Positions 1-64,000 of a stretch of 64,000 bases of DNA are shown here, piece after piece. The stretch is taken from contig NZ_CP028811.1 of NCBI RefSeq assembly GCF_003055625.1, forward strand, positions 124,001 to 188,000, in the 5' to 3' direction. Position 1 is the stretch's first letter; each line of letters begins with the position of its first letter. The position numbers were made by a program, and so were the translations under genes. Source of the stretch: Flavobacterium magnum. Its GTDB lineage: Bacteria > Bacteroidota > Bacteroidia > Flavobacteriales > Flavobacteriaceae. The notes under the pieces are model-generated. The model did no database searches and was not told the origin of the DNA. It worked only from the letters and a program-made list of their open reading frames with translations.

Positions 1-1275
1 TTATAATCTGCCATCGGCCTTATCGCCGAGCATGCCTTTGACATCGTACAAAACAGCATTGGCTTTTTTCAGGGCGTCATAATCGATGTCGCGGAATTCG
101 ATATGCGATACGCCAAGCACAATCGCATCAAATTTCGCTTCCGGGATGACATTTACCGTCTTTAATCCGTATTCGTGTTGTACTTCTGCAGGATTCGCCC
201 ATGGATCGAAAACAGAGACTTTTATGCCATATTCCTCGAGCGCGGCAATCACGTCGACTATTTTGGTATTGCGCACATCCGGGCAGTTTTCCTTGAAAGT
301 AATGCCCAGCATCAGCAATTCTGCCCCATTGACGACAACGCCTTTTCGGATCATGAGCTTCACGACTTCAGATGCTACGTAAGAACCCATACTATCATTG
401 AGCCTTCTTCCGGCGAGGATAATTTCCGGATGGTAGCCGGATTCCTGTGCCTTCTGTGCCAGGTAGTAAGGGTCTACCCCGATACAGTGCCCCCCGACGA
501 GCCCTGGTCGAAACGGAAGGAAATTCCATTTTGTGCCTGCTGCCTCCAGCACGGCATTGGTGTCAATTCCGAGCTTGTTGAAGATTTTGGACAGTTCGTT
601 TACGAAAGCAATGTTGATGTCGCGTTGCGAGTTTTCAATCACTTTGGCGGCTTCAGCCACCCTAATGGTTGGCGCCAGGTGTGTCCCGGCAGTGATCACC
701 GATTTGTAGAGTTGGTCGACTTTCTGTCCGATTTCGGGAGTCGAACCCGCAGTGACCTTGAGGATTTTCTCGACCGTATGCTCCTTGTCGCCCGGGTTGA
801 TTCGCTCAGGCGAATAGCCCGCGAAAAAATCGACGTTGAATTTTAACCCACTGATTTTTTCAAGCACCGGAACACATTCTTCTTCAGTGACTCCGGGATA
901 AACCGTGGATTCATATATGACGATGTCGCCCTTTTTCAAAACCTTCCCCACAGTTTCGCTTGACTTGTATAGCGGTGTCAGATCGGGACGGTTGTTTTTG
1001 TCTACGGGTGTAGGAACCGTGACCACGTAGTAATTGCAATCTTTTATGTCTTCGGAATCAGCGGAACACCAAAGTCCGACTGCATCATCTGAAGCATCTT
1101 TCAGTAAAACAGACTCGAGCAGCTCTTTCTCAACTTCGAGCGTATTATCCACACCTGAATTCAGCTCCTGAACGCGGTTTTGGTTGATGTCAAATCCCAC
1201 TACCCGATATTTGGTTGCAAACAATCGCGCCAATGGCAAACCTACATATCCTAAACCTATAACTGCTATTTTCAT
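1..1275 (-). CDS. UDP-N-acetylhexosamine 6-dehydrogenase (WbpA/TviB type)
   Basis: A 424-residue nucleotide-sugar dehydrogenase that should oxidise C6 of a UDP-HexNAc to the uronic acid using two NAD+. The N-terminal Rossmann motif GLGYVGLPLA is at residues 7-16. YESTVYPGVTEE (from 121) and GYSPERINPGD (153-163) are typical of the UDP-Glc/GDP-Man dehydrogenase family, and the catalytic cysteine is Cys264 in GGHCIGVDPYYL. The length and the SPERINPGD form fit the TviB/WbpA group, which makes UDP-GalNAcA or UDP-GlcNAcA, better than UDP-glucose dehydrogenases. The ORF is complete, with its TAA at bases 1-3. It is the last visible gene of the polysaccharide operon, 22 nt after the epimerase, and pairing with a 4-epimerase suggests UDP-GalNAcA as product. 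The exact substrate cannot be read from sequence. Confidence 0.92.
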   Translation of the reverse strand: MKIAVIGLGYVGLPLARLFATKYRVVGFDINQNRVQELNSGVDNTLEVEKELLESVLLKDASDDAVGLWCSADSEDIKDCNYYVVTVPTPVDKNNRPDLTPLYKSSETVGKVLKKGDIVIYESTVYPGVTEEECVPVLEKISGLKFNVDFFAGYSPERINPGDKEHTVEKILKVTAGSTPEIGQKVDQLYKSVITAGTHLAPTIRVAEAAKVIENSQRDINIAFVNELSKIFNKLGIDTNAVLEAAGTKWNFLPFRPGLVGGHCIGVDPYYLAQKAQESGYHPEIILAGRRLNDSMGSYVASEVVKLMIRKGVVVNGAELLMLGITFKENCPDVRNTKIVDVIAALEEYGIKVSVFDPWANPAEVQHEYGLKTVNVIPEAKFDAIVLGVSHIEFRDIDYDALKKANAVLYDVKGMLGDKADGRL

Positions 1276-1297
1276 GTTTTGCTTTTTATTCTCTTTT

Positions 1298-2269
1298 TTA
1301 TTTGAGGTTGGCCCAGTACCAGTTTACTGCCTGCTTCAATCCTTCACGCATCGAAAACTGTGGATTGTATCCCATTTGTTTTCGCGCTTTATCAATGCTT
1401 GCGAGCGAATGCGGTATGTCACCTGCCCTGTTTGGGCCATATATCACATCCACATTTGCTATCGCAGGGTCGTGCTCTGAAAGGAATTCCTTCAGGTAGC
1501 TGACCAGGTCATTCAATGTGGTACGGTCACCGAAAGCAGTGTTGTACACGGTATTGACTGCTTCCGGGTTCTGGGTCGTCATCGCAAGTTCATTCATCTG
1601 GATCACATTATCGATGTAGGTGAAATCCCGCGAATAATTGCCGTCGCCATTGATAACGGGACTTTCATAATTCATGAACTGCATCACAAATTTTGGGATG
1701 ACCGCTGCATAGGCCCCTTTTGGATCCTGTTTCCGCCCGAATACATTAAAATAACGCAGGCCGACCGTTTCCAGGCCATATGTCTTGCTGAAAATATCAG
1801 CATACAATTCATTTACATATTTTGTTATGGCGTACGGTGACAACGGCTTACCGATGACATCTTCCACTTTAGGCAGGCTTTCGGAATCGCCGTAAGTCGA
1901 CGAACTGGCCGCGTATACAAACCTTTTGACTTTGGCGTCGCGCGAAGCCACAAGCATGTTGAGAAAACCGCCCACATTGACATCGTTGCTTGTGATCGGA
2001 TCGTTAATGGACCTCGGCACTGAGCCAAGGGCCGCCTGATGGAGCACATAATCCGCGCCGCTTACTGCAGTACGGCAATCTTCCATGTTGCGTATGTCTC
2101 CCTCAATGAGCGTGAAGTTTGGATTTTCAAACAGGTGGCTGATGTTGTGACGGTGTCCGGTCGCAAAATTATCGAGGCAGACAACCTTATAATTTTTGGC
2201 AATAAAATGCTCACAAAGATTAGAGCCTATAAAACCCGCTCCGCCTGTAATCAAAATCGTCGACTGCAT
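1298..2269 (-). CDS. UDP-N-acetylglucosamine 4-epimerase (WbpP/TviC-like SDR)
   Basis: A 323-residue extended short-chain dehydrogenase/reductase. The N-terminal GGAGFIGSN nucleotide-binding motif (from about residue 9), the SSSTYGDSESLPK segment and the YAITK active-site motif (YxxxK) identify an NAD-dependent UDP-sugar epimerase, closest to WbpP/TviC enzymes that interconvert UDP-GlcNAc and UDP-GalNAc. A TTG six codons upstream is in frame, but it lies inside a TATATTTG promoter box, so I take the ATG at 2269 (MQSTILITGG) as start. It lies between the Wzc-like kinase and the dehydrogenase and supplies precursor for the surface polysaccharide. Its own promoter suggests it can be transcribed apart from the export genes. 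Confidence 0.9.
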   Translation of the reverse strand: MQSTILITGGAGFIGSNLCEHFIAKNYKVVCLDNFATGHRHNISHLFENPNFTLIEGDIRNMEDCRTAVSGADYVLHQAALGSVPRSINDPITSNDVNVGGFLNMLVASRDAKVKRFVYAASSSTYGDSESLPKVEDVIGKPLSPYAITKYVNELYADIFSKTYGLETVGLRYFNVFGRKQDPKGAYAAVIPKFVMQFMNYESPVINGDGNYSRDFTYIDNVIQMNELAMTTQNPEAVNTVYNTAFGDRTTLNDLVSYLKEFLSEHDPAIANVDVIYGPNRAGDIPHSLASIDKARKQMGYNPQFSMREGLKQAVNWYWANLK

Positions 2270-2284
2270 ATTTGAAAATTTGTG

Positions 2285-2292
2285 CAAATATA
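2285..2292 (-). promoter_or_regulatory. Promoter -7 element TATATTTG for the epimerase-dehydrogenase pair
   Basis: On the minus strand this is an exact match to the Bacteroidota TAnnTTTG -7 element, 15 nt before the epimerase ATG at 2269. No convincing -33 TTG is visible at the usual distance. It may give an internal start within the polysaccharide operon. Confidence 0.6.
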
Positions 2293-2331
2293 TGATTTAT
2301 AATTTCATTAACAGCTGTTGAGCAGCTGAGT

Positions 2332-4818
2332 TTAGTCACCCTTACTTCTCCTGAATGAAATATCACCGAAGATGAATTTGAATATCCTCACCAAGATATT
2401 ACCTCGCTTGTCGTCCTCATGGTATCCGTTCGAATAGCTGCCGTAGCCATAGCCGTAGCCGTAACTGTAGCCGTAACCATAACCGTATTTCGCCTTGCTT
2501 TCAAAACTGTTCAGGATGATGCTGACGTTGTCAATCTCGTCGCGCTTGTACCGTGTGTTGAGCAGGGTAATCATGTCCTTTTTAGTAAAGTTCTGACGGA
2601 CGACGTATAGGATGACGTCCGAATAGGGCGCCAGCTCCAAGGCATCTGACACCAATCCGATCGGTGGCGTATCGAGGATAATATAGTCGTACTGATTCTT
2701 GAGCTCGAGCAGCATGTCGCGCATGGCATCACTGAGGATGAGCTCGGCAGGATTCGGGGGGATCGGTCCTGAGGTAATCACATCGAGGAAAGGAATGTGT
2801 GTCGGCTGGATGATTTCCGCCAGCGTTTTTTGCCCGATAAGGTAATTTACCGCTCCGGTATCGTTGCTGATTTTAAAATCTCCGAAAATCTTCGGTTTCC
2901 TTAAATCGAGGCCGATAATGATTGTTTTCTTTTCACTCATTGCAAACACTGTGGCAATGTTGATGGAGCAGAATGTTTTGCCTTCCCCGCTCACCGAGGA
3001 GGTGATCATCAGCGTTTTGGCACCGGACACATTTTGCTTTTTATAAAGGAATTGCAGTGAAGAACGAATAGCCCTGAACGATTCGGACAGCGCGGATTTG
3101 GGTCTTTCAAAAACGGACAAGTTCGAGTCGGTATGTTTCTTACCTATGACACCGATCAGCGGAATCGTTGTCAGTTTCGCGACGTCGTCGGTGTTCTGTA
3201 TCGAGTTGTTCACGAAAAAAATGCCGAACACGAAAAGCAGCGGTATGATAAATCCTAAAAACAAGGCCAGCACGTAATTTACACCCGTCTTGGGTCCTAC
3301 CAATCCGCCGCCAACGTCTTTTGCCGGATCGATAAATTTGATGTCCGACACATTTGCCGCCTTGACGATATTCGCTTCCGTCCTTTTTTTAAGGAAGTCA
3401 TTGTAAATATTGCTATTAAGGTCGTATTTCCGCTGTATTTTCAGGAGTTCCTGCTGGTCTTCAGGAAGTTGCTTAATAGAACTCTGTGCCTCGTTCAGGT
3501 GGCCATCAACCGTATTCAACTCGCTTCGGAGTGCGGATTTAGCCGAGCTGATATTTTCAAGAAGCACCTGTTTCACAGCATCCATCTGGTTGTCGAAATC
3601 ACGGAAAATCTTCTCACTCTTCACCGCGTATTTCAATTCAGACCGCTGGGTCGAAAGCGAGATGAGCTTGGAGACATTCACGACAATATTTGGATCCTCG
3701 ATACCGGCCACCGATGGCGCAGGCAATTTGGAAAAATCCGCGTTATTGATCAGGTAATTACGCAAATTGTTATAATAGGCAATCTTCCTGGTCACCTCAT
3801 CTTTTTTGATCTCGTATTCCAGCAGTTTATTGCTGATCTGGCTTCCCCCGTCCTCTATCTCAATCACATTCTTTCCTTTAGTAAAGGCTTTGAGCTCATC
3901 ACCGGTCCGCTTGATCTGCTCCTCCATCGCAATCATGGTGCTGTCGATGAAATTGATGGTGTTTGTCGCAAACTGGTTCTTGGCAGCCAATTGATTGTCT
4001 TTAAGCACCTGGACTGTGGTGTTCAGGTATTTTACAATCCTCGCCTTGTTCGTGCCCTGCAAGGATAATTTCAATATCGAACCGCCTTTGGCATCCGTTT
4101 CGACATTGATCCCCTGATACCCCGATACTGTACCGTCAAAGTTGTTGAACTGCACAAAATAGGTATTGCCTTTATAAAAACCAGGTTTGTCTTTGATGAT
4201 TAGTGTCCAGTTCAGGAATGGCAGATTCACATTCTCTCCGGTCTTGAAATTGGCTTTAAATTCACCTTTCGATACTGCCGTGTTGCCATTAGAATTGTCG
4301 GAATAATAAATCAATCCGGCACTATCGCTTTCAAAGTTGATCTGGATCTGGTACACGCTTTCGCTCAGGAATTTAATCCTGATCGGGATTCCGGCAAGCT
4401 GCCCGAATTTCCTGTCGAATTTTACATAAAAAGGTGCTTCACCGTAGGCATCAACAAGGCTGTATTTGCCTTCCTTAAGATAATCGACGAAAAAATCAAG
4501 CCGGCTCACAACCAACTCGTTGTGTGAGCGCGACTTCAACGTGGAGGCAATCGTCTGTACCTGATCTGACGTACCGCCCCAGTTAAAAACCAGGCTGGTG
4601 TTTGATGTAAAAAAAGGGTTGTTTTCCTCTTTCACCGAGATCGTGGTTTCCAGCCCGTAAATTTTTTCCTTCCTGATATTCACCTGATACGCAATGGTAA
4701 AGGCAACAATCCAGCTGGCTATGAACCATCTCCAATAACTCGCCGTCTTAATCAGAAAGCCTTTGAAATCAAAACTGTTCTCACTTTCAAAAAAAGAAAA
4801 ATCCTTAGTGTCGAGCAT
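2332..4818 (-). CDS. Capsule/exopolysaccharide tyrosine autokinase (Wzc/BY-kinase)
   Basis: An 828-residue inner-membrane polysaccharide co-polymerase fused to a bacterial tyrosine kinase. One transmembrane segment is near residues 28-46 (WRWFIASWIVAFTIAY) and a second near 513-534 (LALFLGFIIPLLFVFGIFF), enclosing a large periplasmic chain-length domain with coiled-coil segments. The cytoplasmic kinase has Walker A SSVSGEGKT near 605, Walker A' IIIGLDLRKPK and Walker B YIILDTPP. The C-terminus carries a tyrosine cluster of repeated Tyr-Gly pairs, the autophosphorylation tail that in this family controls polymer length and assembly. It starts 8 nt after the Wza-like gene and should work with it in export. 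The tail DNA is a degenerate hexamer repeat. Confidence 0.94.
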   Translation of the reverse strand: MLDTKDFSFFESENSFDFKGFLIKTASYWRWFIASWIVAFTIAYQVNIRKEKIYGLETTISVKEENNPFFTSNTSLVFNWGGTSDQVQTIASTLKSRSHNELVVSRLDFFVDYLKEGKYSLVDAYGEAPFYVKFDRKFGQLAGIPIRIKFLSESVYQIQINFESDSAGLIYYSDNSNGNTAVSKGEFKANFKTGENVNLPFLNWTLIIKDKPGFYKGNTYFVQFNNFDGTVSGYQGINVETDAKGGSILKLSLQGTNKARIVKYLNTTVQVLKDNQLAAKNQFATNTINFIDSTMIAMEEQIKRTGDELKAFTKGKNVIEIEDGGSQISNKLLEYEIKKDEVTRKIAYYNNLRNYLINNADFSKLPAPSVAGIEDPNIVVNVSKLISLSTQRSELKYAVKSEKIFRDFDNQMDAVKQVLLENISSAKSALRSELNTVDGHLNEAQSSIKQLPEDQQELLKIQRKYDLNSNIYNDFLKKRTEANIVKAANVSDIKFIDPAKDVGGGLVGPKTGVNYVLALFLGFIIPLLFVFGIFFVNNSIQNTDDVAKLTTIPLIGVIGKKHTDSNLSVFERPKSALSESFRAIRSSLQFLYKKQNVSGAKTLMITSSVSGEGKTFCSINIATVFAMSEKKTIIIGLDLRKPKIFGDFKISNDTGAVNYLIGQKTLAEIIQPTHIPFLDVITSGPIPPNPAELILSDAMRDMLLELKNQYDYIILDTPPIGLVSDALELAPYSDVILYVVRQNFTKKDMITLLNTRYKRDEIDNVSIILNSFESKAKYGYGYGYSYGYGYGYGSYSNGYHEDDKRGNILVRIFKFIFGDISFRRSKGD
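2437..2490 (-). repeat. Hexanucleotide-like repeat encoding the Tyr-Gly autophosphorylation tail
   Basis: Units close to GTAGCC/GTAACC (plus-strand reading) recur about nine times and encode alternating Tyr and Gly with one Ser interruption. Some units vary at synonymous positions, so the array is not a perfect microsatellite. Confidence 0.75.
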
Positions 4819-4826
4819 CGTATGTG

Positions 4827-5621
4827 TTAATTTTTAAGCAATAAAAAAGTGGTTGTAGCCAGCGACAATATCGTAACTATTGTGGTTAAGGATTCTATCC
4901 CTGTTTTTCCCGTTCCCCATGATTTTTGCTTCAGGGGCTTCACAAAGATGTAGTCGTTGGGCTGGATGTAATAGTACGGACTTTGTATGGCTTTGATGTC
5001 GGTGAGGTCAATGTCATGCATCTCAGTACCATATGGAAATTGCCTGATGACCGTTACCGATTTACGGTCGCCCGTAATCGTGACGTCACCTGAATTTGCC
5101 AGTGCTTCGAGTATGTTCAGTTTTTCCGTGAAGAGTGTCTTGGTACCCGGGCTTGTCACTTCGCCACTGGTCGTGTAACGTATGCCTGCGAGCTTAACAT
5201 TTACAAATATATCGGCCTCTTTGTTGAAATACGTTTCGAGCAATTCTTTTTCGATTTTAACGCGCACTTCGTCCAGTGTAAACCCAAGCACATTGACCTC
5301 TCCCAATATAGGAATCCTGATATTGCCATGGTCGTCTACCGTAAACCCGTTGAAATAGAGGCTGGATTCCGATTCTCCTCCGGAGTTACCGTCCGCTTTC
5401 GATGACGGACTGAAAATCGCCACCAGTTTCTGGTCTATCGCCTTGATATTGATGCTGATGATGTCATTGGTCTGCAGCCTGTAAGGCTTTAACGAAATGG
5501 GATTCACCGGACTTACCGCTGCGCCGTCCGATTTGTTTTGGAGGTAAATCATGTCTTTCGTAGGGATACACGAAGTGAGCAACGTACCCAATAACAATAA
5601 ATACCACAGTCTGATCCTCAT
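4827..5621 (-). CDS. Polysaccharide export outer-membrane lipoprotein (Wza-like)
   Basis: A 264-residue exporter of the Poly_export/SLBB family. From the ATG at 5621 it begins with a lipoprotein signal peptide (MRIRLWYLLLLGTLLTSC, lipobox Cys18). A Poly_export domain follows (LQTNDIISINIKA, then GNIRIPILGEVNVLGFTLDEV), then an SLBB-like segment (VTSPGTKTLFTEKLNILEALANSGD), and a hydrophobic C-terminal stretch (LTTIVTILSLATTTFLLL). The reading frame stays open upstream for 59 more codons, into and past the end of recR, but that extension has no family similarity and crosses a TATATTTG promoter box, so 5621 is the start. First gene of the polysaccharide operon. Confidence 0.9.
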   Translation of the reverse strand: MRIRLWYLLLLGTLLTSCIPTKDMIYLQNKSDGAAVSPVNPISLKPYRLQTNDIISINIKAIDQKLVAIFSPSSKADGNSGGESESSLYFNGFTVDDHGNIRIPILGEVNVLGFTLDEVRVKIEKELLETYFNKEADIFVNVKLAGIRYTTSGEVTSPGTKTLFTEKLNILEALANSGDVTITGDRKSVTVIRQFPYGTEMHDIDLTDIKAIQSPYYYIQPNDYIFVKPLKQKSWGTGKTGIESLTTIVTILSLATTTFLLLKN

Positions 5622-5639
5622 TTGAAATATATTAGCAAA

Positions 5640-5647
5640 CAAATATA
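5640..5647 (-). promoter_or_regulatory. Promoter -7 element TATATTTG for the polysaccharide operon
   Basis: Exact TAnnTTTG match 18 nt upstream of the Wza-like ATG, in the 67-bp gap after recR. It indicates that the polysaccharide operon has its own promoter. Confidence 0.65.
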
Positions 5648-5688
5648 GCTTTTCCTTTATAATTATAAAATTCATGCACCACAAATGC

Positions 5689-6309
5689 TCAGCCATTCCC
5701 GAATGAGTTTTCAAAAGGTACCCGCTGCAGGATGCTGCGCCCCAGGGTGACCTCATCGGCATACTCGAGCTCATCGCCGACGGCAATCCCCCGGGCAATC
5801 GCTGAAGTGATAATTCCCGAATCCCCGATTTGCTTGTAAATGTAAAAATTCGTCGTATCGCCTTCCATCGTCGGGCTCAGTGCAAAAATCAGCTCGCGTA
5901 CCTTCCCCGCTTTGACTTTATCAACCAATGCGGCGATCTTCAACTGTCCCGGGCCCACGCCGTCTATAGGCGAAATTTTCCCGCCCAGTACATGGTAGAT
6001 GCCATGAAATTGCCGCGTATTCTCGATCGCCATGACATCCCGGATGTCCTCCACGACACACACCAGCGCATGATCGCGCTTCGGGTTGGCGCAGATGTAA
6101 CAAATGGCGGAATCGGCGATGTTGTTGCAGCTTTCACAGTTTTTTACATCCTCGCGCATCGCGGTAAGCGCCTGCGACAGGAATGTCGTCTGCTCGACTG
6201 GCTGCCTGAGCAGGTGCAACACCAGCCGAAGCGCGGTACGTTTGCCGATACCCGGCAACTGCGACATCTCAGTGACTGCTTTTTCGAGTAGTTTCGAAGA
6301 GAATTCCAT
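5689..6309 (-). CDS. recR: Recombination mediator RecR
   Basis: A 206-residue RecR, the usual family length of about 200. The start [12 protein letters not shown] leads into the helix-hairpin-helix segment ([17 protein letters not shown]), then the C4 zinc finger ([16 protein letters not shown]), the Toprim domain ([14 protein letters not shown] ... [16 protein letters not shown]) and the C-terminal Walker-B-like region ([16 protein letters not shown]). RecR acts with RecO and RecF in loading RecA at single-strand gaps. The open frame extends 58 codons upstream, but that part has no family similarity and family alignment places the start at 6309. Divergent from the symporter gene. Confidence 0.95.
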
Positions 6310-6313
6310 GGTG

Positions 6314-6321
6314 CAAATGTA
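6314..6321 (-). promoter_or_regulatory. Promoter -7 element TACATTTG immediately before recR
   Basis: Matches TAnnTTTG and ends only 4 nt before the recR ATG. If functional, it would give a nearly leaderless transcript. Confidence 0.4.
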
Positions 6322-6481
6322 GCCAATTAGACAATGAGAAGGCCGCAAAACAGCCATAATTAATAGCCGAATGTTGACCGCGCTGATCCATCCTGAAATA
6401 CCAACGCCGCAATCCCAATTGTCTTGAAACCGTGATTTTCTGATTATCTTTTTGTATTTTGCCCAACAAACAAGCAAATAC

Positions 6482-7978
6482 ATGGCACCGGCAACAATCC
6501 TGACCTTAATTATACTTTACTTCGGACTACTTTTTCTCATTTCTTATTTCGTAAGCCGGAAAAACAGCGACAATGATACTTTTTTCAAGGCCAACAAAAA
6601 TTCGAAGTGGTATCTCGTCGCCTTTGGAATGATCGGCACGGCGCTTTCGGGTGTGACTTTCATCTCCGTCCCGGGTAAAGTAGGGGCTGAAGCCGTTCAG
6701 TTTTCCTATTTCCAGTTCGTTATAGGGAATGCCATCGGTTTTTTACTCATTGCCAAAGTGCTGTTGCCACTGTATTACCGCATGAATCTCACGTCAATCT
6801 ACGGCTATATCGAGCAGCGCCTCGGGACCATCAGTTATAAGACGTCCGCCACGATTTTCCTGATCAGCCGCACAATCGGATCGGCATTCCGGCTGTATCT
6901 CGTAGTGATCGTATTGCAGCGGTATGTATTTGACGCGTTCCACATGCCGTTTGCACTCACCGTGCTGGTTTCATTGGCATTGATTTTCGCGTATACCTAT
7001 CGCGGCGGACTCAAAACAATCATCATCACTGACACGCTGCAGACGTTTTTCCTGGTCTCTTCAGTATTCCTTACGATTTATTTTATCTGCCAAAGCCTTG
7101 ACCTCGATGCCATTCAGGCTTTTGAAGCCGTAAAGAACAGCCAGTATTCCAAAATCTTTTTTTATGAGGATGCCATGGCGCCCACTTTTTTCATAAAACA
7201 GGTGCTTGGCGGTATGTTTGTCACGATCGCCATGGTCGGGCTGGACCAGGACCTGATGCAGAAAAATCTGAGCTGCAGAAACATCGGCGAAGCGCAAAAA
7301 AACATGTTTACTTTTACGGGTACATTTGTGCTGATCAATATTTTTTTCCTGAGTGTCGGCGCGCTGTTATACCTTTATGCCGGCAAAAACGGCATTGCCA
7401 TACCGGAATACCTCGGCAAACCGAAGACTGATTTCCTTTTTCCCGAAATCGCGCTGAACCATCTCGGTGCAATTCCGGCAATCGTCTTCCTGCTGGGGCT
7501 TACGGCCGCCACGTTTGCCACCACAGATTCCGCCCTGACCGCGCTGACCACCTCATTCTGCGTCGATTTTCTCGGAATGGACAAGGCTGAAAATAATACC
7601 GGACCAAAAACAGTACGCACGCGTCATGCCGTGCATATCGGGTTTTCACTGCTGATGTTCCTCGTAATCATTGTCTTTAATGCCTTAAATGATGAGTCGG
7701 TCGTCACGATGATTTTCAGGGTTGCCGGATATACTTACGGCCCATTGTTGGGGCTATATTGCTTTGGATTGTTTGTCAGGAAGCTCGGCGTTCATGATCG
7801 GTTTGTCCCGATAGTCTGCGTGATGTCACCGATGCTTACCTGGTTCATCAGCGAAAATTCAGCCACATGGCTGAACGGATACATTTTCGATACGGAACTG
7901 ATTATCGTAAACGGACTGATCACCTTCCTCGGATTGCTGATCATCAGCAGGAAAGCCGATGCGCAGACACGATTTTAA
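6482..7978 (+). CDS. Sodium:solute symporter family transporter
   Basis: A 498-residue polytopic membrane protein of the SSS family (sodium-coupled uptake of sugars, organic acids, amino acids or vitamins). About 13 hydrophobic segments can be followed from [18 protein letters not shown] at the N-terminus to [11 protein letters not shown] at the end. Family-like stretches are [34 protein letters not shown] and [19 protein letters not shown]. The last resembles the conserved transmembrane helix 8 with Na+-site Ser/Thr residues. The start is set at the ATG of MAPATILTL; an in-frame upstream extension of ten codons is unlikely. Its 3' end overlaps by 4 nt the convergent CoA-binding gene. The substrate cannot be inferred. 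Confidence 0.9.
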
Positions 7979-8340
7979 TATTGGTTTGTCGCGAGCATCA
8001 CTAAAGTGCAGGCCACTTCTACCGCAATACCATTAGCACGCAGCAATTGGTACAATTCGGGGTTCTCAGTGCCCGGGTTGAAGATTACCCTTTTGGGCTG
8101 CAGGCTGATGATGTAGTTGTAATAATCCCGCTGCCGTTGCGGATTAAGATATAAAGTGACGGTATCCACATTGGTGAACGGAACCTGTTTTGTCTGGATT
8201 TTGGTACCGTTGACCTCACCTTCCTTCTGCCCGATGGCTACGACCGAATGATCGTGAGCGGTGAGTCGGTTGATGGCCATGTTCGAATACCTTGCAGGAT
8301 TTTCAGAGGCGCCCAGCACCAGCGTTTTCTTACTTTTCAT
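7975..8340 (-). CDS. CoA-binding domain protein (YccU-like)
   Basis: A 121-residue protein consisting of one CoA-binding Rossmann-like domain. The motif VLGASENPARYSNMA sits near the N-terminus, followed by VTLYLNPQRQRDYYNYI, RVIFNPGTENPELY and a C-terminal VACTLVML containing the conserved Cys-Thr. This resembles the N-terminal CoA-binding part of succinyl-CoA synthetase alpha, but without the catalytic part. Function in vivo is not established. The gene is convergent with, and overlaps by 4 nt, the symporter. Confidence 0.85.
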   Translation of the reverse strand: MKSKKTLVLGASENPARYSNMAINRLTAHDHSVVAIGQKEGEVNGTKIQTKQVPFTNVDTVTLYLNPQRQRDYYNYIISLQPKRVIFNPGTENPELYQLLRANGIAVEVACTLVMLATNQY

Positions 8341-8384
8341 AGCGTGTTTTATTTACAAAATAACGATTTTCCCGCCAGTAAATG

Positions 8385-9455
8385 TTATTTATTGATGATA
8401 TCTTTTACAACCTGGTAGTAGTCCCTGGGCAACAGGTCACCGGCCTTGCGAGAACCAAGGTAACCGCCGAACAGCACACCGGAAATAGGTAAATAGTTGC
8501 CGTTCTCATCAATCAGGATTTCGGGCCTTGTAAAATCGATTACGGAAATATGGTCCTTATCGTACACGATTCTAAAATATTCCTTCACCGTCGTAGCCTT
8601 ACCATCACGGACCGTAATGGCTGTACCGGGTTTTTTCAGGACCCTGAGTTTCTTCATATTCAGCGTATCGGATATTTGGAAATAAAAAGCGGGATTGATC
8701 CGGGCGTTTGCTGTATACAGACTCATTTTTTGCTTCTCCCAATCGTTGTGCGTGAACGTGTGCATCAGGTGTGGTGCTGAGCCAAGATAGGTTTGCAGCC
8801 GTTTTTTGTCGGCTTCCCCTTTTTTCGAAAGATCGATATAGAACGTTGATCCGGCATAATAGCTCCGGTTGATCGCATGATCCGAAATACTGGTCTCGGT
8901 ATAACTTAGTGAAAATTCAATCAGGTCGAAACGGATTTCATATTTCAGGTAATCATTCCTAATGCGAAGCGTATTGGCCGCGGAAGCTTTCAGCGTATTG
9001 GTTTCCAGATCATACGATACATCGATATCATCCTCGTTGAGGATTTTACACGATTTTCCCGCCTGCGATGTCCCGAGGAATTGCCGGCGGAACACGTCCA
9101 GAAGCTGGCTGCGCGAAAACGGCCCTCTGCTGACAACGACTTCCTCAAGAGCGGTCTGGGTTTTCTCAAGATAAATTTTCATGAATTTGCCCGCATAATC
9201 GAGGGGCTTTCTGAGCCTGTAGGTTGCATAACCCACGAAACTGATGACCAGGTCGCTCTCGCCTGCCCCGACTGAAATGCCGAAATTGCCCTGCTCATCG
9301 GCTACGGTCGCAGTGGTTGTCCCATCAAAATAAATCGTGGCACCTGCCAGCGGCTGTTCGGTTTCCTTGTCGGCAATCATGCCTTTTAAGGCTTGCGGCT
9401 GTACAGGTTGTATGCAAAAAAACACCAGCAGGAAAAGATAAGCCCTGATTTTCAT
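8385..9455 (-). CDS. Secreted carboxypeptidase-regulatory-like domain protein
   Basis: A 356-residue exported protein with signal peptide MKIRAYLFLLVFFCIQPVQPQ. Residues about 24-105 form a CarboxypepD_reg-like beta-sandwich (LKGMIADKETEQPLAGATIY ... EQGNFGISV ... VISFVGYATY), the module also found at the N-terminus of SusC-type receptors. The remaining roughly 250 residues are typical of a conserved but functionally unknown Bacteroidota periplasmic or outer-membrane family. No barrel terminus or catalytic motif is evident. I chose the ATG at 9455 because the upstream in-frame extension crosses a TATATTTG promoter box. Divergent from marC. Confidence 0.8.
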   Translation of the reverse strand: MKIRAYLFLLVFFCIQPVQPQALKGMIADKETEQPLAGATIYFDGTTTATVADEQGNFGISVGAGESDLVISFVGYATYRLRKPLDYAGKFMKIYLEKTQTALEEVVVSRGPFSRSQLLDVFRRQFLGTSQAGKSCKILNEDDIDVSYDLETNTLKASAANTLRIRNDYLKYEIRFDLIEFSLSYTETSISDHAINRSYYAGSTFYIDLSKKGEADKKRLQTYLGSAPHLMHTFTHNDWEKQKMSLYTANARINPAFYFQISDTLNMKKLRVLKKPGTAITVRDGKATTVKEYFRIVYDKDHISVIDFTRPEILIDENGNYLPISGVLFGGYLGSRKAGDLLPRDYYQVVKDIINK

Positions 9456-9472
9456 AACGATGTAGTTTTTTT

Positions 9473-9480
9473 CAAATATA
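9473..9480 (-). promoter_or_regulatory. Promoter -7 element TATATTTG for the carboxypeptidase-regulatory-domain gene
   Basis: Exact TAnnTTTG match 17 nt before the ATG at 9455, in the short divergent intergenic region shared with marC. Confidence 0.6.
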
Positions 9481-9522
9481 ATAACCAAAGATTAGGTTTC
9501 AATAATAATGATTTTTTATTTA

Positions 9523-9530
9523 TAACTTTA
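9523..9530 (+). promoter_or_regulatory. Probable promoter TAACTTTA for marC
   Basis: TAACTTTA departs from TAnnTTTG only at the last base and is followed by C. The same octamer precedes the T9SS gene at 17.7 kb and eno. It lies 39 nt before the marC ATG. Confidence 0.45.
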
Positions 9531-9569
9531 CAGGTAAGCCGGATTCCGGAATTAATTTTGCCGAAAAAC

Positions 9570-10199
9570 ATGGAGTTATTCATTTACTTATTTGCCGCGC
9601 TGTTCTCGGTTCTGAATCCGATCGGCACGGTGCCTATTTTCGTGGGGCTGACTCAGGACGATGACAAGAAGGAACGTTCCCGCGTTTCACTCTGGACCGC
9701 CATCGATGTATTTATTATTTTGATCATTTCGTATTTCATCGGGCAGTATGTATTGACTTTCTTCGGTATCAGCATTGAGGCGCTGCGTATCGCCGGCGGA
9801 CTGATTATCGTGAGTTCGGGATTTTCACTGCTCACGGGAAAATTCAGCAAAACACGCGGTATCAATAAGGAAGTGGCCAATGACCTGCAGAAACGCAACG
9901 ACATCGCTTTAACGCCACTCGCCATCCCGATGCTTGCCGGCCCCGGATCCATTTCCCTGCTGATCGCATTTTACCAGGAGCACCATCAGACAGCGGAAAT
10001 GATGATCGCCGTATTGTCAATTTTGGCGGTAGCGTTCGTGATTTTCCTCATTCTGAGGAGCGGGCATTACCTCGCTAAAATCCTGGGTGCTTCAGGAATC
10101 GTAGCGATTTCAAGGATTGTGGGATTTATTGTCATTGCTATCGGAATCCAGTATATCGTCAGTTCGATCATCAGCATCATCAAAAGCAACCTGCTATAA
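9570..10199 (+). CDS. MarC-family inner-membrane protein
   Basis: A 209-residue integral membrane protein of the MarC/UPF0056 family. It shows about six hydrophobic helices and the hallmark N-terminus FAALFSVLNPIGTVPIFVGLT, with a second family stretch ALTPLAIPMLAGPGSISLLI that is a pseudo-repeat of the first. The family was once linked to antibiotic resistance, but its biochemical role is unsettled. The start is the ATG at 9570. The longer open frame upstream would overlap the divergent gene and has no family similarity. A bidirectional terminator follows directly. Confidence 0.9.
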   Translation: MELFIYLFAALFSVLNPIGTVPIFVGLTQDDDKKERSRVSLWTAIDVFIILIISYFIGQYVLTFFGISIEALRIAGGLIIVSSGFSLLTGKFSKTRGINKEVANDLQKRNDIALTPLAIPMLAGPGSISLLIAFYQEHHQTAEMMIAVLSILAVAFVIFLILRSGHYLAKILGASGIVAISRIVGFIVIAIGIQYIVSSIISIIKSNLL

Positions 10200-10201
10200 C
10201 A

Positions 10202-10232
10202 CAAAAAGGCCTCCCGAGGGAAGCCTTTTTTA
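10202..10232. terminator. Bidirectional rho-independent terminator between marC and the DoxX-like gene
   Basis: GGCCTCCC and GGGAAGCC arms around a short loop, flanked by an A-run on the left and a T-run on the right, so it can serve both convergent genes. Confidence 0.8.
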
Positions 10233-10250
10233 AAAAAAAGTAAAACAAAA

Positions 10251-10712
10251 CTATCCTGCATTCAGGATTTTCCGATCATACAATAACGGCCGCCATACCC
10301 TGTACGTGAAGCTGATTAAGATCAGGTTGATCAGCAGCAAGCCGCCGGTTTCGATCAACTCCCCTGTCTCATCGCGCTCGAGGAACAGGTGGAACAAAAA
10401 AATATTCAAAATGACCGGCAGCGCGATCAACGCCCCAATACCCGAAAAAACCTGGCTGATGAGCATGATGCCGCCCGCGAGTTCGACAATGCCCAGGAAT
10501 TCCCAGAAAAAGCCGGTCTGTTTCATGCCGAAAATATAATTCTTAATTTGGAGTGCCTCGATTGTTGGCGCCACCTGACCGCCTTGCTGTACTTTCTCGA
10601 CAATCTCTGTCGGTGAGGGCATCGGCCTGGCAAATTTCATGATGCCGCCGTAAAGCAGCATACCGCCGAGAATCAGGTTGAGAACAATACGGATGATATT
10701 TTTTACTTTCAT
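10251..10712 (-). CDS. DoxX-like integral membrane protein
   Basis: A 153-residue protein with four hydrophobic segments (IVLNLILGGMLLYGGIMKF, WEFLGIVELAGGIMLISQV, GALIALPVILNIFLFHLFL, GGLLLINLILISFTY), the layout of the DoxX/MauE superfamily of small redox-associated membrane proteins. The GGIMKF and ELAGGIML motifs support this. It starts 2 nt after the HmuY-like stop codon, so it is probably the third gene of the haem-uptake operon. A specific role in haem uptake is inferred from position only. Confidence 0.75.
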   Translation of the reverse strand: MKVKNIIRIVLNLILGGMLLYGGIMKFARPMPSPTEIVEKVQQGGQVAPTIEALQIKNYIFGMKQTGFFWEFLGIVELAGGIMLISQVFSGIGALIALPVILNIFLFHLFLERDETGELIETGGLLLINLILISFTYRVWRPLLYDRKILNAG

Positions 10713-10714
10713 AA

Positions 10715-12133
10715 TTATTGTAATAAGGTGTATTGAAATGTTGGGTAGCCGCGCTCGCCCGCGCTATTCGAACCGCCGGTAAATTTGAGTTTATAAAGGT
10801 TGCCCGCCGGATCTTTGATAATAAAGAACCGGTCGGTCTTTAAAACGAATTGAGAAACCGGGCCGTTCGGTCCGTTTACGCTTGTGCTTCTCCAGTTCGA
10901 ACCTATATTTGTCTGGTTTTCAGTAAAAAGATCTGGCGATACATCGGCTTTCGTAAAGCGGTCATAAGTGACGTCGTCTGACACGGAAACCATGTAGGCC
11001 CTGGCACCGCCCTTGAGATTAGTAAGCACAAAATCGGGAAAATAATAAGGGGTGGTTCCGCCTAAGAGGTTTGTAAAAGTCGTGAAATTCAGATCCCATA
11101 ATACTTTTTGAGGTTCGACCATCACTGTATTTTTTGCAACCAGGCTGAAGAACGTAAAATTGTAAGCCGCATTTTTTGAAAGGGTCACTTCTTCGTGGGT
11201 CGTGGCACCGATAGCGGCGTATTGAACCCGGTAATCGCTGCCGCTGCGCAGCACCCGGATCTTCATCCAGCCCCTTGACGCGCCGGATCCTGAAGCATCT
11301 GCTCCTATGGCAGGCATGGTTGTCGCTGGGTTGCTTCCCATATTGATCAGGTACACTTTATTGTCGGCATCGTTTGCCGAAACCGGATCTATCGCAGTGT
11401 CATGCGTACCCGGGTCATTGTCAAACACGCCGGTGGGACTGTCAATCTGCGTGGCAATGCCCTGCCCCTGGGCAATGATCATGGTCTCATCAGGGAGTTG
11501 CACCTCATCAATATTGGTGGTTTCCAGTTTTTTGGCAGCCATCTTAAGCGAACTGTTCAATACCACCCGGAAATCTGTTCCGGAATAAAAGCCCAAATCC
11601 CAGGAAACCCTTGGCACTACGGTCATTGCACCACTGCTCAGGTCAATGTACACCTGGTTCGGTTGTGTCGCGCCGCCCACTTCAGCTGCAAGTGCCGCCC
11701 CGAGTGAAGCAGTTTCGCTGAAATTAACCTGGACCGCATCGTTCGCCGCTACAGTCCCTACAGACACGGCCGTAATGGTGAACAATACATGCTTCACCTG
11801 TCCTTCTACGGCGTCAACCATTTTGTTGAACGTGAAATTTACTGAGGTAACCCCGGCTTCAAACGGAACAGTTACCGTGTCGCCGTCAGCGTCGGGCAAG
11901 GTGGTAAAGTCGGTACCATAGGTTGCCCCTTGCGCATCGATTAGCAGCGTGACCGTACCTGCGGCAGGCGTCGGCGCTGAAAAAGCAATTGTCACGGGCG
12001 TGGCGTCGGCCGAAAGATTTACGGATGGGGTCGCAAATGCCACCGACAGTCCGTTCGTTTTAGGATCGTCGTCATTGCATGCGGCAATGGCTATTGCCAG
12101 GCAGGAAAGGAATAAGATAAGCGTGTTCTTCAT
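10715..12133 (-). CDS. HmuY-family haem-binding lipoprotein
   Basis: A 472-residue lipoprotein (MKNTLILFLSCLAIAIAAC, lipobox Cys19 followed by NDDD). Residues about 28-130 resemble a Calx-beta-like sandwich. The rest matches the HmuY fold seen in Bacteroidota haemophores: VYIDLSSGAMTVVPRVSWDLGFYSG near the domain start and VLWDLNFTTFT later. HmuY proteins capture haem at the cell surface and pass it to a TonB-dependent receptor, here the gene 14 nt upstream. The N-terminal sandwich makes it longer than classical Porphyromonas HmuY of about 216 residues. Ligand identity is inferred from family and context. Confidence 0.85.
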   Translation of the reverse strand: MKNTLILFLSCLAIAIAACNDDDPKTNGLSVAFATPSVNLSADATPVTIAFSAPTPAAGTVTLLIDAQGATYGTDFTTLPDADGDTVTVPFEAGVTSVNFTFNKMVDAVEGQVKHVLFTITAVSVGTVAANDAVQVNFSETASLGAALAAEVGGATQPNQVYIDLSSGAMTVVPRVSWDLGFYSGTDFRVVLNSSLKMAAKKLETTNIDEVQLPDETMIIAQGQGIATQIDSPTGVFDNDPGTHDTAIDPVSANDADNKVYLINMGSNPATTMPAIGADASGSGASRGWMKIRVLRSGSDYRVQYAAIGATTHEEVTLSKNAAYNFTFFSLVAKNTVMVEPQKVLWDLNFTTFTNLLGGTTPYYFPDFVLTNLKGGARAYMVSVSDDVTYDRFTKADVSPDLFTENQTNIGSNWRSTSVNGPNGPVSQFVLKTDRFFIIKDPAGNLYKLKFTGGSNSAGERGYPTFQYTLLQ

Positions 12134-12147
12134 GGTGATGTATTAAT

Positions 12148-14295
12148 TTATTTGTTAAAGTTCAGGTTGTACGTAAGTTTGACAAACGCCGAGCGGCCGT
12201 AACCCAGCAGCATATCAGACGCTCCCGAATGGATGCCGGTCGTTGCTGTGCCTGTGCGGATTGTCCTTATATTGAAAAGGTTCCGCATCCCAAGGCTCAC
12301 CTCAAGTTTCTTACCGAAGAACTCCCGGCGAACCGAAGCGTCCATCCAGCTGTATGCCTCAATTTCGGAGAGCAGGAACGCCGCGTTGTTGTTTGCGTCG
12401 GTGGAAGCGATGTATTGCTGCTGCCTGCCATTGTATTTGTAATAAATGGCAAGAAGCGTGCGCCAGGCCGGGATGCTGTAAGAAATGCTCGAGTTGATTT
12501 GCAAGGCATACAGGAAGCGGTTATCTGAGGTGGCTCCGAGTGCGGCCAGGTCGATTTGCTGCGAAATTCCGACCAGTGCCAGTCCGAGATTCAAGTTCCA
12601 ATTTTCATATGATAACTGGTTTGTGGACGCGAGGTTCCACATCTTATAACGATCGATGTTCAGGTATTTGTAGCGTTGCGTGGGAACAATGTCTTCCAGA
12701 ACAAGGCTGATGCGGTCATCGACAGTCAGCAGCGTAACGGCCAGCGTATTGGAAACTTTCACATCCGCATCAAATGAGGTGCTTTTCTTCACACTCAACT
12801 CATACGACATCGCGGCTTCGGGAGACAGGGATTCGTTGCCCTGTAGGTTGTGATTCGAATCGACAAAATAAGTATAGAGTTCATCGAAGTTCGGTGTACG
12901 GTAGGACCTTCCCAAAGACATTCGCATTTCAATCGCCTTCGGAAAAAGGTAACGCAGCCCGAGTGACGCGGCATACTGGTCGTCAAAAACAGACTGGAAC
13001 GAATACCGCAGTCCGGGACGGATCGACAACTTTCGCGTGGCCTTGATTTCTGCGGAAGCGAAGACGTCATAATTGCCAAAGCGTTTGCGAATGTTTGTCA
13101 GCTGCTGGTTGTCATCCTTGAAAATCCCGGCGCTGGCATCGTAAAAGCCGTTTTCAGCAACTGCCTCATACCCCAGCTGCAGGTCAAAAGAGTCGCTTTT
13201 GAAAAAACCGCTTAAAGTGCCAGTGGAGTACAACACGTCTTTTGACTGGTACTTTTTCCGGCTGTTTGCTGATTCATGCCGTGTTTCGAGTTGGTATCGG
13301 AAATCTTCAAAATCGCGCTGCTGCCTTTGGTGAGACAGCGAGACGTTATAGGAAAGCGTGCCGAAAATCTTTCCGTAGGCGTTCAGGTGTTGGTTAAAAC
13401 GGTTCGAAATGTAGCGCCGGTCATTTGCGTAAAACGTTTCGGGAAACGGGTAGTTATCCTGCGGCACTACAATAGGATTCCGGAAATCGACCTGCTCCCC
13501 GAAATAATCGAACCGGTAAAACAGGCGGAAACTGCCATTCCGGTAACCGGCGAGCGCATTAGCGGTGAATTGTTCCTTTGGGAGCCAGGTGTAGCCGCGC
13601 AGGCCGTCATTCAAACTGTAATCTTTACCTTTCCGCTCTGCAAAATACCCCGCGAAATCGTTGCGGTTGATGCCTGCCGAGACGGACCAGTTTTCATTCA
13701 GGTTGTGTGATGCCTTGACCGACTGGATGTGCCGTCCCTTGTTGAAAAATGCAAATTCATCCGAAACGGTTTCTTCCTGTACCGTAGCGGAGATTTCACA
13801 ATCGTGGACCGACTGCTTTTTGGTGATGATATTCAATATCCCGCTCACCGCATTGGCGCCATGTGTGACCCCCATGGCCCCTTCTATAATCTCAATGCGC
13901 TCGACCTCGTCGAGATTCACCTGGGTCAGGTCGGTATTGTTGCCCAAACCGTTGTCCGTTACAAGCGGAATGTTGTCAACAAGGATCTTAAAATACTGTG
14001 CATCCAACCCAAACATCGACACCTGCGAACGTCCATCGCTGCCGCTCGTGCGGACGGAAATATTGAGGTATTGGTTGAGTACGTCGCCCAGGTTATTCGC
14101 TGCAAGCTGCTGGATGTCGCGTTTCGTAATGACCCTCACCTGGTGTACCGCCTTGTTCAGCGCCTGGGGCTCAAACTGTCCGGTTACGATGACTTCTTCG
14201 AGCTTATCCGTTTTCAGGGAATCGGTGTGTTGCTGCTGCCCGGATGCGGAAATGTAGGCAACGAACGTGAATAAGATGGGAAGGGATACTTTCAT
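12148..14295 (-). CDS. TonB-dependent outer-membrane receptor, probable haem receptor (HmuR-like)
   Basis: A 715-residue receptor with signal peptide MKVSLPILFTFVAYISASGQ, a TonB-box-like EEVIVTG near residue 35, a plug domain (about 50-165: VRVITKRDIQQLAANNLGDV, IEIIEGAMGVTHGANAVSG, LNIITKK) and a 22-strand-type barrel ending in an aromatic-rich strand (FVKLTYNLNFNK). The segment YRTPNFDELY followed by HNLQGNESLSPE resembles the FRAP/NPNL region of haem receptors. It lacks the N-terminal carboxypeptidase domain of SusC types. With the HmuY-like gene downstream, haem is the likeliest substrate. Other metal chelates cannot be excluded. Confidence 0.85.
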   Translation of the reverse strand: MKVSLPILFTFVAYISASGQQQHTDSLKTDKLEEVIVTGQFEPQALNKAVHQVRVITKRDIQQLAANNLGDVLNQYLNISVRTSGSDGRSQVSMFGLDAQYFKILVDNIPLVTDNGLGNNTDLTQVNLDEVERIEIIEGAMGVTHGANAVSGILNIITKKQSVHDCEISATVQEETVSDEFAFFNKGRHIQSVKASHNLNENWSVSAGINRNDFAGYFAERKGKDYSLNDGLRGYTWLPKEQFTANALAGYRNGSFRLFYRFDYFGEQVDFRNPIVVPQDNYPFPETFYANDRRYISNRFNQHLNAYGKIFGTLSYNVSLSHQRQQRDFEDFRYQLETRHESANSRKKYQSKDVLYSTGTLSGFFKSDSFDLQLGYEAVAENGFYDASAGIFKDDNQQLTNIRKRFGNYDVFASAEIKATRKLSIRPGLRYSFQSVFDDQYAASLGLRYLFPKAIEMRMSLGRSYRTPNFDELYTYFVDSNHNLQGNESLSPEAAMSYELSVKKSTSFDADVKVSNTLAVTLLTVDDRISLVLEDIVPTQRYKYLNIDRYKMWNLASTNQLSYENWNLNLGLALVGISQQIDLAALGATSDNRFLYALQINSSISYSIPAWRTLLAIYYKYNGRQQQYIASTDANNNAAFLLSEIEAYSWMDASVRREFFGKKLEVSLGMRNLFNIRTIRTGTATTGIHSGASDMLLGYGRSAFVKLTYNLNFNK

Positions 14296-14323
14296 TATTT
14301 AGATTGCTTCTTAATAATTTTTG

Positions 14324-14331
14324 CAAATATA
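14324..14331 (-). promoter_or_regulatory. Promoter -7 element TATATTTG for the haem-uptake operon
   Basis: Exact TAnnTTTG match 28 nt before the receptor ATG. It shares a roughly 100-bp divergent region with the promoter of the DUF6607-like gene. Confidence 0.65.
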
Positions 14332-14346
14332 TATTGTTATTTTTAA

Positions 14347-14373
14347 TTGTTCTAAATAAAAATACTATTTTTG
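14347..14373 (+). promoter_or_regulatory. Promoter (TTG, 16 nt, TATTTTTG) for the DUF6607-like gene
   Basis: A -33 TTG at 14347-14349 and a -7 TATTTTTG at 14366-14373 are separated by 16 nt, 25 nt before the ATG. Confidence 0.6.
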
Positions 14374-14398
14374 CGCAGCAACATTTAACCTTTCATTT

Positions 14399-15340
14399 AT
14401 GAAATCAAGACAACCTGAACACCTTGTATGGGGTAAAATTTCTGTTTCAAAACAATGTCTCACCGTTTTGGCCGCGCTGGGTTTCGCGCTGACCAGCGCG
14501 CAGGAAAATAAGAAAGCGCAAGACATCAGGGCCATCAAATCGATGTGTGGGTGTTATGAGGTGGAATTCAATTTTGCCGAAACCTTCCAGCATTCCAAAG
14601 ACGCAAATTACAAGCCTTCGAAAACCAAACTGGACTCCGGACTCGAATGGGTGGAGCTTGTTGAAGATCGGTCGGACAAACTTGTCCTGCAGCATTTATT
14701 GTTGGTATCCGATTCGGTTATCGTAAAGCACTGGCGTCAGGACTGGGTTTACGAGAACACCGATTTCTATCGCTTTTTCAAAGACAAGACCTGGAAATTT
14801 TCCGCTTTACCGAAAGCGACCGTCAAAGGCCAATGGACACAAAACGTTTACCAGGTGGATGACAGTCCGAGATACAGCGGCAGTGCCACGTGGATTCACG
14901 CTGACGGGCGCCATTTCTGGACCAGCACCACTGATGCGCCGCTGCCACGCCGGGAGTACACGGTGCGCAGTGACTACAACGTACTCCGCCGGACCAACAC
15001 GCACGAAATTACCAGTGAAGGCTGGACACACGACCAGGACAACGAGAAAATCGTCCGTGATGATGCCGGAAAAGACGTACTGGTTGCGAGTGAAAAAGGA
15101 TTCGACGTCTATCGTAAAGTGTCAGATTCTAAGTGTCAGGCCGCGCGGGATTACTGGAAAAAGAACGCTGCGCTGTGGAAAAACGTGCGTGCCAAGTGGC
15201 AGGCGGTGTACGGGCGAAAAAAAGACCTCAACCTGGCCGTAAAGGTGAACGATTCGTTTCTGTACGAGCAGCTGTTCGATCTTAAGGCGGATGCTGGAAA
15301 GCAGGAAAGCGACAGGATTATAGACTCGTTTATAAAATAA
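14399..15340 (+). CDS. Secreted protein of unknown function (DUF6607-like), divergent from haem operon
   Basis: A 313-residue exported protein with a long-n-region signal peptide (hydrophobic core CLTVLAALGFALTSA, cleavage near residue 35). The mature part is rich in Trp, Lys and Asp with conserved-looking segments IKSMCGCYEVEFNFAETF, YKPSKTKL, HWRQDWVYEN and the HADGRHFW stretch. I believe it belongs to the Bacteroidota family currently labelled DUF6607, but this rests on memory of the family, not on a search. No enzyme motif is recognised. The CGC motif and Trp/His pattern could suit a ligand-binding fold, and the divergent arrangement with the haem-uptake genes hints at a related role. Confidence 0.75.
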   Translation: MKSRQPEHLVWGKISVSKQCLTVLAALGFALTSAQENKKAQDIRAIKSMCGCYEVEFNFAETFQHSKDANYKPSKTKLDSGLEWVELVEDRSDKLVLQHLLLVSDSVIVKHWRQDWVYENTDFYRFFKDKTWKFSALPKATVKGQWTQNVYQVDDSPRYSGSATWIHADGRHFWTSTTDAPLPRREYTVRSDYNVLRRTNTHEITSEGWTHDQDNEKIVRDDAGKDVLVASEKGFDVYRKVSDSKCQAARDYWKKNAALWKNVRAKWQAVYGRKKDLNLAVKVNDSFLYEQLFDLKADAGKQESDRIIDSFIK

Positions 15341-15374
15341 ATGCGGAGTCATTTGAAAATGCCTGCTGTTTCAC

Positions 15375-15412
15375 AAAAAATCCCGGACCGTTAAGCGCTC
15401 CGGGATTTTTTT
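15375..15412. terminator. Bidirectional rho-independent terminator
   Basis: TCCCGGA and TCCGGGA arms lie between an A-run and a T-run, and the flanking A/T tracts extend the stem. It lies between the convergent DUF6607-like and amidinotransferase-type genes. Confidence 0.9.
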
Positions 15413-15436
15413 ATATGAAATCGATTTGGTAAACTG

Positions 15437-16372
15437 CTATGGCACTTTCGGCAGAAAGACCTCTGCTATCATACAGCGGGCACTTCCGCCACCACAAGCT
15501 TCTATAGTTGCAAGGTCGGTGCTCAGTATTTCGGCATGTTTTTGTAACCTGCCCAATTGATCGTGGGTCAGGCTTGCTTTGGCGGCCGCACCCATAACCA
15601 CAAAATGCTTACCATCGGTACCGAGCACCTCGAGCATGTTTCCTGCAAAAGCGTCAAGCTGTTTGCCTGAAATGAGTATGACCTCCTTCCCGTCATCCTT
15701 AAGGCTTTCTAGAACCATCTTCCGTTCCTTTTTGTCTTCAATCGCATCTGCACAGATGACCGCAAAGCCGGAGCCCACGCACAACATCACATTCGTATGG
15801 TAAATCGGCTTTCTTCTGCCGTTGACAGTGTGGAATGCTTCAAAGATCAACGGTTGCAAATCGAAATCCTCACAAAATTCAATAAATAACTCCTCATTGC
15901 TGCGTTCGGACAGGCAACAGTAGGCCTTGCCGTGTTGCCGATCAAGCACGACGCTTCCAGTGCCTTCAAGGAAGTAACCGTCCTGTTCAGCATCGGTATA
16001 ATCCATTACATTTTCAATACGAAACCCCATCTGCTCAAGCAAGTCCAGAATGTCTTCCCGGCGTTCGGCACGACGATTTTCGGCAAGCATCGGGTATAAA
16101 GCTACATCGCCGTTCTCATGGAACGAAATCCAGTTATTCGGAAAAACCGAATCGGGCGTGTCCGGTTCTGTGGTATCCTCGACAACGATGACATCAACAC
16201 CCGCGGCCTTCAGGGTGTTAACCAGCATATCGAACTCCTGCCGGGCTTTTGTATTGATTGCCGAGGGCAGCATGTTTAGACCTGCCTGGAAAGCATTGTC
16301 ATCAGCAGTTTGAGAATTGAGCCGGAACGCCGCAGGCCGGATCATCAGTATCGTGTTTGTATTCTGGCGCAT
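15437..16372 (-). CDS. Amidinotransferase/dimethylargininase-type hydrolase (CtlX-like)
   Basis: A 311-residue enzyme of the guanidino-group modifying (pentein) superfamily. Motifs include MIRPAAFRLN at the N-terminus, VFPNNWISFHENGDVALYPM (substrate-binding Asn/Asp region), LEGTGSVVLDR, the catalytic His segment YHTNVMLCVG and the C-terminal nucleophile Cys in GGGSARCMIAEVFLP. These fit the group annotated as CtlX (citrulline utilisation hydrolase type) or arginine deiminase-related. It probably hydrolyses a guanidino compound such as arginine or a derivative, but the substrate is unproven. The arginase gene lies upstream on the same strand with a 201-bp gap, so the two may act on related substrates. 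Confidence 0.85.
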   Translation of the reverse strand: MRQNTNTILMIRPAAFRLNSQTADDNAFQAGLNMLPSAINTKARQEFDMLVNTLKAAGVDVIVVEDTTEPDTPDSVFPNNWISFHENGDVALYPMLAENRRAERREDILDLLEQMGFRIENVMDYTDAEQDGYFLEGTGSVVLDRQHGKAYCCLSERSNEELFIEFCEDFDLQPLIFEAFHTVNGRRKPIYHTNVMLCVGSGFAVICADAIEDKKERKMVLESLKDDGKEVILISGKQLDAFAGNMLEVLGTDGKHFVVMGAAAKASLTHDQLGRLQKHAEILSTDLATIEACGGGSARCMIAEVFLPKVP

Positions 16373-16426
16373 GGTGTTTTATAAGGAATGTCAGGACTGA
16401 AATGTTCAACAAGCGATTCGCAATTG

Positions 16427-16434
16427 CAAAATTA
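16427..16434 (-). promoter_or_regulatory. Promoter -7 element TAATTTTG for the CtlX-like gene
   Basis: Exact TAnnTTTG match 54 nt before the ATG at 16372. No good -33 element is seen. Confidence 0.5.
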
Positions 16435-16550
16435 ACATATGGTATGCGTTTTACGTATTTGGGATATCTTTTTTATTTGTAGGGCTGCATTTTCCCCTTC
16501 CCTGAAGGAAAATTACCACTTTTATCCGAAAGCACCTGCGTGAAAACCAC

Positions 16551-16570
16551 ACCAAATCTTAAAATTTGGT
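16551..16570 (-). terminator. Weak terminator-like hairpin after the arginase gene
   Basis: Arms ACCAAAT and ATTTGGT with a 6-nt loop begin directly after the arginase stop on the minus strand. The following U-tract is short (GTGGTTTT). Confidence 0.45.
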
Positions 16571-16573
16571 TTG

Positions 16574-17527
16574 CTACCGTTTAAGCACTTCGCAGGTCGA
16601 TGCAATGATATCGTATGCGATTTCTGCCATACGGTTTTTCTTGTCGTCCAGGCACGGATTGACCTCAACGACTTCCATGCAGACGGTTTTCGGGTGGGCT
16701 GCCATGGCGCACATGATGGCTTTGGCTTCCGCGGGAGTTAACCCGTTTTTCACCGGCGTCCCGGTGCCATGAGACGACATATCCGGATCCATCGAATCGA
16801 CATCGAACGATACATAAAGCATATCGCAGGACATAAATTTAGCCTTGACCCTATCCAATATACGATCGACACCCTCTTTGCGTACCTCGGAAACCGCAAT
16901 ATTCTCGACGTTAAGTTCCCGAATGATACAGTCTTCCTGCTCCTCGGTATCGCGCACGGCGATGTACAGCAAATCTTCCGGCCGTACTTTAGGCGTATCG
17001 CCACCGATGGATTTCAGGATTTCCCATTTTTCGATAGTCGCTGCGTCGACGTCATTGGCCTTACATTCCATATTGTCCGTATGCAGCGCCACCGACAGCG
17101 GCATACCGTGCATATTACCCGTCGGCGTAGTGTACGGCGTATGGATATCGGCGTGTGCATCGATCCATAAAACACCAAGCCGTTTGTCCGGAAATACCGC
17201 TTTGAGAGCAGCAATTGTACCGCCTGCTGAGCCGTGATCGGCGGCGATGATAAAAGGAAACGCGCCCTCACGGATGATTTCCGGCACCGCCTTATGAAGT
17301 TCTTTGTAAATCGTGATGACACCTTCAATATTTTTTGCGAAAGGACAAAGCGCAGGCTTATCAAGCAATTGGTTCACATCGGCCAGCCGCCTTACGTCAT
17401 TTTCCGAAAAAAGAAAACTATGGGCGCTGCGTGCCGCGGTCATAATAGCGTCCGGACCTAAAGATGCGCCGCGGGTGCCGGCAGTGATTTCAGATGGGTT
17501 TAAAAGGAAAGTAATTTTCTCGTGCAT
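16574..17527 (-). CDS. Arginase-family protein
   Basis: A 317-residue ureohydrolase. Manganese-site motifs are present: the His of AADHGSAGG, DAHADIHTPYTTPTGNMHG and FDVDSMDP, with VVEVNP near the C-terminus. The TPTGNMHGMPLS stretch resembles arginases (which cleave arginine to ornithine and urea) more than agmatinases. The first motif reads AADHG instead of the usual GGDHS but keeps the Asp-His pair. Agmatinase or formimidoylglutamase activity cannot be excluded. It has its own promoter and is followed on the same strand by the CtlX-like hydrolase. Confidence 0.85.
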   Translation of the reverse strand: MHEKITFLLNPSEITAGTRGASLGPDAIMTAARSAHSFLFSENDVRRLADVNQLLDKPALCPFAKNIEGVITIYKELHKAVPEIIREGAFPFIIAADHGSAGGTIAALKAVFPDKRLGVLWIDAHADIHTPYTTPTGNMHGMPLSVALHTDNMECKANDVDAATIEKWEILKSIGGDTPKVRPEDLLYIAVRDTEEQEDCIIRELNVENIAVSEVRKEGVDRILDRVKAKFMSCDMLYVSFDVDSMDPDMSSHGTGTPVKNGLTPAEAKAIMCAMAAHPKTVCMEVVEVNPCLDDKKNRMAEIAYDIIASTCEVLKR

Positions 17528-17567
17528 AAATCCGTTTTCGGGATTTCCTCAAAAATCCCCGTTTCAG

Positions 17568-17575
17568 CAAAGATA
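17568..17575 (-). promoter_or_regulatory. Promoter -7 element TATCTTTG for the arginase gene
   Basis: Exact TAnnTTTG match 40 nt before the ATG. The presumed leader contains a small hairpin (GGGATTT / AAATCCC arms, 17540-17559). Confidence 0.55.
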
Positions 17576-17721
17576 TAGATTTCGGGCAATCTGCAAAACC
17601 CGAATCCATTCATTTGAACGGTAAAAATCAGTACTTTTTACATTTTCCTGAAACCGGAAAAATTAACGCTCTCACGCAGCCAGAGCCTGTTAATTATGAT
17701 TTCCCTAACAGTATTTAAAAC

Positions 17722-17729
17722 TAACTTTA
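17722..17729 (+). promoter_or_regulatory. Probable promoter TAACTTTA for the T9SS adhesin-like gene
   Basis: The same TAACTTTAC core as before marC, 27 nt upstream of the ATG. The leader contains a run of ten A just before the start codon (17741-17750). Confidence 0.5.
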
Positions 17730-17756
17730 CGCCGTTAACTAAAAAAAAAATTGATT

Positions 17757-19244
17757 ATGAAAAAAATTACACTAGCCTTTTTAGGCTGCTTGTTTTCAGG
17801 TGCTGTGTTTGCACAGTTTACTGAAAACTTCGATGCGGGCACGACGCTCCCGGCCGGATGGTCCGTTATCCAGGGTGGCGATCCCAACACTTGGGAGGTT
17901 ACCGACATGATGGACCTGGTCGGATTGGATGCCCATTCCGGCACGAATGCTGCGGCAATCGTTTATGATTCAGATGCCCATGACGATTATCTGGTTACAC
18001 CCGCAATTACCGTTGCGGCCGGGGTTAACGATTATTTCTCTTTTTGGGGCAGAAGCCTTGATCCGGACTATCCAGAAGTCATCGATTTGAAATTATCGAC
18101 CACAGGGGCCAATGCGACCGACTTTACCGTTACCTTACAAGCTGACGTGGCACCTGCAAGCGGGGAAAGTTATTACAAGTTCTCCTACGACCTCACCGCG
18201 TATGTAGGCCAGACAGTGTACATCGCTTTTTACTCGGCAACTACGGATAAATTCATTTTTGAGGTAGATGATGTGGTAAGCAGTGCTTTGCCAAGCTGCC
18301 TTGAGCCAAATGGGTTGATGGTGTCGAACATCACAGACATGTCTGCAGATGTGGCATGGACAGCAGCCGGAAACAATTTTGAAGTAGAATACGGCCCTCA
18401 GGGTTTTATCCAGGGAACCGGAATTACTACAACGACCACTACGCCATCTGTATCGCTTTCAGGCCTTGACCAGAATACGCCTTATGACGTCTACATCAGG
18501 CAAAATTGCGGTGCTAACGGTTTTAGCGATTACGCTGCCATCTCGTTCACAACCATTGAAACACCGGCAGTTAATGATGAGTGTTCCGGAGCGATCGAAT
18601 TATTCCCTGGTGTTGACTTTGACGGTGGTGCGGTGGAAGCGAGCAACCTTGGTGCCACGGATTCTCCGGATTTGCCAAGCTGCCAGGAATCTGCCACCAG
18701 GGATGTCTGGTTCATGGCAGTGGTTCCCGCAGATGGAAATCTGACGTTCGAAACTGGCCTTGCGACAGATTCTGACAACGATGACACCGTGATGGTTGCC
18801 TATTCAGGATCGTGTGGAAACCTAACCGAAATCGATTGTAATGACGACAATGCGGACGACAACAGTCTTTTTTCTAAACTGGAATTAACCGGCCTGACGC
18901 CGGGTGAAACGATTTATGTTGCGGTTTGGCAATATAGCGGTTTCTTTGGAAGTACACCGGGCGCCTTCAGGATGTCAGCTTACAGCGCGCCATTAGGTGT
19001 TGCCGAAAATAATGGAGACACCTTCAGCTATTTCCCGAACCCTGTAAAAGACAGGCTGACACTTTCATATGGCCAAAACATCATCGGTGCTACGGTTACC
19101 AATATGTTTGGGCAGCAGGTTTTGGCTAAAACAATCAATGCCGCTACAGCGGACCTTGATTTATCCGCGCTTTCATCAGGTACTTATATCGTGAAGGTGA
19201 ATACGGCTGATGCTGTGAAAGTGGTTAAGGTTGTGAAACAGTAA
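17757..19244 (+). CDS. T9SS-secreted adhesin-like protein (choice-of-anchor J, FN3)
   Basis: A 495-residue secreted protein. It starts MKKITLAFLGCLFSGAVFAQ (signal peptide). A choice-of-anchor J/cleaved-adhesin-type sandwich follows (residues about 22-180; TENFDAGTTLPAGWSVIQ ... DDYLVTPAITV), then a fibronectin type III domain (CLEPNGLMVSNITDMSADVA ... YDVYIRQNCGANGFSDY), then a PPC-like domain (about 275-420; DECSGAIELFPG ... GETIYVAVWQYSG). The C-terminal about 75 residues are a type A T9SS sorting signal (FSYFPNPVKDRLTLSY ... LSSGTYIVKV). A TTG two codons upstream is in frame, but the ATG at 17757 gives the canonical signal peptide. It should be exported across the outer membrane and anchored or released. 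Function beyond adhesion-like architecture is unknown. Confidence 0.88.
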   Translation: MKKITLAFLGCLFSGAVFAQFTENFDAGTTLPAGWSVIQGGDPNTWEVTDMMDLVGLDAHSGTNAAAIVYDSDAHDDYLVTPAITVAAGVNDYFSFWGRSLDPDYPEVIDLKLSTTGANATDFTVTLQADVAPASGESYYKFSYDLTAYVGQTVYIAFYSATTDKFIFEVDDVVSSALPSCLEPNGLMVSNITDMSADVAWTAAGNNFEVEYGPQGFIQGTGITTTTTTPSVSLSGLDQNTPYDVYIRQNCGANGFSDYAAISFTTIETPAVNDECSGAIELFPGVDFDGGAVEASNLGATDSPDLPSCQESATRDVWFMAVVPADGNLTFETGLATDSDNDDTVMVAYSGSCGNLTEIDCNDDNADDNSLFSKLELTGLTPGETIYVAVWQYSGFFGSTPGAFRMSAYSAPLGVAENNGDTFSYFPNPVKDRLTLSYGQNIIGATVTNMFGQQVLAKTINAATADLDLSALSSGTYIVKVNTADAVKVVKVVKQ

Positions 19245-19265
19245 ATAAATTCTCCTTAAGATTAT

Positions 19266-19295
19266 AAGGCCGTCCGTTTGGGCGGCCTTTTTTTT
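19266..19295 (+). terminator. Rho-independent terminator after the T9SS adhesin-like gene
   Basis: AAGGCCGTCC and GGGCGGCCTT arms around a short loop, followed by eight T. Confidence 0.9.
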
Positions 19296-19414
19296 GTCGT
19301 CCGGTTTGCCGGCGGTGTGCTACGATCATTATTGCCCATTACTTGAGGTCAATCCGGCTCTGAATTTCTCAGAGTGAATCACTAATCATTCAGCGATTAG
19401 TCGCTGATGAAGCT

Positions 19415-19440
19415 AAAAAAGCCCCGCTTCCGCGAGGCCC
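19415..19440 (-). terminator. Rho-independent terminator after gltA
   Basis: On the minus strand GCCTCGC, loop GGAA, GCGGGGC, then a run of T. A separate 7-bp dyad without a T-tract lies at 19390-19407. Confidence 0.8.
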
Positions 19441-19460
19441 TTCCTTATTAATCTAATTTT

Positions 19461-20744
19461 TTATCTTTGTTCAAACGGCTTGAAATCCCTCAAAGGGTGC
19501 CCGGTATAAATCTGCCTTGGCCTTCCGATCGGCTCCTTGTTTTCACGCATTTCCTTCCATTGTGCGATCCAGCCCGGAAGCCTTCCGATGGCAAACAGTA
19601 CCGTAAACATATCGGTTGGGATGCCCAAAGCACGGTAAATGATGCCGGAGTAGAAGTCCACATTCGGATAAAGCTTTCTCGATACGAAATACTCGTCTAC
19701 AAGGGCAGATTCCTCTAACTTCTTGGCAATCTGCAAAACCGGATCATTGACCCCTAACGTCGCCAATACCTCATCGGCTGCTTTCTTAATTATTTTGGCC
19801 CTTGGGTCGAAATTCTTGTACACCCTGTGGCCAAAGCCCATGAGGCGGAATGGGTCATTCTTATCTTTGGCTTTTTCCAGGTATTTGTCAGCATCGCCGC
19901 CGTTTTTCTGGATTTCCTCAAGCATTTCGAGAACGGCCTGGTTTGCACCGCCATGGAGTGGTCCCCAAAGCGCAGAAACCCCGGCTGAAATGGATGCGAA
20001 CAGACCGGCGTGTGACGAACCTACCATCCTTACCGTTGATGTAGAACAATTCTGTTCGTGGTCAGCATGCAGGATGAACAGCTTATCGAGTGCATCAACC
20101 ACAATCGGGTTGATGGTGTAAGGCCCGGTAGGCAATTCGAACATCAGGCGCAGGAAGTTCTCCACGTACCCTTTCGTATTGTCATAATAGTTTAGCGGGT
20201 AACCCGATGACTTGCGGAAGGTCCAGGTCGCCAGGACCAGAAATTTCCCCATAGTCTTTACAATGGCTTCATACATTTCGGACTCATTCTCGACGTTGAC
20301 GACTTTCGGGTTGAAAGCAGTCAGTGCGCTGGTCAGTGACGACAAAACGCCCATAGGATGAGCCGTTTTCGGAAAGCCGTCGATGATGTTTTTCATCTCT
20401 TCGTTGACAAGCGAATACTTGCGGATGTCGGCTTCAAACTGTTCAAGCTGTGCCCTCGTTGGCAATTCACCGAAGATTACGAGGTAAGACACTTCGAGGA
20501 AGCTGGCTTTGTCAGCAAGGTCCTCGATGGCGTAGCCGCGGTAACGCAGTATGCCTTCTTCCCCGTCAAGGAAGGTGATGTCGCTTTTGCAGGAGCCTGA
20601 GTTTTTATAACCCGGATCCATCGTGATGGCGCCGGTGAGATCACGTAATTTGTTGATGTCGATGGCGACTTCATTTTCGCTTCCGACGATGACCGGAAAC
20701 TCAAATTTCTGGCCGTCCAATTCTAATATAGCTGTTTTTGACAT
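19461..20744 (-). CDS. gltA: Citrate synthase
   Basis: A 427-residue type II (hexameric-type length) citrate synthase that condenses acetyl-CoA and oxaloacetate in the TCA cycle. Catalytic segments are present: the first active-site His in GPLHGGANQAVLEML, the second in GFGHRVYKNFDPRA, and the Asp in YPNVDFYSGIIYRALGIP. Further family signatures are DHEQNCSTSTVRMVGSSHAG and the C-terminal RPRQIYTG. The N-terminal ILELDGQKFEFPVIVGSE domain is typical of Gram-negative enzymes. Monocistronic, with its own terminator. Upstream sequence contains a TTATTTTG/TAACTTTT-like AT-rich block but no clear consensus promoter. Confidence 0.97.
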   Translation of the reverse strand: MSKTAILELDGQKFEFPVIVGSENEVAIDINKLRDLTGAITMDPGYKNSGSCKSDITFLDGEEGILRYRGYAIEDLADKASFLEVSYLVIFGELPTRAQLEQFEADIRKYSLVNEEMKNIIDGFPKTAHPMGVLSSLTSALTAFNPKVVNVENESEMYEAIVKTMGKFLVLATWTFRKSSGYPLNYYDNTKGYVENFLRLMFELPTGPYTINPIVVDALDKLFILHADHEQNCSTSTVRMVGSSHAGLFASISAGVSALWGPLHGGANQAVLEMLEEIQKNGGDADKYLEKAKDKNDPFRLMGFGHRVYKNFDPRAKIIKKAADEVLATLGVNDPVLQIAKKLEESALVDEYFVSRKLYPNVDFYSGIIYRALGIPTDMFTVLFAIGRLPGWIAQWKEMRENKEPIGRPRQIYTGHPLRDFKPFEQR

Positions 20745-20880
20745 GGTGGTTTGGTAATAAAATCCCTTTCAAAATAAAAAGTTAACAAACTTAAGTAATT
20801 TCGGATAAATTAAAAAGTGAATACTGCAATCAAATCGTTAATTATATTATAAATACCGCAAATGGATTGCGCTTTTTTAA

Positions 20881-20911
20881 AACAAAACCCGCAGCCAAAA
20901 AACTGCGGGTT
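20881..20911 (-). terminator. Rho-independent terminator ending the LytS/LytR-LRR operon
   Basis: On the minus strand ACCCGCAG, an 8-nt loop, CTGCGGGT, then TTTGTTTT. It is the first convincing terminator downstream of the histidine kinase gene. Confidence 0.85.
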
Positions 20912-20944
20912 CCTCAATAAACAACCATTAAAACTAAACTAAAA

Positions 20945-23377
20945 CTAATTCTTAACCATTTTCTGTATTTTGCTGCCTTTTGCCGAAGTCACTCTCACGT
21001 AGTACAACCCGGCGGCATAATGTGATACATCCCTAACCGATGACGCTCCCCTGTCGCGGCTGGACGAAAGCAGCCTGCCTTTGGCATCAAACCATTCTAC
21101 GTCTACAATATCACTTGTCGCCTGAATGTAAACCCGACCAGTCGTAGGGTTGGGATAAATCGTGATACCGGCATCGTAATCCGAATCGTCCACGGATAGG
21201 CTGGAAATCGCCGTAACGGCAGTATTTGTCGTGATGGGGGCGTTATAATCAAAGAAAATGTCAGCCACTGCCGAGACGGTATTGCCTGCAACCAAATTGC
21301 CGCTGATTTTCAACTTGAAAGTGATGTTGCCGTGTGCCCCTGCTGCGAGCTGGATGTCTTCAAAAATTACCTCAACGATATTGCCCTTCCTGCGCAAATA
21401 CGCCGGATGGGAAGTGCCTGTGACAGACAGGCTGCCGATATCAAATTCCTCAGGGGCAATCTGCATTTTCACAACGATATGCTCCGCCGGATAAGTGCCT
21501 GTGTTTTCAAAATTGACAACATAATGCAGGTAATTTCCGATACTATCCGGGAACACCTCACTGCCCTCGAGGCAGGTTATGTTATTTGGGTCAAACGAAC
21601 CCACCACGGTTTGTGTATACGAAAACGTATTGTCGGAGGCTGTTTCATCGAGACCCAACGGTTCAATAGCTGCTGTGAATTGCAGCAGGTCACTGATATT
21701 TACTGCCGGCGTGTCAGTAGGCGCATTGACGGTAAACTGTACGAGGAGGGTCCGCGACTCAAACGGCGCCAGATTCAATAGATCCCAGTACAGCATGTTG
21801 GCTGCCTGTGCAGATGGTCCCTGCGAAGCCGATACGAAATCAAGTACACTGTCTTGAAACTGCAGTGAGATGCCATTGGCCTGCGACATGACCTGATTGC
21901 CTTTATTCTTATATACAATTTCATAAACCGCTTCGAATCCCGGTCTCGCGGGCGTTATCGGCGCCATAACGATTTCAAGGTCAGGGTGTATGCCATTCGC
22001 CGTTATGCAAAAATCACGGGTGGCAGACTGGTTGTTATTGTCTGGAAATCCTACTGCAGCATTGGCTGGACTGACCGTAAAGAATGTCGGGTTTTCGACT
22101 TCAGGGGTCACGGTAAAGTTCCCTGCCTGTGTATACAATTTGTAACTGCCGTCGGTGAGCGTGTACGTTGCACTCTGAGAAACGCCATCATCTATTTTGA
22201 CTTTTATGAAAGGAAACTGCTGGTCTTCGGCATCACAACCGTCGGCATCACCATCAAGATGCAAACTGCCAGTAATCTTGTTGTAATTCCCACCAGGAGT
22301 AAAACTGCAGTAGGAATTAACTACCGTATTGGTCATCCCATAATTATTAAGCATAGCCTGAATGGAGGCAATCTGTCCCTCATCGGCACAAATAAAATCA
22401 ATGGCAGGATTGAAGATGAAATCAGGATCATCGACATCCATAAAAAATGACAATGCCGATTCGTTGCTACCGTTTTTGAGGAACAGGGTCTCAAAATGGT
22501 TGTTCGTGGCAATGATACCGGTCAGGGAAGCGCAATCAGATACATCAAGTGTCGTTAACTGGCTGTTGGTAATGTACAAGGCCTGCAGTGACGTACATCC
22601 GGAAACATCCAGTGAAGTCAGGCTGTTATATTCTGCCCTTAAGTTAACCAATGCTGTGCAGCCTGAAGCGTTAAGCGTCGTTAGCGCATTGATCTGATTC
22701 GACTTCCCTTCTATATCAATTTCCCACAAGGCGGTATGCCCCGAAATATCTACTGACAACAGATTGGGATTGCGATCCAGGTAGATATAGTACAAAGCCG
22801 GGTTATTTGAAAAGTCAACCGTAAGCATATTGTTCATGCCTAGATTAACCTCGTACAACAAAGGACATCCGGACAAATCCACTGCCGTTAAGTTGTTTTC
22901 GTGCGCGCGCAGCTCGATGAGGGCAGACAGTGACGTCACATCCAGTGTGGTAAGCAGGTTTCCGCTGCACCACAGGTTGGTCATCTCAGTAAGCCCTGAC
23001 ACATTCAATGAAGTAATGTCATTTTGGTCGCAATAGAAAACTTTCAGGTGGGTAAGCATAGACACATCAAGGGTTCCTGTGAGGTTGTTGTAGTAAATCA
23101 CCAGCCTACGGAGGTTTACAAAACTTTCGAGGCCCTGCACATTAGACAGTGAAGCGTTACTCAAGTCAAGCTGATACACGGCTTCCGCTTCCGAAACCTG
23201 GATGTTGCCATCGCTATTGGCGTCAATCTTCATATTGTTGCCGTTACTGTCCCTGGCTACCGAGTTGTTTACGGATGACGACAGCAACTTGTTCTTAAAA
23301 ACGACGTTGGGGACATTTACAAGTTGCGCGTTGGCCGACAGGGCAGTCAACAGCAGCAGGTACATTGTGTTTTTCAT
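20945..23377 (-). CDS. T9SS-secreted leucine-rich-repeat protein (LRR-1)
   Basis: An 810-residue secreted protein. From the ATG at 23377 the signal peptide is MKNTMYLLLLTALSANAQ; an ATG four codons upstream is possible but gives a less typical signal. An EF-hand-like loop DANSDGNIQVSEAE (about residue 50) precedes about twelve 21-residue LRRs of the form LxxLDVSGCxxLxxLxxxxN (about 70-325). A cap with two conserved Cys (FICADEG ... NSYCSFTPGGNYN) follows, then a DGDADGCDAED SdrD/B-like sandwich, DUF11-like and pre-C-terminal domains (CLEGSEVFPDSIGNYLHY), and a type A T9SS sorting domain (ITIYPNPTTGRVYI). It lies 27 nt after the next LRR gene and ends the presumed operon. Ligand unknown. Confidence 0.88.
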   Translation of the reverse strand: MKNTMYLLLLTALSANAQLVNVPNVVFKNKLLSSSVNNSVARDSNGNNMKIDANSDGNIQVSEAEAVYQLDLSNASLSNVQGLESFVNLRRLVIYYNNLTGTLDVSMLTHLKVFYCDQNDITSLNVSGLTEMTNLWCSGNLLTTLDVTSLSALIELRAHENNLTAVDLSGCPLLYEVNLGMNNMLTVDFSNNPALYYIYLDRNPNLLSVDISGHTALWEIDIEGKSNQINALTTLNASGCTALVNLRAEYNSLTSLDVSGCTSLQALYITNSQLTTLDVSDCASLTGIIATNNHFETLFLKNGSNESALSFFMDVDDPDFIFNPAIDFICADEGQIASIQAMLNNYGMTNTVVNSYCSFTPGGNYNKITGSLHLDGDADGCDAEDQQFPFIKVKIDDGVSQSATYTLTDGSYKLYTQAGNFTVTPEVENPTFFTVSPANAAVGFPDNNNQSATRDFCITANGIHPDLEIVMAPITPARPGFEAVYEIVYKNKGNQVMSQANGISLQFQDSVLDFVSASQGPSAQAANMLYWDLLNLAPFESRTLLVQFTVNAPTDTPAVNISDLLQFTAAIEPLGLDETASDNTFSYTQTVVGSFDPNNITCLEGSEVFPDSIGNYLHYVVNFENTGTYPAEHIVVKMQIAPEEFDIGSLSVTGTSHPAYLRRKGNIVEVIFEDIQLAAGAHGNITFKLKISGNLVAGNTVSAVADIFFDYNAPITTNTAVTAISSLSVDDSDYDAGITIYPNPTTGRVYIQATSDIVDVEWFDAKGRLLSSSRDRGASSVRDVSHYAAGLYYVRVTSAKGSKIQKMVKN

Positions 23378-23404
23378 CTTGTTGATCATAAAATTCCTGT
23401 TACA

Positions 23405-25582
23405 TTAACGCTTAATCACTTTTGCGGTCTTCGTTCCTTTTTGGGTTGTCACCCGGATATAATACACGCCTGAGGTGTATGTTGAAATATCCAGGGCGGC
23501 GTTCGGTTCGCCCGGTGTTTTGACCAGCAGCAACCTGCCCTGGGCGTCAAACAGTTCAGCGGATTTTATTTCGCCCGGTGCGTCAATGTACATCTTGTCG
23601 GCGGCAGGGTTCGGATATATGGTAACGACGTTGTCCATGGTGGTATCGCCGGCACTTAATACTTCGAAAACGGTAGTCGCCGTATTGGTCTGGATCGGGA
23701 AGTTATAATCAAAGTAAATGCCTGCGCTTTTGCTGACCGCATCACCGGTCCCGAGATCGCCGTTGCTTCGGATCTTAAGCAATATATTACCGTGGCCTCC
23801 GGTATCAAGCTGTATGTTCCTGAAAATCAGCTCCAGAATGTTATTGGTCAGCCGGGCATCGAGGACATGCGATGCCTGCATGATACGCAGGGAGCTGATA
23901 TTGAATTTCGCAGGGTCGATCTGGAGTTTCACCACGATGTTTTCCGCCGGTGCCGTACCGGTATTTTCGAAGTTAACCACATAATGAAGGTATTCGCCAA
24001 TTTCCGACGGGTCTACCGAATCCCCTTCGAGACAACTGATGTCATTCGGGTCAAATGAACCCACCACCGTCTGCGTGTAGGTAAAACTGTTATCTGCCGG
24101 ATTCTCATCGGTTCCGTTTGCAGCAATAGTAGCTGTGAAAGGCAGCAGGTCGTCAATATTCACCGCAGGGGTATCCGTCGGGGCATTGACACTGAACGTC
24201 ACCGTGATAGCGCGCGATTCAAACGGGAGCAAATCCTGGTAATCCCATTGCAGCAAATTGTCGCTTTGCGTTGATACCGTCTCAGAAGACGACACGAAGT
24301 CCAATACGTCGTCGTTGAACTCCAACCCTATTCCGTTAGCCATCGACAAGGGCTGGTTGCCTATGTTCCTGTACCCGATCACATATTTTGCATCAAAACC
24401 GGGCTTGGCAGGGACAATGGGCGCAATTACGATTTCCACATCCTGATGGGAACCATTGGCTGTGATACAAAAATCCTGTGTTGTCACATTGTTGTTGGCA
24501 TTCGGAAACACCACATTTGCTGCAGCAGGGGTCACCGTGAACATTGATGGATTATCGAGTGCCGGCGCAATGGCAAAAGTGCCCTGGCCGAAATAGTCTG
24601 CATAACTGCCGTCAGGAAAGGTGAACGCAGCGTATTGGTTGCTCCCGTTTGTGATATTGAGCCTGATGTAACCCTGGTCCGGGTCACTGTCGCCACAGCC
24701 ATTGCCGTCAATGTCGTAAGTGACGTGGCCGGTAAGGGTATTGTAATTACCGCCCGGTGTAAAGGTACAATACGATCCAACGACCGGATACGAATTGAAA
24801 TCCGGAAGGGTTTCATTGGTCATGATCAGGTCGATGGCCGCCTGAAAGTTGGCCATCTCCGAATTGTCTGCGCACACGTAAGTCAGGTTTGGGATGTCAG
24901 TGGCCGATATGGTTGAAAAAACAATCGGCGATTCCGTGTGACCGTTTTTCACAATCAGCACCTCCAGATTGGTATCCTTGACCACAAAATTCGTAATGGC
25001 ATTGCACGGGGAAAGGTCGATCGTCTTGAAATGATTCTGCTCAAGGTCGATTGCCGCAAGAGCGTGACTGCCGGCGACATCGAGCAGGCCCAGTTGCGGG
25101 TTGTTCACGCAGTTGATCGATGTAAACGCGGCACAATTGGTGATGCTCAATGATTGCAGTGTGGGACTGCCGGTTATCGTGAGTCCGGTTAGTGCGGGCA
25201 GCCCGGAAACTGCCACTTCGTTAATGGATAAATTGGAGCCAATGCCCGTGATGCTTTGCAGACTCATCAAGCCACTCAGCTGCAACTGCGTGATTGATGT
25301 ATTCGTAATTGATAACGAAGAGATGTTTGCAAACGACTCTACCCCCTGCAGCGACTGGATGGCAGCACCATCAATTGAAAGCCGGAATGCCGAAGCCGCT
25401 TCGGTTTGCTGGATTTCACCATCATTATCCAAATCAGCGTCGGTATCAAAAGTACCATTGTTGTCGCTGTCGATACAGTTTGCCGTAAGCAGGTAATTCT
25501 TAAAACCCGCATCCGGAACGTCGACAATCTGCGCCTGCAGTATCCCGGACATCAGCAGTAGGAGTAAGTAGATTTTCTTCAT
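23405..25582 (-). CDS. T9SS-secreted leucine-rich-repeat protein (LRR-2)
   Basis: A 725-residue paralogue with the shortest LRR array. Signal peptide MKKIYLLLLLMSGILQAQ, then PDAGFKNYLL, an EF-hand-like loop (DADLDNDGEIQQTEAA) and about six degenerate LRRs (LSITNTSITQLQLSGLMSL ... LGLLDVAGSHALAAI). The Cys cap (YVCADN ... GSYCTFTPGGNYN), sandwich domains (DIDGNGCGDSDPDQGYI) and pre-CTD segment (CLEGDSVDPSEIGEYLHY) resemble the other family members. The CTD (VTIYPNPAADKMYI ... YTSGVYYIRV) directs T9SS export. It starts 86 bp after the response regulator with no terminator or consensus promoter between, so it is probably cotranscribed with the two-component genes. Confidence 0.88.
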   Translation of the reverse strand: MKKIYLLLLLMSGILQAQIVDVPDAGFKNYLLTANCIDSDNNGTFDTDADLDNDGEIQQTEAASAFRLSIDGAAIQSLQGVESFANISSLSITNTSITQLQLSGLMSLQSITGIGSNLSINEVAVSGLPALTGLTITGSPTLQSLSITNCAAFTSINCVNNPQLGLLDVAGSHALAAIDLEQNHFKTIDLSPCNAITNFVVKDTNLEVLIVKNGHTESPIVFSTISATDIPNLTYVCADNSEMANFQAAIDLIMTNETLPDFNSYPVVGSYCTFTPGGNYNTLTGHVTYDIDGNGCGDSDPDQGYIRLNITNGSNQYAAFTFPDGSYADYFGQGTFAIAPALDNPSMFTVTPAAANVVFPNANNNVTTQDFCITANGSHQDVEIVIAPIVPAKPGFDAKYVIGYRNIGNQPLSMANGIGLEFNDDVLDFVSSSETVSTQSDNLLQWDYQDLLPFESRAITVTFSVNAPTDTPAVNIDDLLPFTATIAANGTDENPADNSFTYTQTVVGSFDPNDISCLEGDSVDPSEIGEYLHYVVNFENTGTAPAENIVVKLQIDPAKFNISSLRIMQASHVLDARLTNNILELIFRNIQLDTGGHGNILLKIRSNGDLGTGDAVSKSAGIYFDYNFPIQTNTATTVFEVLSAGDTTMDNVVTIYPNPAADKMYIDAPGEIKSAELFDAQGRLLLVKTPGEPNAALDISTYTSGVYYIRVTTQKGTKTAKVIKR

Positions 25583-25668
25583 CGTATTGTCGTTTTGGTT
25601 GCGATTTTTTTGGTCAGTTTTCAGGTTTGTTTGTTTGTTTTATTTTCTAATATCCGCGTCATGCCATG

Positions 25669-26430
25669 CTACATCGACTTGAGCAATTCCTGCAGCCTGT
25701 CTTTTTTCCGTTGGGAGATGGGCAGGTTGCTGTTGTCTGACATGACGACATATCCGCCGTCTTTCTTGATATACGACTTGAGGTAAGCAAGGTTGATCAG
25801 GTGTGACTGGTGGATCCTTTCGAAACCGTGCTCGCCAAGCAGCTCCTCATATTCCTTAAGCGTTTTCGATATCAGTACCGGCTTGTTGTTCCGGAGGTAA
25901 AACCGCGTGTAATTGTCTTCGCTTTCACAACGGATGATGTCGCTGATTTCAAACAGGTGAATGCCTTCTGCGGTCGACAAGGCAATCCTTTTAAAATTGT
26001 CGACTTTCTTGCGGATGTTCTCCAGCAAAAGGTCAATGTGGGCATAATTATCATTCCGGTCCAGTACATTCTTTATCTTACCGATGACTTTCTGCAGCTC
26101 TTCAGGATCTACGGGCTTAAGCAGGAAATCCAGTGCGCTGAACCGGAAAGCCTTCACGGCGTACTGCTCATGCGCGGTAATAAAAACAATATGCGACGAG
26201 GATTTACCGTGTTTTGAGGCCAGCTGCTCGAGGATGTCAAATCCTGTCCCGTCATTGAGCTGGATATCCAGGAAAACCACCTGTGGCCTGAACCGCTCCA
26301 TGGCCGCCACGCCCTGCTGCACACTATCGGCCTCGCCTATAATCGTAATGTCCGGGGCATACATCGCCAACAGCGCTTTCATGCCATTTCTCAGGTTGAT
26401 GTCGTCGTCTATGAGTAATGCTGTAATCAT
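25669..26430 (-). CDS. LytTR-family response regulator
   Basis: A 253-residue two-component response regulator. The receiver domain (residues 1-120) has the acidic pocket DDD at 8-10, the phosphoacceptor Asp55 in VVFLDIQLND, and the conserved Thr and Lys segments VFITAHEQYAVKAF and LLKPVD. The C-terminal LytTR DNA-binding domain (about 150-250) contains IIRCESEDNYTRFYL and GFERIHQSHLINLAYL. Its ATG overlaps the kinase stop by one nucleotide (TAATG), so the pair is translationally coupled. LytTR regulators often control surface polymers, adhesion or secretion. The likely local targets are the neighbouring LRR genes, which is inference from context. Confidence 0.93.
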   Translation of the reverse strand: MITALLIDDDINLRNGMKALLAMYAPDITIIGEADSVQQGVAAMERFRPQVVFLDIQLNDGTGFDILEQLASKHGKSSSHIVFITAHEQYAVKAFRFSALDFLLKPVDPEELQKVIGKIKNVLDRNDNYAHIDLLLENIRKKVDNFKRIALSTAEGIHLFEISDIIRCESEDNYTRFYLRNNKPVLISKTLKEYEELLGEHGFERIHQSHLINLAYLKSYIKKDGGYVVMSDNSNLPISQRKKDRLQELLKSM

Positions 26431-28391
26431 TATTTTGAAATGTATTGTAACGGCAGCCTTAGTGTGACCCGGGTGCCTTTGATGAGATCTTTCTCTGTGA
26501 TTTCTTCGATCTGCAGGCGCGTTTTTACGGCGGTCGAATCCTCTATCATCTGCAGCCTTTTTTTAGTGATATCAATTGCCATCGATTTATGTACCGATAC
26601 CGATCCTTCTTTCATACGCTGCGATTGGTAAATGCCCACACCGTTGTCGGTAATGCTGCATACGAGGTGTTTTTCCTCCACAGTAAAGACAATCGCCAGG
26701 TGACCTTTTTCCTTAATCGGAATGAGTCCATGAATGATTGCATTCTCTGCGAAAGGCTGCAAAAGCAACGGCGGAATGGCCATATCATCCTCTATAGCGG
26801 GATTTTTATGGATGTTGAAACTGAACTTCTGATTGAAACGCAGCTGCTCGAGTTCCAGATAATTTTGCAGGCTTTCAATTTCCTTGTCTATCGGGATCAA
26901 GGGCTCTTTCGAATATTCGAGCGTCAGGCGCATCAGCTTCGAAAATTTTGCCAGGTATTTGATCGCAGAGTCGGTGCCGTTTTGGACGATAAAGCTCGAA
27001 ATCGATCCCAGGCAGTTGAACACAAAATGCGGGTTCATCTGCAAATGCAGCGCTTTTTGTTCGTATTCGGCCAGCTCTTTTTGCAGGGTCAGCGTTTTCT
27101 TCAGGTTAAACCGGCTGTACACCAACACCCCGATGCCGCCGAGCAGGACCACGAGGAGTACTGCGAAAAAGATTTGCATCGCATGTCTTTTGGAGGCTTC
27201 CGCGAAAAGCAATTCTTTTTTTTCGATTTCCTTTTTCTGCAGTGCTTCCCTTTTGTCGAATTCGAAGTTCATCTCCGCCTCGACGCCTTTTCGGATGCTT
27301 TCGTGGTTGTTGAGACTGTCTTTCGCGCGGTCATACAGTGTCATGTGCAGCAGCGCCTTTTTCGTATCATTTAACGCGGCATAACTGTCACTAAGCAGTT
27401 TTTCAGATGCGGTAACCTGTTCCAGGACCGCGGTTTCCCTGGCCAGCTGCAAGGCCTTTTGCGCATAGGTAACGGCCTTGCCGAATTGTTTCTGGTCGTA
27501 ATAAAATTGCCCGAAGTACAGCTGCGTATCTGCAAGTCCGAAACGGTCATCTATACTATTAAACGCCGTGGTGGCGCGTTCCCAGTTCCTGACGGCATTT
27601 GCCGGATCCGACATCGCCTGATAATACAGGCCGAGGTTGTTGTACAGTTCCCCCAAGCCCCGTGAATCGCGACTTTGTTGGAGGAAAACCATTGCATCAG
27701 TATAAAATTTCAACGCATTGGACATCTGCTTTTGCCGGGCGTAACAGTTCCCGATATTGGTCAGGGTAATGCCCTGATTCGGATCATTGGTTTGCTGCTG
27801 TTTTTTCCATGAGCGGATGAAATAGTCGAGCGCCTTGAAATCCTGTTTCTGCGCCTGGTAAATAATGCCGATGTTGTTGTAAATCCGGGCGCACCTTACG
27901 GTATCCCTGAGCTGTTCGTAAATTCCGACCGCCTTAAGGTCAAATTGCAAAGCCTTGGCATAATTGCTCTGCTCAGACAAGACGATGCCGATGCTGCCGT
28001 AAGTACGGGCGAGTCCCTCGCGTACTTCGGTTTTTTTATTGCCTGCATTGATCTCACTTTCGAAAAGGAACTGCGCGTCTGAAAAGTACTGCAATGCCTG
28101 ACGGTAATCGCCCGATATGATATTGGCGATACCCAGGTTGACCCTTGCGTTGGCCTCTTCGGTCTTATACCGTATGCCCATCGATAAGTCCAGCGCTTTC
28201 TTTGCGTAGGCCCTGAGTGACTTAGGGTCAACGGTCTTATAGCCTTCAGCTATCCGGTTCAGCAGTTTCGCCCTATCGATGTCGTTTTTAGCATGCGCCA
28301 ATTCCCGTTTCAGGCTGTCTACGACATTTTGCTGTGCAAAAGCCATCGACGCGGAACAAAGCAGCAGTGCTAGAAATAATTTGATTTTCAT
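26430..28391 (-). CDS. LytS-type sensor histidine kinase with periplasmic TPR domain
   Basis: A 653-residue sensor kinase. Signal peptide MKIKLFLALLLCSASMAFAQ, then about 370 residues of tetratricopeptide repeats (for example ARIYNNIGIIYQAQKQDFKALDYF and LGELYNNLGLYYQAMSDPANA), a single transmembrane helix near 405-428 (FFAVLLVVLLGGIGVLVYS), a coiled coil and a His_kinase domain with the phosphorylated His in MNPHFVFNCLGSISSF. The ATPase domain carries the N box PFAENAIIHGL and G box ITDNGVGI. The signal peptide places the TPR sensor in the periplasm. An in-frame TTG six codons upstream is less likely than the ATG at 28391. A consensus promoter precedes it, and the partner regulator overlaps its stop. 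Confidence 0.92.
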   Translation of the reverse strand: MKIKLFLALLLCSASMAFAQQNVVDSLKRELAHAKNDIDRAKLLNRIAEGYKTVDPKSLRAYAKKALDLSMGIRYKTEEANARVNLGIANIISGDYRQALQYFSDAQFLFESEINAGNKKTEVREGLARTYGSIGIVLSEQSNYAKALQFDLKAVGIYEQLRDTVRCARIYNNIGIIYQAQKQDFKALDYFIRSWKKQQQTNDPNQGITLTNIGNCYARQKQMSNALKFYTDAMVFLQQSRDSRGLGELYNNLGLYYQAMSDPANAVRNWERATTAFNSIDDRFGLADTQLYFGQFYYDQKQFGKAVTYAQKALQLARETAVLEQVTASEKLLSDSYAALNDTKKALLHMTLYDRAKDSLNNHESIRKGVEAEMNFEFDKREALQKKEIEKKELLFAEASKRHAMQIFFAVLLVVLLGGIGVLVYSRFNLKKTLTLQKELAEYEQKALHLQMNPHFVFNCLGSISSFIVQNGTDSAIKYLAKFSKLMRLTLEYSKEPLIPIDKEIESLQNYLELEQLRFNQKFSFNIHKNPAIEDDMAIPPLLLQPFAENAIIHGLIPIKEKGHLAIVFTVEEKHLVCSITDNGVGIYQSQRMKEGSVSVHKSMAIDITKKRLQMIEDSTAVKTRLQIEEITEKDLIKGTRVTLRLPLQYISK

Positions 28392-28410
28392 AAATGGGCA
28401 ACTTGACAAA

Positions 28411-28439
28411 CAAAAGTAACATTTCCGTTAATTCAGCAA
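28411..28439 (-). promoter_or_regulatory. Promoter (TTG, 18 nt, TACTTTTG) for the kinase-regulator-LRR operon
   Basis: On the minus strand a TTG at 28437-28439 and TACTTTTG at 28411-28418 with an 18-nt spacer, 19 nt before the kinase ATG. Confidence 0.7.
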
Positions 28440-28483
28440 GCACTGAATTAGAATTTTGCCGTTTTGAAAGAGAATTTGAAATG

Positions 28484-28505
28484 AAAAAACCCGCACGAGG
28501 CGGGT
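28484..28505 (-). terminator. Rho-independent terminator after LRR-3
   Basis: ACCCGC and GCGGGT arms (minus strand) followed by TTTTTT, 20 nt past the LRR-3 stop. It separates LRR-3 from the downstream kinase operon. Confidence 0.85.
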
Positions 28506-28523
28506 CTTAGTTTGAATGAAGTA

Positions 28524-31352
28524 TTATTGCTTTATGAGTTTTTGCCGCCCGATTCCCTGGTCAGTGTACACATTCAGGAAGTACACGCCGGCATTGAATG
28601 CCGAAAGATCGACTGTATCGGTATTGTTACTATCAAGCAGTTTACGGCCGCGTGCGTCAAAAAGCGCTATACCGTTGACTTTGGATGCTGCCTTCACATA
28701 AACCAGACCAGTAGTCGGGTTCGGGTAAATCGAGACCGTTTTTGACAGTTCATCGACTGATAGTGGCATACTGGTAAAGGTCGTGCTGGCGGTATTTGTG
28801 GTTACCTGGCTGTCGTAGTCGAAATATACCTCAGAACTGAAATTCACCGTATCACCGGGCTCGAGCGCTGCGTTCGATTTCATGCGGAACATCACGTTGC
28901 CCTGTCCGCCCGGTTGCAGTGGCGCACTGTCGAAAAGGAATTCGAGAACGTCATCAGTAACCTTAACGGTGACGGGTGCCGAGCTGTTGATGACCTGTAC
29001 AGAACTGATGTCAAAACTCCCAGGGTCAACCGCTGAACGCAACGCGACAAATGGCGCATCGCCGGTACCGGTATTTTCAAAGTTGATGACATAGTTAAGA
29101 TAGTCGCCGATTTCTGTAGGTTCGACGGCGTCGCCCTGGAGGCAAAGGACGGTGTTTTCAAGCGCCGCGCCGTCAACAGTGTGGCTGTAATTGAAAGTGT
29201 TGTCGTCAAGATTCCCATCCTGCTGGTCGATGGTCCCGACCAGTGAAAATGGAAGCACATCCCCTACTTCGACCGGGTTGTCGATTTCCGGGCCGTTGAA
29301 CTGCAAAATGACCAGCGCCGATCCGGATTCAAAAGGAAGCAGATTGGAAAAATTATAAACATAGCTCCCGAAGGTGGTGGCTGAAGGCTCCGGACTGGAA
29401 ACCAGCACATCCATCTTGCTGTCGTCAAAACTAAAGTTGATATTTCCCGAAAGCGGCTGAGTCCCTTTGTTGCGGTAGACCAGCTGGAAAAAAGACTCAT
29501 ACCCGGGTACACCCAACGAGTACGGATAAAGGAACACTTCAAGATCTGTGATCTGGTTTACAGGCGCCACGCAAATGTCGTTGTTAACCTCCATACTGCC
29601 TGCAGCATCAAAGACAATGGTTGGCGATTGCTGTTGTACGTCAAAATAAGAGGCATTTTCCAGGACAACACTTACCGTAAACGCACCTTCGTTCACATAA
29701 AATTCGTAATTGCCGTTTTCGTCGGTGAATGTGGCGCCCGAATTCACGCCGTCTGAGAGAACCACTTTTGCCATGGATTGTACGGTATCGTTGGCGTCGC
29801 AACCGTTTTGGTCAAAATCATACCGGACATTTCCAGTGATTTTGTTGACGTTCCCAGCCGGATTCAGCGAGCAGTAGGAATTGATAATCAGGTTAGGCAG
29901 TATCGGCGCCAAAACGGACTCGTAAATACTGATCTCAAAATCATCCAAACACAGGAACCCAAGCGCGGGTAAGGTCGCAAAATCGGTGCCGGAAAACAGG
30001 ATTTCCTGATACGCACCATTCTTAAGGTTGATATTTTGCAACAGCGGATTGTCCGAATATTGTACGAAATACAAATTGGGGTTTTGCGAAAAGTCGAGGC
30101 CCGTAAACTGATTTCCCGAACAATCAACATCCTGTAGGGTGTGCAGCATCGAAAAATCGACTGTTGTCAGGTTATTTTGGGCGCATTTAAGCAACACCAG
30201 GTAAGGTGTTTCAGACAAATCCAAAACTGAAATTTGATTGTTTGAGCAGGACATGGTGCCGAGTACCGGATGATTTCCTACAATGAATGTGCTAATCTGG
30301 TTGTTGGCGCAATCTACGAGACCGAGATTGGCCAGGGTACTGATATCAAGCGAGGCCAGGTTGTTATTGCTGCAATTTAAGGAATACACCGATGGATTAT
30401 TCGATAAATCCAATGCGGTCAGCACGTTGTTATTACAGGACAGCACGTGCAATGCAGCATTGCTTTGCAGGTTGAGTGTGGCAATCTGATTGCTGTCGAC
30501 GCTTAATTCATAAAGGTTCGGACTCGCCGATACATCTATCCCCGAAAGCATATTAAACCGCACGTCCAGATATTTAAGCTGCGACGAAGCGGAAAGATCC
30601 AATCCCGTTAACTGGTTGCTGTAGGCAAACAGGAATTGCAAATTGACCGCATCGGCAAGTACTATATTGGTCAGATCATTTTCATACGCCGTCAGATAGA
30701 CCAGACTCACCAACCCGGAGAGGTCTAACGTGCTCAATTGATTGTACTGCACGTTCAATTCTGACAGTGCCGAAAGATTCTGCACATTAAGATCCTGGAT
30801 AAAGTTAGCCGAACAGTTTAACCTTGACAGACCAGGCGATCCCGAAAGGTCCAGTGACGTCAGTATGTTGTTAGAGCAATCGAGATCTGACAAATTGATG
30901 AGTCCTGCCAGGTTGAGTGACGAGAAGGAATTCTGCATCAATTGTAAAATATTGAGCTGAGACAAGCCTGTAACGTTGACAGCGGACGCATTGCAGGCTT
31001 CGCAGGACAAAAACTGCAGTTGCGTCAGGGCGGAAAAATCAAGGCTCTGCCCATTCAGCGGATTATTGGCCACGGTCAGGAACCGCAGATTCGAAAATGA
31101 GGAAAGGCCGTCGAGATTGCTGATACCCTGATTATCCAGATACAATTTCCGGATTACCAGCGCTTCCGAAAGTTGGATGTCACCATCGGCATTTTGGTCT
31201 ATCGCGACAAAATTGTCGGACTCATCCTGAGCAATCGCGTAAGATGGACTTGCGGCCAACAAGGTCAGCTTCAGGTTCTCGTCAGCAAAATCTATCGTCT
31301 GTGCATGCGTCGCTGATATCCACAGCAACAGCAAAAGGGTAAACTGCTTCAT
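28524..31352 (-). CDS. T9SS-secreted leucine-rich-repeat protein (LRR-3), longest array
   Basis: A 942-residue secreted protein with the most regular LRR array of the cluster. Signal peptide MKQFTLLLLLWISATHAQ, TIDFADENLKLTLL, an EF-hand-like loop (DQNADGDIQLSEA, about residue 53), then about 17-18 LRRs of 21 residues (consensus LxxLxCSxNxLTxLDLSxxx; about 80-460). The Cys cap (FLCLDDFE ... NSYCSLNPAGNVN), a DFDQNGCDAND sandwich, DUF11-like domains and CLQGDAVEPTEIGDYLNY follow. The CTD (VSIYPNPTTGLVYV ... FNAGVYFLNV) is a type A T9SS signal. It is a single-gene unit with its own terminator. The 3' half is clearly divergent from the three tandem paralogues upstream. Confidence 0.88.
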   Translation of the reverse strand: MKQFTLLLLLWISATHAQTIDFADENLKLTLLAASPSYAIAQDESDNFVAIDQNADGDIQLSEALVIRKLYLDNQGISNLDGLSSFSNLRFLTVANNPLNGQSLDFSALTQLQFLSCEACNASAVNVTGLSQLNILQLMQNSFSSLNLAGLINLSDLDCSNNILTSLDLSGSPGLSRLNCSANFIQDLNVQNLSALSELNVQYNQLSTLDLSGLVSLVYLTAYENDLTNIVLADAVNLQFLFAYSNQLTGLDLSASSQLKYLDVRFNMLSGIDVSASPNLYELSVDSNQIATLNLQSNAALHVLSCNNNVLTALDLSNNPSVYSLNCSNNNLASLDISTLANLGLVDCANNQISTFIVGNHPVLGTMSCSNNQISVLDLSETPYLVLLKCAQNNLTTVDFSMLHTLQDVDCSGNQFTGLDFSQNPNLYFVQYSDNPLLQNINLKNGAYQEILFSGTDFATLPALGFLCLDDFEISIYESVLAPILPNLIINSYCSLNPAGNVNKITGNVRYDFDQNGCDANDTVQSMAKVVLSDGVNSGATFTDENGNYEFYVNEGAFTVSVVLENASYFDVQQQSPTIVFDAAGSMEVNNDICVAPVNQITDLEVFLYPYSLGVPGYESFFQLVYRNKGTQPLSGNINFSFDDSKMDVLVSSPEPSATTFGSYVYNFSNLLPFESGSALVILQFNGPEIDNPVEVGDVLPFSLVGTIDQQDGNLDDNTFNYSHTVDGAALENTVLCLQGDAVEPTEIGDYLNYVINFENTGTGDAPFVALRSAVDPGSFDISSVQVINSSAPVTVKVTDDVLEFLFDSAPLQPGGQGNVMFRMKSNAALEPGDTVNFSSEVYFDYDSQVTTNTASTTFTSMPLSVDELSKTVSIYPNPTTGLVYVKAASKVNGIALFDARGRKLLDSNNTDTVDLSAFNAGVYFLNVYTDQGIGRQKLIKQ

Positions 31353-31377
31353 AAGTGATTGTTTAATGTTTTGCTAA

Positions 31378-31385
31378 TAAAGATA
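31378..31385 (-). promoter_or_regulatory. Possible promoter TATCTTTA for LRR-3
   Basis: Minus-strand octamer matching TAnnTTTG except the last base, 25 nt before the LRR-3 ATG. The upstream tract is A/T-rich without a well-spaced -33 TTG. Confidence 0.35.
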
Positions 31386-31435
31386 AACAAAAAACAACAA
31401 GGTTGCGCAGCTGCTGAAATTTTTTTTAAGATTTT

Positions 31436-31464
31436 AAAAACCGTACTTTGCTTACAAATAGTAC
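31436..31464 (-). terminator. Terminator-like hairpin after the LRR-4/5/6 operon
   Basis: Minus strand GTAC-(TA bulge)-TTTG, loop TAAG, CAAAGTAC, followed by GGTTTTT. It lies 65 nt after the LRR-4 stop. The bulge makes it weaker than the other terminators here. Confidence 0.5.
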
Positions 31465-31528
31465 AGACGTAAAACCGCGTGCGAAACGCGAAGCGTAAGG
31501 CAAAATATTTTTAAAAATCGTTTGGAAA

Positions 31529-33721
31529 TTATTGTTTTATAATCCGTTGGACACCGTAGCCATTGTCTGTCTGCACCTTAACCAAGTAAGCGCCATCGGC
31601 AAAACCGGACAAATCGATAACCCCTGAAACAGCTTTTATCGGAAATTCCCGGCCGCGGACGTCAAACAACACCACGGATTGAATATCGGCTTCCGTGCGG
31701 ATCGTAACGCGGTCGCTGGCGGGATTCGGGTAAATTGTGATGCGGTTATCCAAAGTTTGTTCGTCTGTTCCCAAAGCATCAAAAGTCGTCACCGCTAAGT
31801 TGGTTGCCACCGGGAAATTGTAATCGAAATAAATATCGGCTTTTTGTGAAACCGAATTCCCGGTCACCAAAGTATTTTTGGTCTTGATCTTAAAAGTCAC
31901 ATTCCCACGCTCCGAAGCGCCAAGGTTGATGCCTTCAAAAATGAATTCGACTTTGTCATTTGTGATTCGCGGTGTGACCGGATGCGAGGCATGCAACACC
32001 TGCAATGTCGAAATATCAAATTTCGTCAAATCGATCATATCCTTAACAACGATATTTTCTGCGGCAGCGGTTCCTGTATTTTCAAAGTTGATGTTGTAAT
32101 GGAGGTATTTTCCGATTTCCGTTGGATTGACATGCTCGCCTTCAAGGCAGGTAATGTCATTCGGATCGTAAGAACCGACAACCGTTTGCTTGAACGAAAA
32201 AGTGTTGTCACCTGGCGTCACATCTCCCCCAACCGGGTTCGCCTGAGCATGGAAACCAAGCTGGTCGCCAATATTCACTGCCGGGGTTTCCTGCGGCGAG
32301 TTCACATTCAGCCTGACTTCAATGCTTCTGGATTCGAAAGGATACAGGTTGCTGAAATTCCATGACAGGCTTCCGGCAGTTTGCGCATCAGGAGTTGTGG
32401 ATGCGTTTACAAAATCAAGCTCGTTTTCCTGATAGGTAAAGTCTACACTACCTGATAAAACCTGATTCCCTTTGTTTTTATAAATGATTTTATAAGTGGC
32501 GTCAAAGCCGGGACGGGCAGGTGTATTAGGTACGATGACTGTTTCAAGGTCGTTTTGGATTCCATTTGCGGTGATACAGAAATCCTGCGTAGTGATGTTG
32601 TTATTGTTGTTACCAAAAAGAATAGTCGCCAGTGGCGGTGTGATGGTAAACATTGACATATTCTCCGCTGCAACGGAAACATTAAAAGTACCTGCCTGCC
32701 CGAAATTAGTATAATTTCCGTCAGGTGAAGTGAATACCGTATAATTGTCGTTTCCGCTGGTCAGCGTCAGTTTTACATAGGGTTGATCAGGGTCATTACC
32801 ATCACAACCGTTATTATCAGTATCGAAAGTGACATTACCAGTAATCGTATTGTAATTGCCGCCAGGGAAAATAGTGCAATACGGGCTAACGACCGCGCTA
32901 CTTAACGAATAAGAGTTCAAAGTTTGCTGCACACCAGAAAGCTGAAAATCGTCCACACATATAAAACTCAGGTTAAGATCATACCCTAATGAAAATGACT
33001 CATTCCTTCCGTTTTTAGCAAAAATAGTTTCCAAAGGCAGGTTTTCACTTAAATTGACGTAGTTAAGTCCAACACATGTTTCAAGATCTACTGTCTCCAA
33101 CATGTTATTTTGAAGATACAAATTGTTAACATGGGTATTCTCCAAATTAATAGAGGACAGTTGATTATATTCCAAATGAACTAAACCTGGAAGATTTCTG
33201 CCTGAAAGATCTATTGATTGCAATTGGTTATGATCTAAGATTAGCGCTTCATAATACCCCTGTTCACTTAACACAATATTGGTCAGACTATTGTTAGATG
33301 CCCGTAATTGGAGGTTTTCCATATCAGAAACGTCGAGCGAAGTTAATTGGTTATATTGACACCACAGATAATGCAACGCGAAACAATTATCTATGTTTAA
33401 ATCCATCAATAAATTGTTGCCAACATCTATATTAAACAAATGTGTCAGTCCGGAAACATTTAGTGTCTGGATTGAATTATTGTATGCGCTCAGATTTTGA
33501 AGATTTGTAAATGCCAAAATTCCCTCCAGGCTTGATATATTGGAATCATATAAATTCAGGCTCGTCACTACTGCCGCCTCAGTCAGTTGAATTTCCCCAT
33601 CCGAATTAACGTCAATGCCCTCAGACAACAACTTCGCCTTAAAATTCGCATCAGGGATATTCACGATCTGCGCCTGGGAAGCGGCTGAAAAGAAAAGGAA
33701 GTAGAGTAATAGTTTTTTCAT
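31529..33721 (-). CDS. T9SS-secreted leucine-rich-repeat protein (LRR-4)
   Basis: A 730-residue member of the tandem trio. The signal peptide MKKLLLYFLFFSAASQAQ and following IVNIPDANFKAKLL are identical to LRR-5. EF-hand-like loop DVNSDGEIQLTEAA, about eight LRRs (about 55-245), Cys cap (FICVDDFQ ... SPYCTIFPGGNYN), DTDNNGCDGNDPDQPYV sandwich, DUF11-like domain and a DUF7619-like pre-CTD segment (YDPNDITCLEGEHVNPTEIG) come next. Its middle is almost identical to LRR-5, but its CTD (ITIYPNPASDRVTI ... FADGAYLVKV) is of a different lineage. It starts 1 nt after the LRR-5 stop and is last in the trio. Confidence 0.88.
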   Translation of the reverse strand: MKKLLLYFLFFSAASQAQIVNIPDANFKAKLLSEGIDVNSDGEIQLTEAAVVTSLNLYDSNISSLEGILAFTNLQNLSAYNNSIQTLNVSGLTHLFNIDVGNNLLMDLNIDNCFALHYLWCQYNQLTSLDVSDMENLQLRASNNSLTNIVLSEQGYYEALILDHNQLQSIDLSGRNLPGLVHLEYNQLSSINLENTHVNNLYLQNNMLETVDLETCVGLNYVNLSENLPLETIFAKNGRNESFSLGYDLNLSFICVDDFQLSGVQQTLNSYSLSSAVVSPYCTIFPGGNYNTITGNVTFDTDNNGCDGNDPDQPYVKLTLTSGNDNYTVFTSPDGNYTNFGQAGTFNVSVAAENMSMFTITPPLATILFGNNNNNITTQDFCITANGIQNDLETVIVPNTPARPGFDATYKIIYKNKGNQVLSGSVDFTYQENELDFVNASTTPDAQTAGSLSWNFSNLYPFESRSIEVRLNVNSPQETPAVNIGDQLGFHAQANPVGGDVTPGDNTFSFKQTVVGSYDPNDITCLEGEHVNPTEIGKYLHYNINFENTGTAAAENIVVKDMIDLTKFDISTLQVLHASHPVTPRITNDKVEFIFEGINLGASERGNVTFKIKTKNTLVTGNSVSQKADIYFDYNFPVATNLAVTTFDALGTDEQTLDNRITIYPNPASDRVTIRTEADIQSVVLFDVRGREFPIKAVSGVIDLSGFADGAYLVKVQTDNGYGVQRIIKQ

Positions 33722-33722
33722 A

Positions 33723-36362
33723 TTATTGTTTTATCAGTTTTTGGGTTTTGAATCCTTTGTAAGTCGCAACTTTTATAAAATATACTCCGGAAGTATATGT
33801 TGAAATATTGAGTGTCTCCACATTGTTTTTCCTCAAAAGCTGCCTTCCCTGAACATCAAACAGCTCAACTGATTTGATTTCCGAATCTGATTTTATATTA
33901 ACCAAACCTTTGGTCGGATTTGGATAAATACTAATATCATCATCCAAAACCACATTGTCTGTTCCCAAAGTATCGAAAGTCGTCATCGCTACGTTGGTTG
34001 CCACAGGAAAATTATAATCAAAATAAATATCGGCTTTCTGTGAAACCGAATTTCCGGTGACCAAAGTATTTTTCGTCTTGATCTTAAAAGTTACATTGCC
34101 ATGCTCCGAAGCGCCGAGGTTGATGCCTTCAAAAATGAATTCGACTTTGCCGTTCGTAATCCTTGGCGTCATCGGGTGTGAAGCATTCAAAACCTGAAGA
34201 GTTGAAACATCAAACTTTGTCAAATCAATCATATCGACCACCACAATATTTTCTGCGGCAGCGGTACCGGTATTTTCAAAGTTGATGTTGTAATGGAGGT
34301 ATTTTCCGATTTCCGTCGGATTGACGTGCTCGCCTTCAAGGCAGGTAATGTCATTCGGATCGTAAGAACCGATAACCGTTTGCTTGAACGAAAAAGTGTT
34401 GTCACCTGGCGTCACATCTCCCCCAACCGGGTTAGCCTGAGCATGGAAACCAAGCTGGTCGCCAATATTCACTGCCGGGGTTTCCTGCGGCGAGTTCACA
34501 TTCAGCCTGACTTCAATACTCCTCGATTCGAAAGGATACAGGTTGCTGAAATTCCATGACAGGCTTCCGGCAGTTTGCGCATCAGGAGTTGTGGATGCGT
34601 TTACAAAATCAAGCTCATTTTCCTGATAGGTAAAATCGACACTTCCCGATAAAACCTGGTTGCCTTTGTTTTTGTAAATGATTTGATATATCGCATCAAA
34701 TCCCGGACGGGCTGGTGCAATAGGAACAATTACCGTTTCAAGATCATTCTGGAGGCCATTGGCGGTGATACAGAAATCCTGGGTGGTGATATTGTTATTG
34801 TTGTCGCCAAAAACAATTGTTGCCAACGGTGGTGTGATCGTGAACAGTGACGCATTTTCCATTGCAACACTAATGTTGAAAGTTCCGGTAAGTCCGAAAT
34901 TGTTATACGTTCCGTCAGGAGAAGTAAATACAGCATAATTATTTCCCCCTGTGGTCAGGTTAAGTTTTACATAGGGCTGGTCCGGATCCGTACTGTCGCA
35001 GCCATTGTTATCAATATCATAAGTAATGTTGCCGGTGATCGTATTGAAATTACCTCCCGGTTGGAAGAAGCAGTAAGGACTCGCAACAGCATTGGTCAAT
35101 CCGTAGATATTTAAACGCTGTTGTGTGTCCTGTAATTGCATTTCATCAACACATACGAAAATAAGGTTGTCATCACCTCCAAAAAAGAAATCTTCGTTAT
35201 TACTGCCATTTTTAGCAAATACAGTTTCAAGGGAAGGATTGTTAGACAGTTCCACCAGATCTAATGTTGCGGAGCAGCCCGTCATATCTATTGTTTGGAG
35301 GGAATTATAGCTAAGCCTAAGCTGTCCTAAACCCGAAGCATTGCCCAGGTTGATTGTGTTTAGATTGTTATTGCTCACATCCAAAATAGCGCTTTGGTAG
35401 AAAGTCACACCGGATACATCAACATCCGTCAATTGATTATGGGCAACCATAATCCTTGAATTCGAACCTATCTGGGGAGGAGTAAATGATTGAAGGTTAT
35501 TATAGGAAACATCAAGATCATCAACCCTGCATGTTGACAAATCCAAAGCCGTCAATTGATTGTATTGTGCGTTGAAATACATAATGTTGCAATTGTTTAC
35601 AGTAAAACTTGTCAGCGAATTATACCGGACATCTAAATACAACATTGTCTGTATCAAACCAAGATTTGACAATTCCAATTGGGTCAGCTGGTTATTCCGC
35701 ACGATGAGTTCTTGTAGATTGGTACATCCTGAAAGATTAAGTACAGTCAGTTGATTATTTTCTGCGTTTAACCTTTTAAGTGCATTTAACCCGGAAAAAT
35801 CCAAAGCGGTCAGTTGGCAATTGTAAGCGTCTAAATCAAAAAGCGCAGAACAGCCTGAAACATCCAGCGTTGTCAAGGGGTTTGAATAACAGGTCAGATT
35901 AATTAAAGAGGTAAGACCGGAAGCATCAAGTGATGTCAAGGCACAGCTGGAAACAGTTAAATTAGTTAACGAACTGCATCCGGTAATATTCAGAGTAGCC
36001 AACGAAGGATTCAGTGAAGCAGATAACTGTTGCAGATTATTCATACCGGATACATCTAATGAAAGTAGGGCGTTTACATCGCAACTAAGTCTTGTCATAT
36101 TGGTAAAAGACTGTACCCCTTCCAGATTTTCAATTGATGAATTGTTAACAAATAATGCTCCCACAAGCTGTGCTTCGGCAAGTTGAATTTCTCCATCAGC
36201 GTTAGCATCTACCGCAATATGCATTCCCTGGGCATTTCTTGCAATAGTGTTTGAAGGTGATGATGACAACAACTTCGCCTTAAAATTCGCATCAGGGATA
36301 TTCACGATCTGCGCCTGGGAAGCGGCTGAAAAGAAAAGGAAGTAGAGTAATAGTTTTTTCAT
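33723..36362 (-). CDS. T9SS-secreted leucine-rich-repeat protein (LRR-5)
   Basis: An 879-residue protein with about 14 LRRs (residues about 75-370), including a short unusual stretch LDVSYNNLQSFTPPQIGSN. The N-terminus is shared with LRR-4. The EF-hand-like loop is DANADGEIQLAEAQ. Cap FVCVDEMQ ... SPYCFFQPGGNFN, then the DIDNNGCDSTDPDQPYV sandwich, DUF11-like and YDPNDITCLEGEHVNPTEIG domains, and CTD ISIYPNPTKGLVNI ... YTSGVYFIKV. It is mosaic: roughly the last 150 residues match LRR-6 and the preceding roughly 140 match LRR-4, both nearly identically. One nucleotide separates it from each neighbour. It should be secreted by the T9SS and displayed or released. Confidence 0.88.
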   Translation of the reverse strand: MKKLLLYFLFFSAASQAQIVNIPDANFKAKLLSSSPSNTIARNAQGMHIAVDANADGEIQLAEAQLVGALFVNNSSIENLEGVQSFTNMTRLSCDVNALLSLDVSGMNNLQQLSASLNPSLATLNITGCSSLTNLTVSSCALTSLDASGLTSLINLTCYSNPLTTLDVSGCSALFDLDAYNCQLTALDFSGLNALKRLNAENNQLTVLNLSGCTNLQELIVRNNQLTQLELSNLGLIQTMLYLDVRYNSLTSFTVNNCNIMYFNAQYNQLTALDLSTCRVDDLDVSYNNLQSFTPPQIGSNSRIMVAHNQLTDVDVSGVTFYQSAILDVSNNNLNTINLGNASGLGQLRLSYNSLQTIDMTGCSATLDLVELSNNPSLETVFAKNGSNNEDFFFGGDDNLIFVCVDEMQLQDTQQRLNIYGLTNAVASPYCFFQPGGNFNTITGNITYDIDNNGCDSTDPDQPYVKLNLTTGGNNYAVFTSPDGTYNNFGLTGTFNISVAMENASLFTITPPLATIVFGDNNNNITTQDFCITANGLQNDLETVIVPIAPARPGFDAIYQIIYKNKGNQVLSGSVDFTYQENELDFVNASTTPDAQTAGSLSWNFSNLYPFESRSIEVRLNVNSPQETPAVNIGDQLGFHAQANPVGGDVTPGDNTFSFKQTVIGSYDPNDITCLEGEHVNPTEIGKYLHYNINFENTGTAAAENIVVVDMIDLTKFDVSTLQVLNASHPMTPRITNGKVEFIFEGINLGASEHGNVTFKIKTKNTLVTGNSVSQKADIYFDYNFPVATNVAMTTFDTLGTDNVVLDDDISIYPNPTKGLVNIKSDSEIKSVELFDVQGRQLLRKNNVETLNISTYTSGVYFIKVATYKGFKTQKLIKQ

Positions 36363-36363
36363 A

Positions 36364-38805
36364 TTATTGTTTTATCAGTTTTTGGGTTTTGAATCCTTTG
36401 TAAGTCGCAACTTTTATAAAATATACTCCGCAAGTATATGTTGAAATATTGAGTGTCTCCACATTGTTTTTCCTCAAAAGCTGCCTTCCCTGGACATCAA
36501 ACAGCTCAACTGATTTGATTTCCGAATCTGATTTTATATTAACCAGGCCTTTGGTCGGATTTGGATAAATACTAATATCATCATCCAAAACCACATTGTC
36601 TGTTCCCAAAGTATCGAAAGTCGTCACCGCTACGTTGGTTGCCACAGGAAAATTATAATCAAAATAAATATCGGCTTTCTGTGAAACCGAATTTCCGGTG
36701 ACCAAAGTATTTTTCGTCTTAATCTTAAAAGCGACATTCCCATGCTCCGAAGCGCCGAGGTTGATGCCTTCAAAAATGAACTCGACTTTGCCGTTTGTAA
36801 TCCTTGGCGTCATCGGATGTGAAGCGTTTAGGATTTGTAAAGATGAAATATCAAATCTCGTCAAATCAATCATATCCTTTACCACGATATTTTCTGCGGC
36901 AGCGGTACCGATGTTCTCAAAATTGATATTGTAGTGCAGGTAGTTCCCGATTTCCGTCGGATTGACGTGTTCGCCTTCAAGGCAGGTGATATCATTTGGG
37001 TCATACGAACCGATGACGGTTTGCCTGAACGAAAACGTATTGTCATCTGGCGTTATATCTCCCGAAACAGGATTGGCCTGAACAGAAAAACTCAGTTGGT
37101 CACCTATGTTTACCGATGGCGTTTCCTGTGGCGAATTCACATGCAGCCTGACTTCCACGCTTCTCGATTCAAACGGATACAGGCTGCTGAAATTCCATGA
37201 CAAACTTCCGGCAGTTTGTACATCGGGTGCTGTGGAAGCATTTACATAATCGAGTTCGTTTTCCTGATACGTGAAATCAACATTTCCTGATAAGATTTGG
37301 TTTCCTTTGTTTTTGCAAATGATTTTATAGGTTGCATCGAAACCGGGACGGACGGGTGATAATGGAACAATTATTGTTTCGAGGTCATTTTGGATGCCGG
37401 TTGCCGTGATGCAGAAATCCTGAGTCGTCAAGTTATTATTATTGGTGCCGAATACAATGGTAGCCAATGGAGGTGTAATAGTAAACAGCGAGGCATTTTC
37501 CATCGCCAGGCCGACGTTAAACATACCGGTTTGCCCGAAATAATTGAAATTACCATCAGGTGTAGTGAAAACCGAATAAATGTTATTTCCACTCGTCAGA
37601 TTGAGTTTGACATATGGCTGGTCAGGATCTGTGTTATCACAACCATTATTGTCTGCATCAAAAGTGACATTACCGGTAATGGTGTTGTAATTACCGCCGG
37701 GAGTGAAAATGCAATATGGGCTAAATACAGCATTGGGAGGCGACGAACCACCAATTAAATCAGACTCATCAATGCAGACATACTCGAGACTAAAATCTCC
37801 AATAAATGACAGGTAATCTGAATTTCCATTTTTCGCAAAAAAGGTTTCAAGATATGGGTTTGAATCGATGTCTATCGAACAAAATGAGTTAATGCGAATT
37901 GCGCCGCTTAAATCTACCGTCTGGAAATTATTTCCATTAAGATATACGGTATATATTCTGGTTCCCTGAAAATTAATAGAAGTCAGGTTATTATGGTTAG
38001 CATTTAAGTCCCGCACATATAGACCAGACACGTCCAGATTTACAAGCTGGTTGTTGTCTAGCCAGAGGTGATTATACTGCGTATTCGGATTTAGCGAAAT
38101 GGAGGCAAGATTATTATGACTTGCGTCAACACCTTGGATGGGGCTGTTCGATAAGTCCAGCGATGTCAAGTGGTTGTAACTTAAGGCAATATCGGTGGAA
38201 ACATTTGTCCCGGTTACATCTAAGGTTGTCAATGCATTATGACTGAAGTCAAGCATTATCAGATTCCCCATATCTGAGGCATCAACGGATGTTAATTGAT
38301 TATATCGCGCAAGCAGGTACCCCCCATCACTACTCACCCAACCTGCAAGATTTAACGAAGTTAACTGGTTATTGCTAACGTCAAGGTTATACAAATGAAT
38401 AAGTCCTGAGGTATCCAGGCTCGTAAGTGCACAGTTTGAAGCGCGGCAATTTGCAAGTGATGTACACCCCGATAAGTTTAACGATGTCATGGCTGCATTA
38501 TGACCACAGTTCAATTCCCCAAGATGCGTGAGACCGGAAACATCCAATGCTGTGAGATTCAAATTATAACAGGTAAGGCTGGTCAGGTTTACAAATGATT
38601 GTATTCCTTCCAAACTGGAAATATTTAAATCTACCATGCCAAGGCTGGTTACCGCTTCTGCTTCAGAAACCTGTATGTCGCCATCAGAATTTAAATCAAT
38701 CCCTTTGTTAATCAAATCTGCTTTAAAGTTCGGATCCGGAATGTTAACAATCTGCGCCTGGGAAGCGGCTGAAAAGAAAAGGAAGTAGAGTAATAGTTTT
38801 TTCAT
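36364..38805 (-). CDS. T9SS-secreted leucine-rich-repeat protein (LRR-6), first gene of the tandem trio
   Basis: An 813-residue paralogue. Signal peptide MKKLLLYFLFFSAASQAQ (DNA identical to LRR-4 and LRR-5), EF-hand-like loop DLNSDGDIQVSEAEA, about 12 LRRs (residues about 60-330), cap YVCIDESD ... SPYCIFTPGGNYN, DADNNGCDNTDPDQPYV sandwich, DUF11-like domain, YDPNDITCLEGEHVNPTEIG segment and a CTD nearly identical to LRR-5 except Ser to Cys in YTCGVYFIKV. It is the promoter-proximal gene of the three-gene unit. The LRR-encoding half is much more diverged from its neighbours than the 3' half. No enzymatic motif is seen in any of the six proteins. Confidence 0.88.
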   Translation of the reverse strand: MKKLLLYFLFFSAASQAQIVNIPDPNFKADLINKGIDLNSDGDIQVSEAEAVTSLGMVDLNISSLEGIQSFVNLTSLTCYNLNLTALDVSGLTHLGELNCGHNAAMTSLNLSGCTSLANCRASNCALTSLDTSGLIHLYNLDVSNNQLTSLNLAGWVSSDGGYLLARYNQLTSVDASDMGNLIMLDFSHNALTTLDVTGTNVSTDIALSYNHLTSLDLSNSPIQGVDASHNNLASISLNPNTQYNHLWLDNNQLVNLDVSGLYVRDLNANHNNLTSINFQGTRIYTVYLNGNNFQTVDLSGAIRINSFCSIDIDSNPYLETFFAKNGNSDYLSFIGDFSLEYVCIDESDLIGGSSPPNAVFSPYCIFTPGGNYNTITGNVTFDADNNGCDNTDPDQPYVKLNLTSGNNIYSVFTTPDGNFNYFGQTGMFNVGLAMENASLFTITPPLATIVFGTNNNNLTTQDFCITATGIQNDLETIIVPLSPVRPGFDATYKIICKNKGNQILSGNVDFTYQENELDYVNASTAPDVQTAGSLSWNFSSLYPFESRSVEVRLHVNSPQETPSVNIGDQLSFSVQANPVSGDITPDDNTFSFRQTVIGSYDPNDITCLEGEHVNPTEIGNYLHYNINFENIGTAAAENIVVKDMIDLTRFDISSLQILNASHPMTPRITNGKVEFIFEGINLGASEHGNVAFKIKTKNTLVTGNSVSQKADIYFDYNFPVATNVAVTTFDTLGTDNVVLDDDISIYPNPTKGLVNIKSDSEIKSVELFDVQGRQLLRKNNVETLNISTYTCGVYFIKVATYKGFKTQKLIKQ

Positions 38806-38855
38806 ATAAATTGCTTTTGGCTTAGATCACAGGCTTTCAATCTTTTGATTTGGAT

Positions 38856-38863
38856 CAAAAATA
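38856..38863 (-). promoter_or_regulatory. Promoter -7 element TATTTTTG for the LRR-6/5/4 operon
   Basis: Exact TAnnTTTG match on the minus strand, 50 nt before the LRR-6 ATG. No internal promoter is possible in the 1-nt gaps downstream. Confidence 0.55.
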
Positions 38864-38927
38864 ATGATTTCCTGTATTGCGGCTGCCGCGCAATTAGAAT
38901 TTGAAGGATTTGAGGAAGAATTTGCAA

Positions 38928-38951
38928 TAAAAAACCCGCGCAATGGCGGGT
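38928..38951 (-). terminator. Rho-independent terminator after eno
   Basis: Minus strand ACCCGC, loop CATTGC, GCGGGT, then TTTTTT, 22 nt past the eno stop. Confidence 0.85.
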
Positions 38952-38973
38952 TTCATATCAAGCATAAGCAGGA

Positions 38974-40281
<1,308 letters not shown>

Positions 40282-40346
40282 TTATTATTCGTATCAAATT
40301 TTTTCGAAATTACGGAATTATCACAACCCGAAAAAGTACATTTTTA

Positions 40347-40354
40347 TAAAGTTA
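40347..40354 (-). promoter_or_regulatory. Probable promoter TAACTTTA for eno
   Basis: The same TAACTTTA octamer seen before marC and the T9SS gene, here 80 nt upstream of the eno ATG on the minus strand. Confidence 0.45.
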
Positions 40355-40394
40355 TAAACGCAAACGTTTTAGTTTTGGCGCTATTTCTATTTTT

Positions 40395-40545
40395 TATGGC
40401 AACCCCTGCGGGCCGGGCTGTTCGCTTCAATCTTTCAGGATTTACCTTCCGCTGCGCTACAGGCCAATCCCAAAAGGATTTCCGCTGCCATCCCTGTTGC
40501 GGTTCCCACCCGGATTTCAATTTTCGGACCAGCCTTGGATGTTAC
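40395..40545. repeat. Non-coding intergenic element between carA and eno, Flavobacterium-type repeat (tentative)
   Basis: The eno-carA gap (40267-40586, 320 bp) holds the eno promoter, the carA terminator and this GC-richer block. Read on the minus strand it contains GGGATGGCAGCGGAAATCC, then AAAGATTGAAGCGAACAGCC, then CGGCCCGCAGGGGTTGCC. From memory this word order resembles a dispersed intergenic element common in Flavobacterium genomes. I could not confirm it by search. The open frames crossing it look non-coding. Confidence 0.45.
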
Positions 40546-40580
40546 AAAAAACAAAACCCGCAGCGAATACGCCGCAGGTT
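40546..40580 (-). terminator. Rho-independent terminator after carA
   Basis: An 11-bp stem on the minus strand (AACCTGCGGCG / CGCTGCGGGTT, two G-U pairs) with loop TATT, followed by TTGTTTTTTG. Confidence 0.85.
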
Positions 40581-40586
40581 CCATAG

Positions 40587-41687
40587 TTATTTTTGCATCC
40601 TTTGAATAAACTCATCAAAAAGATAGGAAGAATCATGTGGCCCCGGACTCGCCTCGGGATGGTACTGCACTGAAAAGCAGTTTTTCGATTTCATTTTCAT
40701 TCCCGCTACCGTATGGTCGTTGATGTGAAGCTGCACGATTTCGATATCGGGGTGCGCTTCCACTTCTTCACGATTCACAGCAAATCCGTGATTTTGTGAA
40801 GAGATTTCGCCCTTGCCCGTCACCAGGTTTTTCACAGGGTGGTTGATGCCACGGTGCCCACCGAACATTTTGAATGTGGAAATCCCGTTGGCCAGCCCGA
40901 TGATCTGGTGACCCAGGCAAATGCCAAACAGCGGCCGGTCGTTAGCGAGGATTTCCTGCGCGACGGCAATTGCGCCCTCGAGCGGTTCCGGATCCCCGGG
41001 ACCATTTGAAAGGAAATAACCGTCCGGATTAAAGGATTCCATTTCGGTGTAGGTCGCATTGTACGGAAAAACCTTGATGTAGCAGTCCCTTTTGGCGAAA
41101 TTACGAAGGATATTCTCCTTGATGCCCAGGTCGAGCGCCGAGATCCTGAAGGCAGCTTCCGGATTGCCGTAATAATAGGGCTCCTTAACCGAAACCCTCG
41201 AGGCCAATTCCAGGCCTTTCATATCCGGTACTGCGGCGAGCAACGTCCTGAGTTCCCCGACAGGCGTGCCGTCAGTGCAGATAACGGCATTTTGGGCACC
41301 GTTGTCGCGGATGTATGCGGTCAATGCGCGCGTATCGACATCCGAAATGCCAATCAGGTTCTGCGCGGTGAAATAATCCTCGAGGCTGCCCGATGCGTTT
41401 TCGCGTGAGTAATTGTAGCTGAAATTCTTACAGACCAATCCGGCAATCTTAATCGATCCCGACTCGGTTTCCTGCGGATTAACGCCGTAGTTTCCGATAT
41501 GCGCGTTGGTGGTCACCATGATTTGCCCGAAGTAGGAGGGATCGGTAAAAATTTCCTGGTAACCGGTCATCCCGGTATTGAAACAAAGTTCTCCAAAGGT
41601 TTTGCCGGAAACACCGATGGATTTTCCGTGAAAAATGGTGCCATCGGAAAGAAGCAGGATGGCTTTCTGGCGGGTGTTGTATTTCAT
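40587..41687 (-). CDS. carA: Carbamoyl-phosphate synthase small (glutaminase) subunit
   Basis: A 366-residue glutamine amidotransferase subunit that supplies ammonia to CarB for pyrimidine and arginine synthesis. The N-terminal CPSase_sm_chain domain contains GVSGKTFGELCFNTGMTGYQEIFTDPSY. The class I glutaminase domain has the nucleophile Cys in PLFGICLGHQIIGLANG and the His-Glu pair in VQYHPEASPGPHDS. The length is normal. carB is not in this window. It follows rplQ but is separated from it by a terminator and has its own promoter box. Confidence 0.97.
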   Translation of the reverse strand: MKYNTRQKAILLLSDGTIFHGKSIGVSGKTFGELCFNTGMTGYQEIFTDPSYFGQIMVTTNAHIGNYGVNPQETESGSIKIAGLVCKNFSYNYSRENASGSLEDYFTAQNLIGISDVDTRALTAYIRDNGAQNAVICTDGTPVGELRTLLAAVPDMKGLELASRVSVKEPYYYGNPEAAFRISALDLGIKENILRNFAKRDCYIKVFPYNATYTEMESFNPDGYFLSNGPGDPEPLEGAIAVAQEILANDRPLFGICLGHQIIGLANGISTFKMFGGHRGINHPVKNLVTGKGEISSQNHGFAVNREEVEAHPDIEIVQLHINDHTVAGMKMKSKNCFSVQYHPEASPGPHDSSYLFDEFIQRMQK

Positions 41688-41754
41688 AGTAGTTGTTGTT
41701 GTTTGCAGCGCAGGCGGCTGTGTTTATGGTCTGAACTGCCTGCGATGACTAGTG

Positions 41755-41762
41755 CAAATTTA
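41755..41762 (-). promoter_or_regulatory. Promoter -7 element TAAATTTG for carA
   Basis: Exact TAnnTTTG match, 67 nt upstream of the carA ATG on the minus strand. Confidence 0.5.
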
Positions 41763-41910
41763 ATTCAAACGTAATGGAACTTAAAATTTAGTTATGAAAA
41801 CCGATTGTTCATAATTGCCGATACATCTGGCCCGGCTAACATCGGCATTCATTTTCCCGATGGCACCCAGCGGGAACAAACAAAAACGGAAATTGCCCGG
41901 GACTAAAAAC

Positions 41911-41947
41911 CAAAAAAAAAGGACAAACTAGTAAAAGTTTATCCTTT
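41911..41947 (-). terminator. Rho-independent terminator of the ribosomal (alpha) operon after rplQ
   Basis: Minus strand AAAGGATAAAC, 8-nt loop, GTTTGTCCTTT, continuing into a long T-run, 24 nt past the rplQ stop. Confidence 0.88.
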
Positions 41948-41971
41948 GATTTTATGGGATGCTGATTTTCA

Positions 41972-42640
41972 TTATTCAGCGTCTTCCTTTTTTTCTTCGT
42001 CTGTCGACGGCTCATCAGCCTGCGCTTCCGCCTGTGGTTCTGCCGGAGTTTCTGCTTTAACAACCGGAGTTTCTTCCACTTGCGGTGTTTCAACTTCAGC
42101 AACCGGAGCTTGTTCTGCCTGCTCACTCGCACCTGAGTCAACAACGGCTTCAGGAGCAGCTTCCGCTACCGGCGCTTCAGCAACCGGTGCAGCCTTAGGC
42201 GCAGCAGTCGCAGTAGCACCTTTCGCCTTAGAGCGACGGCTTCTGCCTTTTTTCTCTTCTTTTTTACCTCCGTTGTAGAGTTCGTTGAAGTCTACCAATT
42301 CGATCATCGCCATATCCGCGTTATCCCCAAGACGGTTACCTACCTTGATGATACGGGTGTATCCACCCGGACGGTCGCCTACTTTAGCAGCTACGTCGCG
42401 GAACAGGTCCGTAACGGCATATTTGCTTCTCAGGTAAGCGAAAACGATACGACGGTTGTGTGTGGTATCTTCTTTTGATTTTGTAATCAGCGGTTCAACG
42501 AATTGTTTCAACGCTTTTGCTTTAGCGACAGTCGTATTGATGCGTTTGTGTTCGATCAATGAGCAGGCCATATTGGCAAGCATGGCTTTCCTGTGTCCTG
42601 TTTGTCTGCTTAAGTGGTTATTCTTTTTTCCGTGTCTCAT
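41972..42640 (-). CDS. rplQ: Ribosomal protein L17 with long acidic C-terminal extension
   Basis: A 222-residue L17. Residues 1-118 are the normal core ([58 protein letters not shown]). A basic linker ([15 protein letters not shown]) leads into about 85 low-complexity residues rich in Ala, Glu, Pro and Val with repeated PVAEAP/PQVEETP-like units. Many bacterial L17 proteins are only 115-130 residues; extensions of this kind occur in Bacteroidota. Last gene of the alpha operon, followed by a terminator. The tail's function is unknown. Confidence 0.96.
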
Positions 42641-42702
42641 GACATTGTTTTTAAAACTTCATCTTGCTGCGATCCGCCCTGGAGAGCAAAATATGAAGTT
42701 GT

Positions 42703-43695
42703 TTATTCTTTATCTAATTTGTATTTGGCCAGGTCCATTCCGAAAGTCAGGTTCTTTACAGCGACGAGTTCGTCTAATTCTGTAAGAGACTTTTTACCGA
42801 AGTTACGGAATTTCATCAGGTCATTTTTATTGAAAGACACTAAGTCTCCCAAGGTTTCCACTTCTGCAGCCTTAAGGCAGTTCAGCGCCCTTACGGAAAG
42901 ATCCATATCAACAAGCTTTGTCTTAAGCAACTGTCGCATGTGCAATGATTCCTCGTCGTAAGATTCTGTCTGCGCAATTTCGTCTGCTTCGAGGGTAATC
43001 CTCTCATCAGAGAAAAGCATGAAGTGGTGGATCAGCACCTTAGCAGCTTCAGTAAGCGCATCTTTTGGGCTGATGGAACCGTCCGTCTTGATTTCAAAAA
43101 CCAGCTTTTCGTAATCTGTTTTTTGCTCTACACGGAAGTTCTCAATGGCGTATTTCACATTCTTTACCGGAGTAAAGATGGAGTCAGTAAAAATGGTCCC
43201 GATGGCTACATTTTGTTTCTTGTTTTCTTCGGCCGGTACGTAACCGCGTCCTTTTTCAATAGTCAACTCGATGTTCAAGTTCACTTTACTGTCAAGGTTG
43301 CAGATTACCAATTCCGGGTTGAGCACCTGGAAACCGGAAATGAATTTTTGGAAATCACCGGCAGTAAGCTGGTTTTTCCCTGAAACGGAAATGGTCACCG
43401 ATTCGTTATCGACATCCTCGATCTGGCGTTTGAAACGTACCTGCTTTAGGTTCAGGATGATTTCAGTAACGTCTTCAACAACTCCGGAAATAGTAGAAAA
43501 CTCGTGGTCTACACCTTCTATTCGTACAGAGGTGATTGCATATCCTTCCAAAGCGGACAGCAGGACCCTTCTAAGAGCGTTCCCCACGGTCAATCCATAA
43601 CCAGGTTCCAAAGGGCGGAATTCAAACTTCCCTTCAAAATCGGTTGAATCGATCATGATCACTTTATCGGGCTTCTGAAAATTAAATATTGCCAT
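42703..43695 (-). CDS. rpoA: RNA polymerase alpha subunit
   Basis: A 330-residue alpha subunit. The N-terminal dimerisation/assembly domain ([29 protein letters not shown]) is followed by a linker and an alpha-CTD containing [19 protein letters not shown] and [16 protein letters not shown], the helix-hairpin-helix that contacts UP-element DNA and activators. Full length. In the alpha operon between rpsD and rplQ. Confidence 0.98.
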
Positions 43696-43715
43696 AATTT
43701 CGATTAAGTCAATTA

Positions 43716-44321
43716 TTATTTGTTGTACAATTCGACGATCAGCTGTTCTTTGATGTTTTCAGGAATCTGCAATCTTGCAGGCACTGATACGAAAACACCT
43801 TCTTTAGTATCGTTGTTCCAGGTAATCCACTCGTATACGTGAGATGAATTAGACAATGAACGGTCGATGGATTCCAATGATTTTGATTTTTCACGAACAG
43901 CTACTTTATCGCCAGGCTTCAAATGGTATGAAGGGATATTTACCACTTCGCCATTCACGGTGATATGCCTGTGTGAAACGATTTGACGTGCACCTCTTCT
44001 TGAAGGGGCGATACCCATCCTGAACACGACATTATCCAATCTCGCTTCGCAAAGCTGGATCAGCACTTCACCGGTCACACCACGTGCCGCAGATGCTTTT
44101 TCGAAAAGTCCCCTGAATTGCTTCTCAAGAATTCCGTAGGTGTACTTCGCTTTTTGCTTTTCCATCAACTGAATTGCATATTCAGATTTCTTGCCTCTTT
44201 TTTTCGCCATTCCGTGTTGTCCCGGCGGGTAATTCCTTTTTTCGAAGGCTTTGTCGTCTCCGAAAATAGCTTCGCCAAACTTACGGGCGATTTTGGTTTT
44301 TGGACCAGTATATCTTGCCAT
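43716..44321 (-). CDS. rpsD: Ribosomal protein S4
   Basis: A 201-residue S4, a primary 16S rRNA-binding protein of the small subunit. The N-terminus [20 protein letters not shown], the [22 protein letters not shown] region and the S4 RNA-binding domain ([34 protein letters not shown]) are intact. The N-terminal zinc-ribbon cysteines found in some S4 proteins are absent, so this is the zinc-independent form. 86 nt separate it from rpsK upstream. Confidence 0.98.
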
Positions 44322-44408
44322 TTTTAAAATTTTTGGGCAGCGATTATGAATTCAGGTCAAATCCTTCGATAATCTGTTTGCTGTCCCGGTTATACTATAA
44401 ATTACTAA

Positions 44409-44792
44409 TTAGACTCTTCTTCTTTTTGGAGGTCTACATCCATTGTGCGGCATTGGGGTAACGTCGATGATTTCAGTTACTTCAATTCCACCGTTATGAA
44501 TAGAACGGATAGCAGACTCACGTCCGTTACCTGGTCCTTTTACATATACTTTTACTTTTTTAAGTCCGGCTTCCAAAGCGACTTTGCTGCAATCCTCGGC
44601 GGCCATCTGGGCAGCATACGGCGTGTTCTTCTTAGAACCCCTGAAGCCCATTTTACCTGCTGAAGACCATGAAATCACTTCACCTTTCTTGTTGGTCAAC
44701 GAAATAATGATGTTGTTGAAAGTAGCGTTGATGTGCGCTTCCCCTGTTGACTCAACAATGACTTTACGTTTTTTTGTACTTGCCTTAGCCAT
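44409..44792 (-). CDS. rpsK: Ribosomal protein S11
   Basis: A 127-residue S11 located on the 30S platform. Family stretches include [61 protein letters not shown] and the C-terminal [16 protein letters not shown]. Normal length. 8 nt after rpsM. Confidence 0.98.
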
Positions 44793-44800
44793 ACTACTTA

Positions 44801-45175
44801 TTATTTAGTTGCTTTTTTCTTGTTGGCAACAGTTTTTCTCTTACCTTTTCTTGTCCTTGAGTTATTCTTGGTCCTTTGTCCCCTTAAAGGAAGCCCTGAC
44901 CTGTGACGAATACCCCTGTAGCATCCGATGTCCATCAAACGTTTGATGTTCAACGACACTTCAGAACGAAGTTCACCTTCTATTTTGTAGTAAGATACCG
45001 CGTCACGGATGGCACCGATCTGATCGTCGTTCCAATCCTGAACTTTAATATCCTCGCTTACGTTGGCTTTTGCCAAAATCTCGCTGGCACGGCTCTTTCC
45101 AATTCCGAAGATATAGGTCAAAGCGATTACGCCTCTTTTGTTTTTTGGGATGTCTACCCCTGCTATTCTTGCCAT
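44801..45175 (-). CDS. rpsM: Ribosomal protein S13
   Basis: A 124-residue S13 in the head of the 30S subunit, contacting tRNA and the B1 bridges. It begins [25 protein letters not shown] and ends with the basic tail [23 protein letters not shown]. The tail is a little longer than in E. coli. It begins 2 nt after the rpmJ stop. Confidence 0.98.
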
Positions 45176-45177
45176 AA

Positions 45178-45294
45178 TTATCCTTGTCTTTGTTTAAATC
45201 TAGGATTCTTTTTGTTGATTACGTATAATCTGCCTTTTCTGCGAACGATGACGCATTCGGCGCTTCTTTTCTTAACTGATGCTCTTACTTTCAT
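45178..45294 (-). CDS. rpmJ: Ribosomal protein L36
   Basis: A 38-residue gene. From the ATG at 45294 it reads [17 protein letters not shown], then [21 protein letters not shown] and TAA. It sits in the expected place between infA and rpsM. Only one cysteine is present and the CxxC...CxxxxH zinc site is missing, so it is the zinc-free (C-) type of L36. 81 bp of unassigned sequence separate it from the infA stop. Confidence 0.95.
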
Positions 45295-45375
45295 TTTAGT
45301 TTAGCTTTCGCTTTCAGCTTCCGGGATCCATCATTAACCTGGGGCTAACTACTGGCGGCCGACTGCTGACAGCTA

Positions 45376-45591
45376 TTAATATCTATAAGTAATTCTTGCT
45401 TTTGACAAATCGTAAGGACTCATTTCCAGTTTCACTTTATCACCAGGTAATAACTTGATGTAATGCATACGCATTTTTCCGGAGATGTGGGCGATTACGA
45501 TATGCCCGTTTTCTAATTCCACACGGAACATCGCATTTGACAATGCTTCAATGATTGATCCGTCCTGCTCTATTGCTGCCTGTTTAGCCAT
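45376..45591 (-). CDS. infA: Translation initiation factor IF-1
   Basis: A 71-residue OB-fold protein that binds the 30S A site during initiation. [32 protein letters not shown] and [22 protein letters not shown] are close to universal IF-1 sequence. 6 nt after secY. No adk or map gene intervenes, unlike the arrangement in many Gram-positives. Confidence 0.98.
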
Positions 45592-45597
45592 AAATAA

Positions 45598-46941
45598 TTA
45601 AGCTACCGCTTTCCTGTTTTTACCGCTTTTCATCAAGCTGTCGTAGTGCCTGTTCAATATATATGAATTGATTTGCTGGATTGTATCAATCGCAACCCCA
45701 ACCATAATGATCAGCGACGTACCTCCGAAGAACATTGCCCATTGCTGCTGTACTCCTGCATTGTGCACTACTGCCGGGAACACGGCGATAAGTGCGAGGA
45801 ATAAAGAACCAGGGAATGTAATCAAAGACATGATCTTATCCAGGTAATCCGAAGTTTCCACACCCGGCCTGATGCCTGGGATAAATCCGCTGCTCCTTTT
45901 CAGGTCATCGGCCATCTTGTTTGTAGGCACGGTGATCGCAGTATAGAAATACGTGAAAATAATAATCAGCAAGGCAAACACGAGGCAGTACCAAAAGCCG
46001 AATACGTTGCTGAACTCTGCCGCAATGGATTGCGAAAGGTCAGACTGTGACAATTTAGCCAGCGCAGCCGGGATGAACATGATTGCCTGGGCAAAGATGA
46101 TTGGCATAACCCCTGAAGCATTCAGCTTTAAAGGGATAAACTGCCTGTTTGCACCATTAGCATCCTGCTCGAACTCCCCTGACACGGTTCTTCTCGCGTA
46201 TTGTACCGGAATCTTCCTCACCGCCATTACGAGCAATACGCAGGAAATGATTACCAGCAACCACACAATAATTTCGATGACCAATAGCATCGGTCCGCCA
46301 TTATTGTTTGTAATCGTCGAGGTGAACTCCTGTGCAAAAGCCTGGGGCATCCTGGCTAAGATTCCCACCATAATCAATAATGAGATTCCGTTGCCAATTC
46401 CCTTATCAGTGATTTTTTCCCCAAGCCACATCGCAAATATCGTACCGGTTACGAGAATCGCTACCGAAATAAACAGGAAGTAGAAAGAGAAAAACTCAGG
46501 ATTAAAAGCCGTTGCCGGTAAGGTCTGCCTTAGGTTATAGATGTAACCAGGGCCCTGTACCAAAGTAATCGCGATAGTCAGCCAACGCGTGATCTGGTTC
46601 AGCTTTTTCCTTCCGCTTTCTCCGTCTTTCTGTAGTTTCTGAAGATAAGGAATCGCAATTCCCATCAACTGTACCACGATCGATGCAGAGATATAAGGCA
46701 TGATACCAAGCGCAAGGATAGACGCTTTGGAGAAAGCACCACCGGTAAACATATCCAGGATGGAACCGATACCGTTTTTGGTTTGTCCGGTCAGTCCGTC
46801 CAACTGTGTCGCATCAATACCCGGCAGTGTGACGTGTGCACCAAAACGATAAACGAGTAACAGGCCGAGCGTAAACACGATCCTGTTCCTCAATTCGTCG
46901 ATTTTCCAGACATTGGCTAAAGATTCGAAAAATTTCTTCAT
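45598..46941 (-). CDS. secY: Protein translocase channel SecY
   Basis: A 447-residue, ten-helix inner-membrane channel of the Sec translocon. Recognisable features: cytoplasmic N-terminus, FRFGAHVTLPGID (here RFGAHVTLPGIDATQL), the plug region IGSILDMFTGGAFSKASILALGIMPYISASI, and the C-terminal R-rich loops (KRSSGFIPGIRPG) that contact SecA and ribosome. All exported proteins in this window with Sec signal peptides would pass through it. Between rplO and infA. Confidence 0.98.
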   Translation of the reverse strand: MKKFFESLANVWKIDELRNRIVFTLGLLLVYRFGAHVTLPGIDATQLDGLTGQTKNGIGSILDMFTGGAFSKASILALGIMPYISASIVVQLMGIAIPYLQKLQKDGESGRKKLNQITRWLTIAITLVQGPGYIYNLRQTLPATAFNPEFFSFYFLFISVAILVTGTIFAMWLGEKITDKGIGNGISLLIMVGILARMPQAFAQEFTSTITNNNGGPMLLVIEIIVWLLVIISCVLLVMAVRKIPVQYARRTVSGEFEQDANGANRQFIPLKLNASGVMPIIFAQAIMFIPAALAKLSQSDLSQSIAAEFSNVFGFWYCLVFALLIIIFTYFYTAITVPTNKMADDLKRSSGFIPGIRPGVETSDYLDKIMSLITFPGSLFLALIAVFPAVVHNAGVQQQWAMFFGGTSLIIMVGVAIDTIQQINSYILNRHYDSLMKSGKNRKAVA

Positions 46942-46952
46942 AATGACAGAAA

Positions 46953-47405
46953 TTATAAGGTTACGGCTTCACCACCTGCAGCTTCAATGGCCGCTTTGGC
47001 TGTAGCAGTAAATTTGTGAGCAGTTACTTTTAATTTTGCTTTCAGTTCACCTCTCCCCAACACTTTTACCATTTCATTTTTGGTGGCCAGACGATTGCCA
47101 ACGAACACAGTCATATCGACTGCATCGGTCACAATACCGTTATCTACCAATGATTGTAACGTATCAAGATTTACACCCTGGTACTCCACACGGTTGATGT
47201 TTTTGAAACCAAACTTAGGCACACGTCTCTGAAGTGGCATCTGACCTCCTTCGAAACCAATCTTTTTAGAGTATCCTGAACGGGATTTTGCTCCCTTGTG
47301 ACCACGTGCAGCGGTACCACCTTTTCCGGAACCTTCTCCGCGACCTACCCTTTTATTCTGATTGTGGGTTGAACCCTCAGCAGGTTGTAAGTTACTTAAA
47401 TTCAT
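46953..47405 (-). CDS. rplO: Ribosomal protein L15
   Basis: A 150-residue L15. It begins MNLSNLQPAEGSTHNQNKRV, followed by the glycine-rich GRGEGSGKGGTAARGHKG, PLQRRVPKFGFKN and the C-terminal LKVTAHKFTATAKAAIEAAGG. Normal length for the 50S protein. 11 nt before secY. Confidence 0.98.
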   Translation of the reverse strand: MNLSNLQPAEGSTHNQNKRVGRGEGSGKGGTAARGHKGAKSRSGYSKKIGFEGGQMPLQRRVPKFGFKNINRVEYQGVNLDTLQSLVDNGIVTDAVDMTVFVGNRLATKNEMVKVLGRGELKAKLKVTAHKFTATAKAAIEAAGGEAVTL

Positions 47406-47417
47406 AAGGATAATTTA

Positions 47418-47600
47418 TTATTTAACTTCCTCTACGGAAACTAAGTGTTTTACTTTATTTATCATTCCAAGGATTGCAGGATTTGACTCATGCTCCACAA
47501 CCTGGCCCATTTTACGAAGGCCTAAAGCTTCAAGTCCCCTTTTTTGTGTAAGCGGACAGTTGATTTTGCTTCTAACTTGTTTTACTCTTAACTTTGCCAT
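47418..47600 (-). CDS. rpmD: Ribosomal protein L30
   Basis: A 60-residue L30 ([54 protein letters not shown]). Full length. In the usual rpsE-rpmD-rplO order. Confidence 0.97.
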
Positions 47601-47611
47601 ATTTCCTGTAA

Positions 47612-48130
47612 TTATCCTTTAAATACTTTCTCTAAAGAAACACCCCTCTGTTTTGCAACAGTATGCGCACTCCTCATCTGCAACAAAGCATCGAAAGTCG
47701 CTTTTACCACGTTATGTGGGTTTGATGATCCTTGTGATTTTGACAATACGTCGTGAATACCTACCGACTCGAGTACCGAACGAACGGCACCACCGGCGAT
47801 AACTCCCGTACCATGCGAAGCAGGCATCAGGAACACACGCGCACCACCAAATTTTCCTTTTTGTTCGTGTGGAACAGACTGTCCGCTCAAAGGAATCTTC
47901 ACCAGGTTTTTCTTTGCATCTTCCACCGCTTTAGCGATTGCTTCAGAAACGTCTTTTGATTTTCCCAATCCGTGACCTACTACCCCATTTTCATCACCTA
48001 CAACTACAATAGCAGAGAAACCGAATGCACGACCTCCTTTTGTAACTTTGGTAACACGATTTACACTAACCAGACGATCTTTGAGTTCCAGTCCGCTTGG
48101 TTTTACAGATTCTATATTTCTATTTTTCAT
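47612..48130 (-). CDS. rpsE: Ribosomal protein S5
   Basis: A 172-residue S5 near the mRNA entry site, involved in decoding fidelity. The double-stranded RNA-binding N-terminal domain ([31 protein letters not shown]) and C-terminal domain ([42 protein letters not shown]) are intact. 6 nt after rplR. Confidence 0.98.
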
Positions 48131-48136
48131 AATAAA

Positions 48137-48487
48137 TTAGAATTTAAGTCCAGCGGCCCTTGCGCCTTCTGCTAATGATTGAATACGACCGTGGTATAAG
48201 TAACCACCCCTGTCGAATGTAACTGTTTCGATTCCGGCCTTCAATGCTTTCTCAGCAACCAGTTTTCCAACTTCGGCTGCAGTAGCTACATTAGTACCCT
48301 TATTTACTCCTTTTTCTCTTGAAGAGGCTGCCAATAAAGTCACTCCGTTCACATCATCAATGAGCTGTGCGTAGATTTCTTTATTGCTCCTGAATACAGA
48401 TAGTCTTGGTTTTGCAGCAGTTCCGCTTACAATCTTTCTGATTCTGAATTTGATCCTCTGTCTTCTATCGGATTTTGTTAATGACAT
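48137..48487 (-). CDS. rplR: Ribosomal protein L18
   Basis: A 116-residue L18 that binds 5S r[32 protein letters not shown] and the C-terminal [22 protein letters not shown] are diagnostic. Normal length, 14 nt after rplF. Confidence 0.98.
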
Positions 48488-48501
48488 AATCTTTAAAATT
48501 T

Positions 48502-49044
48502 TTAAGCTGATTTACCTGCTTTTCTTCTTAATACTTCACCTACGAACTTAACTCCTTTTCCTTTGTAAGGCTCAGGACGACGGAAACCACGGATTTTCGC
48601 GGCTACGGCACCCAAAAGTTGCTTGTCATGGGAAGTTAACTTGATAATCGGGTTCTTACCTTTCTCAGAAACGGTCTCTACCGCTACTTCAGGTGCGATA
48701 TCGATAACGATGTTGTGAGAAAAACCTAAAGCAAGATCCAGTTTCTGACCTTGGTTTGAAGCCCTGTAACCCACACCCACCAATTCCAATTCTTTGGTGA
48801 AACCTTCAGAAACACCTACAACCATATTGTTGATCAGCGCCCTGTAAAGACCGTGTTTCGATCTTTGGTCCTTGGAATCTGAAGACCTTTCCACTAAGAC
48901 CTGGTCTCCTTCCATTTTTATTTCCACGTCAGCGAAATCCTGTGTCAGCTGACCTTTTTTTCCTTTTACGGTAACCATGCCGTCCTTTACTTCAACAGTA
49001 ACGCCTGCAGGGATTGTAACCGGGTTTTTACCTATTCTTGACAT
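48502..49044 (-). CDS. rplF: Ribosomal protein L6
   Basis: A 180-residue L6 with two related domains. [19 protein letters not shown] opens the first, and the C-terminal signature [26 protein letters not shown] closes the second. It lies by the factor-binding region of the 50S subunit. 17 nt after rpsH. Confidence 0.98.
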
Positions 49045-49061
49045 CTTCTAATCTTTTTTAG

Positions 49062-49460
49062 TTAGTATACGTAACAGATAACCTCACCACCTACATTCAG
49101 TTGTTTCGCTTGCTTACCGGTCATAAGACCTTTAGAAGTGGAAACAATGGAAATACCTAATCCGTTAAGGATTCTAGGCAATTTGGCAGCACCTGCGTAC
49201 TTACGTAAACCTGGTTTACTAATTCTTTGGATATCCTTGATTACAGGCTCTTTGGTATCTTTATCATACTTCAAAGCGATTTTGATGGAACCCTGAACGG
49301 TGTTGTCCTCAAACTTGTAACTCAGGATGTAACCCTGATCAAATAAGATCTTGGTAATCTCTTTTTTAAGATTAGAAGCAGGGATTTCAACGACTTTGTG
49401 GTTTGCAGCCACAGCGTTACGTACCCTTGTCAAATAATCCGCGATTGGATCTGTGTACAT
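49062..49460 (-). CDS. rpsH: Ribosomal protein S8
   Basis: A 132-residue S8. The start is the ATG at 49460 (MYTDPIADYLTRVRNAVAAN), which matches the family N-terminus; an in-frame start 13 codons upstream would add non-conserved residues. The C-terminus has RRISKPGLRKYAG-like sequence (QRISKPGLRKYAG), NGLGISIVSTSKGLMTG and GGEVICYVY. S8 represses the spc operon in E. coli. Here its gene is preceded by a 156-bp gap with a long inverted repeat, an unusual break in an otherwise tight operon. Confidence 0.97.
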   Translation of the reverse strand: MYTDPIADYLTRVRNAVAANHKVVEIPASNLKKEITKILFDQGYILSYKFEDNTVQGSIKIALKYDKDTKEPVIKDIQRISKPGLRKYAGAAKLPRILNGLGISIVSTSKGLMTGKQAKQLNVGGEVICYVY

Positions 49461-49536
49461 ATAATTGAAATTGCGGTTTTGGTATTCATGCCGGACCATC
49501 CGACAGAACCTGAAACCATTAAACTTAGTAATTAAT

Positions 49537-49592
49537 CAACAGACAGTTGTAAGTTGCCCGTTAAAAGCGTGCAAACTTACAACTATCTGTTG
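49537..49592. repeat. Long inverted repeat between rpsN and rpsH
   Basis: Two roughly 21-nt arms, CAACAGACAGTTGTAAGTTGC at 49537 (first 20 nt CAACAGACAGTTGTAAGTTG) and its complement ending at 49592, differ at one position plus a single-nucleotide bulge, with a 13-nt loop. There is no T-run on either side, so it is not a standard terminator. Transcribed, it would give a very stable stem within the spc mRNA. Confidence 0.8.
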
Positions 49593-49616
49593 AATTATCA
49601 AAATGGTAAAAAAAAT

Positions 49617-49886
49617 TTACCAGCTGGCCTTCTTTACACCCGGAATTAATCCCATGTTTGCCATTTCACGGAAAGTTACACGTGAAATACCAAACTGACG
49701 CATATAACCCCTTGGTCTTCCTGTCAGCTTGCAACGGTTGTGCAAACGTACCGGTGAAGCGTTTTTCGGCAATTTCTGCAAGCCTTCGTAATCTCCGGCC
49801 TCTAACAAAGCCTTCCTTTTTTCAGCATACTTCGCTACCGTTTTCTCTCTTTTCACCTCGCGGGCTTTCATTGATTCTTTAGCCAT
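49617..49886 (-). CDS. rpsN: Ribosomal protein S14 (zinc-independent form)
   Basis: An 89-residue S14. [20 protein letters not shown], the [20 protein letters not shown] core and [18 protein letters not shown] identify it. The longer length and absence of CxxC pairs place it in the C- (zinc-free) type. 3 nt after rplE. Confidence 0.98.
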
Positions 49887-49889
49887 GTC

Positions 49890-50441
49890 TTAATTCTTTT
49901 TAAAAGGTAAACCTAATTCAGCCAACAACGATTTTGCTTCTTTGTCTGTAGCAGCAGTCGTCACGAAAGTGATGTCCATACCAGTGATCTTGTTCACTTT
50001 ATCTATATCGATCTCCGGGAAGATGATCTGCTCCAACACACCAAGGTTGTAGTTTCCACGTCCGTCAAAGCCGGTAGCCTTGATTCCGCTGAAATCACGA
50101 ACACGTGGCAGCGCCGAAGTAATCAGCCTGTCAAGGAACTCATACATTCTTTCGCCACGAAGGGTCACTTTAGCACCGATAGGCATGCCTTTCCTCAATT
50201 TGAACGACGCAACGTCTTTCTTAGAGATGGTGGAAACTGCCTTTTGTCCGGTGATCTTAGTCAATTCATCTACAGCATAATCGATCAGTTTCTTGTCAGA
50301 AACAGCTGCACCAACTCCTTTACTCAAAACGATCTTCTCAAGTTTAGGAACCTGCATCACGTTTTTGTAACCGAATTCTTCTTTAAGAGCAGACACAACG
50401 CGGTCTTTATACTCTTGTTTTAGTCTTGGAATATATGCCAT
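49890..50441 (-). CDS. rplE: Ribosomal protein L5
   Basis: A 183-residue L5, a 5S rRNA-binding protein that contacts P-site t[63 protein letters not shown] and [16 protein letters not shown] are diagnostic. I chose the ATG at 50441; a GTG one codon upstream overlaps the rplX stop region. 2 nt after rplX. Confidence 0.97.
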
Positions 50442-50443
50442 CA

Positions 50444-50725
50444 CTATGCTTTATTAGCTTTCTTTGATTCTTTTTTCGCTCCTTTAGCCGGTGCTGTACC
50501 TTCTACCTTTGACAGGTTGGAAATGTGGATCGGAGCTTCTTTCTTAACGATGCCGCCTTGTGGGTTTTTAGCGCTTGGCTTAGTGTGCTTGGACACCATG
50601 TTCACCCCTTCAACGATCGCCTTGTTTTTCTCAGGATACACACGTGAAACTGTTCCCGTAGTACCTTTGTGGTCACCTGCAATTACTTTTACAGTGTCTC
50701 CGCTTTTTATTTTTAGCTTTATCAT
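50444..50725 (-). CDS. rplX: Ribosomal protein L24
   Basis: A 93-residue L24 with an N-terminal KOW motif ([23 protein letters not shown]) and family stretch [22 protein letters not shown]. It ends in a Lys/Ala-rich tail. Slightly shorter than the roughly 103-residue E. coli protein. An assembly initiator of the 50S subunit. Confidence 0.97.
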
Positions 50726-50736
50726 CTCAAAATAAA

Positions 50737-51105
50737 TTAAAGCACTTCTGGTGCCAGTGATACAATTTTCATGAATTGCTTTTCACGAAGTTCTCTCGCA
50801 ACCGGACCAAAAACACGGGTTCCCCTCATTTCGCCCTGCGCGTTCAGAAGAACACATGCATTATCGTCGAAACGGATGTAAGAACCATCGGCTCTTCTTA
50901 CCTCTTTTTTGGTACGTACAACAACTGCAGTTGAAACCGCTCCTTTTTTAACGTTTCCGTTTGGAGTGGCATCCTTAATTGAAACTACAATCTTATCTCC
51001 GACAGAGGCGTAACGACGTTTCGTTCCACCCAGGACACGAATAGTCAAAACTTCTTTTGCTCCCGTGTTGTCTGCTACTTTTAATCTTGATTCCTGTTGT
51101 ACCAT
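50737..51105 (-). CDS. rplN: Ribosomal protein L14
   Basis: A 122-residue L14 ([71 protein letters not shown]). Standard length. It sits at the subunit interface. 2 nt after rpsQ. Confidence 0.98.
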
Positions 51106-51107
51106 AA

Positions 51108-51368
51108 TTACTTAGCTCTTTCAATGATTTCAACCAATCTCCAATTTTTGGTTTTACTTAAAGGACGCGTCTCGTGTATCCTTACCGTATCGCCAATATT
51201 GCAGTCATTTTTTTCGTCGTGTGCAACAAATTTCTTTGTTTTCAATACGAACTTACCGTATAACGGGTGCTTTACTTTAGTGACCTGTGACACAACAATG
51301 GACTTGTCCATCTTGTTTGAGGTAACCACACCTATTCTCTCTTTTCTTAAGTTTCTTTTATCTTCCAT
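51108..51368 (-). CDS. rpsQ: Ribosomal protein S17
   Basis: An 86-residue S17 with OB fold ([58 protein letters not shown]). The start at 51368 ([13 protein letters not shown]) matches the family. The frame stays open upstream into rpmC, but that extension is not conserved. 10 nt after rpmC. Confidence 0.97.
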
Positions 51369-51378
51369 TTTTGCAGGA

Positions 51379-51570
51379 TTATTGTTGCTCTCTTTTGCCC
51401 AATTCAGTAGCCAGTCTTGCAACTGTCCTTCTTACACTTCTGATTTGAAGCGGATTCTCTATAGGAGAAATAGCGTGGGCCATTTTAAGATCGTTATAGG
51501 TCTTTTTAGTCTGGCTCAGTTTTTCCTGCAATTCAGCAACGGAAAGATCTTTAATTTCTGTTTGTTTCAT
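51379..51570 (-). CDS. rpmC: Ribosomal protein L29
   Basis: A 63-residue L29 ([43 protein letters not shown]) located by the peptide tunnel exit. Normal length. 11 nt after rplP. Confidence 0.97.
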
Positions 51571-51581
51571 AATGCTATAAA

Positions 51582-52007
51582 TTATGCTTCGAAATCTCTT
51601 GCAACTACGAATTTGGTCTTAACCGGCAATTTTTGTGCAGCCAGACGCAAAGCTTCCTTGGCAACTGACAATGGCACACCACCGACCTCAAACATGATTC
51701 TTCCCGGTTTTACAACGGCAGCCCAATATTCAACGGCTCCTTTACCTTTACCCATACGTACCTCAAGAGGCTTTTTGGTGATAGGCTTATCCGGGAAAAT
51801 TTTGATCCATAATTGACCCTCCCTTTTCATGTAACGGGTTGCAGCAATACGCGCAGCCTCGATTTGACGGGAAGTCAAAAACATACCATCTTCGTGTACA
51901 GATTTAATTCCGAACATTCCGTTTGAAAGTTCATGCCCTCTGTTGGCATTCCCCTTCATTCTACCTTTTTGTACCTTACGGTATTTTGTTCTTTTAGGCT
52001 GTAACAT
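51582..52007 (-). CDS. rplP: Ribosomal protein L16
   Basis: A 141-residue L16 ([31 protein letters not shown] [52 protein letters not shown]). It binds near the A-site and organises 23S rRNA. 18 nt after rpsC. Confidence 0.98.
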
Positions 52008-52025
52008 TTTCTTTACTTTTTAAAA

Positions 52026-52796
52026 TTACTTTCTTTTACGGTCTCCGCCGCCACCTGGTTTCCTGTCCTTGTTGAAAGGCTTGCGATCACCCCTTGGGCC
52101 ATCGTTGCGCTTGTCACCACCGGTACCAGACTTCTGCTTGTCCATTCCGACAAGTGGAGAAAGATCTCTCTTACCGTAAACTTCACCTTTCATGATCCAT
52201 ACCTTGATACCCATACGACCGTAAGTCGTGTGCGCTTCAGCCAAAGCATAGTCAATATCGGCCCTGAAAGTTGAAAGAGGAATACGTCCTTCTTTGAAAC
52301 CCTCTGAACGTGCCATCTCAGCCCCGTTCAAACGTCCGGAAATCAAAACCTTGATGCCTTCAGCGTTCATACGCATAGAGGCAGCAATAGCCATTTTGAT
52401 TGCCCTTCTGTAAGAAATACGGCTTTCGATCTGACGGGCGATGCTTGATGCAACTAAAAAAGCATCCAGTTCAGGTCTTTTGATTTCAAAGATGTTGATT
52501 TGAACCTCCTTGTCAGTAACCTTCTTCAATTCCTCTTTCAGCTTGTCTACCTCCTGGCCGCCTTTCCCAATAATAATACCGGGACGGGCAGTGGTGATAG
52601 TAACGGTTACAAGCTTCAAAGTTCTCTCGATGATTACTTTTGATACACTAGCTTTAGATAGACGGGCGTGGATGTACTTCCTGATTTTGTAATCCTCGGC
52701 GATCTTATCACCGTAGTCATTACCTCCAAACCAGTTAGAGTCCCATCCCCTGATGATCCCAAGTCTGTTTCCGATTGGATTTGTCTTTTGTCCCAT
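52026..52796 (-). CDS. rpsC: Ribosomal protein S3 with basic Gly-rich tail
   Basis: A 256-residue S3. [20 protein letters not shown], the KH domain ([26 protein letters not shown]) and the C-terminal domain ([34 protein letters not shown]) are intact. The last roughly 45 residues form a low-complexity basic tail with [18 protein letters not shown] repeats. S3 lines the mRNA entry tunnel and has helicase activity with S4 and S5. Confidence 0.98.
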
Positions 52797-52801
52797 TTCT
52801 C

Positions 52802-53212
52802 TTAGTTGCTTTGTGTGTTATCTAATTGTCCCAACACGATTGTTACGTGGTTGGAACGCTTTCTAATTCTGTGTGCCCTTCCTTGCGGCGCAGGACGAAG
52901 CCTTTTGAGCATCATACCTCCGTCAACACGGATTTCTTTCACGATCAAGCCTGCTTCTGCAACGTTTCCGTCAGCATTTTTCTGCTCCCAGTTGTTGATT
53001 GCAGATAACAACAGTTTTTCAAGCTTGCGTGAAGCCTCTTTGGTGCTGAACCTTAAGATGTTCAACGCCCTTTCAACCTTCTGACCTCTTACCAAGTCCG
53101 CTACCAAGCGCATTTTTCTAGGTGAAGTAGGGCAGTTATTCAACTTTGCGAAAGCAATCTGCTTGTTAGCTTCTTTGATGCCTTCGGCTCTTTCTCTTTT
53201 ACGAACTCCCAT
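52802..53212 (-). CDS. rplV: Ribosomal protein L22
   Basis: A 136-residue L22 ([31 protein letters not shown], and the tunnel hairpin region [34 protein letters not shown]). A short extra N-terminal segment ([17 protein letters not shown]) is common in Bacteroidota. The beta-hairpin residues facing the exit tunnel are present. 6 nt after rpsS. Confidence 0.98.
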
Positions 53213-53218
53213 TGCTTC

Positions 53219-53497
53219 TTATTTTTTACCTTTATTTTTTGCTCCAGCGTGACCACGGAATGATCTTGTTGGCGAAAATTCTCCTAATTTATGACCTACC
53301 ATGTTTTCTGTTACGTAAACCGGTACAAACTGACGACCGTTGTGTACAGCGATCGTTTGTCCTACGAAGTCAGGTGTAATCATGGAAGCGCGAGACCAGG
53401 TCTTTACTACGCCTTTGTTACCCTTTTCAATATTCTCCTGAACTTTTTTGTCTAACTTGTAGTGAACAAAAGGTCCTTTTTTTAATGAACGTGCCAT
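53219..53497 (-). CDS. rpsS: Ribosomal protein S19
   Basis: A 92-residue S19 ([61 protein letters not shown]). Standard 30S head protein. 6 nt after rplB. Confidence 0.98.
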
Positions 53498-53503
53498 ATC
53501 TTA

Positions 53504-54328
53504 TTATTTCTTTCTACGTTCTACGATATACTTATTACTCGGGTTTTGCTTCGCACGCGTCCTGTAACCTTTAGCTGGCAATCCTTTTCTTGAACGCGGA
53601 TGTCCACCTGAAGAGCGTCCTTCTCCACCACCCATTGGGTGATCGACAGGGTTCATCGCTACCGGCCTTGTTCTTGGCCTTCTGCCCAACCATCTTGTCC
53701 TACCGGCTTTACCGGAAACGATCAACTGGTGGTCAGAGTTTGAAACTGCTCCAATAGTTGCCGAACAGGTCAAAAGGATCAACCTTGTCTCTCCTGAAGG
53801 CATCTTGATTGTAGCATACTTTCCGTCCCTTGCCATCAATTGTGCAAAAGTTCCGGCAGAACGGGCGATAACCGCTCCCTGCCCCGGGCGTAATTCAATA
53901 CATGAAATTACGGTTCCCAATGGAATTTTGCTCAATGGCAATGTATTACCGATTTCAGGTTGCGCTTCAGCTCCGGAAACTAATTTCTGGCCTACCTGCA
54001 ATCCGTTTTGGGCAATAATATAAGTTTTCTCACCATCGGCGTAAGCCAATAAGGCGATGAACGCAGTCCTGTTTGGATCATACTCGATCGACTTCACCGT
54101 AGCAGGAATTCCATCCTTGGTACGTTTGAAATCAATAATACGATAACGCTGCTTGTGACCACCACCCGTATAACGCATGGTCATCTTTCCTTGACTATTT
54201 CTACCTCCTGAGTTTTTTATCGGTGCGATCAATGAACGCTCCGGCTTATCAGTTGTAATAGCGTCAAAACTATTCACAACTCTAAATCGCTGGCCCGGGG
54301 TAATAGGTTTTAATTTTCTAACTGACAT
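53504..54328 (-). CDS. rplB: Ribosomal protein L2
   Basis: A 274-residue L2, required for subunit association and peptidyl-transferase centre structure. [51 protein letters not shown] and the conserved His loop [18 protein letters not shown] (with the functionally important His) are all present. 15 nt after rplW. Confidence 0.98.
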
Positions 54329-54343
54329 AGTGCTGCCTTATTA

Positions 54344-54634
54344 TTAGATGTTGTTGTAAAAATCTATTGTTTCTCCTTCTTGTACTTGTACGATTGCTTT
54401 CTTGAATGCATTCGTCTTTCCACTGATCATACCGCTTTTGGTGTATTTCGTACTCCTGTCCGGACGAACGTTCATGGTATTCACGCTAACTATCGTTACG
54501 CCATAAGCAGCTTCAACAGCTTTCTTAATCTGTACTTTGTTGGCTTTTTTATCTACCACGAACCCGAACTGGTTCAGAACCTCTCCCTGCTTGGTTACTT
54601 TTTCAGTTACTATAGGCTTAATTATGATGCTCAT
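54344..54634 (-). CDS. rplW: Ribosomal protein L23
   Basis: A 96-residue L23 (IIKPIVTEKVTKQGE, NQFGFVVDKKANKVQIKKAVEAAYGVTIVSVNTM). It sits at the tunnel exit, the docking site for trigger factor and SRP. 8 nt after rplD. Confidence 0.97.
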   Translation of the reverse strand: MSIIIKPIVTEKVTKQGEVLNQFGFVVDKKANKVQIKKAVEAAYGVTIVSVNTMNVRPDRSTKYTKSGMISGKTNAFKKAIVQVQEGETIDFYNNI

Positions 54635-54642
54635 ATCCTATC

Positions 54643-55272
54643 TTATTTGCTTAAATTTTCTTCAATTCCTTCTAAAGAACCTTCCAAAAGCACAACATTA
54701 TTTGCGTTAAGGATTGCGTAAGTACTTAATTCTGAGCTCATTACAACGCTTGAAGCCTTTAAATTGCGTGACGACAAATATACATTTTTATTAGTATCAC
54801 CCAACACGAACAAAGATTTTTTGTTCTCTAACCCTAAAGCTTTCAATACGTTAATGAAACTTTTAGTATTCGGAGTATCAAAATTGAAGTCTTCCAAAAC
54901 GATCAGGCTTGATTCCTGTGCCTTCAATGCGAAAGCCGATTTCCTTGCCAGACGCTTCAGGTTTTTATTCAGTTTGAAAGAGTAACTTCTCGGACGTGGC
55001 CCGAAAACAGTTCCCCCACCTTTGAACAATGGCGATTTAACAGAACCAGCACGCGCTGTACCGGTACCTTTTTGCTTCTTGATCTTGCGGGTTGATCCGG
55101 TTACTTCTGCACGCTCCTTGGCCTTGTGCGTACCTTGCCTTTGGTTAGCCAGATACTGCTTTACATCAAGGTAAACCGCATGCTTGTTTGGCTCGATACC
55201 AAAAACGTCATCAGAAAGCTGTACTTTTCTTCCAGTTTCTTTTCCGCTGATATTTAAAACTTTTACTTCCAT
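54643..55272 (-). CDS. rplD: Ribosomal protein L4
   Basis: A 209-residue L4 ([21 protein letters not shown], the tunnel loop QGTHKAKERAEVTGSTRKIKKQKGTGTARAG, PLFKGGGTVFGPRPRSYSF). Its ATG overlaps the rplC stop by one nucleotide (TAATG). In E. coli, L4 autoregulates the S10 operon. Whether it does so here is unknown, because the S10 promoter lies after rpsJ in this genome. Confidence 0.98.
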   Translation of the reverse strand: MEVKVLNISGKETGRKVQLSDDVFGIEPNKHAVYLDVKQYLANQRQGTHKAKERAEVTGSTRKIKKQKGTGTARAGSVKSPLFKGGGTVFGPRPRSYSFKLNKNLKRLARKSAFALKAQESSLIVLEDFNFDTPNTKSFINVLKALGLENKKSLFVLGDTNKNVYLSSRNLKASSVVMSSELSTYAILNANNVVLLEGSLEGIEENLSK

Positions 55273-55889
55273 TACTTCTGAATGATTACATAAGAGTTGT
55301 TGTGACCAGGAATGGCACCTTTAACCAGGATCAGGTTTTTATCGGCCAATACCTTCAACACCCTCAGGTTTTGAACTTTAACATTTTCTCCACCCATTCT
55401 TCCCGCCATACGCATTCCTTTGAATACACGTGAAGGATAAGATGAAGCTCCCACAGAACCAGGCGCACGCAAACGGTTGTGCTGACCGTGAGTAGACTGT
55501 CCTACCCCGCCAAAACCGTGACGCTTTACAACACCCTGGAAACCTTTACCTTTGCTAACGCCTTGCACGTCCACAAATTCACCTTCTTCAAAAACGGTCA
55601 CATCAATGATGTCACCCAATTTTTGCTCTGTTGCGAAATCCTGGAATTCAACGACTTTTTTCTTAGCAACAGTTCCAGCTTTCTTAAAGTGACCGATAGC
55701 CGCTTTTGTGGAATGTTTTTCAGTTTTGTCATCGAAACCAAGTTGCAACGCTTCATACCCGTCGACCTCTTTGGTTCTGACTTGGGTAACTACACATGGT
55801 CCAGCTTCGATTACGGTACACGGAATGTTTTTTCCGTTCTCGTCAAAGATGCTGGTCATGCCGATTTTTCTGCCAATTAACCCAGACAT
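55272..55889 (-). CDS. rplC: Ribosomal protein L3
   Basis: A 205-residue L3 ([79 protein letters not shown]). The Gln of [11 protein letters not shown], methylated by PrmB in E. coli, is preserved. First gene after the 247-bp break that follows rpsJ, with its own promoter, so it opens the S10-spc-alpha transcription unit. Confidence 0.98.
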
Positions 55890-55925
55890 ATTAAATATTT
55901 ATAAATTGTTAAAAAATTGAGAACG

Positions 55926-55952
55926 GCACATACCGCTCCCTTTCGAGCGTGC
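55926..55952. repeat. Imperfect dyad at the rplC promoter
   Basis: GCAC-(5 nt)-GCTC and GAGC-GTGC arms around a 6-nt centre lie immediately downstream of the -7 box, overlapping the expected transcription start. It could be an operator-like site or a partial leader stem. No family is assigned. Confidence 0.4.
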
Positions 55953-55981
55953 AAAAGTAAAACATTTATTTGTTTATGCAA
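55952..55981 (-). promoter_or_regulatory. Promoter (TTG, 19 nt, TACTTTTG) for the S10-spc-alpha operon
   Basis: Minus strand TTG at 55979-55981 and TACTTTTG at 55952-55959 with a 19-nt spacer, about 62 nt before the rplC ATG. Confidence 0.7.
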
Positions 55982-56080
55982 ACTATTGATAATCCTTTTT
56001 TTAAGTTTTTTTTCAAACAGCAATAAAAAGGCCGAAAGAAGTGTTTTTTACCCCTTTATTACCAATTTTGATTCCGGCTT

Positions 56081-56112
56081 AAAAAAAATCCGCCGGAAAA
56101 CTTCCCGGCGGA
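56081..56112 (-). terminator. Rho-independent terminator of the str operon after rpsJ
   Basis: Minus strand ATCCGCCGG, 7-nt loop, CCGGCGGAT and eight T, 25 nt past the rpsJ stop. One of the strongest terminators in the window. Confidence 0.9.
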
Positions 56113-56136
56113 TTATCAGTAATAAGCTACAGATAC

Positions 56137-56442
56137 TTATACTTTGATTTCCACTTCAACACCGCTTGGCAACTCTAATTTCATCAGGGCGTCAATGGTT
56201 TTTGAAGACGAAGAGTAAATATCAATTAACCTTTTGTATGACATTACTTCAAACTGCTCCCTCGCTTTTTTGTTTACGTGCGGAGAACGCAGTACGGTAA
56301 AAAGTTTTTTGTGCGTTGGCAACGGAATAGGACCTGTAACCACAGCGCCGGTGCTTTTCACCGTTTTTACGATCTTCTCTGACGATTTGTCGACAAGCAT
56401 ATGATCGTACGATTTCAATTTTATTCTGATTTTTTGACTCAT
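56137..56442 (-). CDS. rpsJ: Ribosomal protein S10 (NusE)
   Basis: A 101-residue S10 ([52 protein letters not shown]). It also acts with NusB in antitermination. Here it follows fusA by 11 nt and is followed by a terminator, so it belongs to the str transcription unit instead of heading the S10 operon. Confidence 0.98.
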
Positions 56443-56453
56443 TTTCTTAAAGA

Positions 56454-58610
56454 TTAAGCGTTACCTTTTGCTTTTTTGATTACCGCTTCCGAAATGTTCG
56501 AAGGCGTTTCAGCGTAGTGAGAAAACTCCATAGTAGAAGTGGCACGTCCTGAAGATAATGTCCTTAATGTAGTTACATAACCGAACATCTCAGAAAGCGG
56601 CACATCGGCCTTGATGGTTTTGGCACCGTTCCTGTCACCCATGTCATTGACCTGGCCACGACGACGATTCAAATCCCCTACGATATCACCCATGTTTTCC
56701 TCAGGGGTAATTACCTCGATTTTCATGATTGGCTCCAGAACGATGGCTCCTGCAGCTTTCGCCACTTCTTTGTAACCCATCTTCGCCGCCAATTCAAATG
56801 AAAGTGCATCCGAATCCACCGCGTGGTAAGAACCGTCAAGCAGAGTAACCCTTAAGCTGTCCACCTGATAACCAGCCAACGGACCGGTTTTCATAGCCTC
56901 ACGGAAACCTTTTTCTACGGCAGGGATAAATTCCTTAGGAACGTTACCTCCTTTTACCTCGTTAACGAACTGTAAGCCCATCGGCACTTTTCCATCCACT
57001 TCCTGAGCTGGCTCAAGACGGAATACGATATCACCGAATTTACCACGACCACCCGACTGTTTCTTGTACACTTCACGGTGCTGTGCTGATTTGGTAAATG
57101 CTTCTTTATATTCAACCTGAGGCTCGCCCTGGTTTACTTCCACTTTAAATTCACGCTTCATACGATCTACAAGGATATCGAGGTGAAGCTCACCCATACC
57201 AGAGATGATCGTCTGACCTGAAGCCTCATCTGTACGAACGGTAAACGTCGGATCCTCTTCAGCCAGTTTGGCCAAAGCCATACCCATCTTATCCACGTCA
57301 GCCTTAGTCTTAGGCTCGATCGCGATACCGATTACGGGATCAGGGAATTTCATAGATTCCAGGATAATCGGGTTCTTCTCATCACACAATGTATCACCGG
57401 TCTTGATATCCTTAAATCCAACAGCCGCACCAATATCACCAGCTTCGATAAACTCGATTGGGTTTTGCTTGTTGGCGTGCATCTGGTAGATACGTGAAAT
57501 ACGCTCCTTGTTACCTGAACGCGTGTTCAGGATGTATGAACCGGCATCAAGGCGGCCCGAGTAAGCACGGAAGAAAGCCAGACGTCCTACGAACGGGTCA
57601 GTGGCAATCTTAAATGCCAAGGCAGCAAACGGCTCTTTTACGTCAGGACGACGCAAAATTTTAGTCTGATCTTCTTCTAACAAATCAGCATCGTCAGGAT
57701 GGATACCTTCGATACCTTCTTTGTCGGTGGGAGCTGGCAGATATTTACAAACTGCATCCAGCATAAACTGAACCCCTTTATTTTTGAATGAAGAACCTGC
57801 AATCATCGGGATGATGGCCATATCGATGGTAGCCGCGCGCAAAGCGTTATTGATTTCCTCTTCAGTAATGGAATTTTCATCTTCCATATATTTATCCAAA
57901 AGGTTCTCGTCATATTCTGCCACAGCCTCGATCAGGATAGAGCGGTATTCTTTTACCTCGTCTACCATGTCAGCAGGAATGTCAACAATATCGAAAGTAG
58001 CGCCTTGTGTCTCATCATGCCATACAATAGCCTGATTCTTCACCAAATCCACCACACCTTTGAAATCGATCTCATCACCGATAGGCAACGTGATTGCCAC
58101 AGCATTTGATTTCAACATATCACGAACCTGCTGGCAAACACCAAGGAAGTTTGATCCCTGACGGTCCATTTTGTTCACGAATCCCATACGTGGCACACGG
58201 TACTGGTCAGCAAGCCTCCAGTTCGTCTCTGATTGTGGCTCTACACCATCAACCGCAGAGAAAAGGAAAACAAGTCCATCCAGTACACGCAGCGAACGGT
58301 TTACCTCGACGGTAAAATCCACGTGCCCAGGGGTATCGATAATATTAAAGTGATACGGTTTTGTTTCCGGAGTGACCTTGCCCTGGATTGTAGGGAAATT
58401 CCACTCACAGGTTGTAGCAGCCGAAGTGATCGTGATACCACGCTCCTGCTCCTGCGCCATCCAGTCCATAGTAGCAGCACCATCGTGCACTTCCCCTATT
58501 TTGTGTGACTTTCCGGTATAAAAAAGGATACGCTCCGTCGTTGTCGTCTTACCGGCATCGATGTGGGCAGCAATCCCAATGTTTCTTGTGTATTTTAAAT
58601 CTCTTGCCAT
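56454..58610 (-). CDS. fusA: Elongation factor G
   Basis: A 718-residue translocation GTPase. G1 [20 protein letters not shown]2 within [21 protein letters not shown]3 [10 protein letters not shown]4 NKMDRQGS and G5 AGSSFKNKG are all present, followed by domains II-V ([52 protein letters not shown]). A single normal-length EF-G in the str operon. 9 nt after rpsG. Confidence 0.98.
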
Positions 58611-58619
58611 TTCTTATGA

Positions 58620-59096
58620 TTAAAATCTAAAGTGAGAGAACGCTTTGTTTGCTTCAGCCATTTTATGGGTATCCATACGTTTCTTAACGGCGGCACCTTC
58701 TTCCTTAGCGGCAGCTAAAACTTCAGAAGCCAGACGTTGCGCCATGGATTTCTCATTTCTTCTACGCGCATAAAGGATCATCCACTTCATCGCCATAGAG
58801 ATTTTACGGTCTGGTCTGATTTGCATCGGGATCTGGAATGTAGCTCCACCCACACGGCGCGAACGTACTTCTACGTGCGGCATCACATTGGTCAGCGCAT
58901 CTTTCCAGATTTCAAGGGCTGATTTCTCAGCATCTTGTTTCTTGGTTTCTACGATATCGATTGCATCATAGAATACTTTGAAAGCAGTTGATTTCTTACC
59001 GTCCCACATTAAGTTATTTACAAAACGTGTTACCAATTGGTCGTTAAACCTTGGATCCGGCAAAAGAGGTCTTTTCTTGGCCTGTCTTTTTCTCAT
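58620..59096 (-). CDS. rpsG: Ribosomal protein S7
   Basis: A 158-residue S7 ([64 protein letters not shown]). It nucleates 30S head assembly. Normal length. 26 nt after rpsL. Confidence 0.98.
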
Positions 59097-59122
59097 GTCT
59101 TTTCTTTACTTTAAAAGTTAAA

Positions 59123-59506
59123 TTACTTTTTAGCTTCTTTAGGGCGTTTAGCACCGTATTTAGATCTCCTTTGCGTCCTTCCGGCAACACCTGATGTATC
59201 AAGCGCACCACGAACGATGTGATACCTAACTCCCGGTAAATCCTTTACCCTTCCACCCCTAACTAATACTATCGAGTGCTCTTGCAGGTTATGGCCTTCT
59301 CCAGGGATGTAGGCGTTTACCTCATTACCGTTAGTCAAACGTACACGCGCTACTTTACGCATCGCTGAGTTTGGCTTTTTAGGTGTAGTAGTGTAAACAC
59401 GCGTACATACTCCCCTTCTTTGAGGGCATGAATCCAAAGCAACCGATTTACTCTTCTTAGTTATCTGGGTTCTTCCAGTTCTTACTAATTGTTGAATTGT
59501 TGGCAT
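59123..59506 (-). CDS. rpsL: Ribosomal protein S12
   Basis: A 127-residue S12 ([61 protein letters not shown]). The Lys in TPKKPNSA and the Lys-Asp in RVKDLPGV, positions where streptomycin-resistance changes fall, have the common wild-type residues, and the Asp methylthiolated by RimO is present. First gene of the str operon. Confidence 0.98.
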
Positions 59507-59560
59507 AATTTAATACTAAAAATATATTACGTTATAAATTTCCCGCTTTTTACGGGGTTG

Positions 59561-59590
59561 CAAATGTAGTGATTATTTTCAACCAAACAA
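59561..59590 (-). promoter_or_regulatory. Promoter (TTG, 19 nt, TACATTTG) for the str operon
   Basis: Minus strand TTG at 59588-59590 and TACATTTG at 59561-59568 with a 19-nt spacer, 54 nt before the rpsL ATG. Confidence 0.7.
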
Positions 59591-59663
59591 ATCTTAAAAC
59601 ATTAATTTTCAAGTGCGTGATGCGCCATCGTAATTTTTATCGCAAATAAGCGTTTATTTGAAT

Positions 59664-59671
59664 TAATTTTA
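59664..59671 (+). promoter_or_regulatory. Possible promoter TAATTTTA for the Omp85-like gene
   Basis: A TAnnTTTA octamer followed by CCC, 17 nt before the TTG start. It belongs to the same variant class as the marC, T9SS-gene and eno elements. Confidence 0.35.
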
Positions 59672-59688
59672 CCCGAAATCAGATCGCC

Positions 59689-61350
59689 TTGAAACATTTC
59701 CTCTGGCTGCTTTTTGTTTTTTTCGCTTCCGCAGAAGGGAGTGCGCAACAACTGACGCTGCGAATTTCAGGCGAAAATGCTTTGGAAAACCGGACGATCG
59801 ACTCGGTTTCATATCCAAAAAAACACGCTGACCTTAAATCGATAAAAGCCACCGTTGGCAAAGTATCGGAAGCGCTTACCAACAAAGGCTACCTCGAAAA
59901 CACCTTTAACGAAACTGAAAAAGAAAATGATTCGGTTTTCAATTACAAATTTTCATTGGGCGAGCAGACCAAATCGGTTTTTATCCGGATTCCACCCGCA
60001 TTACGGGACAAAATGGCAATCGATTCAAAATCCGGCATAGCGGAGGTCAGCATCGCAGCTGCGGAAGCCTATCTCAAAAACATTTCCCTGCAGTTGGAAA
60101 ACCGCGGGTTCGCTTTGGCAAAAGTCAGGCTGGACCATTTCAGGAAAACCGGCCGGAGCCTTTACGCCGACCTGATTGTCGACTTCGGGATCAAACGGCA
60201 GCTCAACGACATTGTCGTGAAGGGTTATGAAAAGTTCCCTGCCGGACACCTGGCCAGCATTAAAAAACAATACGGCAAAAAGACGTTTTCGCAGCAAAAC
60301 CTAAAAAAAATTCACGACGAATTCGACAAATTCCGGTTTGTCAAGCAGACCAAATACCCGGAAATCCTTTTTACGAAAGACACCACCAAAGCGTACGTGT
60401 ATCTTGAAAAAGCCAAGCCGAGTAAATTTGAGGGCTTCATCGGGTTCTCGAACGACGAGCAGAGCGATGTAAAACTAAACGGCTACCTTGACCTTTTGCT
60501 GGTCAATATCCTGAACTCGGGCGAAGAGCTTTCGATATACTGGAAGAGCGACGGCGATGACCAGAAAACCTTCAATCTCGGACTCGAACTGCCTTACATC
60601 TTCAGGTCGCGGCTCGGGCTCAAAACATACCTGAACATTTTCAGGCAGGACAGCACGTTCCAGAATACCCGAACGGCCATCGACCTTGGCTATCTTTTTG
60701 ACTACAACAAGCGCCTGTACATGGGCTATCAGTCTTCAGAATCGAGCGACATTCAAAACCAGAATTCAGCCAGCCTCAGCGATTACAAAAATTCATTTGT
60801 AACGGCCGATTTTGAATACCGGGATTTCAGGTCGGGGGATTTCCTTTTCCCGGAGCAATCGAAGCTGAGCCTGAAAGCCGGAAATGGCTCGCGCCGTTCA
60901 AAATTGCATTCCGACCAACAGGCGTTCGTGAGCCTCGATGCTTTTCACAACGTGTATCTCGACGAAAAAAACATCTTCAACATCAGGACACAGGATTACT
61001 ACCTCAAAAGCGGCATGTACATCATCAATGAGCTATACCGGTTCGGCGGCATCAACTCAGTCCGCGGGTTCAACGAAAACAGCCTCCAGGGCAATACGCT
61101 GCTTTCGGTACTGACCGAATACCGTTATCGCATAGCGCCAAATTTATACGTTCATACCATCACAGATTATGCGTATTTCGAAGACAGCGCTATGAAAAAT
61201 GAGGGGACTTTGTTCGGATTCGGACTGGGTTTCGGTATTTTAACGAAAAACGGGCTGCTCAACCTGGTGTATGCCAACGGAAACGCTAACCATCAGGAAA
61301 TCAAACTTTCCAACTCCATAGTGCACCTGAGTTTTAAGACAAATTTTTAG
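59689..61350 (+). CDS. Omp85/TamA-like outer-membrane protein with POTRA domains
   Basis: A 553-residue outer-membrane protein. It appears to start at TTG (MKHFLWLLFVFFASAEGSAQ, a good signal peptide); no in-frame ATG is near. Residues about 25-250 look like two or three POTRA-type repeats (GIAEVSIAAAEAYLKNISLQLENRGFALAKVRLDHF; LNDIVVKGYEKFPAGHLASIKKQYG). The C-terminal half is a barrel with the family hallmark FGGINSVRGFNENS (VRGF motif) and a terminal aromatic strand (VHLSFKTNF). This suits a TamA/BamA-like assembly or two-partner-type translocator. The substrate is unknown. Divergent from the str operon. Confidence 0.8.
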   Translation: MKHFLWLLFVFFASAEGSAQQLTLRISGENALENRTIDSVSYPKKHADLKSIKATVGKVSEALTNKGYLENTFNETEKENDSVFNYKFSLGEQTKSVFIRIPPALRDKMAIDSKSGIAEVSIAAAEAYLKNISLQLENRGFALAKVRLDHFRKTGRSLYADLIVDFGIKRQLNDIVVKGYEKFPAGHLASIKKQYGKKTFSQQNLKKIHDEFDKFRFVKQTKYPEILFTKDTTKAYVYLEKAKPSKFEGFIGFSNDEQSDVKLNGYLDLLLVNILNSGEELSIYWKSDGDDQKTFNLGLELPYIFRSRLGLKTYLNIFRQDSTFQNTRTAIDLGYLFDYNKRLYMGYQSSESSDIQNQNSASLSDYKNSFVTADFEYRDFRSGDFLFPEQSKLSLKAGNGSRRSKLHSDQQAFVSLDAFHNVYLDEKNIFNIRTQDYYLKSGMYIINELYRFGGINSVRGFNENSLQGNTLLSVLTEYRYRIAPNLYVHTITDYAYFEDSAMKNEGTLFGFGLGFGILTKNGLLNLVYANGNANHQEIKLSNSIVHLSFKTNF

Positions 61351-61445
61351 CTTTTCCTGTTAAAACATAGAGTTCGTTCAACATTTGTTTGGATTGTTAA
61401 CGAATATTTAAGATATTTGGTTATAACTAAATCAAATTAATAAAT

Positions 61446-64000
61446 ATGAAACCTAGATTAACAAATTACTTTGCAGTGCTTTTTGTGCTGTTTGTGCAAT
61501 TCGCATTTGCACAGGAAAGGACGGTTAGCGGGACAGTTTCTGACAATAGTGGCTTACCGCTTCCCGGCGTAAGCATTGTCGTCAAGGGGACGCAAACCGG
61601 TACCCAGACCGATTTTGATGGTAAGTTTTCCATCCAGGCAACACCTACAACCGTGTTGGTGTTCAGTTTCATCGGAATGAAAACACAGGAAGTCACTGCC
61701 TCTTCCACAAACCTGAACGTAAAAATGGCCGAAGATGCGGTGGAGCTCGAAGGTGTGGTCGTGACGGCGTTCGGAATCAAGAGAAACCCGAAAGATCTGG
61801 GGTACTCTGTAAGCAGTGTGAAAGCCGAAGATCTTACGGGAAATTCCGAACCGGACCTAATCCGTTCGTTAAACGGTAAGGTTGCGGGTGTAAACGTGAA
61901 CGTCTCAACGGGGGTCGCCGGTGCGGCAAACCAGATTACAATCAGGGGTATCAATTCGTTTAACGGCGACACACAACCTCTGATCATCGTGGATGGTGTG
62001 GCCTATGACAACACCGAAATTACGACATCAAGCCAAGTTACCGGTGGTGGTGGATACCAGAACGGACTTTCCAGTCTTGACCCGAATGACATTGCGACCT
62101 TCAACGTACTGAAGAGTGCGGCTGCTTCTGCGCTTTACGGCTCAAGGGCGCGTAACGGGGTTATCGTAATCACTACAAAATCAGGATCAGGTGGCAAGAA
62201 AGACAGCAAACTGAGCGTGAATGTGGGTACCGGAACTTATTTCGAGACCATTGCCAATTTACCGGATTACCAAAACAAATATGGGGCTGGAGCCAATGGA
62301 AATTATTCCAATTCGAATGGTTCGTGGGGACCAAGTTTCGAATCGCTGACAACGATCCCTACATGGGGTCCACTGCTTGATGCGTTTCCTGAATTGGGAC
62401 CAACACAACCTTACGTAGCCCATCCGAATAACGTTAAGGACCTGTTCCAGACCGGTACGGTGATCGATAATACAATCGGTTTCAGCTACAGCGGACAGGA
62501 CGGCAGTTTCAATGTAACCATCTCGGATCTCGATCAGGACGGTTATATTCCTTACAACACGTATGACAGGACGTCAATAGCTGTTGGAGGTACTTTTAAA
62601 TTGGCCAACAAACTTACCGTAGGGGCAAATGCCAGTTTATCTAAAACTGCTCAGGTAGGCGGTTTCTTCGGTGAAAACCAATTTGACGGTTCTTCGTCTT
62701 CGTTTGCAAGGACATTGTACCTGGCAAGGAACTGGGACTTCAACTTACCATACAAGGATCCTGTTACAGGCTACTCCGTGACTCCCGTTGCCGGACAGTT
62801 TGACCATCCATTATGGTCCTGGGAGCATGATCAGATTTCCACAGACACTTACAGGACCGTGACGGGTATGAATTTGAACTATGCCATCAACGACCACATC
62901 TCAGCAAGCTACCGCATCGGTGTGAACCGCTACAACCTGGCCCGTAAGGAAATTCGTGACCTTGGATCGCGTGCTGAAGGCGGATTGGGATCCATCACTA
63001 CTGATAATTACACCAATCAAAACATCGAATCCACTTTGTTGCTGAACTTTAATTATAAGTTAAGCGACAGTTTTAATTTCGAAGGTATACTTGGAAACAA
63101 CATATTCGATGAAACAGTACATCGCATAGTTTATTACGGCAAGGAATTAAACCTTCCGAACATTTACACCATGCACAACGTAAAAAACATTTCGAACCTG
63201 CTCGATGAAAGTACAAGGAAAAGGAATGCGGGTATTTTCGCCGACGTCACATTCTCTTACAAAGAATACCTGTTCCTTAATGCAACAGCCAGGAATGATT
63301 TCAGTTCCTCACTGCCAAAAGACAACAATTCGTACTTCTACCCTTCCGCAAGTGCCTCTATTATCCTGACCGATGCACTCGGAATTAAAAGTGATGTACT
63401 TGGTTTTGCAAAACTGCGTGCCGCGTACGCAAAAGTGGGTAACGATGCCGATGCCGAATTTATCAAACGCAGCTTCGTACAGGGGCAGGCTTATAATGGA
63501 GCGACAATCATCAGAAATGACACTGAAATCGGAGATCCGAATGTCACTCCTGAATTTACGGATGAATTTGAAATCGGAACGGATTTAGAATTCTTCAAAA
63601 GGAGGATTATCGTTGACCTGAGCTTGTACAACAAAACCACAAAGGATCTGCTTACTCCTGTAACGGTTCCAACTTCAAGCGGTTATGAAATATTAAGGAC
63701 GAACCTTGGGGAAATGACCAATAAGGGTATCGAACTTGGATTGACCCTGGTGCCGGTCCAGAACACAAACTTCAAATGGACATTATACACCACGTTCACG
63801 AAAAACAAAAATGAGGTTACTGAGCTGATTGAAGGGCTCGACAGGTTTGCGCTTGATCCTAATGAACCTTCTTATGTCATTAAGGGAGAGCCATTCGGGG
63901 TATTTTATGGTACAAAATTCGCTCGTGACGCGAACGGAAATTACCTGATCGATCAGGATGGTGGTGGTATCATTGCCGATCCTACTCCGGGTATCATCGG
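61446..64000 (+). CDS. SusC/RagA-type TonB-linked outer-membrane protein, 3' end cut by window
   Basis: At least 851 codons from the ATG at 61446, open to the window edge. Signal peptide with core YFAVLFVLFVQFAFAQ, then a CarboxypepD_reg-like domain (RTVSGTVSDNSGLPLPGVSI ... DFDGKFSI; residues 24-105), a TonB-box-like stretch (ELEGVVVTAFGIKR), a plug (VAGVNVNVSTGVAGAANQI; PLIIVDGVAYDN; SAAASALYGSRARNGVI) and barrel strands. This is the SusC family, which imports glycans or peptides with a SusD lipoprotein. A susD gene would be expected just after, outside the window. No substrate can be inferred. No clear TAnnTTTG promoter lies in the 95-bp gap upstream. Confidence 0.95.
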   Translation, partial: MKPRLTNYFAVLFVLFVQFAFAQERTVSGTVSDNSGLPLPGVSIVVKGTQTGTQTDFDGKFSIQATPTTVLVFSFIGMKTQEVTASSTNLNVKMAEDAVELEGVVVTAFGIKRNPKDLGYSVSSVKAEDLTGNSEPDLIRSLNGKVAGVNVNVSTGVAGAANQITIRGINSFNGDTQPLIIVDGVAYDNTEITTSSQVTGGGGYQNGLSSLDPNDIATFNVLKSAAASALYGSRARNGVIVITTKSGSGGKKDSKLSVNVGTGTYFETIANLPDYQNKYGAGANGNYSNSNGSWGPSFESLTTIPTWGPLLDAFPELGPTQPYVAHPNNVKDLFQTGTVIDNTIGFSYSGQDGSFNVTISDLDQDGYIPYNTYDRTSIAVGGTFKLANKLTVGANASLSKTAQVGGFFGENQFDGSSSSFARTLYLARNWDFNLPYKDPVTGYSVTPVAGQFDHPLWSWEHDQISTDTYRTVTGMNLNYAINDHISASYRIGVNRYNLARKEIRDLGSRAEGGLGSITTDNYTNQNIESTLLLNFNYKLSDSFNFEGILGNNIFDETVHRIVYYGKELNLPNIYTMHNVKNISNLLDESTRKRNAGIFADVTFSYKEYLFLNATARNDFSSSLPKDNNSYFYPSASASIILTDALGIKSDVLGFAKLRAAYAKVGNDADAEFIKRSFVQGQAYNGATIIRNDTEIGDPNVTPEFTDEFEIGTDLEFFKRRIIVDLSLYNKTTKDLLTPVTVPTSSGYEILRTNLGEMTNKGIELGLTLVPVQNTNFKWTLYTTFTKNKNEVTELIEGLDRFALDPNEPSYVIKGEPFGVFYGTKFARDANGNYLIDQDGGGIIADPTPGII

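Follow-up and report, generated by a model that had tools for sequence, protein, structure and literature searches.

A conserved kinase-regulator-LRR cassette and its probable operator in Flavobacterium

The window analysed here, a 64,000-nucleotide stretch of the Flavobacterium magnum genome (contig NZ_CP028811.1, positions 124,001 to 188,000), contains a block of six T9SS LRR genes together with a TPR histidine kinase (HK) and a LytTR response regulator (RR), all on the minus strand and flanked by genes that we take to be eno and gltA, names assigned by eye (Table 1). With the HK-RR pair sitting between LRR-2 and LRR-3, the locus raises the question of whether the pair governs the surface-protein genes around it or simply shares their neighbourhood. 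The layout itself, six same-strand paralogues around a kinase/LytTR pair, had been proposed in a preliminary description and was confirmed from ORFs and domain matches; the HK stop codon overlaps the RR start codon by 1 base. Sigma-70 and terminator scans gave matches not above shuffles, and the hairpin region was not enriched overall. Two further LRR-family clusters are found in the same genome, at C1:2396.7-2401.4 kb (2 genes) and C1:2577.4-2585.3 kb (3 genes). The genome also encodes proteins matching the LRR family in their C-terminal part only.

Table 1. Genes and putative control elements of the LRR block (positions in the window)
Feature	Position	Strand	Remarks
LRR-1	20945..23389	-	814 aa; Sec signal by eye
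LRR-2	23405..25582	-	725 aa; architecture as LRR-1; first gene 3' of RR
RR	25669..26430	-	receiver and LytTR DNA-binding domain
HK	26430..28391	-	ATG start; a TTG start would lengthen HK to 28409
TAnnTTTG-type -7 box, HK promoter	28411..28418	-	27 bp 3' of operator; position computed from sequence
Probable HK-RR-LRR2-LRR1 operator	28446..28478	-	two half-sites, 21 bp apart
Terminator-like hairpin, gap between LRR-3 and HK promoter	28486..28508	-	consensus match only
LRR-3	28524..31352	-	942 aa
LRR-4	31529..33721	-	730 aa; first 75 nt equal to LRR-5
LRR-5	33723..36362	-	879 aa; 1 base to either neighbour
LRR-6	36364..38805	-	813 aa; heads the LRR6-5-4 run
TAnnTTTG-type -7 box, LRR6 promoter	38856..38863	-	28 bp 3' of operator; position computed from sequence
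Probable LRR6-5-4 operator	38892..38924	-	two half-sites, 21 bp apart

Domain architecture of the LRR proteins, kinase and regulator

All six LRR proteins match Por_Secre_tail and DUF7619 above the Pfam cut-offs and the TIGR04183 sorting domain at 43-55 bits (cut-off 23), which together with their Sec signals, judged by eye, places them among T9SS type A cargo with predicted export. A 12-residue EF-hand-like loop and a Y-C...P-G/A-G-N Cys cap are likewise present in 6/6, the order in LRR-1 being Sec signal, EF-hand-like loop, LRR, Cys cap, beta-sandwich region, DUF7619 and sorting domain, so that the common architecture read from the sequence at the outset holds for the whole set. LRR domain matches exceed a cut-off in five of the six, LRR-4 remaining below it. 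The number of repeats, initially put at 6 to 18, is plausible but soft: a tolerant pattern, which misses degenerate units, chained 7, 5, 16, 6, 13 and 7 units in LRR-1 to LRR-6, a range of 5 to 16. Runs of the IRREKO-type 21-residue repeat LxxLx(C/L)xxNxLxxLDLxx occur in LRR-1 and LRR-3, and the units of LRR-2, -4, -5 and -6 are irregular under the pattern used. An AlphaFold model of LRR-4 (37 sequences; pLDDT 88, pTM 0.59) predicts short repeated strands followed by beta-rich stretches, with fold matches to InlJ, InlA, a designed LRR and adhesin-type sandwiches at low whole-chain TM-scores. Internalin J carries a cell-wall anchor, in place of which the window proteins have a T9SS sorting domain, and the Internalin J model NF033187 reaches 43-132 bits in five of them, far from its cut-off of 1700, with no listed match for LRR-2. 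The likeness to Internalin J of Listeria lies in the repeat, a 21-residue LxxLxCxxNxLxxLDL-type LRR in the available passages on IRREKO proteins (PMC2946307).

The RR belongs to the LytTR response regulators, with a receiver at 75.7 bits (cut-off 30.2) and a LytTR domain at 68.2 bits (cut-off 22.6); Asp55 is taken as the phospho-acceptor, and among solved structures the LytTR domain sequence matched one entry, 3d6w. HK combines a PF06580 kinase domain (81.2 bits, cut-off 25.2), in which His455 lies within QMNPHFVFN and is invariant across a 14-row alignment, with an N-terminal Sec signal and TM helix (by eye) and a TPR solenoid preceding the His_kinase domain. Pfam matches in the sensor part are TPR-type, an RPN7 match falling below its cut-off, and the sensor model (32 sequences; pLDDT 89) predicts a TPR solenoid running into one long helix, its best fold matches being consensus TPRs and LGN and, lower, Rap proteins. 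LytS-type sensors consist of a multi-helix membrane part. The label LytS, used in the preliminary description, is therefore apt for the kinase domain but not for the sensor, which is modelled as a TPR solenoid. Nor is HK a member of the FimS family, whose model NF053520 matches its TPR part at 68 bits, far below the cut-off of 600.

Conservation of the cassette among relatives

HK orthologues (E <= 1e-80) were found in 92/398 same-genus genomes, the source genome counted, and in 6/249 genomes spread over the family, two of these six being of the genus and including the source genome. We examined the surroundings of every listed HK match from both searches except the window's own, labelling neighbouring genes by their best match to window proteins; the 120 HK ORF pieces represent 118 genes, two of which are split in two pieces. 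The order HK-RR-LRR on one strand recurs at 113 of the 118 genes, indicating that the block is not a chance arrangement. Four exceptions (L092, L120, L183 and L187) reach a contig edge, and at the fifth (L186) HK is broken, RR and LRR are absent and remnants lie beside gltA. The first LRR-family gene of the cassette matched the LRR pattern at least twice in 98/113 cases and at most once in 15/113; these 15 were placed by whole-protein similarity, with scores of 320-595 and, for three short or cut pieces, 115-196. One LRR-family gene lies 3' of RR in 91 cassettes, two in 19 and three in 3, and 13 HKs have an LRR-family gene directly upstream. As in the window, the neighbourhood of eno and gltA is the most frequent site. 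In the nearest relative (G460), whose HK is 82% and RR 94% identical to ours, one LRR gene stands on either side of the pair, so that the six-gene set reflects either local expansion or gene loss in that relative.

Scoring only the two best candidates per genome, the LRR family is present in 195/398 genomes (E <= 1e-70), comprising 90/92 HK-positive genomes versus 105/306 others (Fisher p about 2e-31, ignoring relatedness). The two HK-positive genomes lacking it are that of locus L186 (G574) and one that is 67% complete and in which the contig ends behind RR (G616). The preliminary description had counted a pair found mostly elsewhere, without LRR genes, as evidence against itself; the 113/118 linked genes and 90/92 LRR-positive genomes point the other way. 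Conversely, HK is below threshold in 105/195 LRR-positive genomes, and the LRR genes thus do not need this kinase.

A scan of named genomes returned at least 80 HK-like loci, which are a sample. At the nine closest among the matches listed (L192-L200), six of which are contigs already in the relatives' set, an LRR gene follows RR in eight and L195 lies at a contig edge; at L202 the HK is partial and an LRR gene stands two to three ORFs upstream. Among the more distant loci in the matches listed (L201 and L203-L271), an RR-type gene adjoins HK in 56/70 and an LRR-family gene lies directly downstream in 0/70. On this comparison of loci, the HK-RR-LRR linkage is specific to this HK subfamily. Two of the distant loci have LRR-family matches in other positions, a weak gene two genes upstream (L208) and a very weak C-terminal match on the opposite strand (L247).

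A probable operator in two versions

Reading upstream regions of the relatives revealed a direct repeat, CrAATTCTaAtT...CrAATTCTaAtT, with half-sites 21 bp apart and mostly 27-29 bp 5' of a -7 box, which we regard as the probable operator. LytTR regulators bind direct repeats close to the core promoter, their half-sites being spaced by about 21 bp. Upstream gaps of at least 60 bases were scored for two AATTCTAATT half-sites (maximum 20), and over HK and LRR upstream regions the score peaked at spacing 21, where scores of at least 15/20 were reached by 65/114 HK upstreams (shuffles 2.3) and 40/67 LRR upstreams (shuffles 0.9). Control upstreams of eno (1/38, shuffles 1.5) and RR (0/24, shuffles 0.15) gave few or no such scores; those of gltA were also above shuffles (8/49 versus 2.8). 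Spacings of 15 and 27 gave 38 and 48 of 114 HK upstreams, extra matches which we attribute to the repetitive nature of the half-site itself, and some HK upstream regions lie inside coding sequence because ORF starts were called too late. A strict pattern (at most 2 mismatches) marked 135 distinct sites with enough downstream sequence in the relatives' loci, and its reverse none. TAnnTTTG starts 27-29 bases 3' of 84 of the 135 (49, 30 and 5) and occurs anywhere 15-45 bases 3' of 86 (2.75 in shuffles). Both window operators have a -7 box at such a distance. The element is absent from the window's RR-LRR2 gap and from the 176 bp upstream of LRR-3, though relatives often have one before the first LRR gene. 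Since the sequences used to define the operator lie upstream of the same genes whose control it is meant to explain, independent evidence comes from genome scans, the -7 phase and a split between two versions of the element.

That split follows the regulator. In a tree of 113 RRs, the window's included, 37 form a clade (clade B) with 100/100 support. The element described above (operator A, at most 3 mismatches) precedes HK in 65/113 cases, namely two of clade B and 63/76 of the others, and requires 9 changes on the RR tree versus 36.6 for shuffled labels, none of 500 shuffles being as low. Clade B promoters have a related repeat with the core AATAATAA and the same spacing. Leaving out the window and one short clade B region, core B was found in 35/36 clade B promoters and core A in two, both also with B; among all other promoters these counts are 0/75 for B and 58/75 for A, with 0 to 1 in shuffles. 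Putative half-sites thus stand at the target promoters and, since a paralogous regulator clade has a different operator, operator and regulator co-vary. Positions 170 (S/A) and 241 (R/S) of the LytTR domain separate the two groups, as do receiver positions 17, 25, 26 and 115, based on 60 and 35 rows that omit operator-less RRs, three odd first-group rows that do have an operator, and two rows of clade B in which A sites occur. The exact B pattern, which misses diverged sites, occurs once each in 12/26 genomes selected as carrying clade B, at 73-116 bp upstream of the HK match, and in neither the 26 kinase-less genomes nor that of F. magnum. The dedicated sensor and regulated set suggested at the outset gain support, at the sequence level, from the operator and its co-variation with the regulator. 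Another regulator could nonetheless bind these sites.

In the F. magnum genome the strict pattern has three matches (reversed control 0), one in each of the HK and LRR6 promoters and a third that closely follows the distant two-gene LRR cluster. By eye, the third is followed by a -7-like box, a hairpin and a gene without LRRs, and is perhaps a promoter that lost its gene; under a looser pattern, a site with a single mismatch lies about 90 bp upstream of the start of the gene that heads this cluster. Because a scan allowing 3 mismatches matched 60 sites forward and 60 reversed, it was discarded as a regulon list beyond its best few entries. An exact loose pattern searched over the 398 genomes matched 110, many of the listed matches being simple repeats, and was replaced by the stricter one. 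We chose 160 genomes from the 92 HK-positive and the 105 HK-negative, LRR-positive ones, 159 of them within 90% completeness and 5% contamination marks. A strict site was found in 63/80 HK-positive genomes (reversed 6/80) and in 11/80 HK-negative, LRR-positive genomes (reversed 0/80), the 17 listed matches in HK-negative genomes being by eye mostly simple repeats or ATTCC variants. Ten of the 17 HK-positive genomes without a strict A site have only clade B, which leaves seven unaccounted for in this way.

Away from HK promoters, sites with no more than one mismatch were picked among the matches listed, and the 40 regions surrounding them hold 43 strict sites (at least one contig-end site, G641:C263, was left out). 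A same-strand ORF starts 80-135 bp downstream of 36/43 sites, compared with 2% of random positions. Taking as targets the 38 sites with an ORF 30-190 bp behind, some of which are mutual orthologues and one gene of which has two sites, a T9SS type A domain was found in 21/38 versus 18/214 other ORFs of the same regions, and a signal-like N-terminus, by a crude test, in 32/38 versus 86/214. Nine sites precede LRR-family genes, one of them short. A Pfam scan of ten targets or operon partners identified T9SS cargo with DUF7619, Calx-beta or propeller domains, a CHU_C protein, a DUF5777 barrel with a tRNA_anti-like partner and an O-antigen-ligase-like protein, one protein having no match over its cut-off. 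Two sites before a 389-aa gene (L326 and L340) look like chance. The reach of the regulator is probably wider than the linked LRR genes.

Exchange of LRR domains and the proposed circuit

LRR6 is 98.6% identical to a gene of the nearest relative over nt 121-1500 (third positions 98.3%), dropping to 88% before this tract and to 87% and then 52% behind it, whereas gltA, eno, RR and HK are 84.7, 84.1, 84.5 and 77.5% identical (third positions 54-62%). The contrast with flanking genes at 77-85% indicates a recent exchange of this tract, which covers the LRR domain and cap. Within the block, C-terminal stretches of LRR4/LRR5 and LRR5/LRR6 are 97-99% identical against a background of 55-93% per 100 nt, and their longest identical runs were reached by 0/2000 permutations (LRR4/LRR6, p 0.6). 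When 155 LRR genes were compared for tracts shared between species (minimum 250 nt and 93% identity, a threshold that missed the window's own short tracts), only LRR6 and its counterpart gave a strong contrast. The other pair to pass (G373/G598), 93.5% identical over 676 nt with flanks at 90%, was dismissed as unremarkable. One genome (G547) has two LRR genes sharing 1121 nt at 96.7%. For the earlier suggestion of variable-specificity binding proteins, the predicted fold and the recombination tracts offer partial support.

We think it quite probable, from sequence comparison, that the block is an autoregulated surface-protein regulon with exchangeable binding domains, and the control circuit in particular is a well supported prediction. 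The block would be an enlarged copy of the conserved cassette, in which the periplasmic TPR solenoid of HK would receive a signal and HK would phosphorylate RR at Asp55. RR would then bind the two half-sites just 5' of the core promoter and activate it, driving HK-RR-LRR2-LRR1, and hence its own synthesis, as well as LRR6-5-4 and perhaps LRR3; a second LRR cluster elsewhere in the genome is probably also RR-driven. In relatives the operator also precedes unlinked genes that encode T9SS cargo, lipoproteins and further envelope proteins, suggesting that the system sets a surface-protein repertoire. The LRR proteins would be exported via T9SS and bind partners through LRR domains that seem to diverge fast and to be swapped by recombination, both among paralogues and, in one clear instance, across species.

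A neutral or selfish neighbourhood of pair and LRR genes, with the repeat serving another factor, would fit both the 105 LRR-positive genomes without the pair and the terminator-like hairpin and operator-less gap that part some window LRR genes from it. However, the repeat sits at the HK promoter in the layout familiar from LytTR regulators, goes with HK across genomes and changes its core with the regulator clade, and we consider linkage without regulation highly improbable. A further reading is a refinement of the autoregulated regulon rather than opposed to it: the TPR sensor may monitor T9SS cargo, as accumulated or cleaved LRR or sorting domains, instead of an outside cue, making the cassette a supply-and-demand loop for cargo. 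An LRR cargo gene adjoins nearly every HK, TPRs that bind proteins or peptides (LGN complexes, Rap proteins) are among the structures matched by the TPR model, and available passages on P. gingivalis propose that the sorting-domain protein PorA feeds the PorXY path (PMC7712824). Such TPR matches are, however, generic to the fold, and we regard this refinement as rather unlikely.

We are also doubtful that the LRR proteins are structural or nutrient-binding surface proteins diverging by drift and unequal crossing-over in the repeats. LRR arrays expand and shrink easily, and comparison of 155 genes left just two inter-species pairs above the tract threshold, of which one is unremarkable; the 98.6% tract over LRR domain and cap between flanks of 77-85% argues instead for a transfer that was kept. 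A bolder extension of the autoregulated regulon, possible but tentative, is that Flavobacterium has two insulated paralogous surface-protein control systems with different operator codes, one confined to its own LRR operon and the other with an operator spread over many genes for secreted proteins; the LRR domains expressed by both would be exchangeable recognition cassettes that recombination moves among paralogues and species, making up a regulated and recombining repertoire of recognition.

Among LytTR-family two-component systems, AgrCA, ComDE and BtsSR likewise join a PF06580-type kinase to a LytTR regulator that uses a pair of direct half-sites, spaced by about 21 bp and close to the core promoter. 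The present system differs from them in its modelled TPR solenoid sensor, its linked T9SS surface-protein targets and its half-site cores, AATTCTAA or AATAATAA. PorXY-SigP of P. gingivalis and FimS are also Bacteroidota kinase systems tied to surface or T9SS proteins; PorXY differs in acting, according to accessible passages, through the sigma factor SigP (PMC7712824). Tandem T9SS LRR genes like those of the window are described in F. psychrophilum, in excerpts reporting 16 to 23 consecutive LRR genes in the isolates compared (PMC8400371) and the induction, by fish plasma, of 17 LRR genes in tandem (PMC9723704); compared by description only, the available accounts of that array do not mention a linked kinase/LytTR pair or operator. 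Other excerpts report that several TIGR04183 LRR proteins of this species occur at lower levels in culture supernatants when gldD or gldG is mutated (PMC5682007), and that evolved F. johnsoniae lines carried a LytTR mutation, the controlled genes not being stated there (PMC10197871). In the literature available in part, Flavobacterium surface LRR proteins are treated chiefly as variable genes of a fish pathogen with a possible link to virulence. The preliminary description knew of no described system with this layout, which is borne out for the cassette, operator and regulon, of which we found no description in open-licence literature as judged by titles, abstract starts and passages, and must be qualified for the tandem arrays of F. 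psychrophilum.

The surface LRR proteins of Flavobacterium gain a candidate dedicated switch whose DNA code can be read, and the operator would predict the regulon of every sequenced kinase-bearing genome of the genus. Two paralogous regulators, each apparently with a code of its own, would offer a system for studying how regulator/operator specificity splits once a gene has been duplicated. Should the LRR domains prove to be exchangeable binders, the recognition targets of these bacteria could be tested directly.

Cassettes in relatives

Three relatives (L086, L102 and L114) carry a clade B cassette, whose response regulator (RR) belongs to a paralogous clade with a different operator core, in tandem with an A-type cassette next to eno; the A-type promoters of these tandem cassettes are without the A operator. 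The histidine kinase (HK) of the decayed cassette in G574 is split in two pieces and the RR and LRR genes are absent, with the putative operator still present. The paired LRR genes of G547 share 96.7% identity over their common 1121 nt, indicative of either conversion or recent duplication.

Features in the F. magnum genome (G000, contig C1) and relatives
Feature	Position	Context
Strict putative operator (≤2 mismatches) with -7-like box	G000:C1:2401443-2401475 (L078, about 8444-8476)	Directly behind distant two-gene LRR cluster
Two LRR genes	L184 (G547), 10461-13103 and 13115 on	Behind diverged HK-RR pair
Additional LytTR-HK pair	L190 (G000:C1:2185-2189 kb)	Adjoins 498-aa protein gene
Decayed cassette	L186 (G574), about 3161-4837	Remnants adjoin gltA

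Operator sites and regulator pairs elsewhere

A small gene pair with a putative operator is a recurrent candidate target in several relatives, encoding in L302 a tRNA_anti-like protein and a DUF5777 beta-barrel, and resembled in length and N-terminus by the pairs of L304, L306, L308, L327, L339 and L341. In F. magnum itself, the strict site behind the two-gene LRR cluster is followed by a hairpin and then by an LRR-free gene that looks fasciclin-like on inspection by eye; it may represent a small RNA or an LRR promoter that has been emptied. The protein encoded beside the additional LytTR-HK pair has a T9SS-like tail, and more such pairs may adjoin genes for T9SS-tailed proteins.
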